From contig JAAVTG010000186.1 of NCBI GenBank assembly GCA_011947345.1, positions 49,731 through 113,730 on the forward strand: 64,000 nucleotides of DNA, in the 5' to 3' direction. Under the pieces are notes generated by a model, which made no database searches, was not told where the DNA came from, and saw only the letters and a program-made list of their open reading frames with translations. Position 1 is the stretch's first letter. The number at the start of each line of letters is the position of its first letter. The DNA comes from Phytophthora quininea. Lineage: Eukaryota > Oomycota > Peronosporomycetes > Peronosporales > Peronosporaceae. The translations under genes and the position numbers were made by a program. Shown here in pieces: positions 1 to 64,000 of the stretch.

Positions 1-291
1 CCACTCGGCACGAATTTCCCCAACAACGCCAAGAAATGAAGATTTTGGGATGCCACGCAAACCAAAATAGGTTTTCTGGTCGGTGTGAGAAGAATCTCGT
101 CCTCTGCTCAGTCCCAAGGCAGGCTGCGTAACCGCCCGGGCTGCAAGGGCCTCCTCGCTCCTCGTCATTCTTCGTTTTCTCCAGCAGTAGCTAGCTCTTT
201 AACCCCACCACGCCACTCCCTGGCAGCGGGGGCGCTAATCTAACTTCAATCCGTGCCACTCGGCACGAATTTCCCCAACAACGCCAAGAAA
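1..291. repeat. Tandem repeat unit (about 255 bp) cut by the window edge
   Basis: The first 36 bases (1-36) recur exactly at 256-291, implying a unit of 255 bp whose earlier copies lie outside the window. The second copy is cut at 291, where reverse transcriptase coding sequence begins. A short hairpin (CGTGCC...GGCACG) sits at 252-266. No gene is visible in this stretch. It may be a satellite or 5' region of the neighbouring retroelement. Confidence 0.6.
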
Positions 292-292
292 C

Positions 293-814
293 TACGAGTA
301 TCTGGTCCTCCCAATGGGGTTATCGAACGCACCTGCTACATTCAATGAAGGAATTTGAAGAGCGTTAAAGGATCTAAGTGATATTTTCCAGTCTTACTTT
401 GATGATATCTATATCTATACGAGATCGAGCTCACTAGAAGACCATTTGGCGGCGCTCGACCGAGTTCTAACGCGGCTGGAAAAGCACAAATTGTACGTTA
501 AGCTTTCGAAATGCGTGTTCTGTTCGGATGAGATTCCCTGCTTAGGAGATTATGTCGGCAGAGAAGGCGTAAGAATCGATCCAAAGAAAGTCATCATTCT
601 TCATGACTGGCCATTGCCACGGACCCGGAGCGAACTGCAGTCGTTCTTGGGTACTGCGGCATACGTACAACGATTTTGTCGCGACTTTGCGTCCGATGCT
701 GGTCCTTTATTTGGCATGTTGAAGGGGCCAAGCAAGCGAGCCATCAGCTGGACGGATGAACTTCGTGCGTATTTTCAAGCGCTCAAGCAAAAATTGGCTC
801 AACTCCGGTGCTAG
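293..814 (+). pseudogene. Ty3/gypsy reverse transcriptase, C-terminal part
   Basis: The sequence opens in the palm domain (motif LVLPMGLSNAPATF) and continues through a catalytic-site motif FDDI, a variant of the usual YxDD box, into the thumb, with the conserved stretch KCVFC..EIPCLGDYVGREG and the connection helix SFLGTAAYVQRFC. A TGA at 356-358 interrupts the frame between the NAPATF block and the FDDI block. The first third of the domain, including the first catalytic Asp, is missing upstream. The frame closes at 814, where a single missing base puts the following RNase H domain in another frame. In a live element this enzyme would copy the element RNA into DNA. Confidence 0.85.
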
Positions 815-1690
815 CAATTCCGGATTTTAACAAACCATTTAGTTTGCGAATGGGTGCGAGTGATCAGGCCATTGGTAGGGTTTTCATCCAAGAGGGAGTT
901 AACGGAGATGAAGTAGTGGAAAGACCTGTAGCCTTTGGAGGCAGAAAATATAAAGACGCCGAGAAGAACTACTCTATTCGCGAGAAGGAGTTACTGGCAA
1001 TCCTATTCGGGCTTCGATTGTGGAGAGTGTATCTTCTCGACAAGCCTTTCGTCGTCGAGACAGACCACCGCTCGCTAGAAACTCTGTTTATCCAGAAGAC
1101 GATATCGCGTCGCGTGGTTCGGTGGTATGATGAGCTCAACGAGTACCCTATTAAATTTCGCTACATACCGGGCAGTGAAAACATTGTCGCTGATGGGATA
1201 TCCCGCCGACCAGACTTTATGGAGCATGAACTCGTAACTCTCGCGGCTATCAGCACAAGAAAACAAGTACAGGAGCCTGTGGAAAATGACTTAGCAAGCC
1301 TGGTGGAGGAAGCGGTAAGCCGGTATGATGAAGATCAGTTCACAGCTGAAATACAACAGCAGCTCAGTGGTGACAACCAGAAAATCAAGACAGCAATTCG
1401 ACACTTAGGAAGATACAGCATGTGTAATAAGCAGATATTGTACCGAGCGCCATGCGATGAACAATCACGACTTGTTCTGCCCAACATTGGTGAAATTATT
1501 GATACTCTTCTGTACGAATTTCACGACGTGAAGTGTTATGGACATCCTGGAGTTGATAGAACGTTACGGTTGGTGGAAAAAGCTTACTGTTGGCGTAACT
1601 TGGAGCGATCCGTACGAGCGTATGTTTGATCCTGCAAAGTTTGTCAGCGCACGAAAGGACGAACTACGAAGCCCCGGGACTGCTACGATC
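808..1690 (+). pseudogene. Ty3/gypsy RNase H and integrase zinc-binding domain
   Basis: Residues 1-130 match the RNase H of Ty3/gypsy pol: an N-terminal block FSLRMGASDQAIG, the EKNYSIREKELLAILFGL helix, the ETDHRSLETLF strand and the terminal SENIVADGISRRP. The later part holds the His-His-Cys-Cys zinc-binding segment of integrase (EFHDV..GHPGVDRTL, then CKVCQR). A TGA at 1627-1629 lies between the His pair and the Cys pair, so the finger is split. The frame is then lost about 1690, before the integrase catalytic core. Overlap with the previous frame and these lesions mark it as a fossil. Confidence 0.85.
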
Positions 1691-2522
1691 CCATCCAATT
1701 CCAACAGCAAGATGGACGCATCTTGCAATGGACTTTATCGTTGCGCTACCAGAAACGAAGTCAGGGTACGATGTAATCATGGTCGTGATCGATCGATTAA
1801 CCAAAAGGGCGCATTTCCTACCAACAACAACGAATGCCACGACACTTGAAACAGCTACCTTGTACCGAGACCGCGTGTTTGTGCTGCATGGAATACCAGA
1901 AGAGATATTATCAGATCGAGACCCAAAGTTTACTTCTGAGCTATGGACAAATCTGTGTGCGATGCTTGGCACGCGTCAGAAGCTGACCGCAGCTTTCCGA
2001 CAACAAGCGAATGGAGTAACAGAGCGGGTCAATCAAACTATTGAATATTTTCTGCGTGCATTTAGCAATAGTAATAACGATGATTGGGATGAACTGTTAG
2101 CGCTAGCGGAGTTTGCCTACAACTCGCGTTACCAAGCGTCTATTCAGATGTCTCCCTTCACAGCTGACTTGGGATATCTGCCGATGACACCAATCTCTCT
2201 GCGAACGCTACAACAAGATAACTCGGTGACGGCTCGTGCTAATAGTACCCTAGGTAAAGAATTCATCGAAACCCAACAAGACTTGCTAGCCACAGCAAGA
2301 CGAGCCTTGCAGTCGTCACAGGATCGCATGAGTCACATCTATGATCAACACAGACCAATCCAGCAGTTTGCTATCGGCGACCTCGTACTATTGTCTACTG
2401 CAAATTTGGCTACATTTCATGCTGGCACAAGTTGGAGTTGGGACCGAGGTGGATTGGTCCATATGCACTTGATGATCAAGTTGGACACAACTACTACCGA
2501 CTGGAACTACCAACTGGAGTGA
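1626..2522 (+). pseudogene. Ty3/gypsy integrase catalytic core
   Basis: The DDE core is visible. The first Asp lies in MDFIVALP. The second Asp lies in ILSDRDPKF. The Glu lies in GVTERVNQ, with exactly 35 residues between the last two, as in retroviral-type integrases. The conserved VVIDRLTKRAHFLP block and the later PF(T)ADLGYLP segment typical of fungal and oomycete gypsy elements are also present. The triad is complete, so this segment was catalytically competent when it inserted. The frame is broken from the zinc finger upstream (about 1690) and from the chromodomain downstream (about 2430). Confidence 0.88.
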
Positions 2523-2821
2523 AATTCCACCCCGTCTTTCATACATCAATGTTAAAGCCATACGTGCCTAGTGACCGGCCAGATCAGACGATTTTCAAGG
2601 TGCGATTGCCTGATGGTAGTGAGGGAGAGTTGGTTGAGGATATTGTCGGCTGCCGAAAACGAAAAGGCAAGCAAGAATACCGCGTGAAGTGGATAGGACA
2701 AGCAGAATTAACATGGGAACCTCTCGAAAACCTGCAATACGTCCTCGATTTGGTCAATCGATATCATCTAAAGCTCAAGACCCAGAGAAAACAGAAAATA
2801 AAGAAACGACAGCAACAGTAA
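2432..2821 (+). pseudogene. Integrase C-terminal SH3-like region and chromodomain
   Basis: After the integrase core, in a shifted frame, comes the conserved LGPRWIGPYALDDQVGHNYYRLELP..FHPVFHTSMLKPY segment found at the C terminus of Ty3/gypsy integrases. It is followed by a chromodomain (VEDIVGCRKRKGKQEYRVKWIG...TWEPLENL). In chromoviruses this domain tethers the integration complex to chromatin marks. The two conserved aromatic positions around YRVKW and TWEP are kept. The ORF ends in a lysine- and glutamine-rich tail. Confidence 0.85.
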
Positions 2822-4210
2822 GGACTTCTCTTGGCGGTGGGAATATCAAGAGGTCATGACAAACCAAGACCTTCTCTTGGAGGATGGAACGTGACAGGAT
2901 CATGATGAAGCCAGGAGCCAGGAGCAAGAAGCAACGGACGAGTACCCAGAGGAGCAGACGCTCGGGATAAACCAATGACAAGCGGCCATTTTAACAAGAC
3001 GTAAGATTAGTATGGAGTAGCGAGTGCGGAAAGAATGAGGTTCAAGTCGAAGCACCAAACGGAGTGGCAACTCGTCCCATTCATTCTTGAATCAACCAAA
3101 GACAAAACAAGTTTTCACTGCTCTGGCCAAGCAGACGTGTGATTCTTCTAAGACCTCTAAGACTGAGCGAGAACGCGCGCGACTCAACAATTAAATAAAC
3201 GACCTGCTTCCTCTTAAGTGCTACCAAGATCCTCGTTAATCAGAGCTCTCGGTGTAGCCGGAGCTCTGCTAACTTCGTAACATGAACATTCACAAGAAAG
3301 ATTGAGTAACTTGGATAAATCCTCATTAACTCGCGAATACATGAGTATCTAACTAATTTTTGGCTCTTCCGCTAAACGCACCTACAAGCTAGTTCGAGAC
3401 CTACGGCGGCTTGGTAATCGATACGGTGAAAGGAGCTGGGTCAATGAATCCTGGCTAGCATCTTCCTCGCCTCCGTAGTCATCAAGAGTCGACTCCATGC
3501 GTCGCTTCTATTTGGCTCGGTGCTTCTCCTGTGCACAACGTCGGTTCTCCCGGATGTCGGCTCCTATTTCGAGGAGTCGATGTTGGTACTGGTAGTAGCG
3601 TCTCGCGTCGTCGCGAAGTGGATTGAAGCCTATGTGATAGTTAGTCAAGGCCACGGATCACATGCAAGCGATCAAACTCCGCGTTCTGCACTGCTTCGAG
3701 GACAGCGTCGACGTGATTTCGAGCCGAACGGCGCACCATTTTGCAGCGCGTCAGCTGCAGGATTGGGGATGGAAAGTGAGTGTTGGTGTGGCTGCAAGGC
3801 AACCGAATGGCTCGATGTGAGCTCAAGTGGTTGGTCGATACGGGTTGGAAACGGTTGGCAGAGACTTCAGGAGATGAAGTGGCTGGTGCAGCAGTAACAG
3901 CAGCAGATCAGGAGATGTTAGTGCTGTCCACCAAAACGTTTGACTTGATCTTGTATGGAACCACAGAATAGATCAAGTGACCTGGAGTTAAACTGCGTTT
4001 CCTGACATTGCAGTGAGTTTTCCGACAATTACTTACTAGTTCGAGGTGTGCTCGGCCACTCGAGGAAGATCCATATACTGCCGATTTAATGAGTTTTCTC
4101 CGTTTTAGTCGATCTTCAGCTGGTTACCTGGTTTCCCAGCGGGAAACCCAGCTGTTATTTGCGTGAGACTCGCTCTTTGACGAGTTGCTCGCAATCTAGC
4201 CAAGTGGTCT
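2822..4210. other. Element 3' end and unassigned sequence
   Basis: A purine-rich stretch at about 2870-2965 could be the polypurine tract of the gypsy element. The bases up to about 3282 could be its 3' LTR, but nothing in the window confirms either. From 3283 to 4210 there are only short open frames without recognisable motifs, and I see no gene. Confidence 0.3.
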
Positions 4211-4895
4211 ACTATACATGCCAGACCAAAACTTCATCAGATCTGCGTGGCCTCCATATGTTTGTAAACTGTTCTTTGAAAGGGGTGGTATGTGATGACG
4301 GTGGCTTCTTACCAGGACGTAATATGCTGCGCCTGCATCACATTTGGCCGGCCTGAAATGAAAAATCATTAAATCTTCAACTTGCTGTACATACATACGG
4401 AGACATTGCGGTTCTATTACTCTGCTGTAGCACCACTCCAAATCACCTTCACCACTGATGAAAGGCGTCGGGAATGTTTCACTTGGCAATTCACCCTCCG
4501 ATCAACAACTGCTCCAAGCTCAGTCGAGTGTTTCCAAGTCCAGAATCATGTCTCCTTTTCATGTCCTACTCGCCACAAGCATCCTCTACTTCGTCGGTAT
4601 CACTTCTATCGTCGAGGCAGATCCGACAAACTCACTCACGAAGCCAACCGTCAACGCCATCAACTCTTTCGGTCCAGGTCGAAACCTGCGAACCGACAAC
4701 AACACCACAACCAACTCCGAGGAGCGTGTCAACATTCTCGTCGTGTCTTCGATTGCTGCCAAGTTGAGTGCAGCCAAGAAAGCCAAAGAGACAGCCAAGT
4801 GGAACCAAATCGACGACTGGTTCGAGTGGTACTGGATGCCAGTGGAAGTCAAGAGAGATTTAAAGCTGGGCAGCAAGTTCGGCAAGAAACTCAAA
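4211..4895. repeat. Left arm of RXLR inverted repeat (pairs with 6351-7035)
   Basis: The 685 bp here match the reverse complement of 6351-7035 almost base for base, covering about 340 bp of 5' flank plus the signal peptide, RXLR, EER and first helices of an RXLR gene. The outer boundary is sharp at ACTATACATGCC. Beyond the inner boundary the coding sequences continue as diverged paralogues. Confidence 0.9.
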
Positions 4896-5323
4896 AGGAC
4901 AAGAACTACAAGTTCTACAAGGCCTATCTGGCCAGATTCGAAGGCAGTTTAGACGAGCTGTTAGGGACAAACCTCCCCACTCTCAATATGTGGAACTTGC
5001 TTGGTCTTGAGAAGTTCAGGACACCAAGCGCTTTGAAGGATTCGGAAGAGATCCGCATCTACGTCAGCTACGTCACAAAGTTCGACGACAAGGCCATCAG
5101 AGCAGGAGAACTGCCGAAGCCAAGTCTTGGAGAAATCTATTTCCCAGCGTCTCGAGCCGAGTTTGTGGCAAAACTTGCCGCTCGCACCGCCGAGAACAGA
5201 CCTGAAGATTACGTCAAAGCCTCGCTAGGATTGACTGGGAAAACGGGGACGGACCTCACCGAACACGCCAATTATCCCTACTTTAAGGAATACCTCGACG
5301 ACATGAGCAAAATGACTTCGTAA
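4548..5323 (+). pseudogene. RXLR effector gene 1, frameshifted
   Basis: The start at 4548 is chosen because it opens a clean 24-residue signal peptide (MSPFHVLLATSILYFVGITS..). RNLR follows at residues 45-48 and SEER at 57-60, the standard RXLR-EER host-targeting layout. The frame then breaks about 4890: the copy lacks one base compared with its inverted paralogue. The rest continues in the neighbouring frame to a stop at 5323, with a W motif (LNMWNLLGL) and a Y motif (YVSYVTKFDD) of the WY helical fold and the C-terminal RAEFVAKLAARTAENRPEDY helix. Proteins of this family are secreted and act inside host plant cells; the host target cannot be read from sequence. If the missing base is a consensus error, the gene would be intact. 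Confidence 0.85.
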
Positions 5324-5544
5324 GTGAGGCGGAGAAACCAGCAACTCGGCTTGATCAACAAGTAAAAAACATTGATCAGCAATTGTCATTGGTGTTATTG
5401 TTTTAGTAATTACACCAACTTAGATACTGCGAGTTACAGAGTAAGAAGAAAAGAGAACATGGATCTCTTGACACAAGAACGCTTACCAGGAATTTTATCA
5501 TGACAACTGCACCATGAACCCAACCATGCTGGAATTTTCATCAC

Positions 5545-5784
5545 AGGAGGAAATTGAATTGATTAATTGTTTAGCGGATTTCTCGTCTGAAGGTGATAAG
5601 CTATCTATCCGTGAGAGTTACGTTCGTGTCGTGTCGTCCACATGTGGTGCATGGGCTCCGGGATATTATTTTCTGGCGGATCAAAGCCAAGTTTTTGCAG
5701 CACGCGGACCACAGTAGCACGGTTGCAATGAAGCTCATGTGCGTGTTGGTAGAGGAATTGGTAGTGCATCTTGAACGAGTTCAG
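5545..5784 (-). mobile_element. LINE1 3'-end fragment
   Basis: About 240 bp match the terminal part of the LINE1 copies at 9224, 19900 and 35000, in minus orientation. The fragment starts at the element 3' tail (5545) and is 5' truncated at 5784, the usual outcome of target-primed reverse transcription. It encodes only the end of the C-terminal region. Confidence 0.85.
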
Positions 5785-6026
5785 CATAACATGGTCTGGT
5801 AGAGCATGTGCTGTTACTGCCATTCTTCAGTCGTTTATCAAACTTTCCCTCGAGCAGTCCCGTTGTTGGTCGGACTTGTTTTTTTACTGTCAACATCACA
5901 TTGAGAAATGATTCTGAGCAAGACTACACAGCATAGCTGATGAGAGGCTTACCCAGTGGGTCCCCTCCGACCTACTCGTTGAACAGTGATATGCTGAATG
6001 ACGATTCACAAGTGAGTTCATTTAGT

Positions 6027-6698
6027 TTACCACCCATAATCTTCAGGTCTCTTCTCGGCGGTGCGAGCGGCAAGTTTTGCCACAAACTCGGCTCGAGACA
6101 CTGGTAGAAAGATATCATCAATGGACGGGTTGGGAAGCTTATTGGCCGAGATAGTCTCGTCATCGACCATGTTGACGTATTTCGCGTAGACTTCGAGCTC
6201 GTCTGACTGTTTCAGGAGATTCGACGGGGTTGTCTTAAGGCCAAGCATCGACCAGACCTCGTAGGTCGAAAACTTGTTGCGCAACAAATCGTCTAGACTG
6301 CCTTCGAATCTGGCCAGATAGGCCTTGTAGAACTTGTAGTTGCTGCTCTTCTTGAGTTTCTTGCCGAACTTGCTGCCCAGCTTTAAATCTCTCTTGACTT
6401 CCACTGGCATCCAGTACCACTCGAACCAGTCGTCGATTTGGTTCCACTTGGCTGTCTCTTTGGCTTTCTTGGCTGCACTCAACTTGGCAGCAATCGAAGA
6501 CACGACGAGAATGTTGACACGCTCCTCGGAGTTGGTTGTGGTGTTGTTGTCGGTTCGCAGGTTTCGACCTGGACCGAAAGAGTTGATGGCGTTGACGGTT
6601 GGCTTCGTGAGTGAGTTTGTCGGATCTGCCTCGACGATAGAAGTGATACCGACGAAGTAGAGGATGCTTGTGGCGAGTAGGACATGAAAAGGAGACAT
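6027..6698 (-). CDS. RXLR effector gene 2 (open, short C terminus)
   Basis: A 223-residue secreted protein. Signal peptide residues 1-24, RNLR at 45-48, EER at 58-60, then a helical effector domain with the W motif around Trp149 (VWSMLGL) and the Y motif around Tyr174 (YAKYVNMVDD). The start is the Met of the signal peptide; an upstream in-frame Met at 6788 would add 30 residues that hide the signal. Up to about residue 135 it is nearly identical to RXLR gene 1, then diverges. It ends at RPEDYGW, about 40 residues earlier than paralogue 1, because the coding sequence runs into a 20-bp motif (6015-6034) that supplies the stop codon. The role is presumably host-cell manipulation, by family. Confidence 0.88.
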   Translation of the reverse strand: MSPFHVLLATSILYFVGITSIVEADPTNSLTKPTVNAINSFGPGRNLRTDNNTTTNSEERVNILVVSSIAAKLSAAKKAKETAKWNQIDDWFEWYWMPVEVKRDLKLGSKFGKKLKKSSNYKFYKAYLARFEGSLDDLLRNKFSTYEVWSMLGLKTTPSNLLKQSDELEVYAKYVNMVDDETISANKLPNPSIDDIFLPVSRAEFVAKLAARTAEKRPEDYGW

Positions 6699-7035
6699 GA
6701 TTCTGGACTTGGAAACACTCGACTGAGCTTGGAGCAGTTGTTGATCGGAGGGTGAATTGCCAAGTGAAACATTCCCGACGCCTTTCATCAGTGGTGAAGG
6801 TGATTTGGAGTGGTGCTACAGCAGAGTAATAGAACCGCAATGTCTCCGTATGTATGTACAGCAAGTTGAAGATTTAATGATTTTTCATTTCAGGCCGGCC
6901 AAATGTGATGCAGGCGCAGCATATTACGTCCTGGTAAGAAGCCACCGTCATCACATACCACCCCTTTCAAAGAACAGTTTACAAACATATGGAGGCCACG
7001 CAGATCTGATGAAGTTTTGGTCTGGCATGTATAGT
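6351..7035. repeat. Right arm of RXLR inverted repeat (pairs with 4211-4895)
   Basis: Inverted copy of 4211-4895, separated by about 1.46 kb. It carries the promoter and first 118 codons of the minus-strand RXLR gene. The homology stops at 7035 where unrelated sequence begins. Confidence 0.9.
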
Positions 7036-7149
7036 ATCACTATTGTCCGCAATTTGTTTCTAGCCAGGAATCAGGAAGATGCTAGCTCTTTGAATTGGTT
7101 TAAAATACTAAGCTAAGCCGTGATTTTCTTTCTTTTTCTACTCCGCCCC

Positions 7150-8010
7150 GGATGTGAAAATCAATCTTCCTGTGATGTCGTTAATTGCTGCAAAGTTAAA
7201 AGCAGCCACGAGGGCCAAGGAAGCCAGAAAGACTGCGAAGTGGAACCGACTTGACAATTGGTTTGACAGAGACTTGAGCCCCGATGGGACGTTTACCGGG
7301 TCTGATCCGTTCATCGCGCTTCTTGACGTAGGCCATCGCATCTGATTTGTGCTGGAGTGCTGGAAATTGGCCCCACTACATGTGCAAATATTTCTCAGCC
7401 ACTTAGTCGAGTAGCAGTACTTGCAGTTCTTGGTGATCGTCAGAGGAGCATCCTTGACCTAGATATATTGCGCCTACTTGAGACAGTCTACCTAGTGGGG
7501 TTCATTGTGAAGCTCGGAATTTGGACGCGAACAGTATGCTAAGAGCTCACTACCGCAGGAGTCGACAAACTAACAGGAAAGGAGCTCAAGGGACCATACA
7601 AACTATCACGACTCGTTGTATTGTTCGTCGTTTACCAAGACTGTGATTCACCTCGTTCACATGCTGACCCACAGTCTAGCTCGACTTCGGTGGCTATCAC
7701 TGATCGTCCGCCGAAATATTGCAGAGCACTTTCATTATTCCGTGTCGCTTTTTTTTAAATCCAAGGCTTCAAGGCAAGTCGGGGATGGAGTGAAACAAAT
7801 TGACGACTGGAATTTTCGTACAACCTAGCATATCTGACGAAATTTGAAGACCGAATGGACGAGTTGTGGTGGTCAAACACCACCGTGTTGGTCGCCTTCG
7901 GACTGAGTAACATCAAGACTGTCGATGCTATCGAGGAGTCAGATATACATCAACTGCATCAACCAATTCGACGACAAGCCAATAAACGAAAGATGCCAAA
8001 TAGCTCCAAG
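7150..8010 (+). pseudogene. RXLR effector remnant 3 (heavily decayed)
   Basis: Pieces of the same effector family can be followed in order across several frames. A segment at 7150-7300 matches the post-EER helices (SLIAAKLKAATRAKEARKTAKWNR-like). IDDW occurs at about 7800, and YLTKFEDRMDEL at about 7825-7865. FDDKPIN..KMPN-type residues lie at 7960-8000. Signal peptide and RXLR are missing: the remnant starts just beyond the inverted-repeat arm that ends at 7035. Stops and shifts throughout leave no usable gene. Confidence 0.65.
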
Positions 8011-8154
8011 TTCAGTCCTGTCATATTTACTTCCTTGCTCGAAGATCACACCGCAAGGCATCCAGTAATCTGTACGCAATACGCATGCGGTTCAGTCTTG
8101 ATACGGTTCATTTTTCAACATTCCATCGCCGCGTCAAGAGTTTTCAAGCTCCTC

Positions 8155-8908
8155 ATGTTTCATCGCCGTCTCCTCCTGGTGGTAACAACCATCTACTTGG
8201 CCGGAATCGCAACCTGTATTGAGGCTGAATCTACCAGTTCACTGAAACTTTCGACGCCTTCGAGTGGTGAATTGAACGAGTCGCTTGGTCCACGACGACA
8301 TCTGAGAATAAACGAAGAGAGACTCAAGATTGCGATTGTCACGTCGATTGCCGCGAATTGAGGGCCGCTAAGACAGCTAGGGAGGCCGCCAAGTGGAACA
8401 AGATTGACGACTGGGTCAATGATAAACGAATTCCGACTTTGGTCAAGAGTGATTTAAAGCTGGGGAACAAGGTCGGCACCCGACTCAAGTCGGACTCCAA
8501 CTACAAAATCTACAAGGACTATCTTAGCAAGTTTGAGGGCAACCTGGATGGGTTTCTGGCGGAAGGCACCACGACACTCCGTATGTGGGACGTACTCGGT
8601 CTCCAGAATTTCAAGACTCTCAACTCGCTGCAAAAATCTGACGAGTTCAAATTCTACAAGAAGTTCGTCAACATGGTCGACAATAAGTTAATCGCAGCTA
8701 GGAAACTTCCTCCAGAGGATGTCTATTCCACTTTCTTTTGAGGCGAGTTCCTTTCCAACCTGTACGTTCGCACCATAATGAAAAGACCGGAAGATTACGT
8801 CGAGGCCTCACGCGGACTGACAGGCAAAACGGAGAAGGAGTTGATGGATCACACGAACTATCACTTTTTCAACAATACCTGAACAACGTCAACAACGTTG
8901 CTGGTTAA
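8155..8908 (+). pseudogene. RXLR effector gene 4, three lesions
   Basis: The Met at 8155 opens a signal peptide of about 24 residues (MFHRRLLLVVTTIYLAGIATC). RHLR lies at 48-51 and NEER at 53-56. The frame breaks at about 8357 (one base short in the IAAKLRAAK-type helix). It resumes with the KWNKIDDW helix, the W motif (LRMWDVLGL) and the Y motif (FYKKFVNMVDN). A TGA at 8739-8741 then interrupts it, followed by the conserved KRPEDYVEASRGLTGKTEKEL block and another shift near 8865, with a stop at 8906-8908. It is a paralogue of genes 1 and 2 in tandem. Three independent lesions make true decay more likely here than sequencing error alone. Confidence 0.85.
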
Positions 8909-9223
8909 TCGTTTTCAGGAGACGGCAACAATCGTCGTGCAGCGAGAATGTAACCTGGATCCAAAGTCTGGGTATCGGTTTGGTTTCTGGCGTGAACGAT
9001 TCATCCTTGTCTTTAATGGCATACCTAGTGTGTATTGAACAGTTCTGAATGCGGAATTTTGTCGTGCCCAAGTTAAACATTGTAGAGATCATACTGCATG
9101 GCGGCTGAACTCGACGAAGTTATATTAATGCGCGTAAAGAACGATATTCAAGGTCTAACCAGCCAGATGGTTGCATACGTGTATCATAACGCATGAAGCC
9201 GAGTTTGTGTGGTTGGGACGGAG
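8909..9223. other. Unassigned spacer between RXLR gene 4 and LINE1
   Basis: I see no gene or known repeat in this 315-bp stretch. Confidence 0.5.
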
Positions 9224-11626
9224 GAGGAAATTGAATTGATTAACTGTTTAGCGGATTTCTCGTCTGAAGGTGATAAGCTATCTATCCGTGAGAGTTACGT
9301 TCGTGTCGTGTCGTCCACATGTGGTGCATGGGCTCCGGGATATTATTTTCTGGCGGATCAAAGCCAAGTTTTTGCAGCACGCGGACCACAGTAGCACGGT
9401 TGCAATGAAGCTCATGTGCGTGTTGGTAGAGGAATTGGTAGTGCATCTTGAACGAGTTCAGCAGATTGAGAATATTTGGCACTTCAGCCGTTGTTTCCTG
9501 GCAATGAATGTCGTTCCTGAGCCGCCATGTTGCGTGAAACACTATCGCTGTATAGATCCTCCATAGGAGTATCAGTTCTTTGTGCTCACTTCCCCAGTTC
9601 CTACGAAGGTCTTGCAATCTTGAGAAGAGTAGCAACCTCCAGCTTAGATCGACGCAAAAGAACCTCGACCATCGGCTCCATAGTTCGCTCCACATTGGTT
9701 CTAATGACGGGCACGTGAAAAACGGTGCTCTACGTTTCGACATCCTGGCATTCCGGACGAACGCAGTTTTGGATGGTAGGATTTAGTTCTCTGAGGAAGT
9801 ACAGTCGTGAACCGACTGTGAGGTCTCCGAAGCACATTCGTACTATCACATCGTGAATTACCGGCAGTAGATATCCACGTAGAGAAATCACCCTGGACAA
9901 GGTTTCATGAATCCTTTGTCGAGGACACCCCAGGCCTTCCATCGGATGATGCATCAAATGCATCAACTCCGGAACTTGCTGGAGAATCACCTTCCAATCT
10001 TGCGATCGCAAATTTGGGAAGAATCGCGTAGTTGGTTCTGTTGGGAGACAGCTGCTTAGCTTGATTCCAAATATCGGTGGTGAATTCGTACTTGTTACTT
10101 CCTGCATTCCTCCTTCGTCCGGGTGCGGTAGTAAGCGATGAAATAATCGGCTCATTTGATGGTAGAGCACGAAAATGTCATGCGGAAGCACTTTCGTCCC
10201 AAGTATTGGATGAATCTCGGAGCAGACGTCCGTGAAAAATGCCGTTGACGACGGCCAGTCTCGATTGGCCCCAGAAAGTCGGCAAAACATAACTTTTATG
10301 TTTTGCCAGTTCCCGACAGAGCGCTCGAAAGGCGTTTGACCCTGACCCCAGGGGTTTCGCCGGACTTGCTGGGCTTCGCGTATCCAGTACCTGAAATCCA
10401 GGCAACTTGCTCCACCAAATTGGGGTGAATAACACCTTCTGCAGTGTTTTTCTTCTGTTGTAGTGTATCGACTCCGGGGCTGGCCATTTAATTCTGTTCC
10501 ACTCACGTAGCAAGTGTCTCCACCACAAAGGTAGCATGCTCGACCTCCAGCCCGCTGGTTTCGGTGGGTTTTGAAGAAAGAAATCACTCGATCGCGGGCG
10601 GGCGAAGTTGCCATAGCGTAATTGGATCATGTAGAGCATTGGGCGATACCATACGTTGTCATCTTCGTCTGGGTGTGTAGTAATCGCTAATACAAAGTTC
10701 TGGAGGAGTTGAAAGTGCTGGCGACGAATAACAGTAGCTACATCAGGAACCCCGATGCCGTCTGGTTCGCGTGGCCTCACAGCCAGGCCTTTTGAACGAT
10801 ACTTATCCCAGATTTTCCAGCGCTTACGCGGTTGTATAACACGTACCGATTCACAATGCCTTGCTAGCGTTTAATGAACCGGGTCGGAATCGTCACCGAA
10901 GCTGTGAAATACCACAGCAATGACAAAATCTCTGCTTGGGCGATCAATCTTCGGCGGATTAGGGTTCTCGCTCGGCCTTTCCAAAGTTGAAGCCACTTAA
11001 CCTCCGTCCGCGAAAGGGTTAATCAATTTTTGTCGAGTTGATTCGCCACCAATGTTGAAGTATCACCATTGCCGAACGGAATGCCAAGATATCGCACGGT
11101 TTCGCCGCGCTTCAGTGATTTTAGCGGTGACACTCGCAGAGCAGAACGTTTACTGTTGAGACTCATTATGACACTTTTGTTATGGTTCAGCCTAGCTCCA
11201 GGTCCTCCACAATAGTCATCAACAATTTGAAGCTGCTCTCCTAGCTCCCTCTTTCCTTTTGAGGAAAGCCCAGTGTCGTCGGCAAAGAACCCCACTGGGG
11301 CGCGTAATGTTTGGCCCACCAAGACATCTAAATCTCTTTGAGCGCGTAACAAATTTCCTAGTGGTTCCGACGAGAGAGCAAACAGATACGGAGACAATGG
11401 ATCTCCCTGTTTCACTCCTCGAGTTGGTGTCAGCGAGTCCTGCGCCCATCCGTCGATCCTTAATGAACATTTCCAGTCGTCGTACAATAGACGTGTCCAC
11501 GCCAAAAATCGAGGCCCAAATCCTTGTCGTTCCAAAACTCGAAGGAGGTACGGACGACTAACGCGGTCGTAAGCCTTAGCGAAGTCCAAGAACGTGGCTA
11601 GTCCTGTGCGTTTTTGGAATGTTTCT
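9224..11626 (-). mobile_element. LINE1 copy A (non-LTR retrotransposon, 5' truncated)
   Basis: A 2.4-kb minus-strand element. It encodes a non-LTR reverse transcriptase fragment (11023-11589), then a tryptophan-rich linker (10178-10780), then a zf-RVT type segment with Cys and His ligands and a conserved end (9282-9743). The 3' tail reads into TTAATCAATTCAATTTCC. It is cut at 11626, where LINE2 copy A begins. Frames shift several times between 10300 and 9700, and the region 9200-11590 is repeated at 18040 (inverted) and 34984 (direct). Confidence 0.9.
11023..11589 (-). pseudogene. LINE reverse transcriptase fragment
   Basis: A 188-residue fragment carries reverse transcriptase motifs: MDFAKAYDRVSR (first catalytic Asp), GVKQGDPLSPYLFAL, FFADDT (the YADD catalytic box with Phe for Tyr) and the GARLNHNKSV segment, then YLGIPFG. 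This order is that of L1-type LINE enzymes. The upstream finger motifs and any endonuclease are absent, so this copy cannot transpose by itself. The frame stops at 11023 and the element continues in other frames. The nearly identical copy at 36783-37346 retains 560 bp more of the 5' part. Confidence 0.88.
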
Positions 11627-12790
11627 AAGAAAGAAGAAAGAAATTTAAGTTGATTAACCAGTCGGATAAACCGTTTTTCTAGCTACGATCGTATGCTACT
11701 TAGTCGTTCTGCTGCTTAGTTTCGTGGAATCCAAACGTGACTTGCTGGTAGTGTGTTTCGCGGCGCAGGTGGGTCAAAGCCTAACTTCTCCAGAACAGAG
11801 GTTACAATTTTGTCGTCAATCCCAAGCTCCGCTGAATGGTGATTGATGAACAGACAGTGTCGTCGAAAAGAGGACATCACATTTTGGACGCTTGGTATTT
11901 CAGCTGTAGTTTCACGGAATAGTATGTCGTTTCTCAATCTCCACGTAGCATGGAACGCGATCGCAGTGTGGACTCGCCACAGTAGCAGGACCACCTTTTG
12001 GTTCTGCCTCCACTCCCTCTTCAGGTCTCGTGGTTTAGGAAAAATTAGCAATCGCCAATCCAACTCCGTCGCGAAAGCCTTATGCCATGGGGACCACAAT
12101 GGGGTCCACATTTGCGTCAGAGCTGGGCACGAGAAGAAACAGTGCTCTACTGTTTCTATCGCAGCACATGATCGTCTCACACACTGTTGAATCGTAGGAT
12201 TAAACGACTTGAGGAAGAACAGCCTTGATCCGACAATGAGGTCTCCAAAGAACATTCTCAGCATCACATCGTGGATAACAGGAACCAGAAACTGGCGGAG
12301 GGCGAGTATCTGTTGTAACGTAGTATGGATCTGTCGTTGCGGACAGCCAAGCACTTTCATGGGGTGTGGTTGCACGCATCTATCAGGCCGCAACAATTTG
12401 CCCCAGTCTTGGGATTTTAGATTTGGGAAGAACCGAGATGTTTTTCCGACTGTCAGTCCCAATGTCGGCGGCATTGCACCTCGCGTTGCCACGCTTATTC
12501 CACTTGTCTCTGGGTGTGGCAATACCCGTTCAAACACCTGGGTTAGCTGTCGATAAAGCTGGGCGATATCCGTCAGTGCAACCCTGGACCCCAGAATTGG
12601 ACGTAGCTCGGTAGATACCCCCTGAAAAACACCATGAGGGTTGGCCATCGATGGGAAGTATCTAGAAAGTCTGCTATACACCATTTGCCTTTTGAAGCAA
12701 GCTCTTTACAGAGGCACCGGAATTTGACGGGTCCTGTTCCCAGTGGTGCGCGATGAGCATCTTGTCTGCGCCACACTTGGAAATTTGTGA
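11627..12790 (-). mobile_element. LINE2 copy A, 3' part, inserted in a DIRS-like element
   Basis: A second LINE lineage, recognisably related to LINE1 by protein. The 322-residue frame at 11716-12684 has IHTTLQQILALRQFLVPVIHDV, GDLIVGSRLFFLKSFNPTIQQC and VEHCFFSCPALTQMWTPLW (the zf-RVT zinc ligands). It ends in an EKLGFDPPAP block like that of LINE1. It is 5' truncated at about 12790, where the reading switches abruptly to a DIRS-type reverse transcriptase. The 3' tail resembles the LINE1 tail. Confidence 0.85.
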
Positions 12791-13500
12791 ACGGAGCCGC
12801 TAAATCCACCACCAGAATCTGCAACTCTTCCACTATCGCTGCCATGCGAAATATCTGAGAATCCTTCATACGTAGGTGTCTAAAAGCACCTTTGACATCA
12901 CCTTTAGCAGTCTTATACATTTCGGATCTCCAGTTTGAGTGAGAAATTCAATGCGTCGAGCAATCTTTGTCACGGGGTCATACTTTAGCGTTGGAGTCGA
13001 GTCCGTCACGTAGGTCGAGTTGATAGAGTTTCCGTTTGGGAACGATAAGTCATGGATGGTTCGGACTTGTATCTCGGGGTCGGTGTCTTTCTTTTGAACA
13101 GCCCCGAGATGGCTACAGATGACAGATGGCCACAAAGACAAAACGTCGGCGTCGACAACCAAATACTGCCCGGAATCTTGTCCCTCGCGAATACTTTTTG
13201 TTACTGCCTTCGGATAACACCGACACGATCCGTGGTTCTTTGACAGTGGTCGCAACGCCGTGGGTGTGCTGGTCCACTGGGCTTCTATGCCATGCTTGGT
13301 TACGTTTATCAATTCATCCAGATAAGGGTAGCCGCGAAGCACTTGCTCTAGACGATCGACTGTCAATGCCTTGCTTGGTCTCCCGTCAAGGATGGTCTCT
13401 CCGCGTGCGAATTTTACAGCTTCTTCCACTGTAAGGTTTCTAGACCGGATGATGTTGGACATTAATGTTTTCGCGACCTTATCGATCGTGAAGGCATCTC
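12791..13500 (-). pseudogene. DIRS-like reverse transcriptase, N-terminal part
   Basis: The frame at 12866-13462 runs from a helical N-terminal region (VEEAVKFARGE) to the LGAVQKKDTDPEIQVRTIHDLSFPNG block and KIARRIEFL. Then a frame change near 12890 brings GDVKGAFRHLRM (first catalytic Asp in the GDVKxAF motif) and LVVDLAAPFTNF. At that point LINE2 has inserted, so the YxDD box and everything downstream are lost. The gene family assignment rests on these motifs only. Confidence 0.65.
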
Positions 13501-13989
13501 TGTTACTGTTGGTTCGCTGAAATCCCCCGTTGATGAAGCTGTGAGATCTTAGCTTCCATGTAAAGGAGTTCCGTCTCTAGTTGATCTTGAATAAATTTTG
13601 ACGATAGCAGCGAAAGCGATACTCGCTGGCTCGATTGCTGGAGATGTCTCCGGTCTGGGGACAATCCGCTTGCTTTTATACTTGTGTCAAATTCGCGATG
13701 TTCTTCTGTACGAAGTCGCTGAGCACGTGCACCAATATCAGCACTTGCGCTGTCTTTGTTCAACATCATTCCGGACCGACAACGACACAAAAGCCGAGGA
13801 ACACAAAATACGGAGATCGGGTCGACTTTGTCGGCAGTGTTAATGTTTTTATCCAATCAGCTCATCTATGAGATATAAAATAAAATACCAAATAAAACAA
13901 CATAAAAAATGGTTGGAAGCAGGGCATTCTTACACGTCACCAGGCACGAGCGCAAATGCAGTTCAGTCACCAATTTGATGGGAAACAAA

Positions 13990-15325
13990 TAGAAGGGCTA
14001 TACAATCAAGGTTAAGCTTGAGGCGCTCCAGCACATCGATCTTGTAGGCGTCGCACAAGTCGCGCGCGAGCTGCAGTTTCCCACAGCACCGTCGACGGCT
14101 GGTGGTAGCAGCGGGCAAAGCTGCGTGCATTTCGGGGAAACAAGCTTTCAAGACCGTCAAAGGGCAGGGGTGAAGGGAACGTTTCCCGTATACCCCTGCC
14201 TTGGTGACCTTTATGAAGACACTCGCCGCGAAGAGGATGTAAGTATTGTTTTATGTTTTATATTAAGATTTTACTAACTTGCTGTTATTACTATCTACAG
14301 TGGTTAACGACGTCTCGCATGATAGGCTTCATGCAGATCCATTTCATGGAGTGGCTGATAGGCTACTTGCGCTGCAAGAAGTCGGAAGAGAGCAGCCGTA
14401 GAGCTTTGGAGCGCTTATGCCAACGAACGGCGGCTCGGTAATAACGCATTTCAGTTATTTTTGCTATTTTGTCTAACATTTGACTTGTCGTGTATTAATT
14501 TAGGTATGGTTTTTCGACTCAAAAGCCTCAAGAAACAAAGCTGCCAACAGAAGAGCTGCTTCAACTTCAGGCTAGGTTTGCTTTTGACTTTTGGTCGACC
14601 TACTCTAGCTATTCAGATGCAGAAATCTATAATGTTGATGAGATGGCAATCAATTTTGACATGCCGCCTGCACGTATCTGGGCCGTTAAAGGACGCAACG
14701 GCTCCGCGAAGGTCATATACTACTCAAAGCACTCTGGCCGAATGACCGCAGTACTGACTATCCGAGGCAACGGTACGTTATTATTTGATATTATTTTCTT
14801 TAATATTGTTACTGAAATCTTTTTTTTACTAGGAAAAAGTTGCCAATACTTTTCATATTACGAGGAAAGTTGGGCGGGACAATTGACTCGAATGAGCCTA
14901 AAGATCTCCCGCCTCGGCACTTTTACACGGTCTAGGAGCATGGCTGTATGGACTCGATTGGCTGGAGTTTCTACGTCAAGAATCTCTTGAAATTTGAGAT
15001 CGACAACCCTGCGTTGCTGCCGGTCGATAGTTTCGACAGCCACGTGTCGGACGAAGGCGTACGAATCGTGGCGGAAGAGGCGTGTGCGACGGTGGTTCCA
15101 TTACCCCGAAGAGCACGTCGGTGTTTCAGCCGTTGGACCTGGGGGTAATGGGACCTTTAAAGGCTCGAAATCGCGGCAATTTTATTTGCCAGTCTGGACT
15201 GACAGCGAAGGAGACGGCTGCGGGCTGTGAAAGCCACAATTGCTGCTTGGGATTCTCTCCCTTAGAAGTGATAAAAAGTAGCTTCACGAAGGCTATTCCT
15301 GAGATCGAGGAAGCGATCGTATAAA
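13990..15325 (+). pseudogene. DDE_1 (pogo/Tigger-like) transposase remnant
   Basis: The plus strand holds a helix-turn-helix-like start (LEALQHIDLVGVAQVARELQFP, about 14010-14075), a helical region around 14300-14440, and then the catalytic core. First Asp is in IYNVDEMAINFDMPP (about 14628), second in LLPVDSFDSHVSDEG (about 15017-15061), and third in FQPLDLGVMGPLKAR (about 15125-15170), the DDD triad of this superfamily. Three GT..AG gaps (about 14231-14299, 14438-14503 and 14773-14833) look like introns. Frame changes near 15100 and a stop near 14933 show decay. It lies inside the DIRS-like element, opposite in strand. Confidence 0.8.
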
Positions 15326-15440
15326 CAGTACATATATTTTGGATTGTTTTTACTCAGTGTCGTTTCCTATTTTACTATTGGGATGTCGTTCAGTGCATCC
15401 GGCTTTTGTGTCGTCGTCGGTATTCCATGCGGGCAGCGAA

Positions 15441-15683
15441 CGGAGATTTTCTGCAGCGTCCTAACCAAATTCGGCACGTGGTGATGCGGTATCATTATCA
15501 AACGCCAAATTTGTGGAGGCAGGCTCAGCGTCGTTCGTCGCTCTGCGTTGAAGCTGCGACTTGCAATTGGGCCCTGAACGGAGATTTTCTGCAGCATTCA
15601 CGTCATACTCAACACGTGATAATACCGTAGCATTACCAATCGCTGAATTTGCGGGGGCAGGCTCACCGTCGTTCGGATTGTTG
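15441..15683. repeat. Two imperfect direct repeats of about 105 bp in the DIRS-like element
   Basis: 15441-15544 and 15578-15683 resemble one another along their length (both begin GGAGATTTTCTGCAGC and end with GGCAGGCTCA.CGTCGTTCG). On the minus strand they encode a repeated peptide with the pattern ND.EPA..N.A..N.T and AAENLRS. The repeat is part of the disordered region between the gag-like and polymerase parts. Confidence 0.7.
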
Positions 15684-15808
15684 TCGCGGTCGCTCATGAC
15701 TTCATCATATTGGTCTGTACGGCTCGATTGGGTTTTACCGCCTTCTTGCAGTTGTCGCAGCGTGCTACCGTACACAAGTAGATTTGCTGCAGATCTACCT
15801 GTGGGCAG

Positions 15809-17455
15809 TCACAAATGCGCATACTCGGGCTTTAACCCCGCAAACCGCCGTTCAATTTCAGCTTTCACTACCGGATCTAGCTTTGTCGGTACAAAATGAG
15901 CCCGTCCATCATGTCCTTGCTCGTCATCTTCACACTGACATCCTGCATTCGACAGGAATCTCATGCACAGCTTCTTAGTAGAACCAGTGCTTGAATGTCG
16001 CTGCTTCGGCAAACGTTGCAGTACTTTTGCTGGTATCGGACCGAGACCCTTCTTGGTGCCCCGTGTCTTCACGGCTGCTAGCCTGATCGTCGAAGGCTTT
16101 GGTGATTGTTGGCAGACTTGGTGCGCCACATCCATCGATGACTTGTGTACTAAGTCTCGAATTTGCCGGTCTTGTACGACTTGTAAAATTTCTCGTAACA
16201 GGGGATCATCCATTGTGCAGCGACGACGTACTTGTATTGGCTCTAGGTCAGAATAGCCTCCAACGGCGGAGCGGAACGTCTCGAGAATATCGTTCACCCA
16301 GTTTACGATTTGCGAAACAACCTCGGAGTTCCAGGTCACCGGGGCTAGTTTTTCTTCCATGAATGCAACCACTGCGTCGACGAGGTCCACCACTACTTGG
16401 ACACAGTATTCGCGGGCGAATGTGGCGAAAGCTCTGGACGCGGCAATCACTTCTAGAACGGTGGTGGCAGTGGGAGCCGGCTCAAAATCTGCTGTAGCGG
16501 ACCAGTTTGAAAAGTTGGCACTTCCGGATGCTATCCAAGCCATCCTCGCCTTTCGATCCATCGGTCGAAAGTGCATTATGGACAGACCTTCGATACCGAA
16601 CGCGAAGTCGTATACACGGGAGGGCACTTCTGGAAACGGCTTATACACCACGGCTGCGGATCGGATCTGACTATAAACATAAACGGCAGGTTCCTTACCT
16701 CGGTGGCGTTCCGCAGTTAACTTTTGATGAATAACCTGGCTTTCAGACGATGGCGTGAAAGAATACTTGGACTTCTTGTACGTCGTTAGGGCAGGTTGTG
16801 GGGCCGTTGTGGGCACCATATCTTCCGCGGTTTGCTGGTCAGAGCAATTGAGACTGCGGAGCTCCATGAAGTGGTTGAAAAGGACGGGGTCGTCCTTTAA
16901 TCGATCAATAATCATAACATCTTTGTCGACATCGTGACTCGTCTCGGATGGACGGGGGCGCTGTCGAGGTGGCTGAAGGGCAGCAGGGAGAAGTCCGGTT
17001 TCAGATCTTCGCCACTTATTGGCGCGACTTGTAGCACCTGGTGCTATGGGGTAGTCTCTCTCGGTAAGTCCGTCATCATCATCTGTGTAAGGGTCGAATA
17101 TCGAGGTGCTGTTATTGGTGCCTGGTGTGGAACTGACAGTTTGGGCTGGAGCTTGTGTAGTGCTGAGGTGAGACCCCGCCGTTACCGGTGGTCTGCAGAA
17201 TGATTCTCCTATAGTTTCAGATGCTGGATTAACTTCTCCATCCACAAATTATGCATAATCCACGGCATGTCGGAGTGGAAAGGTGGTTGCTCGTCCAGAC
17301 TTCGGGTCTATCCACTCGCAAACCGCCTCCCGATCAGGGAAGCACTCTTCGTCGACCAATTAAGACATAATTTCGCTTATGCTTCGGCTGGCCGCAGTTC
17401 GTCCTCTTCCCACCACTGCATCTAAAATTTTGGATTGTAGTGCATCCAATTCCAT
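15809..17455 (-). pseudogene. DIRS-like gag with CCCH-type cysteine cluster
   Basis: The open part (15809-17245, 478 residues) has an acidic, disordered N-terminal third, a helical middle with several Trp and a C-terminal cysteine cluster (KLCMRFLSNAGCQC...HDGRAHFVP) followed by a basic helix. Such a cluster near the C terminus is known from DIRS-type gag proteins. Reading further upstream in the same frame reaches a Met at 17453-17455, but two in-frame TAA codons intervene (near 17252 and 17365). This position at the 5' end of the element, before the reverse transcriptase, supports the gag call; other hypothetical proteins remain possible. Confidence 0.5.
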
Positions 17456-17470
17456 TCTGATCCAGACACT

Positions 17471-17875
17471 TCACTCGAATGTCAGGAATTGCAGTAGCAA
17501 TACTATGACCGGGGCTACCACTGTCAAATGGGACACTGGTACGATGAGTTGAACGCCCGCGGATTCCACCGTAGCCGAATCATCTTCAATGCTCACGACT
17601 TGCCCGTAGACAACCTTATTATTTGTTCTGGCCGTCACGGGCTGCCTCAGAAGGGATCTTTTGCCAAACCTGTTCACTTCAGAAACCAAAACTACGCGTT
17701 CTGCAGCCTGGGTTCGTGATAGTACCCCTTCACCGCCATTGTCGTCCTCCACACTAAGGAACGTAACGAGGTCAGCGTCAATACTCACGACACGAGCGAA
17801 GAACGGCGAGGTGAACGTCCCGGTAAGTTTCTCGGGCAGCATGTGCAGGAACGATCGGGTTGTGAGGTGAGGCAA
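17471..17875 (-). CDS. Unrecognised small frame at the 5' end of the DIRS-like element
   Basis: A 134-residue frame with beta-rich, repeated SIDADLVTFLSVEDD / SIEDDSATVESAG segments, suggesting two copies of a small beta motif. I do not recognise the family. It lies just upstream of the gag-like frame on the same strand and may be part of the element's 5' coding region. The ORF could also be fortuitous. Confidence 0.3.
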   Translation of the reverse strand: MPHLTTRSFLHMLPEKLTGTFTSPFFARVVSIDADLVTFLSVEDDNGGEGVLSRTQAAERVVLVSEVNRFGKRSLLRQPVTARTNNKVVYGQVVSIEDDSATVESAGVQLIVPVSHLTVVAPVIVLLLQFLTFE

Positions 17876-18039
17876 TATCCCTGACGGCGTAGCGAGGAAT
17901 GAGGGGAGCCGGAAGGCTCAGACGATGAACTCTCGAAAGCAAATATGAAACTAACGCTACTCCTAAGACGTGTCCTTCGTTGGTTTCTTCTTCTTATCCC
18001 AAAAGCTATTTTCAACAGCTAACCGCCGTGAAAATAACC

Positions 18040-19916
18040 ATATCTTGGCATTCCGTTCGGCAATGGTGATACTTCAACATTGGTGGCGAATCAACTCGAC
18101 AAAAATTGATTAACCCTTTCGCGGACGGAGGTTAAGTGGCTTCAACTTTGGAAAGGCCGAGCGAGAACCCTAATCCGCCGAAGATTGATCGCCCAAGCAG
18201 AGATTTTGTCATTGCTGTGGTATTTCACAGCTTCGGTGACGATTCCAACCCGGTTCATCAAACGCTGGCAAGGCATTGTGAATCGGTACGTGTTATACAA
18301 CCGCGTAAGCACTGGGAAATCTGGGATAAGTATCGTTCAAAAGGCCTGGCTGTGAGGCCACGCGAACCAGACGGCATCGGGGTTCCTGATGTAGCTACTG
18401 TTATTCGTCGCCAGCACTTTCAACTCCTCCAGAACTTTGTATTAGCGATTACTACACACCCAGACGAAGATGACAACGTATGGTATCGCCCAATGCTCTA
18501 CATGATCCAATTACGCTATGGCAACTTCGCCCGCCCGCGATCGAGTGATTTCTTTCTTCAAAACCCACCGAAACCAGCGGGCTGGAGGTCGAGCATGCTA
18601 CCTTTGTGGTGGAGACACTTGCTACGTGAGTGGAACAGAATTAAATGGCCAGCCCCGGAGTCGATACACTACAACAGAAGAAAAACACTGCAGAAGGTGT
18701 TATTCACCCCAATTTGGTGGAGCAAGTTGCCTGGATTTCAGGTACTGGATACGCGAAGCCCAGCAAGTCCGGCGAAACCCCTGGGGTCAGGGTCAAACGC
18801 CTTTCGAGCGCTCTGTCGGGAACTGGCAAAACATAAAAAGTTATGTTTTGCCGACTTTCTGGGGCCAATCGAGACTGGCCGTCGTCAACGGCATTTTTCA
18901 CGGACGTCTGCTCCGAGATTCATCCAATACTTGGGACGAAAGTGCTTCCGCATGACATTTTCGTGCTCTACCATCAAATGAGCCGATTATTTCATCGCTT
19001 ACTACCGCACCCGGACGAAGGAGGAATGCAGGAAGTAACAAGTACGAATTCACCACCGATATTTGGAATCAAGCTAAGCAGCTGTCTCCCAACAGAACCA
19101 ACTACGCGATTCTTCCCAAATTTGCGATCGCAAGATTGGAAGGTGATTCTCCAGCAAGTTCCGGAGTTGATGCATTTGATGCATCATCCGATGGAAGGCC
19201 TGGGGTGTCCTCGACAAAGGATTCATGAAACCTTGTCCAGGGTGATTTCTCTACGTGGATATCTACTGCCGGTAATTCACGATGTGATAGTACGAATGTG
19301 CTTCGGAGACCTCACAGTCGGTTCACGACTGTACTTCCTCAGAGAACTAAATCCTACCATCCAAAACTGCGTTCGTCCGGAATGCCAGGATGTCGAAACG
19401 TAGAGCACCGTTTTTCACGTGCCCGTCATTAGAACCAATGTGGAGCGAACTATGGAGCCGATGGTCGAGGTTCTTTTGCGTCGATCTAAGCTGGAGGTTG
19501 CTACTCTTCTCAAGATTGCAAGACCTTCGTAGGAACTGGGGAAGTGAGCACAAAGAACTGATACTCCTATGGAGGATCTATACAGCGATAGTGTTTCACG
19601 CAACATGGCGGCTCAGGAACGACATTCATTGCCAGGAAACAACGGCTGAAGTGCCAAATATTCTCAATCTGCTGAACTCGTTCAAGATGCACTACCAATT
19701 CCTCTACCAACACGCACATGAGCTTCATTGCAACCGTGCTACTGTGGTCCGCGTGCTGCAAAAACTTGGCTTTGATCCGCCAGAAAATAATATCCCGGAG
19801 CCCATGCACCACATGTGGACGACACGACACGAACGTAACTCTCACGGATAGATAGCTTATCACCTTCAGACGAGAAATTCGCTAAACAGTTAATCAATTC
19901 AATTTCCCTCCTGTTG
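18040..19916 (+). mobile_element. LINE1 copy B (C-terminal region only)
   Basis: The plus-strand copy begins at the palindrome boundary, after the reverse transcriptase core (only the last residues, VANQLDKN, remain). It runs through the tryptophan-rich linker (18136-18981), the zf-RVT-type region (18843-19403) and the conserved end (19390-19851) into the 3' tail at about 19900. Frames are offset near 18840 and 19400, so it has no coding capacity for a full protein. Confidence 0.9.
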
Positions 19917-20144
19917 TCTGGCTGGAGAATTGCAAACTGACGGTCCTGGTCGCCATGTATTACGCGCAGTTTGCTGATTATGCGGTCTTGAAAGGGATGA
20001 GATTTTGTGTCGTCGTCAAACAGTAGAGCGAGCAGTAATTTTTACTGTGTGCTTAGAAGACCAAGATATGAATATGTCGTGGAATAGCGAATCGAGAGCG
20101 CGAAAATGTTTGTGAGCGTGTATTGTTAGGGAGATTCAAACCTT

Positions 20145-20164
20145 AGTTCATTTAGTTTAGCACC
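20145..20164. repeat. 20-bp motif shared with the end of RXLR gene 2
   Basis: AGTTCATTTAGTTTASCACC occurs here and at 6015-6034 with 19 of 20 bases identical, both times downstream of a minus-strand RXLR gene. The inverted arm carries it again near 34733-34752. It could be a conserved 3' UTR element or the end of a small insertion. Confidence 0.55.
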
Positions 20165-20288
20165 TATCGGTGACTGAAGGTATCATCCCTCTCTATCACT
20201 TAGATCAGGTACAAGCTGGTAGTTCCAACATGTATTCCATCGACGGCTGCATCCCCAACCAAGCCGCTAGAAATCCCTCAATGGACAA

Positions 20289-20738
20289 CTATCCCGCAGA
20301 GTTTTTCAGCTGTTTCAATGGGATTTTCTCGAGATCATGCATCAACCAGACATTGTATGTAGGTAGAAGTTTGCCCAAGAACTCGTCCAGTCTGTTTTCG
20401 AATCTCTCCAACGCGACTTTGTAAAACTTGTAGTCCTGGGCTTTCCTGGGCTTGGCACCAAACTTTTGTCCAGCTTTAAATCGCTCTTGATCCCGGAAGG
20501 GCTCCAAAGGTATGATTCCAGCGTCTCGTCCAATGTACTCCATTGGGCCGCTTCCGTGACCTTCTTGGCCTCGCTCATCCTTGTAGCAATTGACGAAACC
20601 AGGGGTGTTGCCTCTCTCTTCAAAGTCACTTCCACCAGCAAAGCCAGCACCAAGTCTCAACCCTCGTGCGGTGCTTTCGTCAGCGGTAGCGATGGCGACG
20701 AGACAGACGATTGCCAGCGCAACGTACTGCAAAAGCAT
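20289..20738 (-). pseudogene. RXLR effector gene 5 (left copy), offset frames
   Basis: The 149-residue frame has a signal peptide (1-19, MLLQYVALAIVCLVAIATA), RGLR at 25-28 and FEER at 39-42. After the EER the family-like helices (RMSEAKKVTEAAQW, SGIKSDLKLD) are in a different frame (20342-20653). The W-type end (YKFYKVALERF, YNVWLMHDLEKI) is back in the first frame. Two opposite frame changes about 140 bp apart therefore leave an open frame whose middle is out of register. It stops at KQLKNSAG, shorter than its paralogues. Confidence 0.75.
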
Positions 20739-20849
20739 GACCCGAATAATTAAAGTGACTTTGAAGTATGTTGTCGGGATGAATTGAGAATTGAGATAAG
20801 TTTGCCGTGAACTGGACGCCGCGGATAACCCGGTATGAGAGAATGGCAG

Positions 20850-20868
20850 ATAATCTGCCGCAGATTAT
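20850..20868. promoter_or_regulatory. Perfect 9-bp palindrome upstream of RXLR gene 5
   Basis: ATAATCTGC and GCAGATTAT flank one central base, 112-130 bp upstream of the RXLR gene 5 start and just beyond the 3' end of the transporter. The right arm has the same palindrome near 34027-34046. A binding site for a dimeric regulator is possible but not shown. Confidence 0.3.
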
Positions 20869-20919
20869 GCCCTGCTGCCAAGATAGGGGAAGTGTGATCC
20901 CACCGGCAAAGCACAAGGC

Positions 20920-22934
20920 TCATTGCGGGTATGTTGGACTGAGTGGTGCCTCAGTTCTTAATGACACCTGGCGAACCAGCGCTGACAGTGGCGATGAGCC
21001 GTACGTTGGCGACTGTCTCCACTGAATCGCACTGACCTCCGACCTGTTCAAACAAAGCACGCACATTGGTTACTCGAGACAATCAAAAACCAAAAGCAAA
21101 ATGGCAGGACGTACATATCTCCCGGTTCGGCATCCACAACTTCTTCACTACCGCTCTTCTCCACCGGCGGAATCATACCCAGCTGCATGTGATTCATCAC
21201 CACCACATAGAAAAAGATGTTCACCACCATGATGCCGCCCAGCGTGAAGAACATGTACTCGATGTGGCCGTCGTTCAAGTCGACGGGGATGTACTTGCCG
21301 AACAGCAGCACGATGACGGAGAGCAGCGTGCTGCCCATGGAGTTGGCAAAGAAACCGAGAGCGATCGACATGCTGCGCATGGTCGGAGGCACCTCCGAGT
21401 AGTTGATGTCGTACGACGGGATCACAATCAGCACGCCAGCTAAAGCCACCAGCAAATACTGCGGGATGGCAGTCCACCACGGGATCTCGTTCATCACCTG
21501 CCCGCCGTCGTCGTTGATCATGAACTGCGTCTCGCCGCTGGCGTCGACGTACGTGAGTGGGGAGGTGGTCTTCCGAACCATCTCGTAGACGCCTGTCCAC
21601 AGCATGGCGACCACCGCCACCCAGTAGCCGGCGAGCACTTTGCCGTAGTTACTCGGAGGCTTGCCCGCGTACTTTTCGTAGAGCGGATAGACCACTTTCT
21701 CGGTGAGAGGCACAAACAGCAGCACCGACAAGGGGTTGAACATCTGCACGGTGGGGCCGGGGATTTGGCTCCCGAGCGGGTCGCTGCCGAGGCGCGTGTC
21801 GGTCTGCTGCACGATGGACTGGTTGTTGCCGCGCTGGTTCTGGCACACCCACCAGACCACGCTGAATGCGTTGAAAGGAAGGATGCGGATCACTCGCTTG
21901 ACGCCGTTCACATGGTCCGAGTCGAAGCTGCCGCCCAACGTTTCCTTCGCACTCTCCATGAACGTGGCGTCGCGACCGAAGTACACCCAGAGCACTGTCG
22001 CGACGACGATCATGACCCCGCACGTGTACGAAATGTCGTGGCCGACGTCGCTCTGATCCGCCAACACCGACGCCAATACATTCAACACGAAGGACACGAC
22101 GTACAACCCCGTTCCGAGCAGAATCATCTTGGCGCTGAAGCTCTTCTTCGACTGAGCTGCCAGAATCCCTACCACCAGACCGATCGACTGCTTTGTCGGA
22201 GGCACGTTCATGTATCGCTCCCGAGAGAGCCACAGCAGCAGCACGAACAGCACCAGCATGATCAAACCGACGAGATAGACGCTGACGTAGCCGTAGTCGG
22301 CGGGGATGGCGGTACCCAGACCATGAATGGAGATGGTCGGGAACACTGCGTAGCCGAGGAAGGAGCCGACGTTAGAGACCCAGTACTGGATGCTGAAGAA
22401 GAGCGCCTTCTCGGACGGAGGAGCGGCGGGCGAAAACTGGTCGCCGCCGAACGAGATCACGAGCGAGCGCAGACAGACCTGCGAGACGGCGACCCCGAAG
22501 AACAGACCGACGTTGAACAGCAGCGTGCTCGCCGCCAAGTACCGGTTCATGACGGCGGGGAGCGCCGCCACCACGAGGAAGAGCAGGCCGACGCAGTCCA
22601 GTGAGGCGGCGGACAGCAGCGTCTTGAACTTGCCGAGCCGCTCGTCCGACAGGTAGCCGGCCACGACGCACGCGAACTGGCTGAACGAGTCGAACGTGAG
22701 CTTCATGGCGGTGGAGCCTTTGTTGGACCAGCCGAGCCGTGTGAAGAAGTCCTTGAGCGACTGCGCCACGGCGAAGCTCGCGACTTCCTCGCAGGCCGTG
22801 AGCACCAGCAGGAACGCGCAGACGTGTTTCAGCACGTTGCGGCGGTGGTTGGCTGGTCGAGCGTCCCAGAGTTGGGTGTCGACGGCGGCGACTTGCGGCT
22901 TGAGTAGCGGCTCTACGTCGAGGTGCTTGGTCAT
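20920..22934 (-). CDS. POT/PTR family proton-coupled transporter (left copy)
   Basis: Twelve or more hydrophobic segments and the POT family landmarks are present: the cytoplasmic YLSDERLGKFKT loop, LVISFGGDQF (residues 158-167) and the FFSIQYWVSNVGSFLG signature (179-194). Members import di- and tripeptides, nitrate or similar small solutes with protons across the plasma membrane; the substrate here is unknown. I read one intron of 71 bp at 21044-21114 (GTACGT..ACAG) near the 3' end, giving complement(join(20920..21043,21115..22934)), 647 residues. Without splicing, translation would stop at 21048 after a short nonsense tail. It is divergent from the dioxygenase gene across a 714-bp spacer. 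The copy in the right arm has one base fewer and is frameshifted. Confidence 0.9.
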
Positions 22935-23648
22935 GCTGCTGCGGCGTCAAGACGACTTTGTGGGAATGGCAGCGCCGTCGAGGTGCCTCGCGATCCACAT
23001 GAACTGCAAGCGAAAGATACTCCATCCCGTCGAAGTGTCAGATGTGCTCCCCGCGTCGATTGGCGGAACGCGGCGGCGATTTGCACCGGAGACCGAGGCG
23101 AGGCCGCAGCCCAAGGAGCCCCTGGAGAGGACCCCGGCCAGCGCAGTGCCGACGGACTGCCTTGCACGCGACTGCCTCGGGCGGATACTCGCGCGTGAAA
23201 TATTTTCCCTCGCCCGCCGGAACGCACGCGTCGGTGTCCGCGACGACAATTCGCTAGCTGTGCCCAAGTCACAGTGACGGGCGGGGCCGCGTCAGGCCAC
23301 CGGCACGGCTCGGACACGTTGAACCGGCCGAGCGGTCCCCGCAATTGGCTTGCAAGTCGATCCAATGGATCGGCACGGCGCCTCGATATCAGTGCTCGGG
23401 CGGATAATGCGCGTGTTGCCGCAAAGACATGGAGGGGCAGTGCAGCTTTGTCGGCGGGGATATTGAGGTCACGTACGTAGCATGTCGGGGCTGTCCGACT
23501 CCGAGCGCCTGTATGCGCGAAAGAATGCAGCAGCAGCAGCAGACCGCTGCAAGCGCCCGTACGTGGTCTGTGCAGCCGGGATGAAGACGCTAAGTCGCCG
23601 CGAACGTCACTCTGCGATTTCCTCACCACCGCCGACACCGACACCGAC
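22935..23648. promoter_or_regulatory. Divergent promoter between transporter and dioxygenase (left)
   Basis: A 714-bp GC-rich spacer separates the two start codons. Long open frames cross it in both directions, but they follow GC-rich codon bias and show no domains. Shared regulation of the pair is an inference from the layout and from their duplication as a unit. Confidence 0.4.
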
Positions 23649-24873
23649 ATGGCCCCGCAACACTCGACCGCCGCCGCCGCCCCGGCCAAGACGGTGCCCG
23701 TCGCCGTCAAGAACGCGCTGCTGCAGGAAATCACGCACAGCAAATTCGAGCACCTGGAGCTGCTGAGCGTGTACCCCAAGACCACGTTCGACCCGATCCC
23801 CGTGCTCGACGTCGGACCGGACCGCGCGCTCAAGGCCGACCCGACGCTCAAGAACCTGCTCGCGGACGCGGAGGTGACCCACTTGGCCCCAAAGATTGGC
23901 ACCGAGCTGTCGGGCATCCAGCTGCACCAGCTCACAGACGCCCAACGGGACGAGCTGGCGCTGCTGGTGGCGCGGCGCGGCGTGGTCTTCTTCCGCGACC
24001 AGCAGATCTCGATCGACCAGCAGCTGGAGCTGGGCCGCTACTACGGCCCGCTGCACGTGCATCAGAACCTGGGCCACCCGGAGGGCCGCACCGAGGTGCT
24101 GGTGGTGGAGAACTCGGTGGAGAAGAGCGCCGGGTTCCTCCAAAAGCAGATCTACGACCCGTTCAACGCCTGGCATAGCGACGTGTCCAACGAGCGCCAG
24201 CCGCCGTCGTACACGAGCTTCAAGGTGCTGACGACGCCCGAGGTGGGCGGCGACACGCTCTGGGCCTCGGCGTACGAGGCGTACGACCGACTCACGCCGC
24301 CGTTCAAGGAGTTCATTGCCGGACTCACGGCGATCCACACGGGCAAGGTGCGTTGGCTGTAGATGTGTGGAGCTGTCCTGCTTGTCAGGAGTTGCTAACT
24401 GACTGATGGTGCTGTGCTTCGTCTCAACAGCCTCAAGCCGAAGGAGCTGCCGCGAGCGGCCAGACGATTCGTCGTCCGCCGGTCGAGTTCGCCCACCCGG
24501 TGGTGCGCACCCACCCGGTCACCGGCCGCAGAGCGCTGTTCGTGAACCCCGCCTTCACCAAGCGCATCGTGGAGCTGTCCGTCGCCGAGTCTGGTGCGTG
24601 GGTTTGGTCCCGTGTTTAATGCTCACGATCGGTTGTCTAACTTGGTCGTTGACGTTGGCAGACGCTGTGCTGAGGTTCCTGTACCGCCATATCACGGAAG
24701 GCCACGAGTTCCAAGTGCGCTTCCGCTGGACAAAGAACGCCGTCGCGATTTGGGACAACCGCGCCACGTTCCACTACGCCACGTTCGACTACCTGCCGGG
24801 CAACAGGCACGCGGTGCGCGTGACGCCGCACGGTGGGATCCCGTACTTCGACCCGGACGCCGAGGCGAAGTAA
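23649..24873 (+). CDS. TauD-family Fe(II)/2-oxoglutarate dioxygenase (left copy)
   Basis: Three exons, join(23649..24347,24431..24593,24662..24873), give 357 residues; introns are 83 and 68 bp with GT..AG ends and both keep frame. The iron-binding HxD is His176-Ser-Asp178 in AWHSDVS. The distal His is His325 in [12 protein letters not shown]. An Arg at 336-340 (GNRHAVRV) fits the 2-oxoglutarate carboxylate site. The block [13 protein letters not shown] (about 109-121) and [10 protein letters not shown] are typical of taurine/alkylsulfonate dioxygenases. The likely reaction is oxygen-dependent hydroxylation of a small sulfonate or related compound; the substrate is not determined. Divergent pairing with a solute transporter suggests uptake plus catabolism. 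Confidence 0.92.
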
Positions 24874-25193
24874 GAGAAGATGTTACGAAATGCGAGGAGT
24901 TTTCTGGCAGGCTGGATGCAAGAATTGATCAGCTTTCTTTCAGCTAAATCTCTGCCGCTTTGGCACCAAGCAAATGCAAACGAGATGACTGGCGTGCTGG
25001 ATTTCTTCGCCCGTAAACCGAGCAGGACCGCCTGCATAGTGTTGCTGACAACTCCTTAGAAAGCATGACAAGAGCACTGCCCTAGCAGATCGTGATATGG
25101 CTTCTATTACTGCATGATCACGGGACGCCGAAAACCAGCCGCCGTTAATCGCCGCTGTTTTCTTCAGTCTTGATTAATCGCCGCAGCCCAGAG

Positions 25194-26451
25194 ATGTCCG
25201 ACGCCGCGTTCCTGGCCGAGGTGGAAGACTTCCTGACGTCCTGCGACCTGCCGCTCTGCCCACCTGCCCAATTGCTGCGCAATGAAGACGGCAACAGTAA
25301 CATGACCTCCGGCTCTCCAACCATTCCAACCCCTCTAACCTCACCCACCAAGCCTGCTCTGAACGTGAAAACTCTCGCTCCAAGCCCAAGAAGCAGACTC
25401 TGGATACTGCTACCAAGCGAGAGCTTGAGAAGGCCAAGGACCGTAAGAGACGCAGGGCCTATCGAGAACGGCAGCGTTTAGAGCGAGATGTTTTGAAGCT
25501 GCAGGTGGAGGAGTTATCCTCGACATTGACGGAGCTACAGGAGACTAAACTTGAATCGGGACAGACGTCGCCGTCAGTGTGGCAAGCCATTGCCTCGAGA
25601 CAGTTGCAGGCTCGCTTGGATGCGGAGACCGAGCAGCAGAATTTAGTCGCTGCAGTCGACGCACGTGCCGCGATGATTCAAGAGTTCACGAGTTTCGTGC
25701 AGGATCGATTGTCGTTCAAAAGTGAAGTGGTTGAGGAGGAGTTGGAAGACACAGGTCCCAAACCCAAGAGAATGCGGCTTGAGTCTTCAGACGAAGGTTT
25801 TTTAAGATCCTTCTACAAGAGTTAGACGCGGTCTACAGACAGACCGACGAGATTTTGAAGGCGAGTGGCTTGGACACTACGGAGGTTGATTGGGACGGTT
25901 CCGGTCAGAAGTGGAGAGAAGACAGCGACACTGGGTATTACCAATACCTGGACAAGTTGGTGCTGACCCACGGCTTCCAACAGACTTGTGATTCTCTCTG
26001 GAAGGTTGCTCACATGCCTCACCGCCAGGAAAGTCGGCAAGCATTCGACAAAGTCGAGGACCCGGAAAGCACGACGGCGTACAAGTTTCGTGTAACCACG
26101 CGACTGAAATCCGGTCGAGCTGTGTCAATTCTGCAGCGCTCTGCTACTCGTCGCTACAGACAGGATGGCTGTGAGGTGTTTGTATGGCGAGCATTTACAG
26201 AAGGGGAGGGATTGTTCACGGGCATGCATGCGGATGAGACTGGCTGGGTGGTGGCGATCCCGTTGACGAATATGTCTACGGAACGAACGCTGATGCGGAT
26301 CTGCATTCACCACACGCCAATGCACTTCAGCAATGTGGAGACGCGTGAACCCGACATAAAGCAGTTCACTGGAGTCCTTCTTGATGAAGCGAACAAGGAT
26401 GGCACCGAGACGACGAGCGGACTGAAGAAAATGCTTCTTGAGGCTTCGTAG
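25194..26451 (+). pseudogene. bZIP transcription factor gene 1 (two frameshifts)
   Basis: The start MSDAAFLAEVEDFLTSCDLP matches the N terminus of the intact paralogue at 28445. The frame shifts between about 25330 and 25390, before a basic region (AKDRKRRRAYRERQRLERD) and leucine zipper (LKLQVEELSSTLTELQ). It shifts again at a run of T at about 25798-25803, one base short. The C-terminal domain of about 200 residues then follows (26451 stop), with the family blocks GFQQTCDSLWKVAHMPHRQ, GEGLFTGMHADETGW and HHTPMHF. It is the inverted partner of the bZIP gene at 27192-28445. If the T-run loss is a consensus error only one lesion remains. Confidence 0.85.
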
Positions 26452-26603
26452 ATATTATCTAGCTGGCCTATAAAATCGAAGTGGATGAATACATTTGAAA
26501 TCAATTTGTGTGGTATTCAATGCCCGACAGCGACCACGGACGCATTGCAGCAGATCGCATTCCGAATTTCATACTACATTACAGTTTTTTTCTTTTTTTT
26601 TTC

Positions 26604-27086
26604 GGACAACGAAATGGCGCCGCCTTCCTAGCTGAAGTAGAGAATTTCCTGGCGCCCTTCGATCTCCTTTGCTCTTACCCACGCCGACCACGATCAAAAC
26701 AGCGGCCGACCAACTTCGAATTCGGTTCCGACCCCAAGATGAAGAAGAAGGTGCGGGGCAGGGTTTACTCCATTGCCAAGTGAGAACTTGGGAAAGCCAA
26801 GGGCCGTAAAAGACGCGAGTATCGAGAGCGGTGACGTGTTGAACGGGAGCCTTTGAAGCAGCAGGTGGAGGATCTGTCGTTGAAAGTAAAGGCACTAAAG
26901 AAGTCCATGGTGGTGCTTTCGAAATGGAGGGAAATTGCAAGGAGGCAATTGCAGGCTCGAGCTCGTGCGGAGATGGAGCATCGGCGTCTTGTTGCTGCAG
27001 TTGACACCCGAGCAGCGATGATCCAACATTTCAAGAGTTTTGTGCAGCGTCGCCTATTGGAGGTACGAGTTGCAAGTGCAAAATGA
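26604..27086 (+). pseudogene. bZIP gene fragment 2 at the palindrome centre
   Basis: The N-terminal block AFLAEVENFLAPFDLL (about 26610), a shortened basic region (RKRREYRER) with stops, and the coiled region VEREPLKQQVEDLSLKVKALKK to VAAVDTRAAMIQHFKSFVQRRL are recognisable. The whole C-terminal domain is missing. It lies between bZIP genes 1 and 3, tandem to gene 1, and ends in AT-rich DNA. It is a third, truncated paralogue. Confidence 0.8.
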
Positions 27087-27191
27087 TGAAGCTAGAAGAG
27101 CTCTCCGCAGGCCGTCGCTGTGGACTTAGTGATAAAATGATGTTGGCACTAAAAAAGAATTCTTGATTTTGATATCTTATAGCATTTTTGT

Positions 27192-28445
27192 CTACCCGTC
27201 AAGTCCCAATTGTTTCAATCCGCTCGTAATTTCAACACCATCTTTGCTGACTGCATCCAGAATGACACCCGTGAATTGTTTCACATCTGCCTCACGTATA
27301 GCCGCATGACTGAAGTGCATCGGTGTGTGGTGAATACAAGTCCGCACGAGAGTTCTCTCCGTCGACGTTTCCATCAACGGAGTCGCCACCACCCACCCAG
27401 TTTCATCTGTATGCATACCCGTGAACAATCCTTCTCCTTCCGTAAATGATCTCCACACCGTCACCTCTCGGTCATTTCGTTTGTAGCGACGCGTAGCGGC
27501 ACGCTGTAAAATGGACACGGCTCGACCCGACTTCAACTGAGTTGTTACGCGGAACTTGTACGCTGCAGTGTTTTCTGGATCTTCGACCTTATCGAAAGCT
27601 CGTCGACCTTCCTGGCGGTGGGGCATGTGAGCCATTTTCCAGAGGGTGCCACAAGTCTGCTGCAGGCCGAGGGGAATCACGTATTTGTCCCGAAAGACAA
27701 AATCACCCGATCTGCCGCCTTCTCTCCATTGCGGCTTGGAACCATCCCAATCTTCTTCAGTCGAGCCCAAGCCACACGCTTGCATAACATCATCTGCTTG
27801 ATCGCGAAACGCGTCCAGCTCCTGGAGAAAAACATCGAAGAAATCTTCATCTGAAGGCTCCAGCCGCATTCGCTTGGTCTTGGAACCTGTATCTCCCAAA
27901 TCACCCTCCGCCAGCTTCATTTCGCTGGATAGATGGCCTTTCACAAAACGTGTAAATTCCTGAATCATCAACGCTCGAGCGTCCACCGCAGCAACCAAAT
28001 ACCGCTGCTCCGTCTCCGCACTCACTCGGGCCTGCAATTGCCTCGTGCCAATGGCTTTCCACACTGACGCGCGTCCGGGGTCATCCTGTAGCTCCGTCAA
28101 CTTCGAAGATAATTCCTCCACCTGCAGCGTCAGAGTCTCCCGCTCAACACGCCGTCGTTCTCGGTAGGCGCTGCGTCTCTTACGATCCTTTGCCTTCTCG
28201 CGTTCTCTCTTGGCAACCGCATCTAGCTTTGGTTCGGTCTTTTTCTTGGATTTGGACGGCGGTGGTGCTGCAGCAGTGTCCTGCAATTGCGACGACTTGG
28301 CGGTGTTGGTAGGCGCGTCGACAGTGGCGTGAAAGTTTTTGTTGTCTTCGTCTTCGTCGTCGTGCAACGTTTGAAGGAGAGGCAGGTCGCAGGATGTCAA
28401 GAAATCCTCCACCTCAGCCAGGAACGTGGCGTCGGACGTTGCCAT
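27192..28445 (-). CDS. bZIP transcription factor 3, intact
   Basis: A 417-residue protein from the Met at 28445 (an extra Met at 28454 adds three residues). An N-terminal ATFLAEVEDFLTSCDLP motif is followed by a Lys/Arg-rich linker. The basic region at about 81-100 (AKDRKRRSAYRERRRVERE) and a leucine zipper (LTLQVEELSSKLTEL) come next. Residues about 200-417 form a conserved domain of unknown function that recurs in all full-length paralogues here (LQQTCGTLWKMAHMPHRQ, SFTEGEGLFTGM, HHTPMHF). Aligned to the bZIP consensus N-x2-[AS]-A-x2-[SC]-R, the invariant Asn is Lys and the Ser/Cys is Glu, so DNA specificity may differ from known bZIPs. It would act in the nucleus. A transposable element with terminal repeats sits 36 bp upstream of the start. 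Confidence 0.9.
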   Translation of the reverse strand: MATSDATFLAEVEDFLTSCDLPLLQTLHDDEDEDNKNFHATVDAPTNTAKSSQLQDTAAAPPPSKSKKKTEPKLDAVAKREREKAKDRKRRSAYRERRRVERETLTLQVEELSSKLTELQDDPGRASVWKAIGTRQLQARVSAETEQRYLVAAVDARALMIQEFTRFVKGHLSSEMKLAEGDLGDTGSKTKRMRLEPSDEDFFDVFLQELDAFRDQADDVMQACGLGSTEEDWDGSKPQWREGGRSGDFVFRDKYVIPLGLQQTCGTLWKMAHMPHRQEGRRAFDKVEDPENTAAYKFRVTTQLKSGRAVSILQRAATRRYKRNDREVTVWRSFTEGEGLFTGMHTDETGWVVATPLMETSTERTLVRTCIHHTPMHFSHAAIREADVKQFTGVILDAVSKDGVEITSGLKQLGLDG

Positions 28446-28514
28446 CTTCGACAATTATCTGCAGTGCGCAAGCAGAAGGAGGAGGAATTTCCATAACCAA
28501 GTGGAATTCCACTT

Positions 28515-29390
28515 GCTTGTTCCAAAGCGTGTGTAGAGACTGAGCCCACTCTCTTTGTGCGTATATGTTTGCAACTAGTTGGTCGGTCATAAGACTTGGA
28601 CAGAAAGTGGCGAGAAAACCATAGCATTTGGCAAGAAAATCATGACTTATTGACAGAAAAATCTACTACCATCACGACAATCGGAGATGAAATCATGGAA
28701 AATGGAAATGTGTATTTTGATTAAAGGAGCAACATATCCACTTGCTGGTTCGTCGCCTCCACTTCTACTTCTTGCTCCCTTTCGTGTTACATCGTTTATG
28801 CTTCTCTTTGGGTCCTGGTTTTTCTCCTCGTGAGCCTTTTTCCTCGGCGAAGTCGGAACGACAGACATGCGGCAGGACGTATCGACTGTAAGCGTAGAAT
28901 CAATCGGAAAGGGTACAAACTTCAGCGTGTATGTGTGTAGTGCGTCCACGGTAGACGAACGTTGACACAGTGTTTGGGAAGCTGGCACTTCCGAATGTTG
29001 TACTTGCCGAGTGTATTGCTTAGATGAAAGCAAAAAGGAAAGTGTCTAAACTACCCCGGCAACTCGCCACTGCGAGCAGCACACCATGGAGCCCATGGTG
29101 TGTCTTCGAGTTTAACTGCAACTGCAAGTTGGTACCAGCTGATAAGGACTGCAACCGCATTCCTTCATCGAAGTGTAACGAGGGCAAGGCTTTCAACCTG
29201 AACCCCGCGCTACAATGTGTCTCGAAAGTGTTGGAGCGAAAGTCGGTCGGCATCGTAAAGGTTAGCAATTGGAGTTCCATCTTGAATTGCAGCCGCCGCA
29301 GCGTGTACGCATGAAAAGAATGGCACAACAACTAGTTTTCTGTGTAGTAGTAACGTGTCAACGTCCAGCTATAATTAGTGAACCTCACCA
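28515..29390. other. Interior of the TIR element without a recognised gene
   Basis: Open frames at 28647-29033 (minus) and 29024-29314 (plus) overlap end to end but show no motif I recognise. I call no gene here. Confidence 0.4.
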
Positions 29391-29690
29391 CTACATGCTG
29401 ACGAAAGTTCTGAGCCCAAGTTGAGCTGCAGCAGCCTGCGCTTCCACCGTTTTCCACTGTTCAAGCGACAGCTTGAGCTTCTTGCGCGAGCGATAGTTCT
29501 TGCTCGCGAGACGAGCTCTCGCCCTGCGATCGGCTTCACGAGAAGTTTCGACCTCGGCACCACACGGGAACACGCGCTGAAGGTGCTTCCGTAGTCCTGC
29601 AGGCGTTTTCAAAACACGTTGACACCGGAAGCACTTTCTCGGGCGGCCACGCTTCCTGGGGACGCGCATCTTCGACTTGACCTTCACCAT
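29391..29690 (-). CDS. Small AT-hook and C2HC zinc-finger protein in the TIR element
   Basis: From the Met at 29690 the product has 99 residues. It opens with a very basic stretch containing an AT-hook core (RKRGRPRK). It continues with a single finger CFRCQRVLKTPAGLRKHLQRVFPC, that is Cys-x2-Cys and His-x5-Cys, and ends in a basic Arg/Lys helix (ASKNYRSRKKLKLSLEQW). Both parts suggest DNA binding. A longer frame to 29801 exists but this start precedes the basic region directly. The location inside a terminal-repeat element suggests an element-encoded protein, possibly binding its ends; this is inference. Confidence 0.5.
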   Translation of the reverse strand: MVKVKSKMRVPRKRGRPRKCFRCQRVLKTPAGLRKHLQRVFPCGAEVETSREADRRARARLASKNYRSRKKLKLSLEQWKTVEAQAAAAQLGLRTFVSM

Positions 29691-29965
29691 TGAGCTTGGA
29701 GATTCGACACTGAAGAAGGAAAAAGTAAGAAAATACCCGTCCCAGCCCACCCACTTATGGACATCATCGCGCGTTTTCTTAGCTACAACGACCAGATCCA
29801 CTTGCTTATGAAAATCGTCACTGCTGGAGGTAAGAGTAAGTGGAATTCCACTTGGTTATGGAAATTCCTCCAGAAGGAGTGGCGGCGATGTGAGGTGAAT
29901 GATGCTCGGGCGTCCCGTGATCACGGATTACCTGTCTTGTCGCAGTCTCTTCTTAGAAATGTTTG

Positions 29966-31247
29966 CTAAGATCGAGACAGCAGCTGTATTTTGACGGTGG
30001 TGAAGTCTTCTCTCCGTGTGTCTTGCTTCACCTCGGCATCCGGGTCGAAGTACGGGATCTCGCCGTGCGGCGTCACGCGCACCGCGTGCCTGTTGCCCGG
30101 CAGGTAGTCGAACGTGGCGTAGTGGAACGTGGCGCGGTTGTCCCAAATCGCGACGGCGTTCTTTGTCCAGCGGAAGCGCACTTGGAACTCGTGGCCTTCC
30201 GTGATATGGCGGTACAGGAACCTCAGCACAGCGTCTGCCAACGTCAACGACCAAGTTAGACAACCGATCGTGAGCATTAAACACGGAACCAAACCCACGC
30301 ACCAGACTCGGCGACGGACAGCTCCACGATGCGCTTGGTGAAGGCGGGGTTCACGAACAGCGCTCTGCGGCCGGTGACCGGGTGGGTGCGCACCACCGGG
30401 TGGGCGAACTCGACCGGCGGACGACGAATCGTCTGGCCGCTCGCGGCAGCTCCTTCGGCTTGAGGCTGTTGAGACGAAGCACAGCACCATCAGTCAGTTA
30501 GCAACTCCTGACAAGCAGGACAGCTCCACACATCTACAGCCAACGCACCTTGCCCGTGTGGATCGCCGTGAGTCCGGCAATGAACTCCTTGAACGGCGGC
30601 GTGAGTCGGTCGTACGCCTCGTACGCCGAGGCCCAGAGCGTGTCGCCGCCCACCTCGGGCGTCGTCAGCACCTTGAAGCTCGTGTACGACGGCGGCTGGC
30701 GCTCGTTGGACACGTCGCTATGCCAGGCGTTGAACGGGTCGTAGATCTGCTTTTGGAGGAACCCGGCGCTCTTCTCCACCGAGTTCTCCACCACCAGCAC
30801 CTCGGTGCGGCCCTCCGGGTGGCCCAGGTTCTGATGCACGTGCAGCGGGCCGTAGTAGCGGCCCAGCTCCAGCTGCTGGTCGATCGAGATCTGCTGGTCG
30901 CGGAAGAAGACCACGCCGCGCCGCGCCACCAGCAGCGCCAGCTCGTCCCGTTGGGCGTCTGTGAGCTGGTGCAGCTGGATGCCCGACAGCTCGGTGCCAA
31001 TCTTTGGGGCCAAGTGGGTCACCTCCGCGTCCGCGAGCAGGTTCTTGAGCGTCGGGTCGGCCTTGAGCGCGCGGTCCGGTCCGACGTCGAGCACGGGGAT
31101 CGGGTCGAACGTGGTCTTGGGGTACACGCTCAGCAGCTCCAGGTGCTCGAATTTGCTGTGCGTGATTTCCTGCAGCAGCGCGTTCTTGACGGCGACGGGC
31201 ACCGTCTTGGCCGGGGCGGCGGCGGCGGTCGAGTGTTGCGGGGCCAT
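29966..31247 (-). CDS. TauD-family dioxygenase (right copy, stop lost)
   Basis: Inverted copy of the gene at 23649-24873: complement(join(29966..30234,30303..30465,30549..31247)). HxD, distal His, Arg and both introns are kept. Around the 3' end, five transitions separate it from the left copy. One changes Gly to Glu in PHGGIPYF and one turns the TAA stop into CAA, so translation would continue 19 residues into unrelated sequence (total 376). Function is as for the left copy. The changed Gly lies close to the active-site Arg, so activity may be affected. It is divergent from the right transporter copy. Confidence 0.85.
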
Positions 31248-31962
31248 GTCGGTGTCGGTGTCGGCGGTGGTGAGGAAATCGCAGAGTGACGTTCGCGGCG
31301 ACTTAGCGTCTTCATCCCGGCTGCACAGACCACGTACGGGCGCTTGCAGCGGTCTGCTGCTGCTGCTGCATTCTTTCGCGCATACAGGCGCTCGGAGTCG
31401 GACAGCCCCGACATGCTACGTACGTGACCTCAATATCCCCGCCGACAAAGCTGCACTGCCCCTCCATGTCTTTGCGGCAACACGCGCATTATCCGCCCGA
31501 GCACTGATATCGAGGCGCCGTGCCGATCCATTGGATCGACTTGCAAGCCAATTGCGGGGACCGCTCGGCCGGTTCAACGTGTCCGAGCCGTGCCGGTGGC
31601 CTGACGCGGCCCCGCCCGTCACTGTGACTTGGGCACAGCTAGCGAATTGTCGTCGCGGACACCGACGCGTGCGTTCCGGCGGGCGAGGGGAAAATATTTC
31701 ACGCGCGAGTATCCGCCCGAGGCAGTCGCGTGCAAGGCAGTCCGTCGGCACTGCGCTGGCCGGGGTCCTCTCCAGGGGCTCCTTGGGCTGCGGCCTCGCC
31801 TCGGTCTCCGGTGCAAATCGCCGCCGCGTTCCGCCAATCGACGCGGGGAGCACATCTGACACTTCGACGGGATGGAGTATCTTTCGCTTGCAGTTCATGT
31901 GGATCGCGAGGCACCTCGACGGCGCTGCCATTCCCACAAAGTCGTCTTGACGCCGCAGCAGC
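31248..31962. promoter_or_regulatory. Divergent promoter between dioxygenase and transporter (right)
   Basis: Inverted copy of the 22935-23648 spacer, nearly identical, with a local indel near 31680-31695. It lies between the two start codons. Confidence 0.4.
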
Positions 31963-33976
31963 ATGACCAAGCACCTCGACGTAGAGCCGCTACTCAAGCC
32001 GCAAGTCGCCGCCGTCGACACCCAACTCTGGGACGCTCGACCAGCCAACCACCGCCGCAACGTGCTGAAACACGTCTGCGCGTTCCTGCTGGTGCTCACG
32101 GCCTGCGAGGAAGTCGCGAGCTTCGCCGTGGCGCAGTCGCTCAAGGACTTCTTCACACGGCTCGGCTGGTCCAACAAAGGCTCCACCGCCATGAAGCTCA
32201 CGTTCGACTCGTTCAGCCAGTTCGCGTGCGTCGTGGCCGGCTACCTGTCGGACGAGCGGCTCGGCAAGTTCAAGACGCTGCTGTCCGCCGCCTCACTGGA
32301 CTGCGTCGGCCTGCTCTTCCTCGTGGTGGCGGCGCTCCCCGCCGTCATGAACCGGTACTTGGCGGCGAGCACGCTGCTGTTCAACGTCGGTCTGTTCTTC
32401 GGGGTCGCCGTCTCGCAGGTCTGTCTGCGCTCGCTCGTGATCTCGTTCGGCGGCGACCAGTTTTCGCCCGCCGCTCCTCCGTCCGAGAAGGCGCTCTTCT
32501 TCAGCATCCAGTACTGGGTCTCTAACGTCGGCTCCTTCCTCGGCTACGCAGTGTTCCCGACCATCTCCATTCATGGTCTGGGTACCGCCATCCCCGCCGA
32601 CTACGGCTACGTCAGCGTCTATCTCGTCGGTTTGATCATGCTGGTGCTGTTCGTGCTGCTGCTGTGGCTCTCTCGGGAGCGATACATGAACGTGCCTCCG
32701 ACAAAGCAGTCGATCGGTCTGGTGGTAGGGATTCTGGCAGCTCAGTCGAAGAAGAGCTTCAGCGCCAAGATGATTCTGCTCGGAACGGGGTTGTACGTCG
32801 TGTCCTTCGTGTTGAATGTATTGGCGTCGGTGTTGGCGGATCAGAGCGACGTCGGCCACGACATTTCGTACACGTGCGGGGTCATGATCGTCGTCGCGAC
32901 AGTGCTCTGGGTGTACTTCGGTCGCGACGCCACGTTCATGGAGAGTGCGAAGGAAACGTTGGGCGGCAGCTTCGACTCGGACCATGTGAACGGCGTCAAG
33001 CGAGTGATCCGCATCCTTCCTTTCAACGCATTCAGCGTGGTCTGGTGGGTGTGCCAGAACCAGCGCGGCAACAACCAGTCCATCGTGCAGCAGACCGACA
33101 CGCGCCTCGGCAGCGACCCGCTCGGGAGCCAAATCCCCGGCCCCACCGTGCAGATGTTCAACCCCTTGTCGGTGCTGCTGTTTGTGCCTCTCACCGAGAA
33201 AGTGGTCTATCCGCTCTACGAAAAGTACGCGGGCAAGCCTCCGAGTAACTACGGCAAAGTGCTCGCCGGCTACTGGGTGGCGGTGGTCGCCATGCTGTGG
33301 ACAGGCGTCTACGAGATGGTTCGGAAGACCACCTCCCCACTCACGTACGTCGACGCCAGCGGCGAGACGCAGTTCATGATCAACGACGACGGCGGGCAGG
33401 TGATGAACGAGATCCCGTGGTGGACTGCCATCCCGCAGTATTTGCTGGTGGCTTTAGCTGGCGTGCTGATTGTGATCCCGTCGTACGACATCAACTACTC
33501 GGAGGTGCCTCCGACCATGCGCAGCATGTCGATCGCTCTCGGTTTCTTTGCCAACTCCATGGGCAGCACGCTGCTCTCCGTCATCGTGCTGCTGTTCGGC
33601 AAGTACATCCCCGTCGACTTGAACGACGGCCACATCGAGTACATGTTCTTCACGCTGGGCGGCATCATGGTGGTGAACATCTTTTCTATGTGGTGGTGAT
33701 GAATCACATGCAGCTGGGTATGATTCCGCCGGTGGAGAAGAGCGGTAGTGAAGAAGTTGTGGATGCCGAACCGGGAGATATGTACGTCCTGCCATTTTGC
33801 TTTTGGTTTTTGATTGTCTCGAGTAACCAATGTGCGTGCTTTGTTTGAACAGGTCGGAGGTCAGTGCGATTCAGTGGAGACAGTCGCCAACGTACGGCTC
33901 ATCGCCACTGTCAGCGCTGGTTCGCCAGGTGTCATTAAGAACTGAGGCACCACTCAGTCCAACATACCCGCAATGA
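31963..33976 (+). pseudogene. POT/PTR family transporter (right copy, frameshift)
   Basis: Identical in layout to the left copy: the YLSDERLGKFKT loop, GGDQF and FFSIQYWVSNVGSFLG are kept. The last hydrophobic segment is broken by one missing T at 33682-33685, where four T stand against five in the left copy. The protein would end after 578 residues (33699) instead of 647. The intron at 33782-33852 and second exon to 33976 remain. Because the change is a homopolymer indel, it may be a consensus error, in which case both copies are functional. Confidence 0.8.
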
Positions 33977-34157
33977 GCCTTGTGCTTTGCCGGTGGGATC
34001 ACACTTCCCCTATCTTGGCAGCAGGGCATAATCTGCGGCAGATTATCTGCCATTCTCTCATACCGGGTTATCCGCGGCGTCCAGTTCACGGCAAACTTAT
34101 CTCAATTCTCAATTCATCCCGACAACATACTTCAAAGTCACTTTAATTATTCGGGTC

Positions 34158-34606
34158 ATGCTTTTGCAGTACGTTGCGCTGGCAATCGTCTGTCTCGTCG
34201 CCATCGCTACCGCTGACGAAAGCACCGCACGAGGGTTGAGACTTGGTGCTGGCTTTGCTGGTGGAAGTGACTTTGAAGAGAGAGGCAACACCCCTGGTTT
34301 CGTCAATTGCTACAAGGATGAGCGAGGCCAAGAAGGTCACGGAAGCGGCCCAATGGAGTACATTGGACGAGACGCTGGAATCATACCTTTGAGCCCTTCC
34401 GGGATCAAGAGCGATTTAAAGCTGGACAAAAGTTTGGTGCCAAGCCCAGGAAAGCCCAGGACTACAAGTTTTACAAAGTCGCGTTGGAGAGATTCGAAAA
34501 CAGACTGGACGAGTTCTTGGGCAAACTTCTACCTACATACAATGTCTGGTTGATGCATGATCTCGAGAAAATCCCATTGAAACAGCTGAAAAACTCTGCG
34601 GGATAG
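34158..34606 (+). pseudogene. RXLR effector gene 5 (right copy, extra frameshift)
   Basis: Copy of the gene at 20289-20738. Signal peptide, RGLR (25-28) and FEER (39-42) are unchanged. One base is missing near 34390 relative to the left copy (one G fewer in CCTTTGGAG), so the frame leaves the C-terminal W-type region and ends at 34553 rather than 34606. The two copies therefore encode different C termini. The shared upstream frame offset shows that decay began before the duplication or homogenisation. Confidence 0.75.
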
Positions 34607-34983
34607 TTGTCCATTGAGGGATTTCTAGCGGCTTGGTTGGGGATGCAGCCGTCGATGGAATACATGTTGGAACTACCAGCTTGTACCTGATCTAAGTGAT
34701 AGAGAGGGATGATACCTTCAGTCACCGATAGGTGCTAAACTAAATGAACTAAGGTTTGAATCTCCCTAACAATACACGCTCACAAACATTTTCGCGCTCT
34801 CGATTCGCTATTCCCACGACATATTCATATCTTGGTCTTCTAAGCACACAGTAAAAATTACTGCTCGCTCTACTGTTTGACGACGACACAAAATCTCATC
34901 CCTTTCAAGACCGCATAATCAGCAAACTGCGCGTAATACATGGCGACCAGGACCGTCAGTTTGCAATTCTCCAGCCAACAGGA

Positions 34984-37975
34984 GGGAAATTGAATTGATT
35001 AACTGTTTAGCGAATTTCTCGTCTGAAGGTGATAAGCTATCTATCCGTGAGAGTTACGTTCGTGTCGTGTCGTCCACATGTGGTGCATGGGCTCCGGGAT
35101 ATTATTTTCTGGCGGATCAAAGCCAAGTTTTTGCAGCACGCGGACCACAGTAGCACGGTTGCAATGAAGCTCATGTGCGTGTTGGTAGAGGAATTGGTAG
35201 TGCATCTTGAACGAGTTCAGCAGATTGAGAATATTTGGCACTTCAGCCGTTGTTTCCTGGCAATGAATGTCGTTCCTGAGCCGCCATGTTGCGTGAAACA
35301 CTATCGCTGTATAGATCCTCCATAGGAGTATCAGTTCTTTGTGCTCACTTCCCAGTTCCTACGAAGGTCTTGCAATCTTGAGAAGAGTAGCAACCTCCAG
35401 CTTAGATCGACGCAAAAGAACCTCGACCATCGGCTCCATAGTTCGCTCCACATTGGTTCTAATGACGGGCACGTGAAAAACGGTGCTCTACGTTTCGACA
35501 TCCTGGCATTCCGGACGAACGCAGTTTTGGATGGTAGGATTTAGTTCTCTGAGGAAGTACAGTCGTGAACCGACTGTGAGGTCTCCGAAGCACATTCGTA
35601 CTATCACATCATGAATTACCGGCAGTAGATATCCACGTAGAGAAATCACCCTGGACAAGGTTTCATGAATCCTTTGTCGAGGACACCCCAGGCCTTCCAT
35701 CGGATGATGCATCAAATGCATCAACTCCGGAACTTGCTGGAGAATCACCTTCCAATCTTGCGATCGCAAATTTGGGAAGAATCGCGTAGTTGGTTCTGTT
35801 GGGAGACAGCTGCTTAGCTTGATTCCAAATATCGGTGGTGAATTCGTACTTGTTACTTCCTGCATTCCTCCTTCGTCCGGGTGCGGTAGTAAGCGATGAA
35901 ATAATCGGCTCATTTGATGGTAGAGCACGAAAATGTCATGCGGAAGCACTTTCGTCCCAAGTATTGGATGAATCTCGGAGCAGACGTCCGTGAAAAATGC
36001 CGTTGACGACGGCCAGTCTCGATTGGCCCCCAGAAAGTCGGCAAAACATAACTTTTTATGTTTTGCCAGTTCCCGACAGAGCGCTCGAAAGGCGTTTGAC
36101 CCTGACCCCAGGGGTTTCGCCGGACTTGCTGGGCTTCGCGTATCCAGTACCTGAAATCCAGGCAACTTGCTCCACCAAATTGGGGTGAATAACACCTTCT
36201 GCAGTGTTTTTCTTCTGTTGTAGTGTATCGACTCCGGGGCTGGCCATTTAATTCTGTTCCACTCACGTAGCAAGTGTCTCCACCACAAAGGTAGCATGCT
36301 CGACCTCCAGCCCGCTGGTTTCGGTGGGTTTTGAAGAAAGAAATCACTCGATCGCGGGCGGGCGAAGTTGCCATAGCGTAATTGGATCATGTAGAGCATT
36401 GGGCGATACCATACGTTGTCATCTTCGTCTGGGTGTGTAGTAATCGCTAATACAAAGTTCTGGAGGAGTTGAAAGTGCTGGCGACGAATAACAGTAGCTA
36501 CATCAGGAACCCCGATGCCGTCTGGTTCGCGTGGCCTCACAGCCAGGCCTTTTGAACGATACTTATCCCAGATTTTCCAGCGCTTACGCGGTTGTATAAC
36601 ACGTACCGATTCACAATGCCTTGCCAGCGTTTAATGAACCGGGTCGGAATCGTCACCGAAGCTGTGAAATACCACAGCAATGACAAAATCTCTGCTTGGG
36701 CGATCAATCTTCGGCGGATTAGGGTTCTCGCTCGGCCTTTCCAAAGTTGAAGCCACTTAACCTCCGTCCGCGAAAGGGTTAATCAATTTTTGTCGAGTTG
36801 ATTCGCCACCAATGTTGAAGTATCACCATTGCCGAACGGAATGCCAAGATATCGCACGGTTTCGCCGCGCTTCAGTGATTTTAGCGGTGACACTCGCGGA
36901 GCAGAACGCTTACTGTTGAGACTCATTATGACACTTTTGTTATGGTTCAGCCGAGCTCCAGATCCCCACAATAGTCATCAACAATTTGAAGCTGCTCTCT
37001 AGCTCCTCTTTCCTTTTGAGGAAAGCCCAGTGTCGTCGGCAAAGAACCCCACTGGGGCGCGTAATGTTTGGCCCACCAAGACATCTAAATCTCTTTGAGC
37101 GCGTAACAAATTTCCTAGTGGTTCCAACGAGAGAGCAAACAGATACGGAGACAATGGATCTCCCTGTTTCACTCCTCGAGTTGGTGTCAGCGAGTCCTGC
37201 GCCCATCCGTCGATCCTTAATGAACATTTCGAGTCGTCGTACAATAGACGTGTCCACGCCAAAAATCGAGGCCCAAATCCTTGTCGTTCCAAAACTCGAA
37301 GGAGGTACGGACGACTAACGCGGTCGTAAGCCTTAGCGAAGTCCAAGAACGTGGCTAGTCCTGTGCGTTTTGGAATGTTTCTAAGTGCTGGAGATCGCGG
37401 ACTAGCATTAGCTGCTGGTCAATCCGACGCCCCGGTATAAAACCCTTTTGATCCGGATGCACCAACTTAGAAATGTGTGGTCTAAGACGATTCACTAATA
37501 CTGGCGATAATATCTTGACCTCAACGGGCATCAGTGTGATCGGCCGGAAGTTTCCCGGTTCAGATCGGTCTCCTTTTTTAAACAGTAGTACCACGGAGGA
37601 ATATCGCTGATGTGGAAGTAAACTTCCACGTTCCAATTGATATCCAAAACTATCGCAAGTATTTCTCCAAACGCGCCCGGATCTAGACGAAAACAATCAC
37701 TGGTGAGGCCGTCTGGACCCGGTGCTGAGTGAGGTTTCAGTTTCCTGATCGCAAAGGCAAACTCCTCTGCGGCCAACTCGCTGTCAAGATCCTTGGTCAC
37801 CTCTGAGGATAGTCGGCGCTCGATGCTATCAAGCAAGGTTTGTTGAGACGCCATGTCAATCTCTCGTTCTTCAGCTGGGAAGTGAGGGTCGCCGAATATT
37901 TTCCCCAATGCTCTCGAAGGCCATGACAGCTTTCAGTAGGATCGGTTGATTCTTCACCAGCAGAAGTTCGTATCG
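34984..37975 (-). mobile_element. LINE1 copy C (longest copy, about 3.0 kb)
   Basis: Minus-strand element with the 3' tail at 34984, the C-terminal region (35488-36540), then the reverse transcriptase in pieces: 36783-36971 and 36999-37346 (MDFAKAYDRVSR, GVKQGDPLSPYLFAL, FFADDT), 37355-37696 (LLFKKGDRSEPGNFRPITLM, HPDQKGFIPGRRI) and 37531-37908 (SAPGPDGLTSDCF). The endonuclease domain expected upstream is missing; the copy ends near 37975 where the next RXLR locus begins. Small frameshifts separate the pieces. Its part from 34984 to 36852 belongs to the palindrome arm. Confidence 0.9.
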
Positions 37976-38182
37976 ATCTAAATGGAGTGTTTTGAAGTTC
38001 GTATCGTGGCGGCCGAAAGAAGAACTTGGTACTTTTTCAGCTGCAGTCACGGTTTATTCAAAGCCCCGATTCCATCCAAAGGTATCCCATTCATCATGAC
38101 ATTCTTTGTATCGTTGTGTGGCGAAATAGTAGTTAACTTCTCCAGCCAGACAACAGAAGCAGCCGTTCTTCCGAACACAATC

Positions 38183-38929
38183 ATGCGTCTGTACAGCCTT
38201 CTACTAACAGTGGTGGCCATCGCCAAGATTGTTACTTCCGTTGAAGCGAACTCGATCAAGGTTTCAACGACTGATTTGCTGAACAACACACGAAACCTGC
38301 GGAACGATAATCGTGACACTTTTGGAAATGACTCGGAAGAACGAGTCTACCCGGTCGGTGCGTCTTCTATTGTGGAAAAAGTGACTGAGACCGCGACGGG
38401 GAAAATGATCGAACTGAAGGGCAGACGAGTAATTCAAGGCTGGATGCCGCCTGAGCAAGTCAAGGATTTACTACAACTGGGTGGCAAGTTCGGCACTGAT
38501 CTCACGGGCAGCAAGCTCTACAAGTTCTACCGAAGCTTTTGGACCAAATTTGAAGGGAGCATGGAGCAAAGGGTTCGACAAGGTACTTCTACGTACAGTG
38601 CCTGGACAATGCTCGGACTCGAGACGTTCCCTCGGAATGTTTTGAAGGAGTCCCAAGAGTTCAAACTGTACGCCAAGTACGTCAACCTGGTTGATGATGA
38701 GGTACTCAAGTCGGGAAAAATTCCAAATCAATCCGAAGTCGGCGAGTTCCTAAAGTCCGAAGCAGAGATGACGGTGAAGGTCAAGCTTTGGGCAAAGGAG
38801 AAGAAACCTAACGACTATGTCGAGAAATCACTTGGGCTTGCGGGCTTAACAGGAGAAACCCTCGAACGTCACGTGAATTACCGGGTTTTTAGACATTCTT
38901 GGAAGAGAGCGCCAAGACGAGCTAGCTGA
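38183..38929 (+). CDS. RXLR effector gene 6, intact
   Basis: A 248-residue protein from the Met at 38183, chosen because it starts a clean 22-residue signal peptide (MRLYSLLLTVVAIAKIVTSV). RNLR lies at 37-40 and SEER at 51-54. The effector domain has LYKFYRSFWTKFEG helices, a W motif (YSAWTMLGLETF) and a Y motif (KLYAKYVNLVDDE), then the KKPNDYVEKSLGLAGLTGETL block shared with genes 1 and 4. The last 12 residues after NYRVF do not match paralogues, hinting at a late frame change near 38885. It is the most complete member of the family in the window. It is expected to be secreted and translocated into host cells; the target is unknown. Confidence 0.9.
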   Translation: MRLYSLLLTVVAIAKIVTSVEANSIKVSTTDLLNNTRNLRNDNRDTFGNDSEERVYPVGASSIVEKVTETATGKMIELKGRRVIQGWMPPEQVKDLLQLGGKFGTDLTGSKLYKFYRSFWTKFEGSMEQRVRQGTSTYSAWTMLGLETFPRNVLKESQEFKLYAKYVNLVDDEVLKSGKIPNQSEVGEFLKSEAEMTVKVKLWAKEKKPNDYVEKSLGLAGLTGETLERHVNYRVFRHSWKRAPRRAS

Positions 38930-39259
38930 TGAGCAATTCAAGGACAAACGTTGATTATTTTCTGTGAGCCGACTTCCAAGTCTTCGCGTCGGTGGTTTGA
39001 ATAAGCCTTCCATGCTCTATTGGTGGCAGCAGTCTTATGTTTGCACCGATCGATATTACGACCCAACTTTCGCCTGCTAGTGCAGGGCGTCGACCGTCGA
39101 CATCGACTGTGCACCGGTTGGGCCAGTTCCCGTTTAAAAAGCTACATTCGCGCGGAAAAATAAACTTCAGACCATCTTGGCGCCAACCCTGCATATGTTT
39201 CCCAAGTGTTCTGCTTCCACCATCATATCCCTCGCTCTCATTCCTCAACTGCCAGTCAA
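38930..39259. promoter_or_regulatory. Intergenic region and leader of bZIP gene 4
   Basis: No gene seen. The last 115 bp (about 39145-39259) are repeated downstream of bZIP gene 4 at 40535-40660, including the stretches CATATGTTTCCC and TCCCTCGCTCTCATTCCTCA. The region presumably holds the bZIP 4 promoter and 5' UTR. Confidence 0.45.
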
Positions 39260-40450
39260 ATGACAACGCCCGACTCGTCGTTTCTTGCTGAGGTGGAAGA
39301 GTTTCTTTCGTCGTGTGAAATCCCGACGTTTGCAGTGATTGACGCGCTTAGCCACGGTGATCACGATAACGGCGAAACAGCTTCAACGACAGTCGTGGAC
39401 ACCAAGCCTCACAACCAGCAAGTCGTTGTTACCAGGAGAGAACGCGAGCGAGCGATGGACCGAAAGCGACGCAGCACGTATCGGGAATGCCGACGTGTTG
39501 AGCGGGAGAGTTTGAAGCAGCAAGTGGCGGAGCTGTCGGCGGAAGTGGAGGAGCTGAAGCAGCCTCGACCCGTGGATTTACAACTGACGTCGTCGATGTG
39601 GAAGTTGATTGCCCAGAAACAACTGCAAGCTCGACTGAACTCGGAGGCGGAACAGTATCGCCTGGTGGTGGCCATCGACGCTCGAGCGAAGCTTATCCAA
39701 GAATTCAAAGCGTTTGTGCACAGTCGTCTCGCGGTTGAAGGCACTTTCTCCGGTCAAGCGATGGAGCCGTCCTACCATTACAAGAAGATGCGAGTCGAGC
39801 CAATCGACGCAGAGATGATGTCCGAGTTTGTGCAGGAGCTGGATAAAATGTTCGTTCGGACGGATAGCATCCTGCAGGAAATGTTTAAAGACGACAAGCA
39901 GGTCGGTCACGACTGGCGAGTTGATAAAAGCACTGGAGCCTTCACATTTGTGGACACGAGAGTACTCCCGTTTACTTTCCAGAAAACAAGCCAATTCATG
40001 TGGAGTGTGGCGCACTTGGTGCATCGCCAAATAGACCGCCAGGTTATCGACGTTCAAGACCCTGAAAACACGATGGCTCTGCGCTTTCGCATTTCGGCTC
40101 AGCTCCAGTCGGCGCGGATGGTGTCGGTGCTGCAACGCGTTGTTTCGCGTCGCTATCAAGAAGAAAACCGTCACGTAGTAGTGTGGAAATCGTTCACCGA
40201 GGGAGAAGGAATGTTCACCGGGATGCTTGCAAGAGAAGAAGGCTTTTGTGTGACCACCCCGTTGGGGGATGGCTCGACCTTAGTGCGAACTTACTTGCAC
40301 AACGTGCCCATGCATTTTGTCAGCCCTGCGGATGAGCAGAGCTCGGCTGTCCAACAGTTCACGGGAGTCATGTTGAATCGAGGAAACGAAGACAGCACGG
40401 AAATCGGCAACAGACTGGAGAAGCTGCTGCTGACAGATGGCCAAGCTTAA
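39260..40450 (+). CDS. bZIP transcription factor 4, intact
   Basis: A 396-residue protein from the ATG at 39260 (a GTG-initiated frame 18 codons earlier lacks support). The N terminus has the family motif SSFLAEVEEFLSSCEIP. The basic region is AMDRKRRSTYRECRRVERE, followed by a zipper LKQQVAELSAEVEEL. The C-terminal domain keeps TFQKTSQFMWSVAHLVHRQ, SFTEGEGMFTGM and LHNVPMHF. As in gene 3 the consensus Asn is Lys and Ser/Cys is Glu; in addition the invariant Arg of the basic region is Cys here. This suggests altered or lost DNA contacts. No frameshift is seen. It would act as a nuclear dimer. Confidence 0.9.
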   Translation: MTTPDSSFLAEVEEFLSSCEIPTFAVIDALSHGDHDNGETASTTVVDTKPHNQQVVVTRRERERAMDRKRRSTYRECRRVERESLKQQVAELSAEVEELKQPRPVDLQLTSSMWKLIAQKQLQARLNSEAEQYRLVVAIDARAKLIQEFKAFVHSRLAVEGTFSGQAMEPSYHYKKMRVEPIDAEMMSEFVQELDKMFVRTDSILQEMFKDDKQVGHDWRVDKSTGAFTFVDTRVLPFTFQKTSQFMWSVAHLVHRQIDRQVIDVQDPENTMALRFRISAQLQSARMVSVLQRVVSRRYQEENRHVVVWKSFTEGEGMFTGMLAREEGFCVTTPLGDGSTLVRTYLHNVPMHFVSPADEQSSAVQQFTGVMLNRGNEDSTEIGNRLEKLLLTDGQA

Positions 40451-40534
40451 AAGCCACCTCTGTTTCAGAGTAATCCAGGTATGTTCAAGCGTGAGATCCA
40501 CTCAAAAGTCTCGCATTTTCTTTCTTTCGCGCGG

Positions 40535-40660
40535 AAAAGAGATCTCAAATTGCTTAGGCGCCAACTCGTGCATATGTTTCCCATTTGTACTGTTCTGCTT
40601 GCACCATCTCATCCCTCGCTCTCATTCCTCACCTGCTGCAAACTCCACCATTGAAAATGA
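40535..40660 (+). repeat. Orphan copy of the bZIP gene 4 leader
   Basis: About 120 bp resemble 39145-39262 (CGCGCGGAAAA, GCGCCAAC, CATATGTTTCCC, TCCCTCGCTCTCATTCCTCA) but no bZIP coding sequence follows. It looks like the 5' end of a lost tandem copy. Confidence 0.7.
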
Positions 40661-40698
40661 CCAAAAACAATCTTTGCGATATTGTTACCTTCTATTCC

Positions 40699-41794
40699 CT
40701 ATGTGATTGATTTGAGTTTTTCGTACGTAGAGTTGATGATGCCCCACGACACCAGCGACCGGAAGAAATTCATCTGGACGCCACGGTACAGCCGTCTTAC
40801 ACTGCAGCCGCGCTCTTTATACGTGAGCTTCAGAGCCTCCCAAGGCCCAATAAACGGCTGACCGTATACGCTCTGCATTCGTGTTCGTGCCACTACAAAT
40901 GGTAAAGAAATGTCAAAAAGCCGCCAAAACCAACTACCACCCCAGTTTTAACGCACCATTGATCGGGAAGGTCACTGTGCTGATCACTGCGCCCAACATC
41001 GCCCCGCAGATAAAATCGTTGGTCATTACCGCCGCCGCAGACTCTCCTTTTGGAAACTGCTGCCGTATCGGTCCTCTCAGACCGAAAAATAAAATATTGC
41101 CTGGGCCGTTGCGACACAAAATGGCCGTCAGGCCTCGGTAGTGCTCCCTCAGTCCGAACTTGTTAATGTGCAGAATAGCGTCGTATGCTCCGGCGATTTC
41201 CCGATTAAATTTGGGCGTCTGTAACAACGTTTGTGCTCGCTGAAAAACAAAAACGTCGAAATCATTTTGTCAGAATATCACCGTCAAAATGCGTTTAAAC
41301 GTTTTTCTTCTCCCACCTCAAACGGAGCCAAAATTGCTTCGGTCGTGCCGGCCATGCCTGCTGCTACGAGATTCAAGCCTGTATGCGGTCCCAAGTGGCT
41401 CTCCAACAGCTCATCGTAGAAATTGTAGAGCCCAAACATGATGGACTTGGACACCATGGCCTGCACCAGAGGCGGCTTCACCCCTCGATACAGCATGAGC
41501 CAACCTTCGCTGCGCACATTCTCGAAGGCCTGCCATGCGTTTAAACCGAACAGCTATCGATAGATCCACGTTAGAATGGAATACGTAATCACCATGAGCG
41601 ACAATACCCCCGGGCTTTTACCTGCTGTCGAAACATGACTTTATTGGGCGGAAACGTGACCACGATGTTGATGGCGGCCGCCGAGCCCCACAGAAGAACT
41701 CGCGCAGGTGCGGGTACCTGGCGAAGAAGGCCTCACTACGGGCGTCCTCACTCTGGGTGCGCTCGGTCCCGGCGTCGCTCAGGTAGCTCTCCAT
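40699..41794 (-). CDS. Mitochondrial carrier family (SLC25-type) protein, four exons
   Basis: I read complement(join(40699..40892,40957..41239,41317..41553,41622..41794)), 295 residues, with introns of 68, 77 and 64 bp. The three family repeats each carry the signature after helix 1: PPNKVMFRQQ, PFERAQTLLQ and PINVARTRMQ (the last rebuilt across an intron). Family members exchange metabolites across the inner mitochondrial membrane; substrate is not readable. The start is the Met at 41794 (MESYLSDAG). Exon 1 is one base short in a run of G near 41687, between REFFCG and AAAINIVVTFPPN; for a conserved housekeeping gene this is more likely a consensus error than real decay. It stands convergent to bZIP gene 4. 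Confidence 0.85.
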
Positions 41795-42663
41795 TCGCAG
41801 CGGCGCGCGGGGCCTGCGGTGGCTGCCCGAAAACGCGGAATGACCGTGGTATAATTGGCGAGACCGTTAATACGCAGCCATTGGTTGAAATTTGGCGTAT
41901 ACTCAGATCAAGACGTTTCGGAGAAAACCCGTCAAAACAGTTGCCCTTGAAGTTCAAAAAAGGCAACTACATGTACGATCGTTCTCGTTCGTTCAAGGCC
42001 GTGCTGTGCCCGGAGAATCTCTTAAATTTATTGTGAACGAGCTGTTGCTACATTTACAATTTGTTTGTTGGTGATGAGTTGTGGCTTTGTTTAGTTTGTG
42101 AAGGTATTCGGCAGTTAGTGACAATGTTAAGTTCCCGATTGCATTTGCTGCATTGCCGTCGCGGCGGAGTATTTGGTTGACTTGAAAATGATTAACCTAC
42201 TGGTAGTTTTGCGGATTCTCTATTGGTTCTGTCGTAGAGTACAATAGTCGTCGAATAGAGCAGTTGACTACTGCCAAACTTTGAGAAATTGCTGCCACAT
42301 TCACCCACCCAGTGAGATCGAACTCCATCGAGCTTTGATGTGCGTAAATTACGGGTGTTGCTGCTTAAACTCTTCTGAAGAAACAACACTACTTTATACT
42401 TGGGATTAGCTATTGCAGTGAGCTGCTCTTATTGCTTGTTTGGGAAAAGTGGTCTACCTCGCACTAGACTTGCAGGTTTAAAATGGTTTATCACATCAGG
42501 TAGACCGAAAGCAAAAATACGGCTGGGTTCTTGAGAATTCGAGCTGTGTTTTGTTTCTTGCAATGAGAGTTTGAGCCAAAGTGATCATAACGTTTTTAAG
42601 AAATTAGACCTTCTTGCTCGATGACAGTCGAGGTTGGTCCCTTACGAACTCTGACAGTAAATT
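41795..42663. other. Region without recognised gene
   Basis: AT-rich from about 42030 with only short frames. I see no gene, RNA or repeat that I can support. Confidence 0.5.
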
Positions 42664-43233
42664 TCAGAGAACAAGAAATGCAGGACTAGCGTCGAGAGTG
42701 TCTACTTGCATGTTAGAGTGTCCGAGGCACTTGCTTTCCTCCTCCCCGCCTTCATTGCGGTCGCAGATGAGCTCCCACAGCTGCTGCAGCATCGTGTTGC
42801 GGTCCTTGACGCACGCGCACAGCTGCCGCTGTTGCAGCTCGGAGCTGATCCGGGCTCGCAGTTCTCGTTCTGCCACCATCTGCCACGGAGCCACTCGGTC
42901 CCGCACTTCTTTGGCTTCTTGCCGCATTGTCAGCTCCACCCTGAGGTGGTCGATCTCGCGGTTGAGCTTTTGGATCTCCAGTAGGCGACGCTCTCGGTTC
43001 ACCAAACGCCGTTGACGGTCTCGGGCTCGAACGAGCTCTCTTCTTGCAATGAGGTCGGCTTCGCTAAGTGTTCTACGCCGTCGTCGTTTGGCAGGACGAG
43101 ATTTGTGAGTGGCATTGGCTGGCGGTGTATCGGCGACGGTGTCGAGGCCGTGGACGGATGGGATCTTGGGCAGTTCGGACGAGGTCAAAAAGTCCTCGAC
43201 CTCGGCGAGGAACGCGGCGTCTGCGGCGGACAT
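42664..43233 (-). CDS. Short bZIP protein 5
   Basis: A 189-residue protein from the Met at 43233. The N terminus MSAADAAFLAEVEDFLTSSELP belongs to the same family as the other four. A basic region (RARDRQRRLVNRERRLLE) and coiled segment (LNREIDHLRVELTMRQE) follow, then the APWQMVAERELRARISSELQQRQL block. It ends soon after, without the large C-terminal domain of genes 3 and 4. Basic-region positions differ again: Gln replaces the Asn and Glu the Ser/Cys. Whether the short form is natural, truncated, or continues through an unseen splice is not clear. A short form could act as a dimer partner that lacks an effector domain. Confidence 0.75.
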   Translation of the reverse strand: MSAADAAFLAEVEDFLTSSELPKIPSVHGLDTVADTPPANATHKSRPAKRRRRRTLSEADLIARRELVRARDRQRRLVNRERRLLEIQKLNREIDHLRVELTMRQEAKEVRDRVAPWQMVAERELRARISSELQQRQLCACVKDRNTMLQQLWELICDRNEGGEEESKCLGHSNMQVDTLDASPAFLVL

Positions 43234-44583
43234 GGTGAGTTGACAAGTGAGCGCGACCGGTGGCCTTGAACGGTAATGGTGCAGTGCAACCTGCTTTTGT
43301 GCGTCAACATGGAAAATAGACAATCTTGATGATAACCACCGGCGCGCAATCCGCGATGCGCAAGGCCGTGAACTTGAAGCAAGCGCTTGCCGCTGCGGAC
43401 CACACCGCGCCGACTTCAACGGCTTGGGTGACGACGGCGCAGCTTTCGATAGGCTTCACGAGCGGCACCATGTCGGCATTCAAGGCTTCTCCATTTGGCT
43501 GGCCGGCGAGTTGCCCCGACGTGATGGCCACGACGAGAACTGTGCAGCTTGTCGAGTTGGTTTCAGCGGCTGGCGACGGAAGTAGCTTCGCCTTCGCACG
43601 CGCAATGGAAACCATCCAAAAGATGAATTTCACGACGACAGCGCTGTCGGCTAAACATTGGTCGGGCTTGGTCTCGACAGCAGCAAGTGCTTCCCTTTAC
43701 AGGGCAATACGCTCTTCACCGCCTCAACACGAGCCTGTCGCTCCATTCTGCTTGTCCATTCTCAAAGCAGCTCCAGTCTCGCTCGTGAAATGACCCAGAG
43801 CTATCGTCGTAGCTGTTGAACCAAGCGAGGCGTTTTGTAGAGAAGTCTACGCGCCAGATTTCCTAAACCGCTGCGACGGGATCTGTAGCTGGGGCTTCGC
43901 CGTAACAACACCCCGAAGGCGCTGCTGTGGGGTGTTGCTCTGGGCCTTGGTCAGCTTGATCACCACCTTGGTGAACACCTCAAGGTGGCCTTGGCATAAG
44001 CACGAACGCGAGCGTTCCTATCAGTACTCTGGCGGCCAGTATTGCAGTACCTCCAGGCGGGCAACGTGGCGCCTCAGTCCGAGCGGATGAGGCCCCGGAT
44101 GAAGTCGATGTGGTCAAGCTCGTGTCGACGAACGAGTTGACATCCAAGGCGGAGGAGATGAAGGCGGGCAGTCAGCGCTCGCTTGGCCGTCCTGTGGAGC
44201 TGGGACGTGTCTTCTTCAGGGGTCTGTCGGTCTCAGTGGGGGAATTAAGAAGTACCGTCGGCGAAGGCTCTCTTTCGTGCGATTGCCATGGTGTCGACGT
44301 TGTATCAGACCTGAGTTAGAGAAAGCGCTGTTCGATGTGTCGGCCCTGGCAAGTGTGCTGGAGGTGACGGTCCCCAGGCGTGGTTCGAGCCGCCCCTGCA
44401 TCGCTACTCGCCTGGGGTCGCTTGGCACTGTGGGCGGACAGCCCCGACTTGCCCAGAGTCGGATATCATCCGTTCCCGATGGTCTCAGGTCGTTCGTTGC
44501 TCCCTCTGCTCCACCGAGAGCGGATGTTGCACTGGGTCATTTGCCGACCTTGACAGTCGCCGTCAAAGCTCACACGGTCCGTG
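43234..44583. other. Region with overlapping anonymous frames
   Basis: Frames at 43326-43793 (plus, 155 residues) and 43304-43633 (minus, 109 residues) overlap antisense. Both are Ala- and Ser-rich, and neither shows a domain. From 43794 to 44583 I see no gene, apart from the presumed promoter of the first kinase gene. Confidence 0.4.
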
Positions 44584-46362
44584 ATGGCGTGCATCGCTGA
44601 GCTTTCGCTGTTTGTGGCGCTGCTTCAGTTCGCCGGATTTACTGCCGCCCAAACCACGTCCTACATGATGCAGACCACGACCATCTACACGGACGAAAGC
44701 TGCACTAGCTCGGCAGTGAATGTGCTTGTGATCGAGAACGACAACTGCTCGGCGGTGGCCTGCTCGCCTCGGGTGTTTGGCAACAACACGGACTATTACA
44801 AGGCCACGACCTGCTACTCCGCCGACAGCTTCTCGTACGACCCGATGGAAGACATTTTCGATGGCCAGGCGTTCGTGGAGGGCCAAGCGTACAGCAACAG
44901 CAACTGCAGTGACGACACCTACTTGTACCGCCAAGGCCTAGTCGTCGATGGCTGCGAGCCGTTTACGACAAGAAACAACCACAGCGTCAGCGTCAAACTC
45001 GACAGTGATGGATCGGCGGCCATGATCCTGTTCGACAACACCGAGTGTACAGACCCACCGCTCACGACGTACGCACTGGGGAATGATACGCTTGCCAACC
45101 ATCTCTGCTACGAAGGGATCAGTAACACTGGCTTGGTCCAGTACATTGCCAAGTACTACGTGCATGAAGACTACAACTCGGGTAGTAGTGGTGGCTCTGA
45201 TACAACTACACAGGGAACCGCAGACGAAGGAAATTCCAGTCATGCTGCGCTGTATGGAGGCGTCGCAGCTGCAGTGGTCGTGGTGCTGGTCGTCGCTGCT
45301 TTGATTATCCATCGACATCGAAAGTCTCAGAAGCGCCGCGGAATGGAGGGCACATTGGTCGTGATGGAGGAGCTGTACACAAGTCCTGGCACCAACTTCC
45401 AGCGGCCAGGGAAATTCGACCACGACTCGAGTAGTAGGACGACGATACCAGCGCACACGTCGGATCGCGCTTGGGACGACGACACCATCGTAGCAGCTCG
45501 GATACCGCGTGACAAGGTGATCGTCGGGGATCTTTTGAGTCGTGGGGCGTTTGGCGAGGTCTACAAAGGCGCTTACAACGGTCAACCGGTGGCTGTAAAG
45601 ATGCTGCTGCAGGACACCAGACGTAGCATTCCGCACGTGAACGCCTTCATGGAAGAAGTGAAGATGGCGGCAGTGATGGATCACCCTCATATAGCCAAGT
45701 TCGTCGGCGTTGCTTGGGACTCGCTCACAGATCTCTGCTCTGTCACTGAGTTCATGAACGGTGGCGATCTGAAGGCTCTGGTGTTGAAATATCAAGCCGA
45801 AAACCATCCAGAAAGCTTCGATCAAACCAAAGTTACAATCGCGCTGCACGTTGCTCATGCGCTTACGTATTTGCACTCTCTCGACCCTCCCGTGATCCAC
45901 CGCGACCTCAAGTCGAAGAATATCTTGCTCAACCAAGAGCTGGAGGCGAAAGTGACAGACTTTGGCATCTCTAGAGAATGGATCGACGCGACGTTGACGG
46001 CCGGAGTGGGGACGTCACTTTGGATGGCGCCCGAGGTCATGATCGGAAACCCGTACGACGAGAAGGCTGACATGTTTTCGTTCGGAGTTGTCTTGTCAGA
46101 GCTCTCCACGCACGCGACGCCGTACTCACACGCGAAATTGCGTCGCGGATCGAGTCAACAAATGCCTCGCACTGTCGTCCTGCAGAACGTGGCGGCGGGG
46201 ACGTTGAGTGTGAAGTTTTCCGAGGTGGGGCCAGCGTCCATGATCGCGTTGGGCATGGAGTGCGTGTCTTGGGATCCCAAAGACCGTCCGACGGCAGCCG
46301 AGGCGCTCTATCGACTGCACAAAGTCTTGACGCAGGAAATGTCGATACACGAAGTGAGGTAG
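44584..46362 (+). CDS. Receptor-like TKL kinase 1, intact
   Basis: A 592-residue single-pass receptor-like kinase. The ATG at 44584 is used; one codon upstream is GTG. Signal peptide about 1-22 (MACIAELSLFVALLQFAGFTAA). A Cys-rich ectodomain extends to about 215, with many Asn-x-Ser/Thr sites and a Ser/Gly/Thr-rich stalk. The transmembrane helix is at about 223-242, followed by a basic stop. The kinase domain (about 313-580) has the glycine loop GAFGEV, the VAVK lysine (339), HRDLKSKN (439-446), DFG (459-461) and WMAPEV (480-485), all catalytic residues present. HRDLKSKN fits the tyrosine-kinase-like (TKL) group. It is the only member of the local family with both a visible signal peptide and an unbroken frame. 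The ligand is unknown; a role in sensing extracellular cues is inferred from architecture. Confidence 0.92.
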   Translation: MACIAELSLFVALLQFAGFTAAQTTSYMMQTTTIYTDESCTSSAVNVLVIENDNCSAVACSPRVFGNNTDYYKATTCYSADSFSYDPMEDIFDGQAFVEGQAYSNSNCSDDTYLYRQGLVVDGCEPFTTRNNHSVSVKLDSDGSAAMILFDNTECTDPPLTTYALGNDTLANHLCYEGISNTGLVQYIAKYYVHEDYNSGSSGGSDTTTQGTADEGNSSHAALYGGVAAAVVVVLVVAALIIHRHRKSQKRRGMEGTLVVMEELYTSPGTNFQRPGKFDHDSSSRTTIPAHTSDRAWDDDTIVAARIPRDKVIVGDLLSRGAFGEVYKGAYNGQPVAVKMLLQDTRRSIPHVNAFMEEVKMAAVMDHPHIAKFVGVAWDSLTDLCSVTEFMNGGDLKALVLKYQAENHPESFDQTKVTIALHVAHALTYLHSLDPPVIHRDLKSKNILLNQELEAKVTDFGISREWIDATLTAGVGTSLWMAPEVMIGNPYDEKADMFSFGVVLSELSTHATPYSHAKLRRGSSQQMPRTVVLQNVAAGTLSVKFSEVGPASMIALGMECVSWDPKDRPTAAEALYRLHKVLTQEMSIHEVR

Positions 46363-46644
46363 GATGCAGATATTATTCAAGCAAAGGTGTTTCGTATCGT
46401 CATGGAGGTGTTGGATCAAGGATCTTTGTCGTTGGAAGAAGCTTTACCTCACCGAGATCGGTTTGGAGTTCGCTCTACAAGGTGGCGAGCGGAATGGAGC
46501 TACAAATTGCAGAGGGTTCAGGCGATGTGGGACTTGATGTGCTGAGCCGCAAAGCCCAGGAGAGCATCGCACCACAAAACGCCTGACCCCTGCTGAATCC
46601 GCCACCTCACTTCCCGTTCTGCGCTTGCCCGTCTCAACCAACCG

Positions 46645-48476
46645 ATGCAGTCCGTCAACGTCTTTGCGGACGCCTCGTGCGAGACGCCGGTGTCGATGCA
46701 GATGTCCACCACGACGGACTGCGTCAGTTCGGACTGCACCGCGACGCTCATCGGATCCGACTACTACTACGTCTCCACCACCTGTCCATCGAATGCGTAC
46801 TCGTACGCCAGCAAAATGTTGGGGTCGAACGACTACGTGCTGGTGGATCTGTACAGCGGTCTCGACTGCAGCGACACTTCCTCCGGCACATACGTCTTCC
46901 TCGCAACTGGGACGTGCTATCCGCAGAGCTCAAGTGGACAAGGGTTCACCGCGTCGGTCTACTCGAACGGGTCCGCTCAACTCCACTACTATTTGGACTC
47001 GTCGTGTCAGTACTCCGTCACCGACCCTTACGACATCACTGAAGATCTACTCACAAGCCACACATGCTTCATGAGCAGCAAGTTCTACTCCAACTCGGAA
47101 GGATCAGTGACGAATGGCGTCAACAGTTCAGCTGCGAGTGGCGGCAGCGCAACCTCAACCAGCGGGACGACGACGACGGGGGATCGACGACAACCGGTGG
47201 AAGTAGTGGTGGCGCATTGATAACGGGTGGAAGTAGTGGAGGAACGACGACAACTGACGGGAGCGGGAGCGGCTCCAGTTCTTCGGGAGTTAGTGTCGGC
47301 GTCATAGCCGGAATTGCCATCGGTTGTGTTGTGTTGTTACTACTACTCGGCTTCTGTTTCCGTTGTTACCGGCGACGCCGAGATCTCAATAACCAACAGG
47401 ACATGCAGCACGTCGCCAGCCCTGCGATGTTTGAGCAGCCCATGGGGATCAATTCTCACTTCCAGCAAATCCCAATCACTCCGCCGAAACACAGCGCGAC
47501 CGAATCGCTCTCCAATTCAAGAGGCGGAATTCCTAGCAAGTTGTGGGACGACGAAGCCATCGTCGCTGCTCGCATCCCACGAGAGAAGGTTGTAACCGAG
47601 CGTATTATTAACAGAGGCGGCTTTGGAGAAGTCTACGCGGGGACGTACAACGGACAGCGAGTGGCCATCAAAATGCTGCGGCCAGAGCGCAAGAAGAGCA
47701 TCCAGCAAGTCAACGCGTTCCTGGCCGAGATCAAACTCATGACTGCGCTGGAGCACCCGAACATCGTCACCTTCATTGGCGTCGCCTGGGACTCCCTTGC
47801 GGACTTGTGTTGTGTCACAGAGCTCATGGCCATCGACTTGAAGGCGTTGCTGGCGAAATTCCATGAGCAGCATCTGCCCACGGGATTCGACTCCGACAAG
47901 ATCAAAGTGGCGTTGCAAGTCGCCTACGGATTGACGTACTTGCACTCGTGCGCGCCACCGGTGCTTCACAGAGACCTCAAGTCCAGTAACATTTTACTGA
48001 ACGAGGCAATGGACCCCAAGCTGACGGACTTTGGCATCTCCCGAGAGCGAGTGGATGCGACGATGACCGCTGGTGTTGGGACGTACGTCTACTGATTGAA
48101 TTCCTTCGAAGACGTTGTTGTACTTACCATCTCTTGTGTGTGAACAGGTCACTGTGGATGGCTCCTGAGGTGATGGTGGGCGATCGGTACGACGACAAGG
48201 CCGACATGTTTTCCTTCGGCGTAGTCCTATCGGAATTGGACTCGCACGTTCTGCCGTACGCGCACGCCAAGGCCAATTCGCGATCCAGCGGCCAGATCTC
48301 CGACGCCGTTCTTTTCCAGAAGGTGGCCATGGGGCAACTAACCGTGCAGTTCTCCGGAAACGGTGTGACGTCCATGATGCAGCTCGGTCTCGCGTGTGTC
48401 GTTGGACCCAAAGCAACGCCCCACCGCAGCCGAGGCGCTCTACCGACTGCAGCAAATCTTGGCCACCCAGCAGTAG
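46645..48476 (+). pseudogene. Receptor-like TKL kinase 2 (two frame breaks)
   Basis: The frame opens at MQSVNVFADASCETPVSM with a Cys-rich ectodomain like that of kinase 1, but no signal peptide is visible. At a G5 run near 47180 the frame is one base short. The stalk, a transmembrane helix (VSVGVIAGIAIGCVVLLLLLGF) and the kinase domain continue in the next frame: GGFGEV, VAIK, HRDLKSSN and DFG are all present. A 65-bp intron (48083-48147, GTACGT..ACAG) separates GVGT from SLWMAPEV. A second frame change near 48400 lies in the last 30 codons, with a family-like stop at 48474-48476. If both shifts are consensus errors, the gene is complete apart from the signal peptide. Confidence 0.85.
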
Positions 48477-49167
48477 AGAATCTGCAGCGTTAATCGACAG
48501 CATATATGGTTACAAGCGTCACGCGTGGGGCTCATACTCTCGTTCAACGCAGTTCGGTATCAACGAGTCGTAGATACCGAACTGCATCAAGTGGATCATC
48601 ATCAACTGTAAATGGGTATCTGAATGCAGCACAGTGCTGTGCAGTTAAACGACCGGCATCAAACCTGTTTTGGCACGCGAAAACAGACGGCGATACTTGG
48701 GGAAGAAGAGCCCAAGCGGGTGAGCGCCAAGCAGCACCATCACGAAGGCCAGCAGGTGGCTGAGGGTCTCAGGCACGTTTCTCCACGAATCGCAAGGCAC
48801 GGTCCGCTCCTCGTCCTCGTCCAGCATGTCAAGAAGTTGGCCATGGCATTGGCCTTGGCTGTTGCGAAAATGCCCACCAACGCCGACGCCAGAAGTCAGG
48901 CACGTTGCCAGGTCATGGCCGCCAGGCGTGCACAGCATTGGGATCCCAGCAGGACTTGTCCAGTGTTGTATAATCTTAATCAACAGACTCGACTGGATGA
49001 CCCGCACACCGAAGTGTTGCATTGAGTGCTCGTTCTTGTGCAGCCGACTCCATAGAAAAACCTTCAGCGGGAAACGGCCATTCGCGTTGGGTTCACCTGC
49101 ACCTACTTGCTGTTCGACGCTCGCCACATTCCTCGATTTCCAGTCGCCTCAAATATAGTAGTCGTGT
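48477..49167. other. Spacer between kinases 2 and 3
   Basis: Contains a hairpin at 48549-48585 and otherwise only anonymous frames on both strands (48624-49025 plus, 48645-49127 minus). I recognise no gene. Confidence 0.4.
48549..48585. other. Perfect 13-bp stem hairpin
   Basis: GCAGTTCGGTATC (48549-48561) and its exact reverse complement (48573-48585) flank an 11-base loop, 73 bp downstream of the kinase 2 stop. It could form an RNA hairpin in the 3' UTR or be a footprint of a small mobile element. Confidence 0.6.
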
Positions 49168-50859
49168 ATGCAGTCTATCGACGTCTACTCGGACTCGAGC
49201 TGCAGCTCCGTGCCGGTCTCCATGTCCATGGCCGAGTCGTCGAGCTGCAGCGCCGTGAGCTGCACCTCGACACTCATTGGCACTGAATACTACTACTACA
49301 CCACCGCGTGCCCCTCGAACGCCAAGACGTATGCGTCCAGCGTCTACGGCAGCACCAAGTACCTCTTGATCGATGTCTACAGCGAGACCGACTGCTCCAC
49401 CTACACGGGCACAGCAGTGATCGTCGCGTCGGGCAAGTGCGAGGTGCTGGGCACGTCTGGAAGCTCTGCGGTCACTCAATTCTACGCCAATGGGTCGGTG
49501 AGTCTGCAGTATTACAACGACGCCGCCTGCACCTACACCACCACCTCGCCGTACGTGGTGAGCAAGGACCTCCTCACGAGCCACTCGTGCTTCGAAGGTA
49601 TCAAGCTTTATTCGAACTCGGACGGGTCGAGTACTAGTGGAACGACGGGGTCTAGCAGCAGTAGCAGCTCAGGATTGAGCACCGGTGCTATCGTCGGAAT
49701 TATCGCCGGGGTCGTGGTGCTTCTGCTTCTGATCGTCGGCATCTTAATCTGCAGATGTCGTCGCCAGAAGACTCAGCAGCAACAGCAACAGATTCAGACG
49801 CCGAGCGTCTTGGAGCAAGGTGTCGGCTCGACTGACCAGTTCTACAGGGCTTCAGCGACTCCTAAAGTCACGACAGGCACGGAATCGACTGTGCTCATCA
49901 GCTCGGACGGTCCGATGCGGAGCAAATTGTGGGACGACGAAGCGATCGTCGCTGCTCGGATCCCAAAAGAGAAGGTTGTGGTAAAGCATCTCATCAACCG
50001 AGGAGGCTTTGGAGAAGTCTACTCCGGGACGTACAATGGCGAACGCGTTGCTGTCAAGATGCTGCTACCCGAACGCAAGAAGAGCATCCAACAGGTTAAC
50101 GCCTTTCTGTCTGAAGTGAAGCTCATGAGCACACTCGATCACCCGCATATCGTCGGCTTTATTGGCGTTGCGTGGGACTCACTCACGGATCTTTGCGTCG
50201 TGACGGAGTATATGACGATTGATCTGAAGGCGCTACTGGCCAAATTTCACGAGCAGAACTTACCCACAGGATTCGACTACGACAAGGTCAAGGTGGCGCT
50301 GCATGTGGCGCACGCTCTGACGTATCTTCACTCGTGTGCACCGCCTGTAATTCATCGAGATCTCAAGTCCAGCAATATTCTACTGAATGAAGCGATGGAC
50401 GCCAAGGTGACGGACTTTGGCATCTCTCGAGAGCGTGTGGACGCGACAATGACGGCTGGTGTTGGAACGTACGATCAGTTTGACTTTGATCCTGTTGGTG
50501 TTGTTGAGCTTATCTTGTTTGATGTCGTGCAGGTCTCTTTGATGGCCCCTGAAGTGATGCTCGGCGATCACTACGACGACAAGGCCGATATGTTTTCTTT
50601 CGGTGTGGTGCTGTCGGAATTGGACTCGCATGCTCTACCGTACGCGATGGCTAAGAGCAACAACTCGGGCCATCGTGTCACCGACGCTGCTATTCTGCAG
50701 TTGGTGACGTCCGGTCAGCTCCACGTGCAGTTCTCCGGAAATGGTTCACGGTCGATGGTGGAGTTAGGATTGGACTGCGTCAAGTTGGATCCGAAACAGC
50801 GACCGACCGCAGCAGAGGCACTCTACAGACTGCAGAAGATCTTGGCCAACGAAGTGTAG
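49168..50859 (+). CDS. Receptor-like TKL kinase 3
   Basis: The frame encodes 563 residues: ectodomain from MQSIDVYSDSSC with paired cysteines, Ser-rich stalk, transmembrane helix (GAIVGIIAGVVVLLLLIVGILI), a Gln-rich juxtamembrane part and a TKL kinase domain with GGFGEV, VAVK, HRDLKSSN and DFG. No signal peptide is visible at this start. Between GVGT and the APE motif the frame runs through what in kinase 2 is an intron; here 50469-50532 (64 bp, GTACGA..GCAG) has the same position and ends. Splicing it would bring a TGA into frame because the SLWMAPE codons lack one base, so the long frame is open only when unspliced. The real product is uncertain. Confidence 0.8.
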   Translation: MQSIDVYSDSSCSSVPVSMSMAESSSCSAVSCTSTLIGTEYYYYTTACPSNAKTYASSVYGSTKYLLIDVYSETDCSTYTGTAVIVASGKCEVLGTSGSSAVTQFYANGSVSLQYYNDAACTYTTTSPYVVSKDLLTSHSCFEGIKLYSNSDGSSTSGTTGSSSSSSSGLSTGAIVGIIAGVVVLLLLIVGILICRCRRQKTQQQQQQIQTPSVLEQGVGSTDQFYRASATPKVTTGTESTVLISSDGPMRSKLWDDEAIVAARIPKEKVVVKHLINRGGFGEVYSGTYNGERVAVKMLLPERKKSIQQVNAFLSEVKLMSTLDHPHIVGFIGVAWDSLTDLCVVTEYMTIDLKALLAKFHEQNLPTGFDYDKVKVALHVAHALTYLHSCAPPVIHRDLKSSNILLNEAMDAKVTDFGISRERVDATMTAGVGTYDQFDFDPVGVVELILFDVVQVSLMAPEVMLGDHYDDKADMFSFGVVLSELDSHALPYAMAKSNNSGHRVTDAAILQLVTSGQLHVQFSGNGSRSMVELGLDCVKLDPKQRPTAAEALYRLQKILANEV

Positions 50860-51650
50860 GTGTGCAATTTTATCTTAGTTGTTATGCGTAAGGATCACCT
50901 TGCTGGTACTGTGCTTCAATGGCTTCACCTCCCTGCGCCCTCAAGACGAGGAATGCTTTACAATCAAGACAGGAGCATGTAATCATGTTAGTTTACAGCC
51001 TCCACTCTAGTTTTCGACAAACTGGCTAAACCACAAATTGGGGTGTGCCGTCCTACACGTGGATGGGAAACAGTGAAGGTGTTCGTGTTGTTCGTGTGTA
51101 GTAAAATTTGTCGACATGTAGCTTGCACGAGACCGCTTCAACGAGATCAGCATTTTAAATGCACTTAAAGTGAATTATATACTGCCGCAGGGAGTTGAAG
51201 TCATCTCATGTCGAGGGCGTATTTGGGAGAGCATTCTCGGGTTTCTATCCGCGCCGTTCTCCAGCTTCTCTTGCTGAGTTCTATCACAGGCATCGGACAA
51301 TATCCATTGTATATGGATTGTTGCCGAGACGCTCGACACAATCAATATTGGAGCAATGTCAATTTCTTGGGAAAACAATTGCAATGCATCGATCTAATTG
51401 TGTTTCTTGTCGTTGAAGTGTTTGTGCGGTCTTGTTCGACGAGTTGGAAGAGGCATAAATAACCACGTCTGCGGTCTCGAGGTACGAGGAAGTGGGAGAG
51501 CACGTGCGAGGTTTTTGCTAGACGACGGCGCGCTCCAGCTCACACTTTTGAACCCCCACAACAGCCCCGCATCGAACCCCTCCGCTAGCCACGCTACTAT
51601 CGTAAGCAGCCTCGTCTCGAATCACTCCGCTCAAGCCTATTCCACCAACG
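50860..51650. other. Region without recognised gene
   Basis: Only short frames in several directions (for example 51195-51416 and 51208-51462). Nothing supportable. Confidence 0.5.
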
Positions 51651-52300
51651 ATGGCGATCAGCTCGGCGTTTGCCCCCAAGCCTCCAGAAGAAACCAGCAC
51701 TATCCATCGGCTTTTGCGCTCCACAGAAGAGGAATCGATTAATTCTGGTAGCGCTTGTGTCTCCACAGAGCCCAGCACGAAGCGCAAACACAGAAAATCT
51801 AAATCGACCCGCCCAGGCACTTCAAAGAAGAAGCGCACCAAAGCCTCTAGTGTTCGTTCACCAAGGTCTGCAAGTCCGAGTGGTGTACGGCAAAACGAGG
51901 CAGAAGTCGCGCCTACCATCAGACGCCGCAGTTCACCTGGGGATCTATCGAAGAGAGATCCAAGTCCAGAGGGGAAGACCGCTCGAAGTGCATCGATTTG
52001 TCTTGGCTTCCTGCTACCTCCGTCGAGTTGGAACGACTGTTCTCGGCAGTGAAGTGCATGCTTGGATATATGCGGAAGCGAATGAGTGCGGAGACGCTCG
52101 AGTCAATCCTCACCTTGAGGCTTAACTGGGATCGTGTTGCGAACGAAATCATTTCGAAAGCAGTGCGGGAAGCTTGCGAAGATAGCGAAACAGAGCCCGA
52201 AGAGTACGACAGCTACGAGCAGAAGTTGCTAGTTCCCCTCACGATTCTGACAATATTGGTCGAGGTCGCCACAATATTGATTGTGGCGAACAATTTTTAA
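51651..52300 (+). pseudogene. hAT transposase remnant (C-terminal dimerisation domain)
   Basis: The frame at 51998-52300 contains WLPATSVELERLFSAVKCMLGYMRKRMSAETLESILTLRLNWD, read here as the hAT C-terminal dimerisation segment (ERLFSA, R.RMS.E..E..L.LR.NWD pattern). Just upstream, in another frame, is a Ser/Lys/Arg-rich, disordered 133-residue stretch (51651-52052). The catalytic core and the N-terminal zinc finger are absent. It is a short fossil of a hAT DNA transposon. Confidence 0.65.
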
Positions 52301-52658
52301 AATGTAACAATGCCAATGTTTTTTTTCCGATCCCTGGTTCTATCATTAACCAAGTTCCCAGACGATAACGTGTGTGGGATTTACTCCAAGCGCCGCAATC
52401 GGTTGTCGGCAACTACTGTGGAGAAGTTAACATTCAACTACTGCAACAGCAGGTTGTTGGACGACGTCGACCACGAAGACTACTTCGATAACACTTGATG
52501 TCCTCGACGTGGAGGAGCGAGACGACGACGACGGATACTTTGCTCCGGAGAGCTGCTGCGGCAGTTAATAAATTGTAGCAGGATTGACACATGCTACAAC
52601 CTATTGGACAAGTGCAGATGTGAACCAAAAAATCTACTACATGTTTCTTTCACACTCT

Positions 52659-53502
52659 AGCTGCGAGATGTGGCGCTTTTCCTACTTCTCTCTTTTGCTT
52701 CGAATGGAAAAGAACACTTCGTGGAAGCTGACACGGTACGGGCCCGACTTGGTGATCACCATATTGGACGTCGGACCGACAGCGGCCATGACTGTCTGGT
52801 TTTTCCTTGCGTGTACTATGTCCTTTGTTGCGGCCTGACGCTCCGACTTTGTTGCGAGCGGATGAGAATCACACTGGAGTGCGAGAACATTCGACTCCAA
52901 GCGTCAGCGATCTCGGGGCTCCAATTGGTGCCGGACGTGCGCTCCATTGCGTGGAGAAGCGCTCGCCCCACGCAATCGTAGTGCTCGAGCTTCACACCAA
53001 AGCGACGGTGCGTCTTGGTGAGCGCCAGAATTTTGTCGGTAATATTCTCGGCCGCCAGCATCGTCCGCATCCCAGCACTGATGTGGACTAGCACACGACC
53101 GCGGACGTGCATGGACGACCGGAACACGTGCTTGAGGTCCCCACCGTGCTCTTCCAGGTACGCGTAGAAGACGTCGTAGAGCTCTGTGATCTTGTTGTTC
53201 TGCGCCTTGGTAATGTGTTTTGCCTCCTTGGGCTGGTTTGTCGTAGCTTGGATGGAAGAATTTTGCTGCGGAGGTGCGTCTTTGAACACTCGGTCCCAGT
53301 GCTGCGCCGCTACCCGTCGGTGCTCTTCCGTTGACTTTTCGTAGTAGACGAAGGACGGCAGATACTTTTTCATGAGTCTCACATCCCCGTAGCCGAACTT
53401 CTTGGGTTTCTTGTTGTCGGGTGTCGCTTGAGCCTGCGATGGCGGGCCGAGGCGCGAGGTTTTCGCCCCCATGACAGTAGCTCGACCACGTCACGAAGAT
53501 GA
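52659..53502. repeat. Left arm of the globin inverted repeat (pairs with 56834-57679)
   Basis: 844 bp correspond to the reverse complement of 56834-57679 (846 bp) with only a few differences, including single-base indels in A runs. The arm covers the globin-domain gene from just before its start codon to near its 3' end. Confidence 0.93.
52682..53472 (-). pseudogene. Globin-domain protein gene (left copy, frameshift)
   Basis: Copy of the gene at 56864. From the Met at 53472 the frame gives 218 residues covering the globin fold, including the proximal His region (KTHRRFGVKLEHYDCVG). Then it loses register where three A stand against four in the right copy (near 52850) and ends at 52816. The remaining C-terminal extension continues in the next frame to 52682. 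One amino acid differs early (FKDAPP versus FKDVPP). The indel may be a consensus error. It lies divergent from the hAT remnant and is separated from kinase 4 by a LINE2 fragment. Confidence 0.8.
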
Positions 53503-53892
53503 CAGAATTGGTCACCGTCCCAGTGTGTTGGGAGGCCTTCGTCCAATGACTCAAAAGAGCCAACGTATGAGCTTGAGGTTCCTGTGCTGCGTGTCCCCAT
53601 AACGGCAAAGGGTTTCGACGACAGCAATATTTGGACAATGTGCCACGTGAGCTCGACTCCACTATTTCCAGGTCCATACCGGTATTGAGGAATTCGCGCG
53701 CTTTCATTGATATTTGAGCAAGAAAGCAAAGGAAACTTGCAGATCACTTCGACTTACCAGTTAATGGCTCCTGGCAACGACCTCAGCTCAACCACTGGAG
53801 TCATAGAAGGAAGAAATGCTCCGTCAGATTCTAGCTGATGTCAATTCTGCTCAGCGACACCAAGTGCTCGAAGTTCAAAATCACCGACGTGG

Positions 53893-54765
53893 TCCTCCAC
53901 GTAGCATGGAACGCGATCGCAGTGTGGACTCGCCACAGAAGCAGAAACACCTTTTGATTCTGCCTCCACCCCGCAATCAGGTCTCGTGGTTATGGATAAA
54001 TAAGCAGTCGCCAATCCAAGTCCGTCGCGAAAGTCTTACGCCATGGAGACCACAATGACATCCACATTTGCGTCAGAGCTAGGCACGAGAAGAAACAGTG
54101 CTCTACTCTTTCTATCGCAGCGCATGGTAGTCTCACACACTGTTGAATGGAAGGATTTAATGACTTGAGGAAGAACAGCGACAATGGGGTCTCCAAAGAA
54201 TAGTCTCAGCATCACTTCGTGGACAACATTGCACCTTGTGCACGCTTATTCCACCTGCCTCTAGGTGTGACAATACCCGTTCAAATATCTGGGTTGAAGA
54301 CTCTAGGATTCGACGTTGCTCGGTGGACACTGCCCTGAAAAATATAGTGAACGTTGGCCAGCTATGGGAAGTATCTACAAAATCTGCTAAACACCAATTT
54401 CTTTTGAAGCAAGCTCTTTACAGAGGCGCCGGAACTTGACGGGTCCTGAGTGGTGCGCGATGAGCATCTTGTCTGCGCCACACTTGGAAATTTGTCGATG
54501 CATTCCACCATACTGGGCTGAATAACGAGTGTTGGAGTGTTTTCGTTCTAATGAGTACTTGCTTGGCTATTTTACACGGCTCCAATAATGTAAAAATTTA
54601 CACCACCATAACGGGAGCATTATTGCTTTCTATCCAGGAGGTTTAGGAAGATTTTGTAGCAAGAACTCTCCCGACCCCGGACGTACAAACTCCCCATATC
54701 GGTGTCGTAGTAATTTTGCTATGGGTCGATACCACACTGTTTGCTAGTTTTCATTATGACAAGGG
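53893..54765 (-). mobile_element. LINE2 copy B fragment
   Basis: Minus-strand sequence matching LINE2 copy A (11930-12790) with internal deletions. At 53990-54196 it encodes SLFFLKSLNPSIQQC and VEHCFFSC..LTQMW, the zf-RVT part. It extends beyond the point where copy A is truncated, into a region with counterparts only in LINE1 (about 54500-54765). It abuts the 3' end of kinase 4, which it truncates. Confidence 0.8.
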
Positions 54766-56133
54766 GGACTTTGAGAGCGCCTCTGCTGCAGTCGGTCACT
54801 GTTTCGGATCCAGCAACACACAAGCCAGTCCCAACGCGACCATCGATTCCGGTCCGTTGCCACAAGGAGGTTCCGATTCCAGCCGTCATGGTTGCATCCA
54901 CACGTTCCAAAGTCCGTCAGCTTGGCGTCCATCGAGTCGCTCACTAAAATGTTGCTGGACTTGAGGTCGCGATGGATCACTGGCGGAGCACACGAGTGCA
55001 GATACGCCAACGCGTGAGCTACGTGAAGAGCTACCTTGACCTTGTCGTGGTTGAACCCTGAGGGCTGGTCGTGTTCATGGACCTCAGCCAGCAGCGTCTT
55101 CAGGTCGGTCGTCACGACACACAGGTCAGTGAGTGAATCCCACACGACACCGATGAAAGTGACAATTCGCGGGTGCTCCAATGTGGTCATGAGTTTCACT
55201 TCGCAGAGGAAGGCGCTGACTTGTTTGAGATCTTTCCTGCGCTCCGGCAGCAGCATCTTGACGGCAACATGCTCTCCGTTGTACGTCCCGGCATAGACCT
55301 CTCCGAAGCCTCCTCGATTGATGAGCTGTTGCGAGAGAACCTTCTCCCTTGGAATGCGAGCGGCGACGATTGCAGCGTCGTCCCACAACTTGATCGCTTT
55401 GAGGTAATCGGTCGTTGAGTCCCTCTCGCTTTCCTTGGGTGTCATGGGTCCTCTGTGGAATTCGTCAACCTGCTGTCCGTCAGGAGTTGGAATTGGCTGC
55501 CATCTTCTTCTTCGACGCCGTTTGCGCAGAAAGAGCCCAGCGGCGACAACGAGAACCACAGGCCCTACAATAATCCCAACGGTAGCACCAACACCCAGGC
55601 CAGAGCTGCTACTGCTAGTCGTGCTGGCGATTGTCACCTCCGAGCTGCTATCATTTGACCCTGACCGGGAGAGATCAGCGTTGGTGTAGTACCGCTTCTT
55701 TTGGTAGCAGGCGTGGGTCTCAGCCAGCTCCTTGGTGACAAAAGTTGTAGTGTCAATGGTGTCCGAGCAAGTGATGTTGTCGTAGTCCCGCGACCTGATA
55801 GTACCATTGGCGAAGATCGTCAGGATCAACCGAAGCCTCAGCGCTGCCGTAGCCTTGACACTGCCCCGATGCGAGGACCACTTCAGTGCTTTCGTAGTTC
55901 GAGCAGTCGGTATCACTGAACTTGTCGATGTAGAGGTACTCGGAGCTCCCGAAGTCGTCAGCGGCGTACGTCTTGGCGTCGGACGGACAACTGGTGGAGT
56001 GCAAAGTGTAGTCGGACGTCTTGTTGGCGTTACAGTCGGACTCGGCGCAGCTCGAGTTCTCCTCCATAGACATCCACACGGGGATGGAACTGCAGGAGGA
56101 GTCCCAATGCCGGTAGACGTTGGTGGCCTCCAT
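54766..56133 (-). pseudogene. Receptor-like TKL kinase 4 (dead, internal deletions)
   Basis: The ectodomain starts at MEATNVYRHWDSSCSSIPV (56133) and shifts frame near 55840. The stalk, transmembrane helix (GATVGIIVGPVVLVVAAGLFL) and kinase N lobe (GGFGEV, VAVK) and HRDLKSSN follow. Directly after DFG about 11 bases are missing compared with sister kinases, which shifts the frame. Soon after, about 190 bp from WMAPEV to the final lobe are deleted, joining LW to the GNGPESM segment. The gene is then cut by LINE2 copy B at about 54765. It cannot make an active kinase. Confidence 0.85.
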
Positions 56134-56193
56134 CGTGCTGGTTGCCGTCGAGAACTGGGAATCGAGGAATGAGATCTAGCCCAAGGATGGATT

Positions 56194-56607
56194 CTAGAAG
56201 TCGTCCCACGCTGCATTCGTGGTCACAGAGGCGGGAACGAAGTGATTGAAGCTACGCGTCATAGCTTCACAAGATCGTCTAGCAGCATATCTGAGCGATG
56301 ATTTAGACAATCGCTTTCGTTTGTTGAGATCCTCGAGTTGTTTGAGCACATGTGGGTCTTTGTCGCGACAATAAAGCCATGATAACACGCTTTTAAAGCA
56401 GGACGACATAAATGCACCGAGAATTCTAGTCGCAAACCTACCTTTTCGTTGGCCAAGATCGACTGTGGCTGGGGATGTATCATCGGCAGGATTGACATCA
56501 ACAGATTGTTGTTCAATGGCAAGAATCACAAAGCATTTCTTCCTTCTGTGGTGTTGAATCTGCTTCCAATAGCTCACAAGATAAGAGAGCCTCATGTTCA
56601 TAGACAA
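56194..56607 (-). CDS. Unrecognised frame upstream of kinase 4
   Basis: A 137-residue basic frame with two or three cysteine residues in FMSSCFKSVLSWLYCRDKD and a Lys/Arg-rich end. I recognise no family. It lies on the same strand, 61 bp upstream of the kinase 4 ectodomain start, where a signal-peptide exon might be expected, but it does not look like a signal peptide. It may be fortuitous. Confidence 0.25.
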   Translation of the reverse strand: MSMNMRLSYLVSYWKQIQHHRRKKCFVILAIEQQSVDVNPADDTSPATVDLGQRKGRFATRILGAFMSSCFKSVLSWLYCRDKDPHVLKQLEDLNKRKRLSKSSLRYAARRSCEAMTRSFNHFVPASVTTNAAWDDF

Positions 56608-56833
56608 GTTTCCTTTGTTCTTAGCGCGCTTTCTGTCGAGTGAAAAGCGTGCGAATTCCGCAGCATGTGCTTGAAAATAGTGTTCTTCGTTTCTCGAGCT
56701 GCGATCATGTAATTGCTGTTATGGGCCAGTCAACACAGCATAAGATCTCGAGGTTTCCGTGTCGGCTCTTTTTGCACGTAATGTCCAAAGAGAGTCTTCC
56801 TCGCATTGTGAAATTTCAGCGTTTTGATTCTCT

Positions 56834-57679
56834 TCATCTTCGTGACGTGGTCGAGCTACTGTCATGGGGGCGAAAACCTCGCGCCTCGGCCCGCCATCCC
56901 AGGCTCAAGCGACACCCGACAACAAGAAACCCAAGAAGTTCGGCTACGGGGATGTGAGACTCATGAAAAAGTATCTGCCGTCCTTCGTCTACTACGAAAA
57001 GTCAACGGAAGAGCACCGACGGGTAGCGGCGCAGCACTGGGACCGAGTGTTCAAAGACGTACCTCCGCAGCAAAATTCTTCCATCCAAGCTACGACAAAC
57101 CAGCCCAAGGAGGCAAAACACATTACCAAGGCGCAGAACAACAAGATCACAGAGCTCTACGACGTCTTCTACGCGTACCTGGAAGAGCACGGTGGGGACC
57201 TCAAGCACGTGTTCCGGTCGTCCATGCACGTCCGCGGTCGTGTGCTAGTCCACATCAGTGCTGGGATGCGGACGATGCTGGCGGCCGAGAATATTACCGA
57301 CAAAATTCTGGCGCTCACCAAGACGCACCGTCGCTTTGGTGTGAAGCTCGAGCACTACGATTGCGTGGGGCGAGCGCTTCTCCACGCAATGGAGCGCACG
57401 TCCGGCACCAATTGGAGCCCCGAGATCGCTGACGCTTGGAGTCGAATGTTCTCGCACTCCAGTGTGATTCTCATCCGCTCGCAACAAAAGTCGGAGCGTC
57501 AGGCCGCAACAAAGGACATAGTACACGCAAGGAAAAACCAGACAGTCATGGCCGCTGTCGGTCCGACGTCCAATATGGTGATCACCAAGTCGGGCCCGTA
57601 CCGTGTCAGCTTCCACGAAGTGTTCTTTTCCATTCGAAGCAAAGAGAGAGAAGTAGGAAAAGCGCCACATCTCGCAGCT
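56834..57679. repeat. Right arm of the globin inverted repeat (pairs with 52659-53502)
   Basis: Reverse-complement copy of 52659-53502. The boundaries are sharp on both sides: different sequence flanks the start-codon side (before 56834) and the 3' side (after 57679). Confidence 0.93.
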
Positions 57680-57778
57680 CCCTCGAAAGAGGACACGACA
57701 CGTAGCTGCTACTTGGGAATAGATAACTGTAAACTTTACACACATTGCCGTCGGTGCAGCAATCAAGCATCGACTTAA
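56864..57778 (+). CDS. Globin-domain protein (right copy, open)
   Basis: A 304-residue protein. A basic, Pro/Gln-rich N terminus (1-50) leads into a globin fold at about 50-205, with a Gln-rich insertion at about 66-90. Helix E/F features and the proximal histidine are recognisable: LTKTHRRFGVKLEHYDCVGRALL aligns with the RRH..YGVKPEHY..VG..LL pattern of single-domain globins, placing the haem-ligating His at 155. W184 and W192 lie in the H-helix region. Residues 205-304 form a C-terminal extension of unknown fold. The protein probably binds haem and handles O2 or NO; this is inferred from the fold. The last 33 residues lie outside the duplicated arm and may not be ancestral. Confidence 0.75.
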   Translation: MGAKTSRLGPPSQAQATPDNKKPKKFGYGDVRLMKKYLPSFVYYEKSTEEHRRVAAQHWDRVFKDVPPQQNSSIQATTNQPKEAKHITKAQNNKITELYDVFYAYLEEHGGDLKHVFRSSMHVRGRVLVHISAGMRTMLAAENITDKILALTKTHRRFGVKLEHYDCVGRALLHAMERTSGTNWSPEIADAWSRMFSHSSVILIRSQQKSERQAATKDIVHARKNQTVMAAVGPTSNMVITKSGPYRVSFHEVFFSIRSKEREVGKAPHLAAPSKEDTTRSCYLGIDNCKLYTHCRRCSNQAST

Positions 57779-58012
57779 ACAATATGCTAGCAATTAGTTC
57801 CGGTTAATATGTCGGAAGCGAGCAGAGAGCGACAATATGGACGCTCAATACAAAGGGAAGAGCAAGTACTACTCGGCTGCAAACTCGTGTTGCCGCCTGA
57901 ACGGCACATACGCCGAATTCGATGGAAGTTCATCACGAATTTCAATCTCCCCAACACGCCTACAGTTCATTGGCCAAGACCTGCTGCAGTCTGAAGAACG
58001 CCTCTGCTGAGA

Positions 58013-58241
58013 TTAACCAGTCGGACAAACCGTTTTGCTGGCTACAATCGTATAGTACTTAGTCGTACTGCTTAAGATCGTGGAAGCCAAACGTGACTTG
58101 CTGGCGGCGTGTTTCGCGGCGCAGGTGGATCAAGTCCTGGCTTCTCCAGAACAGAGGTTACAATTTTGTCGTAAATTCCTCGCCTTTGGACGCTTGGTTC
58201 TTCAGCTGTCGTTTCACGGAATAGTACGCCGTTTCTCAACC
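58013..58241 (-). mobile_element. LINE2 copy C, 3'-end fragment fused to kinase 5
   Basis: Matches the 3' end of LINE2 copy A (11650-11940) with an internal deletion. It starts at the tail (AACCAGTCGG..AAACCGTTTT) and ends abruptly at 58241, where kinase 5 ectodomain sequence begins. The open frame 58080-59357 crosses the junction, antisense to the LINE. Confidence 0.85.
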
Positions 58242-59555
58242 AGTGTCAAGGCTTCGGCAGCACTGAGGCTTCGGTTGATCCTGACGATCTTCGCCAATGG
58301 TACTATCAGGTCGCGGGACTACGACAACATCACTTGCTCGGACACCATTGACACTACAACTTTTGTCACCAAGGAGCTGGCTGAGACCCACGCCTGCTAC
58401 CAAAAGAAGCGGTACTACACCAACGCTGATCTCTCCCGGTCAGGGTCAAATGATAGCAGCTCGGAGGTGACAATCGCCAGCACGACTAGCAGTAGCAGCT
58501 CTGGCCTGGGTGTTGGTGCTACCGTTGGGATTATTGTAGGGCCTGTGGTTCTCGTTGTCGCCGCTGGGCTCTTTCTGCGCAAACGGCGTCGAAGAAGAAG
58601 ATGGCAGCCAATTCCAACTCCTGACGGACAGCAGGTTGACGAATTCCACAGAGGACCCATGACACCCAAGGAAAGCGAGAGGGACTCAACGACCGATTAC
58701 CTCAAAGCGATCAAGTTGTGGGACGACGCTGCAATCGTCGCCGCTCGCATTCCAAGGGAGAAGGTTCTCTCGCAACAGCTCATCAATCGAGGAGGCTTCG
58801 GAGAGGTCTATGCCGGGACGTACAACGGAGAGCATGTTGCCGTCAAGATGCTGCTGCCGGAGCGCAGGAAAGATCTCAAACAAGTCAGCGCCTTCCTCTG
58901 CGAAGTGAAACTCATGACCACATTGGAGCACCCGCGAATTGTCACTTTCATCGGTGTCGTGTGGGATTCACTCACTGATCTGTGTGTCGTGACGACCGAC
59001 CTGAAGACGCTGCTGGCTGAGGTCCATGAACACGACCAGCCCTCAGGGTTCAACCACGACAAGGTCAAGGTAGCTCTTCACGTAGCTCACGCGTTGGCGT
59101 ATCTGCACTCGTGTGCTCCGCCAGTGATCCATCGCGACCTCAAGTCCAGCAACATTTTAGTGAGCGACTCGATGGACGCCAAGCTGACGGACTTTGGAAC
59201 GTGTGGATGCAACCATGACGGCTGGAATCGGAACCTCCTTGTGGATGGCCCCCGAAGTGATGCGTGGGAATCGCTACGACGACAAGGCCGACATGTTCTC
59301 GTTTGGCGTGGTGCTATCCGAATTAGATTTGAATGCCTTGCTGTACGCCAACGTTAAGAACAGCAGTTCAGGGTATCGAGTGACCGACGCAGCGATTCTG
59401 CAGCTGGTGAGACCGGCCAACTTCGAGTGCCATTCTCCGGCAACGGACCGGAATCGATGGTGGAGTTGGGGGTGGCCTGCGTGGCGCTAGACCCGACGCG
59501 ACGACCGACTGCAGCAGAGGCGCTGTACACGTTGCAGACCGTGCTGTCATCGTGA
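58242..59555 (+). pseudogene. Receptor-like TKL kinase 5 (5' truncated copy of kinase 4)
   Basis: Near-identical inverted copy of kinase 4 that lacks the first two thirds of the ectodomain. The transmembrane helix, N lobe, HRDLKSSN and DFG are kept, and it shares the short deletion right after DFG. Unlike kinase 4 it retains the C lobe (WMAPEV, RYDDKADMFSFGVVLSELD, PTAAEALYTLQTVL) in the next frame, with another shift near 59412 and a family-like stop at 59553-59555. Shared lesion means the duplication followed inactivation. The open frame 58080-59357 is a chimera with LINE2 and not a real gene. Confidence 0.85.
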
Positions 59556-60100
59556 ATTGTCGTGAAGCCTAAGCATGATGGCGGTCAACTTGCGGTGCGC
59601 GTTGCAAACATAAACTTTCCCCATCAAAAGCGAGCAATCGCGCGAACCTATTCTACGGGCGATCATACAGAACTCGAGTGCTTGGCGACACCGCAAATCG
59701 AGTGCATCTCGAATGGATTGTCCACTGCGCGAGCGATTTGACTGTTCGAACTGCACACTCTGCAACCCGTTGGGGTTCCAGAGCAGGATAATCGCAGTAG
59801 CGTTTCTTGTAGTACTTGGTCAAAAGTGTTAGCATTAAGTAGTATTGACGATTAATACATTTGGTTTTTATATCGTTGTTTGTATACTGTGAAAGTATTA
59901 GTACACATCGAAACAATATGAAGAATACCCCAACTCGAATTTTTGCGTCAATCTGAACCTGAGCCTGACCTTTGCCGTGATCACGCTTTTGGTCAACGTT
60001 CTCTTACATTGCTTGTTGCGACAAACGCATTTTACGCAAGGCCACACGAGCTGTTCATTCTCCATTTCCAGTCCGAGAGTCGAACGGTGGCCACAGAGCG
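59556..60100. other. Spacer between kinases 5 and 6
   Basis: No gene recognised. A TTTCCAG acceptor-like site near 60071 precedes the kinase 6 frame and resembles one before kinase 3 (near 49142). Confidence 0.4.
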
Positions 60101-61744
60101 ATGCAGTCGACGGAGATCTACTCGGACTCGTCGTGCGAGTCGCCTGTGTCGCTGACGATCATCTCGAACAGTAGCTGCACCAGCACAGACTGCAGCGCAG
60201 CGACAGTCGGGTCTGTGACCTATTACACCAAGACAAGCTGTCCGTCAGACCGCTACGATCATACCGCGACGGTGTTCAACAGCAACGACTACTTGCTGAT
60301 GGACATTTACTCCGGCACGACCTGTACGACGTACATCGAGACTGTTGCTGCTGCTGCCTCGGGGAACTGCGAAGTCGCGAGTATTGATGGCCAGGGAGTC
60401 ATAGCCACGTTGAACTCGAATGGGTCGGCGACGATGCAATACTACGTGGACTCGTCCTGCTCGATTTCGTCGTCGGTCTCGTACACGCTCACTCTGGACG
60501 AAGTCTCGAGCCACAGCTGCTTCCAATCCAGGATATTTTACTCGAGCTACGGCGGTTCCTCTGGAGTGGGTTCCTCCTCATCCGCCAGCAACTCCAGCAG
60601 TAGCGGCTCTGAACTTGGCACCGGTGTGATCGCTGGAATTATCGTTGGTTGCGCCTTCCTTGTGGCGCTGGTTGGGGTGTGCTTGTACCGACGGAGGAAG
60701 CGCAAAAGCAAGCGCAAAGATCACTCTTCGGACGACTTTGCGCGCACCAACGACTTGAGAGAGGCATTCTACGAAGCCCAGCGCAGTCCCGGAAGAATCG
60801 TAGTCTGACCACCACTATGTCGCACTCTACCGCTCGGGATTCGACCAAGCTCTGGGAAGACGATGTGATCATCGGCTCGAGAATTCCACGCGAGAAAGTA
60901 ATCCTGAAGAAGCTCATCAACCGCGGAGGCTTCGGAGAAGTCTATCTGGGCAGCTACAACGGGAACCGAGTCGCAGTCAAGATGCTGCTGCCCGAGACGA
61001 AGAGGAGCATGACCCAAGTCACAGCGTTCCTGTCCGAGGTGAAGCTGATGGCGGGTCTGGACCACCCTCGCATCGTCTCCTTCATCGGCGTCGCGTGGGA
61101 CCAACTCATCGACGTGTGTCATTTCCGAGTACATGGGCGGCGGAGATCTCAACGCGTTGCTGGTGAAATACCACAACGAAGACCACCCGGTTGGTTTCGA
61201 CTACGACAAGATCAGGATCGCACTGCATGTCTCGATCGCACTCACCTACTTGCACTCGTGTGCGCCGCCGGTGATCCATCGGGACCTCAAGTCCAAGAAC
61301 ATTCTGCTGGATGAAAACATGAACGCCAAAGTGACGGACTTTGGCATCTCCAGAAGCGCGTGGACAAGACCATGACGGGAGGCATCGGCACGAGCTTCTG
61401 GATGGCTCCGGAAGTGATGATGGGCGAGCGCTACGACGACAAGGCGGACATGTTTTCCTTCGGTGTGGTGCTGTCCGGTGGACTCGCACGTGTTGCCGTA
61501 CTCGAACGCCACGGCCAGTTCCACCGGCAGTAGTTTGGAGCCTCAGAACAAACTACCGAGTGCTGCAATTCTCCAAATGGTGGCGTCTGGTAAACTACGA
61601 GTGCACTTTTCCGATGCAGGACCCCGTTCCATGATCGAATTGGGACTTGATTGTGTATCGCTGGACCCGAACCAACGTCCGTCAGCTGCAGAAGCGCTGT
61701 ATAAACTCCAGACTGTCTTGAGAGAGCTGGAGGCATCCCAGTAA
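60101..61744 (+). pseudogene. Receptor-like TKL kinase 6 (several frame breaks)
   Basis: The frame opens at MQSTEIYSDSSCESPVSL, followed by the Cys-rich ectodomain, Ser-rich stalk, a transmembrane helix (GVIAGIIVGCAFLVALVGVCL) and a very basic juxtamembrane stretch. Frame changes occur near 60800, 61115 (in a GT repeat), 61360 and 61480. Between them the kinase domain is complete in content: [28 protein letters not shown] and the RPSAAEALYKL end, stop at 61742-61744. All catalytic residues are conserved. No signal peptide is visible at the start. The number of shifts argues for decay, although short-run errors cannot be excluded. Confidence 0.85.
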
Positions 61745-61865
61745 AAATGTATGTCTGCAGATTTGAAGAAAAAAAAGTTGAAGTTTTATATGTTTTACTT
61801 AACTAAAAATAAGCCCGCGTCATTATAGTAACGCGGAGCTCGTCAGAACTTGTTCCCCTCCCGCG

Positions 61866-62983
61866 ATGGTGCTGATCCACGAGTTCCGCGTGCCGCTGCA
61901 CATGTCGGTGGACGAGTTCCAGGTGGCGCAGCTGTACATGGTGGTGAACGCCAGCGAGAAGCTCACGGGCGACGGCGAAGGCGTCGAGATCCTGGTCAAC
62001 GAGCCCTACGACAACACGGACGGCCACGTACGCAGCCCCAAATGAATAATAATGCTAGAAAATAATCATCCTGACGGTATTAAATGTTATTGACGCTCTA
62101 GATGGGCGTGTCCAGCATCTCTGGGTGGACCATCCCGCGCAACAAGGGCCAGTACACGCGCAAGCACTACTGCAAGTCCAAGATCCCAGGCTTCGTGTCG
62201 GCCTTGTACGGAGCAATTGCACCAATTATTAGTACCATATAGTGGGTGGAGATAGAGTCCATTTATTGATTTTTTTATTATTATCGTAGCTGTCCGGAAG
62301 ACAGCATGGTGCTGATTGAAGAAGCCTGGAACTCGTACCCGCACTGTGTGACCGTCATCGTCAACGGTTACCTGGCCAAGCACAAGTTCTACATCAGCAT
62401 CGAGTCCATGCACAAGGCGGACCGCGGCGACTCGGAGAACGCACTAAACATGTCGAACAACGAGCTCAGTCAGCGCAAAGTTGAGGCGTGCGTGACGTCC
62501 TGCAATAACAAGTGATGATGGGGGATGTAGACTCATTTATTTTCTGTTTGGTCAGCTTGGACATTGCAGAGAAGATGGCCAAGCAGTCGCTGAAGGACGA
62601 CTGCGACCCAGCGACGGTAAGAAGAGTTTTAAGAAAAAGGGATACAATTTATAATGGGACAGTGGCTAATGGTTGTCCTTCATGCAGTACAAGTCGGTGA
62701 AGACGTCTCGCGGCCCACTTCAACGGGGCTGGGTGAAGACGGTCGACCCGATCATGACGTGCTACAAGGTGGTGCGGATCAACTTTGACTACTGGGGGTG
62801 CAGGGCAAGGCGGAGAAGATTATCCGCGACCAACAGCGGCAGCTGTTCCACAACACGCTCCGCCAGGCGCAGTGTCTGACGGACGAGTGGTATGGCCTCA
62901 CGATGGAGGACATTCGGCGTCTGGAGATTGAGGTCGCTGGCAAACTTGAAGCCAAGCGGCTGACCAACTCCACGAACCAATAG
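61866..62983 (+). CDS. Phosphatidylinositol transfer protein (PITP), five exons
   Basis: I read join(61866..62027,62102..62205,62290..62487,62556..62616,62688..62983), 273 residues, close to the 270 typical of single-domain PITPs. Introns are 74, 84, 68 and 71 bp, all GT..AG. Family landmarks are the N terminus [25 protein letters not shown], the [16 protein letters not shown] segment, [14 protein letters not shown], and the C-terminal [18 protein letters not shown]-like [11 protein letters not shown] and [12 protein letters not shown]. PITPs move phosphatidylinositol and phosphatidylcholine between membranes and support phosphoinositide signalling. The last exon is one G short in a G run near 62797 (WGVQGK), breaking frame before the final 60 codons. 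In such a conserved gene a consensus error is the simplest explanation. Confidence 0.9.
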
Positions 62984-63144
62984 AGGAGGACTGGAAGCGG
63001 TAAAGAGGTCTGAATCACCGAGTTACTGCAGCTTGGGATACGTAGAATCGGTATCTCGTTCATACAACGACAACTTGGCTTTTGGACGGTTTGCTGGGTC
63101 GTTTTTAGAGTGACTGTAGCCAGTTGGCATCTTGTGTAGCAATT

Positions 63145-63592
63145 ATGCCGGTGAATCGCGATCTTCCTGCAGGGATTCCAACTGTCAGGGCTCAGGCCAA
63201 CGACCGCTCTAGTGTCAAGAAGCAGTCGGGACTCAACGTCTCGGTTTATTGCTCGCGAGGAGGAGCTCCACCAGGCGAGGCAATACACCTATTTCCACGA
63301 GACCAACGCGAGCCGCGCTCTATGGGAGGAGAAGCAGAACCGTCAAAGTGGCAGCGGCGCTCGGTCCGAGCTGAATAAGCGGTTCGTATCTCATCTATTA
63401 CTTTCTTTCTTTCACAAGGTATTAGCTTGACTTGACACTTGTCCACAGACTGGAGGAGGAGCGGGACTTGCTGAACAAAGAGGTGCTGGCAATTCGCCAG
63501 GCTCGACTGAAAAATACTACGACACCTGCTATGAAGAGTGGGAGAAGGAGCTACGAGCTCGAGGACTAGCACTCGTTCGCGATCGCGACTAG
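63145..63592 (+). CDS. Small coiled-coil protein, CFAP141-like
   Basis: Two exons with an intron of 67 bp at 63382-63448 join in frame (NK|RLEEERDLLNKEVLAIRQARL). The N-terminal part has REEELHQARQYTYFHETNASRALWEEKQNRQ, and the end reads YYDTCYEEWEKELRARGLALVRDRD. The layout (Asn/Trp region, then a helix ending in RQARL, then a short charged tail) resembles the small axonemal protein CFAP141 (C1orf189) of animals, as I recall it. The frame near the start (about 63220) and at an A run near 63510 is off by one base. Zoospores of oomycetes are flagellated, so an axonemal protein is plausible. The assignment is tentative. Confidence 0.45.
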
Positions 63593-63840
63593 CTTTCAAG
63601 ATGCTACTCCAACGATAACATCACTGCAATGCTACTTTTTCTGTGGTTTCTTGTTTTTTTTTTGCTGTTTTTCTCTATGAATTTTGCTTGGTAGTCTACT
63701 CTTGTTCAGCTTCTTCCCCTACCGACGGCTGTGTGCAATATGCAAATACACAGCAGGCGACCCTGTCGTCCTCAACCCCCATCGCTTTCTTGCTCTCGTC
63801 TCTCCACCTGCTGCTTCGACGTCTTGATGTTTCCTAAAAT
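63593..63840. terminator. Convergent intergenic region
   Basis: Spacer between the stops of two convergent genes, T-rich at 63630-63670. It presumably contains both 3' ends and polyadenylation sites. No gene seen. Confidence 0.35.
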
Positions 63841-64000
63841 CTATGCCGACTCGGCGTCCTCGACAGTCTTGACGTATTTCGGCACACCGTAGCCGCCATC
63901 AGCGTTGGGCCAGACCCACTTCTGCCAGCCGTCCCGCAGACGGATCGTCTCGTTCTGCTCGTCCAGCTCCAGCGTCTCGGAGGATTTCATGGCCTCCAGC
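63841..64000 (-). CDS. 3' end of a gene running off the window
   Basis: The minus strand is open from the window edge to a TAG at 63841-63843, giving 52 residues with ELDEQNETIRLRDGWQKWVWP and YGVPKYVKTVEDAESA. The composition is that of a normal coding sequence, and no stop interrupts it. The family is not recognisable from this piece. Confidence 0.55.
   Translation of the reverse strand, partial: LEAMKSSETLELDEQNETIRLRDGWQKWVWPNADGGYGVPKYVKTVEDAESA

Follow-up and report, generated by a model that had tools for sequence, protein, structure and literature searches.

A gene-pair palindrome in two haplotypes of Phytophthora quininea, with arms that very probably evolve in concert

Palindromes have been described on mammalian sex chromosomes (human Y and primate X), where, as reported, arms more than 99% identical lie around a spacer, contain genes and undergo gene conversion (PMC8981503). 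In the palindromes of the willow W chromosome, differences between lineages that were concordant between the arms were taken as evidence of conversion, and the arms were partly converted (PMC7023750). The expanded bZIP family of Phytophthora sojae is reported to form genomic clusters through local duplication (PMC4046829); the words "inverted" and "gene conversion" each occur 0 times in the main text of that paper. Among the literature matches listed, which covered few subscription papers and were judged by titles and abstract openings, no paper dealt with arm-to-arm conversion in an oomycete. Some of these matches dealt with mitotic recombination in Phytophthora and with its loss of heterozygosity. 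Systems of this kind are already known, and an oomycete case was not found among the matches listed.

The locus described here is like the mammalian palindromes in its inverted arms of more than 99% identity, its spacer, the genes in its arms and, most likely, its upkeep by gene conversion. It is unlike them in belonging to two oomycete haplotypes, in its arms of 4–7 kb, in showing no sign of the GC bias reported for primates, and in having no known sex linkage. The same kind of concordance test as in willow was applied, whereas the willow palindromes belong to a plant sex-determining region of about 200 kb and this is a small gene-pair palindrome. Locally duplicated bZIP clusters are shared with P. 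sojae, as that report describes them. The locus is a natural setting in which gene conversion can be tested cleanly away from sex chromosomes: arm is compared with arm and haplotype with haplotype for one gene pair, and the bZIP core serves as an internal control with the opposite pattern.

The window, a stretch of 64,000 nucleotides, lies on contig C137, and its coordinates are used for the features in Table 1. Comparison of the window with itself by BLASTN gave an inverted match between 18040–24875 and 36852–30021, with 99.69% identity over 6839 columns, 11 mismatches and seven gap openings. The palindrome is real, and the near-perfect inverted arms of the preliminary description were borne out. 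Its arm positions agreed with BLASTN, except that the inner edge was shifted by one base (24875, not 24876).

Table 1. Features of the palindrome and its surroundings, in window coordinates unless a contig is named
Feature	Position	Strand	Remarks
Left palindrome arm, C137 extent	18040..24875	+	99.69% inverted match to 30021-36852
Right palindrome arm, C137 extent	30021..36852	-	inverted partner of 18040-24875
Left-arm inner part, palindromic in both haplotypes	20920..24875	+	counterpart C649:92020-96002
Right-arm inner part, palindromic in both haplotypes	30021..33976	-	counterpart C649:99775-103761
Inner homology edge	24871..24875		at TauD stop codon; identical place in C137 and C649 (alignment)
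LINE-like repeat part, left arm, cut at 18040	18040..19914	+	repeat matches
Segment with secreted, RxLR-EER-like ORF, left arm	20262..20762		motif by eye; right copy 34134-34634
POT/PTR2-family transporter gene, left copy	21048..22931	-	PF00854, E 5.2e-42
TauD/TfdA-type dioxygenase gene, left copy	23649..24873	+	PF02668 in both pieces; stop codon at inner arm edge
15-bp remnant match upstream of bZIP 1	25115..25129	+	within 42-column alignment in C649
Core bZIP gene 1	25196..26451	+	start approximate; frame disrupted in C137
Core bZIP fragment 2	26773..27044	+	between bZIP genes 1 and 3
Core bZIP gene 3	27192..28445	-	frame open in C137
TIR element	28481..29871		37-bp TIRs, 7-8 bp target-site duplication; empty site in C649
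15-bp remnant match upstream of bZIP 3	29909..29923	-	partner of 25115-25129
TauD/TfdA-type dioxygenase gene, right copy	29966..31247	-	altered stop codon; open frame extends to 29966
POT/PTR2-family transporter gene, right copy	31966..33848	+	partner of left POT copy
LINE-like repeat, right	34978..38075	-	arm identity stops inside at 36852
Outer bZIP, right	39164..40450	+	older inverted partner C137:31300-32374 (window -18430 to -17356)

The same 87-Mb assembly contained a second haplotype, C649, which was block-wise collinear with C137 (flanks 96–97% identical), and the flanks were collinear on both sides of the palindrome. C649 had a corresponding palindrome in the same orientation and with the same spacer, and its arms were 99.77% identical. 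The inner edges were equivalent (24875 in C137 to 96002 in C649, and 30021 to 99774/5). The outer edges were unequal: the arms measured 3.99 kb in C649 and 6.8 kb in C137, and the outer 2.9 kb was palindromic in C137 only. The arms differed by ~3.3% between the haplotypes.

The four arms, from two haplotypes of one genome, were aligned in 3947 gap-free columns, with gapped columns excluded. Among the 92 variable columns, 78 were concerted (haplotype-fixed and alike in both arms), none was arm-shared, none was crossed, and 14 were single. Three indels (22, 12 and 6 bp) likewise segregated by haplotype and were alike in both arms. The core bZIP pair displayed the opposite pattern in the two haplotypes, with 306 arm-shared, 0 concerted and 74 other sites (gapped columns excluded). 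This strongly supported the earlier proposal that the arms were recently homogenised within an older inverted duplication. The locus has four features of a conversion-maintained palindrome: inverted arms of at least 99% identity, an orthologous palindrome whose inner edges are shared by the other lineage, arm-concordant differences and a spacer that is not concerted. The POT-TauD intergenic region (22920–23669) contained 6, 8 and 11 concerted sites per 250-bp bin, which indicated that protein constraint fails to account for the arm identity. The single columns were clustered, with seven of the 14 at most 100 bp from tract ends (P = 2e-6, for a limit picked post hoc), as is expected where conversion fades; two of the 14, at 24405 and 24406, lie next to a short-repeat indel and depend on the alignment. 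A second inverted repeat at 52659–59244 had the same bias, with concerted against arm-shared counts of 26 to 4 and 44 to 0. The four arm-shared sites suggested that homogenisation was less complete in that part of the repeat.

Each arm contains a transporter and a dioxygenase gene. The left POT copy scored 144.6 bits against PF00854 (cut-off 27), and its closest relatives, with up to 74% identity, were in Phytophthora. The left TauD copy matched PF02668 in two pieces (120.2 and 53.9 bits, cut-off 27), which probably represent two exons separated by one intron. A 1-base length difference near the end of the right POT copy gave open frames of 582 versus 632 residues (stop to stop). Several frames in the region differ through single-base indels. 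A tandem TauD pair at another locus remained at 76% identity in all three contigs examined, which was counted as support for homogenisation of the arms by copying.

GC-biased conversion, which is reported for primate palindromes but is not a necessary feature of such systems, was considered and found unsupported; this was counted among the points against conversion here. The 40 coding sites in the polarisation comprised 12 AT-to-GC, 19 GC-to-AT, 3 neutral and 6 unpolarised changes, without GC excess. The GC3 of POT (0.85) was similar to that of the C614 paralog (0.84–0.86) and higher than that of two others (0.73–0.82), so POT did not stand above its closest paralog, despite the GC-rich third positions of TauD (0.94, against 0.65–0.92 in paralog pieces).

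We consider it highly probable that the POT-TauD arms undergo concerted evolution by arm-to-arm copying, in an inverted duplication that predates the split of the haplotypes, with gene conversion as the most likely route. The duplication would have left two copies of a divergently oriented POT-TauD pair facing each other around the bZIP core. Recombinational repair templated by the other arm, through intrachromosomal gene conversion or perhaps break-induced copying, would since then have kept the two copies of each haplotype nearly identical. The core bZIPs would be too dissimilar for homologous pairing, and core and flanks would continue to diverge. In C137, one copying event, probably from left to right, may have overrun the older arm end, by which the right arm would have gained the RxLR-like segment and LINE-like sequence. 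The benefit of such copying may be that both gene copies are kept alike.

The outer 1.87 kb of each C137 arm belongs to a repeat also found at 9222–11629 by self-BLASTN of the window, where a reverse-transcriptase domain lies at 11023–11682. Beside the C649 arms, the LINE-like repeat occurs on the left side only, and the right copy in C137 is therefore best read as derived from the left. The left and right RxLR-like segments of C137 had 0 mismatches in 500 aligned columns and one 1-base gap. The C137 segment was 93.4% identical to the left and 90.9% to the right copy of C649 (320 common columns; informative sites 17 versus 9), which also weakly favours left-to-right copying. The right side of C649 contained a diverged copy of the arm-adjacent segment, 91% identical to the C649 left copy.

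The preliminary description treated 18040/36852 as the arm ends, and this pair was dropped as the ancestral limit, given the outer 2.9 kb palindromic in one haplotype and a LINE-like copy seemingly split between window positions -8003 and 18040, where the two parts overlap by 2 bases, on either side of a 26-kb repeat-rich block. Window positions -9233 to -8003 matched 38075–36848 in inverted orientation at 99.1%. A later insertion probably created the junction at 18040, a reading that is likely rather than certain because other repeat copies are equally similar. Comparison of the outer 3-kb ends of the block gave no significant match that would represent terminal repeats. DIRS-like frames were seen in the block by eye.

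For the origin of the whole structure, we favour, with reservation, the earlier suggestion of one ancient event that would have duplicated the dioxygenase and the bZIP jointly. The bZIP 1 and bZIP 3 genes are indeed a diverged inverted pair, with 71.3% identity over the full alignment. The symmetry of gene order, the edge at the TauD stop codon and the match upstream of the bZIP genes agree with joint duplication; the dS values below and the unequal arm extents speak against a simple two-age picture. The 15-bp match reported beyond the dioxygenase ends held up: in C137 it scored 30, and none of 1000 dinucleotide shuffles was as high (maximum 29), and the longer alignment at the equivalent place in C649 scored 42 against a maximum of 28 in 1000 shuffles. 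The TIR element is also genuine, but its subtraction left intergenic halves of 320 and 192 bp, for which "nearly equal" was generous.

The dS was about 1.4 (1.4–1.7) for the core bZIP genes, about 0.43 for the outer bZIP pair and <0.01 for the POT arms. This indicated at least three age classes instead of the two first described, and the roughly threefold gap between core and outer bZIP is not predicted by a single founding event without further conversion. The dS of 0.44 between 649outR2 and 649outL is weakened by a shifted frame, and the pairs 137core3 with 649core3_longest and 137outR with 649outR2 were left out for shifted frames. These ages would fit separate inversions, in which POT-TauD was duplicated later around an existing bZIP cluster, and bZIP clusters from local duplication are reported in P. 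sojae (PMC4046829). However, an inner edge at the TauD stop codon fits erosion of an older, longer repeat and not a random breakpoint, and the homology upstream of the bZIP genes reaches toward TauD; we lean against separate inversions, though not strongly.

Another explanation accepts the old inverted duplication and replaces recurrent conversion by one long copying event per haplotype (break-induced replication of a whole arm). One such replacement would leave the sites patterned just as repeated short tracts would, the substitutions between the C137 arms were similarly few in the outer (5/2874) and inner (6/3947) parts, and the extent of the palindrome in C137 agrees with it. However, the single differences are unevenly placed and two neighbouring inverted repeats are biased alike, which suggests a continuing process, and we regard one event per haplotype as unlikely. 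An assembly or polishing artefact, with arms collapsed, misjoined or equalised by consensus polishing, is very improbable: inverted repeats are prone to error and single-base indels disturb frames here, but the structure is found on two different contigs whose flanks are collinear on either side, the arms retain private differences and indels, and polishing is unlikely to yield 78 haplotype-fixed sites and three concordant indels in both arms. Independent recent re-duplication of POT-TauD in each haplotype, without an old inverted pair of these genes, would explain the near identity inside each haplotype and is likewise very improbable, since two events would have to strike the same bases on both sides, with the same orientation and spacer, and the diverged right segment of C649 implies an inverted partner older than the arm identity.

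If arm-to-arm copying operates as we propose, near-identical gene copies in such genomes are not necessarily recent duplicates. Inverted repeats may also promote turnover of adjacent fast-evolving segments. We speculated further that inverted gene pairs are standing repair templates for metabolic gene copies in two highly diverged haplotypes, and that overshooting copying reshuffles adjacent RxLR-like effector and transposon segments; this extension is doubtful, and its cited examples are the additional ~2.9 kb of the C137 right arm and the first right outer bZIP copy of C649, which clusters with the left copies.

The bZIP tree had 44 rows, comprising 36 database proteins (36 of 42 relatives, 331–479 aa, were kept) and eight sequences from this genome. 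No bZIP-domain match was found by Pfam in the core or outer genes tested, and the names of several homologs refer to a BZIP domain or to the M96 mating-specific family. The core copies entered (C137 copies 1 and 3, and C649 copy 1) formed one clade with support of 100/100. The bZIP genes beyond the arms form an additional, older inverted pair, which was absent from the preliminary description.

The inverted arms of the palindrome were 99.69% identical over 6839 columns, with inner edges at positions 24875 and 30021, which bore out the near-perfect match reported in the preliminary description. The closest protein relatives were found in Phytophthora and allied oomycetes, with identities to the best relatives of at most 74% for the transporter and about 80% for the dioxygenase, and of about 50% for full-length matches of the bZIP.

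Features of the palindrome and of the second inverted repeat (window coordinates)
Feature	Position	Remarks
Inverted arms	18040-24875 / 30021-36852	
LINE-like repeat part		outermost in each arm; RT domain known from the copy at 9222-11682
Segment with RxLR-EER-like secreted ORF		each arm, inward of the LINE-like part; motif by eye
POT-family transporter gene		each arm, inward of the RxLR-like segment
TauD-type dioxygenase gene		each arm, innermost; divergent from the POT gene
bZIP genes 1 and 3		between arms; inverted relative to each other
bZIP fragment		between arms; + strand
TIR element	28481-29871	between arms
Second inverted repeat	52659-53508/56827-57679 and 54860-55863/58241-59244	

Searching the assembly (87 Mb, 993 contigs) at the DNA level identified a second locus, at 96%, on contig C649. 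Collinear blocks extended over the full span of C137, the contig whose positions 49731–113730 form the window, with rearranged or unmatched stretches intervening: the left end of C137 corresponded to C649 46908–62317 (97.2%), window positions 42627–48893 matched C649 at 96.9%, and the right end corresponded to C649 130292–136334 (96.0%). Two contigs carrying another locus, C614 and C25, showed comparable divergence (3.7%). The simplest reading is that C137 and C649 represent two haplotypes that have diverged, either alleles or homeologs. The C649 palindrome (92020–96002 vs. 103761–99775) had arms that were 99.77% identical and 3.99 kb long, compared with 6.8 kb in C137, and the arms of the two contigs matched at 96.6–96.8%.

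The left and right arms of both contigs were aligned over window positions 20920–24875, a comparison that covered two haplotypes. Of the 3947 gap-free columns, 3855 were invariant and 78 were concerted, separating the haplotypes while the arms within each agreed; none separated left from right copies in both haplotypes (arm-shared) and none was crossed. The other 14 were single differences, two of which, beside an indel, were alignment-dependent. Length differences of 22, 12, and 6 bp in the arms also tracked haplotype. The core bZIP pair displayed the opposite pattern: 306 columns set copies 1 and 3 apart in both haplotypes and none split the haplotypes jointly, the remaining columns being 848 same and 74 other. 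This indicated that the core has evolved as two old genes and the arms as a single sequence within each haplotype, and the earlier reading of recently homogenised arms around an older core was strongly supported. One long copying event per haplotype and many short ones leave the same site pattern, and cannot be told apart by it.

The preliminary description had proposed two ages; the old core and the near-identical arms stood, but more than two ages were found. A further inverted bZIP pair lay outside the arms (window 39431–40501 vs. −17356 to −18430, negative positions being leftward on C137; 82.8%). In a tree of 44 rows, core and outer copies formed separate clades (each 100/100); the left outer copies of both haplotypes clustered with the first right copy of C649 (96/98), and the remaining right copies fell apart from these. 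The dS was 1.37–1.68 for the core pair and 0.41–0.43 for the outer pair with the C137 right copy (0.44 with the second right copy of C649, whose frame is partly shifted), and that of POT was 0.002–0.007 between arms and 0.036–0.043 between haplotypes. These classes indicated that identity along the palindrome gauges time since the last copying, not since duplication.

In both haplotypes homology stopped at the TauD stop codon, to within a few bases. Two independent duplications, one per haplotype, were argued against by the inner edges, which coincided base for base in C137 and C649. Five of the 14 single differences were private to the C137 right arm, four of them in the final 42 bases of the tract; one private difference altered the TauD stop codon, and the frame continues. 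Seven of the 14 lay within 100 bp of either tract end (P 2e-6, with the limit picked after looking). Conversion that weakens near the homology edge, together with selection maintaining the coding part, would account for this clustering, and might also have left the edge of a once longer repeat at the stop codon. The 15-bp match described beyond the dioxygenase ends was present, and in C649 it was part of a 42-column alignment that on either side stopped about 40–45 bp short of the bZIP homology, which is consistent with a repeat that formerly extended further. The proposed joint first duplication of TauD and bZIP is suggested by gene order, edge position, and this short upstream match.

In C649 the LINE-like repeat was found solely left of the arms; therefore, the right copy in C137 was most simply copied from the left after the haplotype split. 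The RxLR-like segment (C137 20262–20763, C649:91506–91862) points weakly in the same direction: over 320 columns present in all four copies, C137 shared 17 informative sites with C649 left and 9 with C649 right, and 11 were common to the C649 copies. The left segment of C649 was inverted relative to C137 and lacked about 140 bp, which in C137 sit between 14-bp inverted repeats (20618–20631 and 20753–20766). Position 18040, previously taken as the arm boundary, is probably a later insertion junction, since apparently the same LINE-like copy picks up at −8003, past a 26-kb repeat-rich block. This block (window 1–18039 and leftward to contig position 41728) comprised DIRS-like frames (by eye), RxLR-like ORFs, a LINE-like copy, and a region of retroelement type with RNase H and integrase (760–2522). 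C649:77443–91158 was made up of three units in tandem, 99.3% alike, each about 4.63 kb long and comprising the LINE-like repeat and an adjacent segment; in C137 similar material was scattered and partly inverted.

The TIR element, flanked by a target-site duplication (AGAAGGA or AGAAGGAG), was missing from C649 and thus most likely inserted after the haplotype split. Near its start, core bZIP copy 1 carried a frame change shared by both haplotypes, and an additional one was confined to C137; copy 3 had an open frame in C137 and a disrupted one in C649. These frame changes may be sequencing error.

Arm-to-arm conversion is described as established in mammalian sex-chromosome palindromes (passages of PMC8981503) and has been reported in willow through the same between-lineage test as that used here (passages of PMC7023750). 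The present locus belongs with these palindromes. The GC bias described for palindromes of primates was not found in this one. No report of arm-to-arm conversion in oomycetes was found in the literature searched; the available portion of a chromosome-scale Phytophthora infestans paper names gene conversion a single time, in its discussion, and contains no words that start with "palindrom" (PMC9584435).

The second inverted repeat showed the same, mostly concerted, bias as the POT-TauD arms (26 concerted vs. 4 arm-shared, and 44 vs. 0), with arm identities of 99.2–99.7% in C137 and 96.9–97.9% in C649. The duplication (52659–59244) held an ORF (52816–53490) and kinase-like genes. Across 44554–61400, kinase-like genes with what appear to be secreted ectodomains formed a cluster, arranged partly in tandem and partly inverted; its pieces were 71–77% alike, and a Pfam kinase domain was confirmed for 44554–46359 only.

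POT and TauD were also adjacent, in the same divergent order, on three other contigs of the assembly (C614, C25, and C757). In other species, their matches fell on contigs of equal size (for example, 6665 in P. palmivora, 59256 in P. lilii, and 16220 in Globisporangium polare) or, in P. idaei, had the neighbouring tags PI124_g6395 and g6396, and the divergent pair (21048–24873 here) thus appears to be linked in several other oomycetes. From the family names, a role in uptake and oxidation of taurine or another sulfonate is predicted. A tandem TauD pair on C614, C25, and C757 was not homogenised, its copies matching at 76% on each contig; this is one contrast and not a rule. The C25 and C757 stretches matched one another at 99.83% identity and C614 at 96.3%, representing a third copy or else a haplotig that is duplicated.
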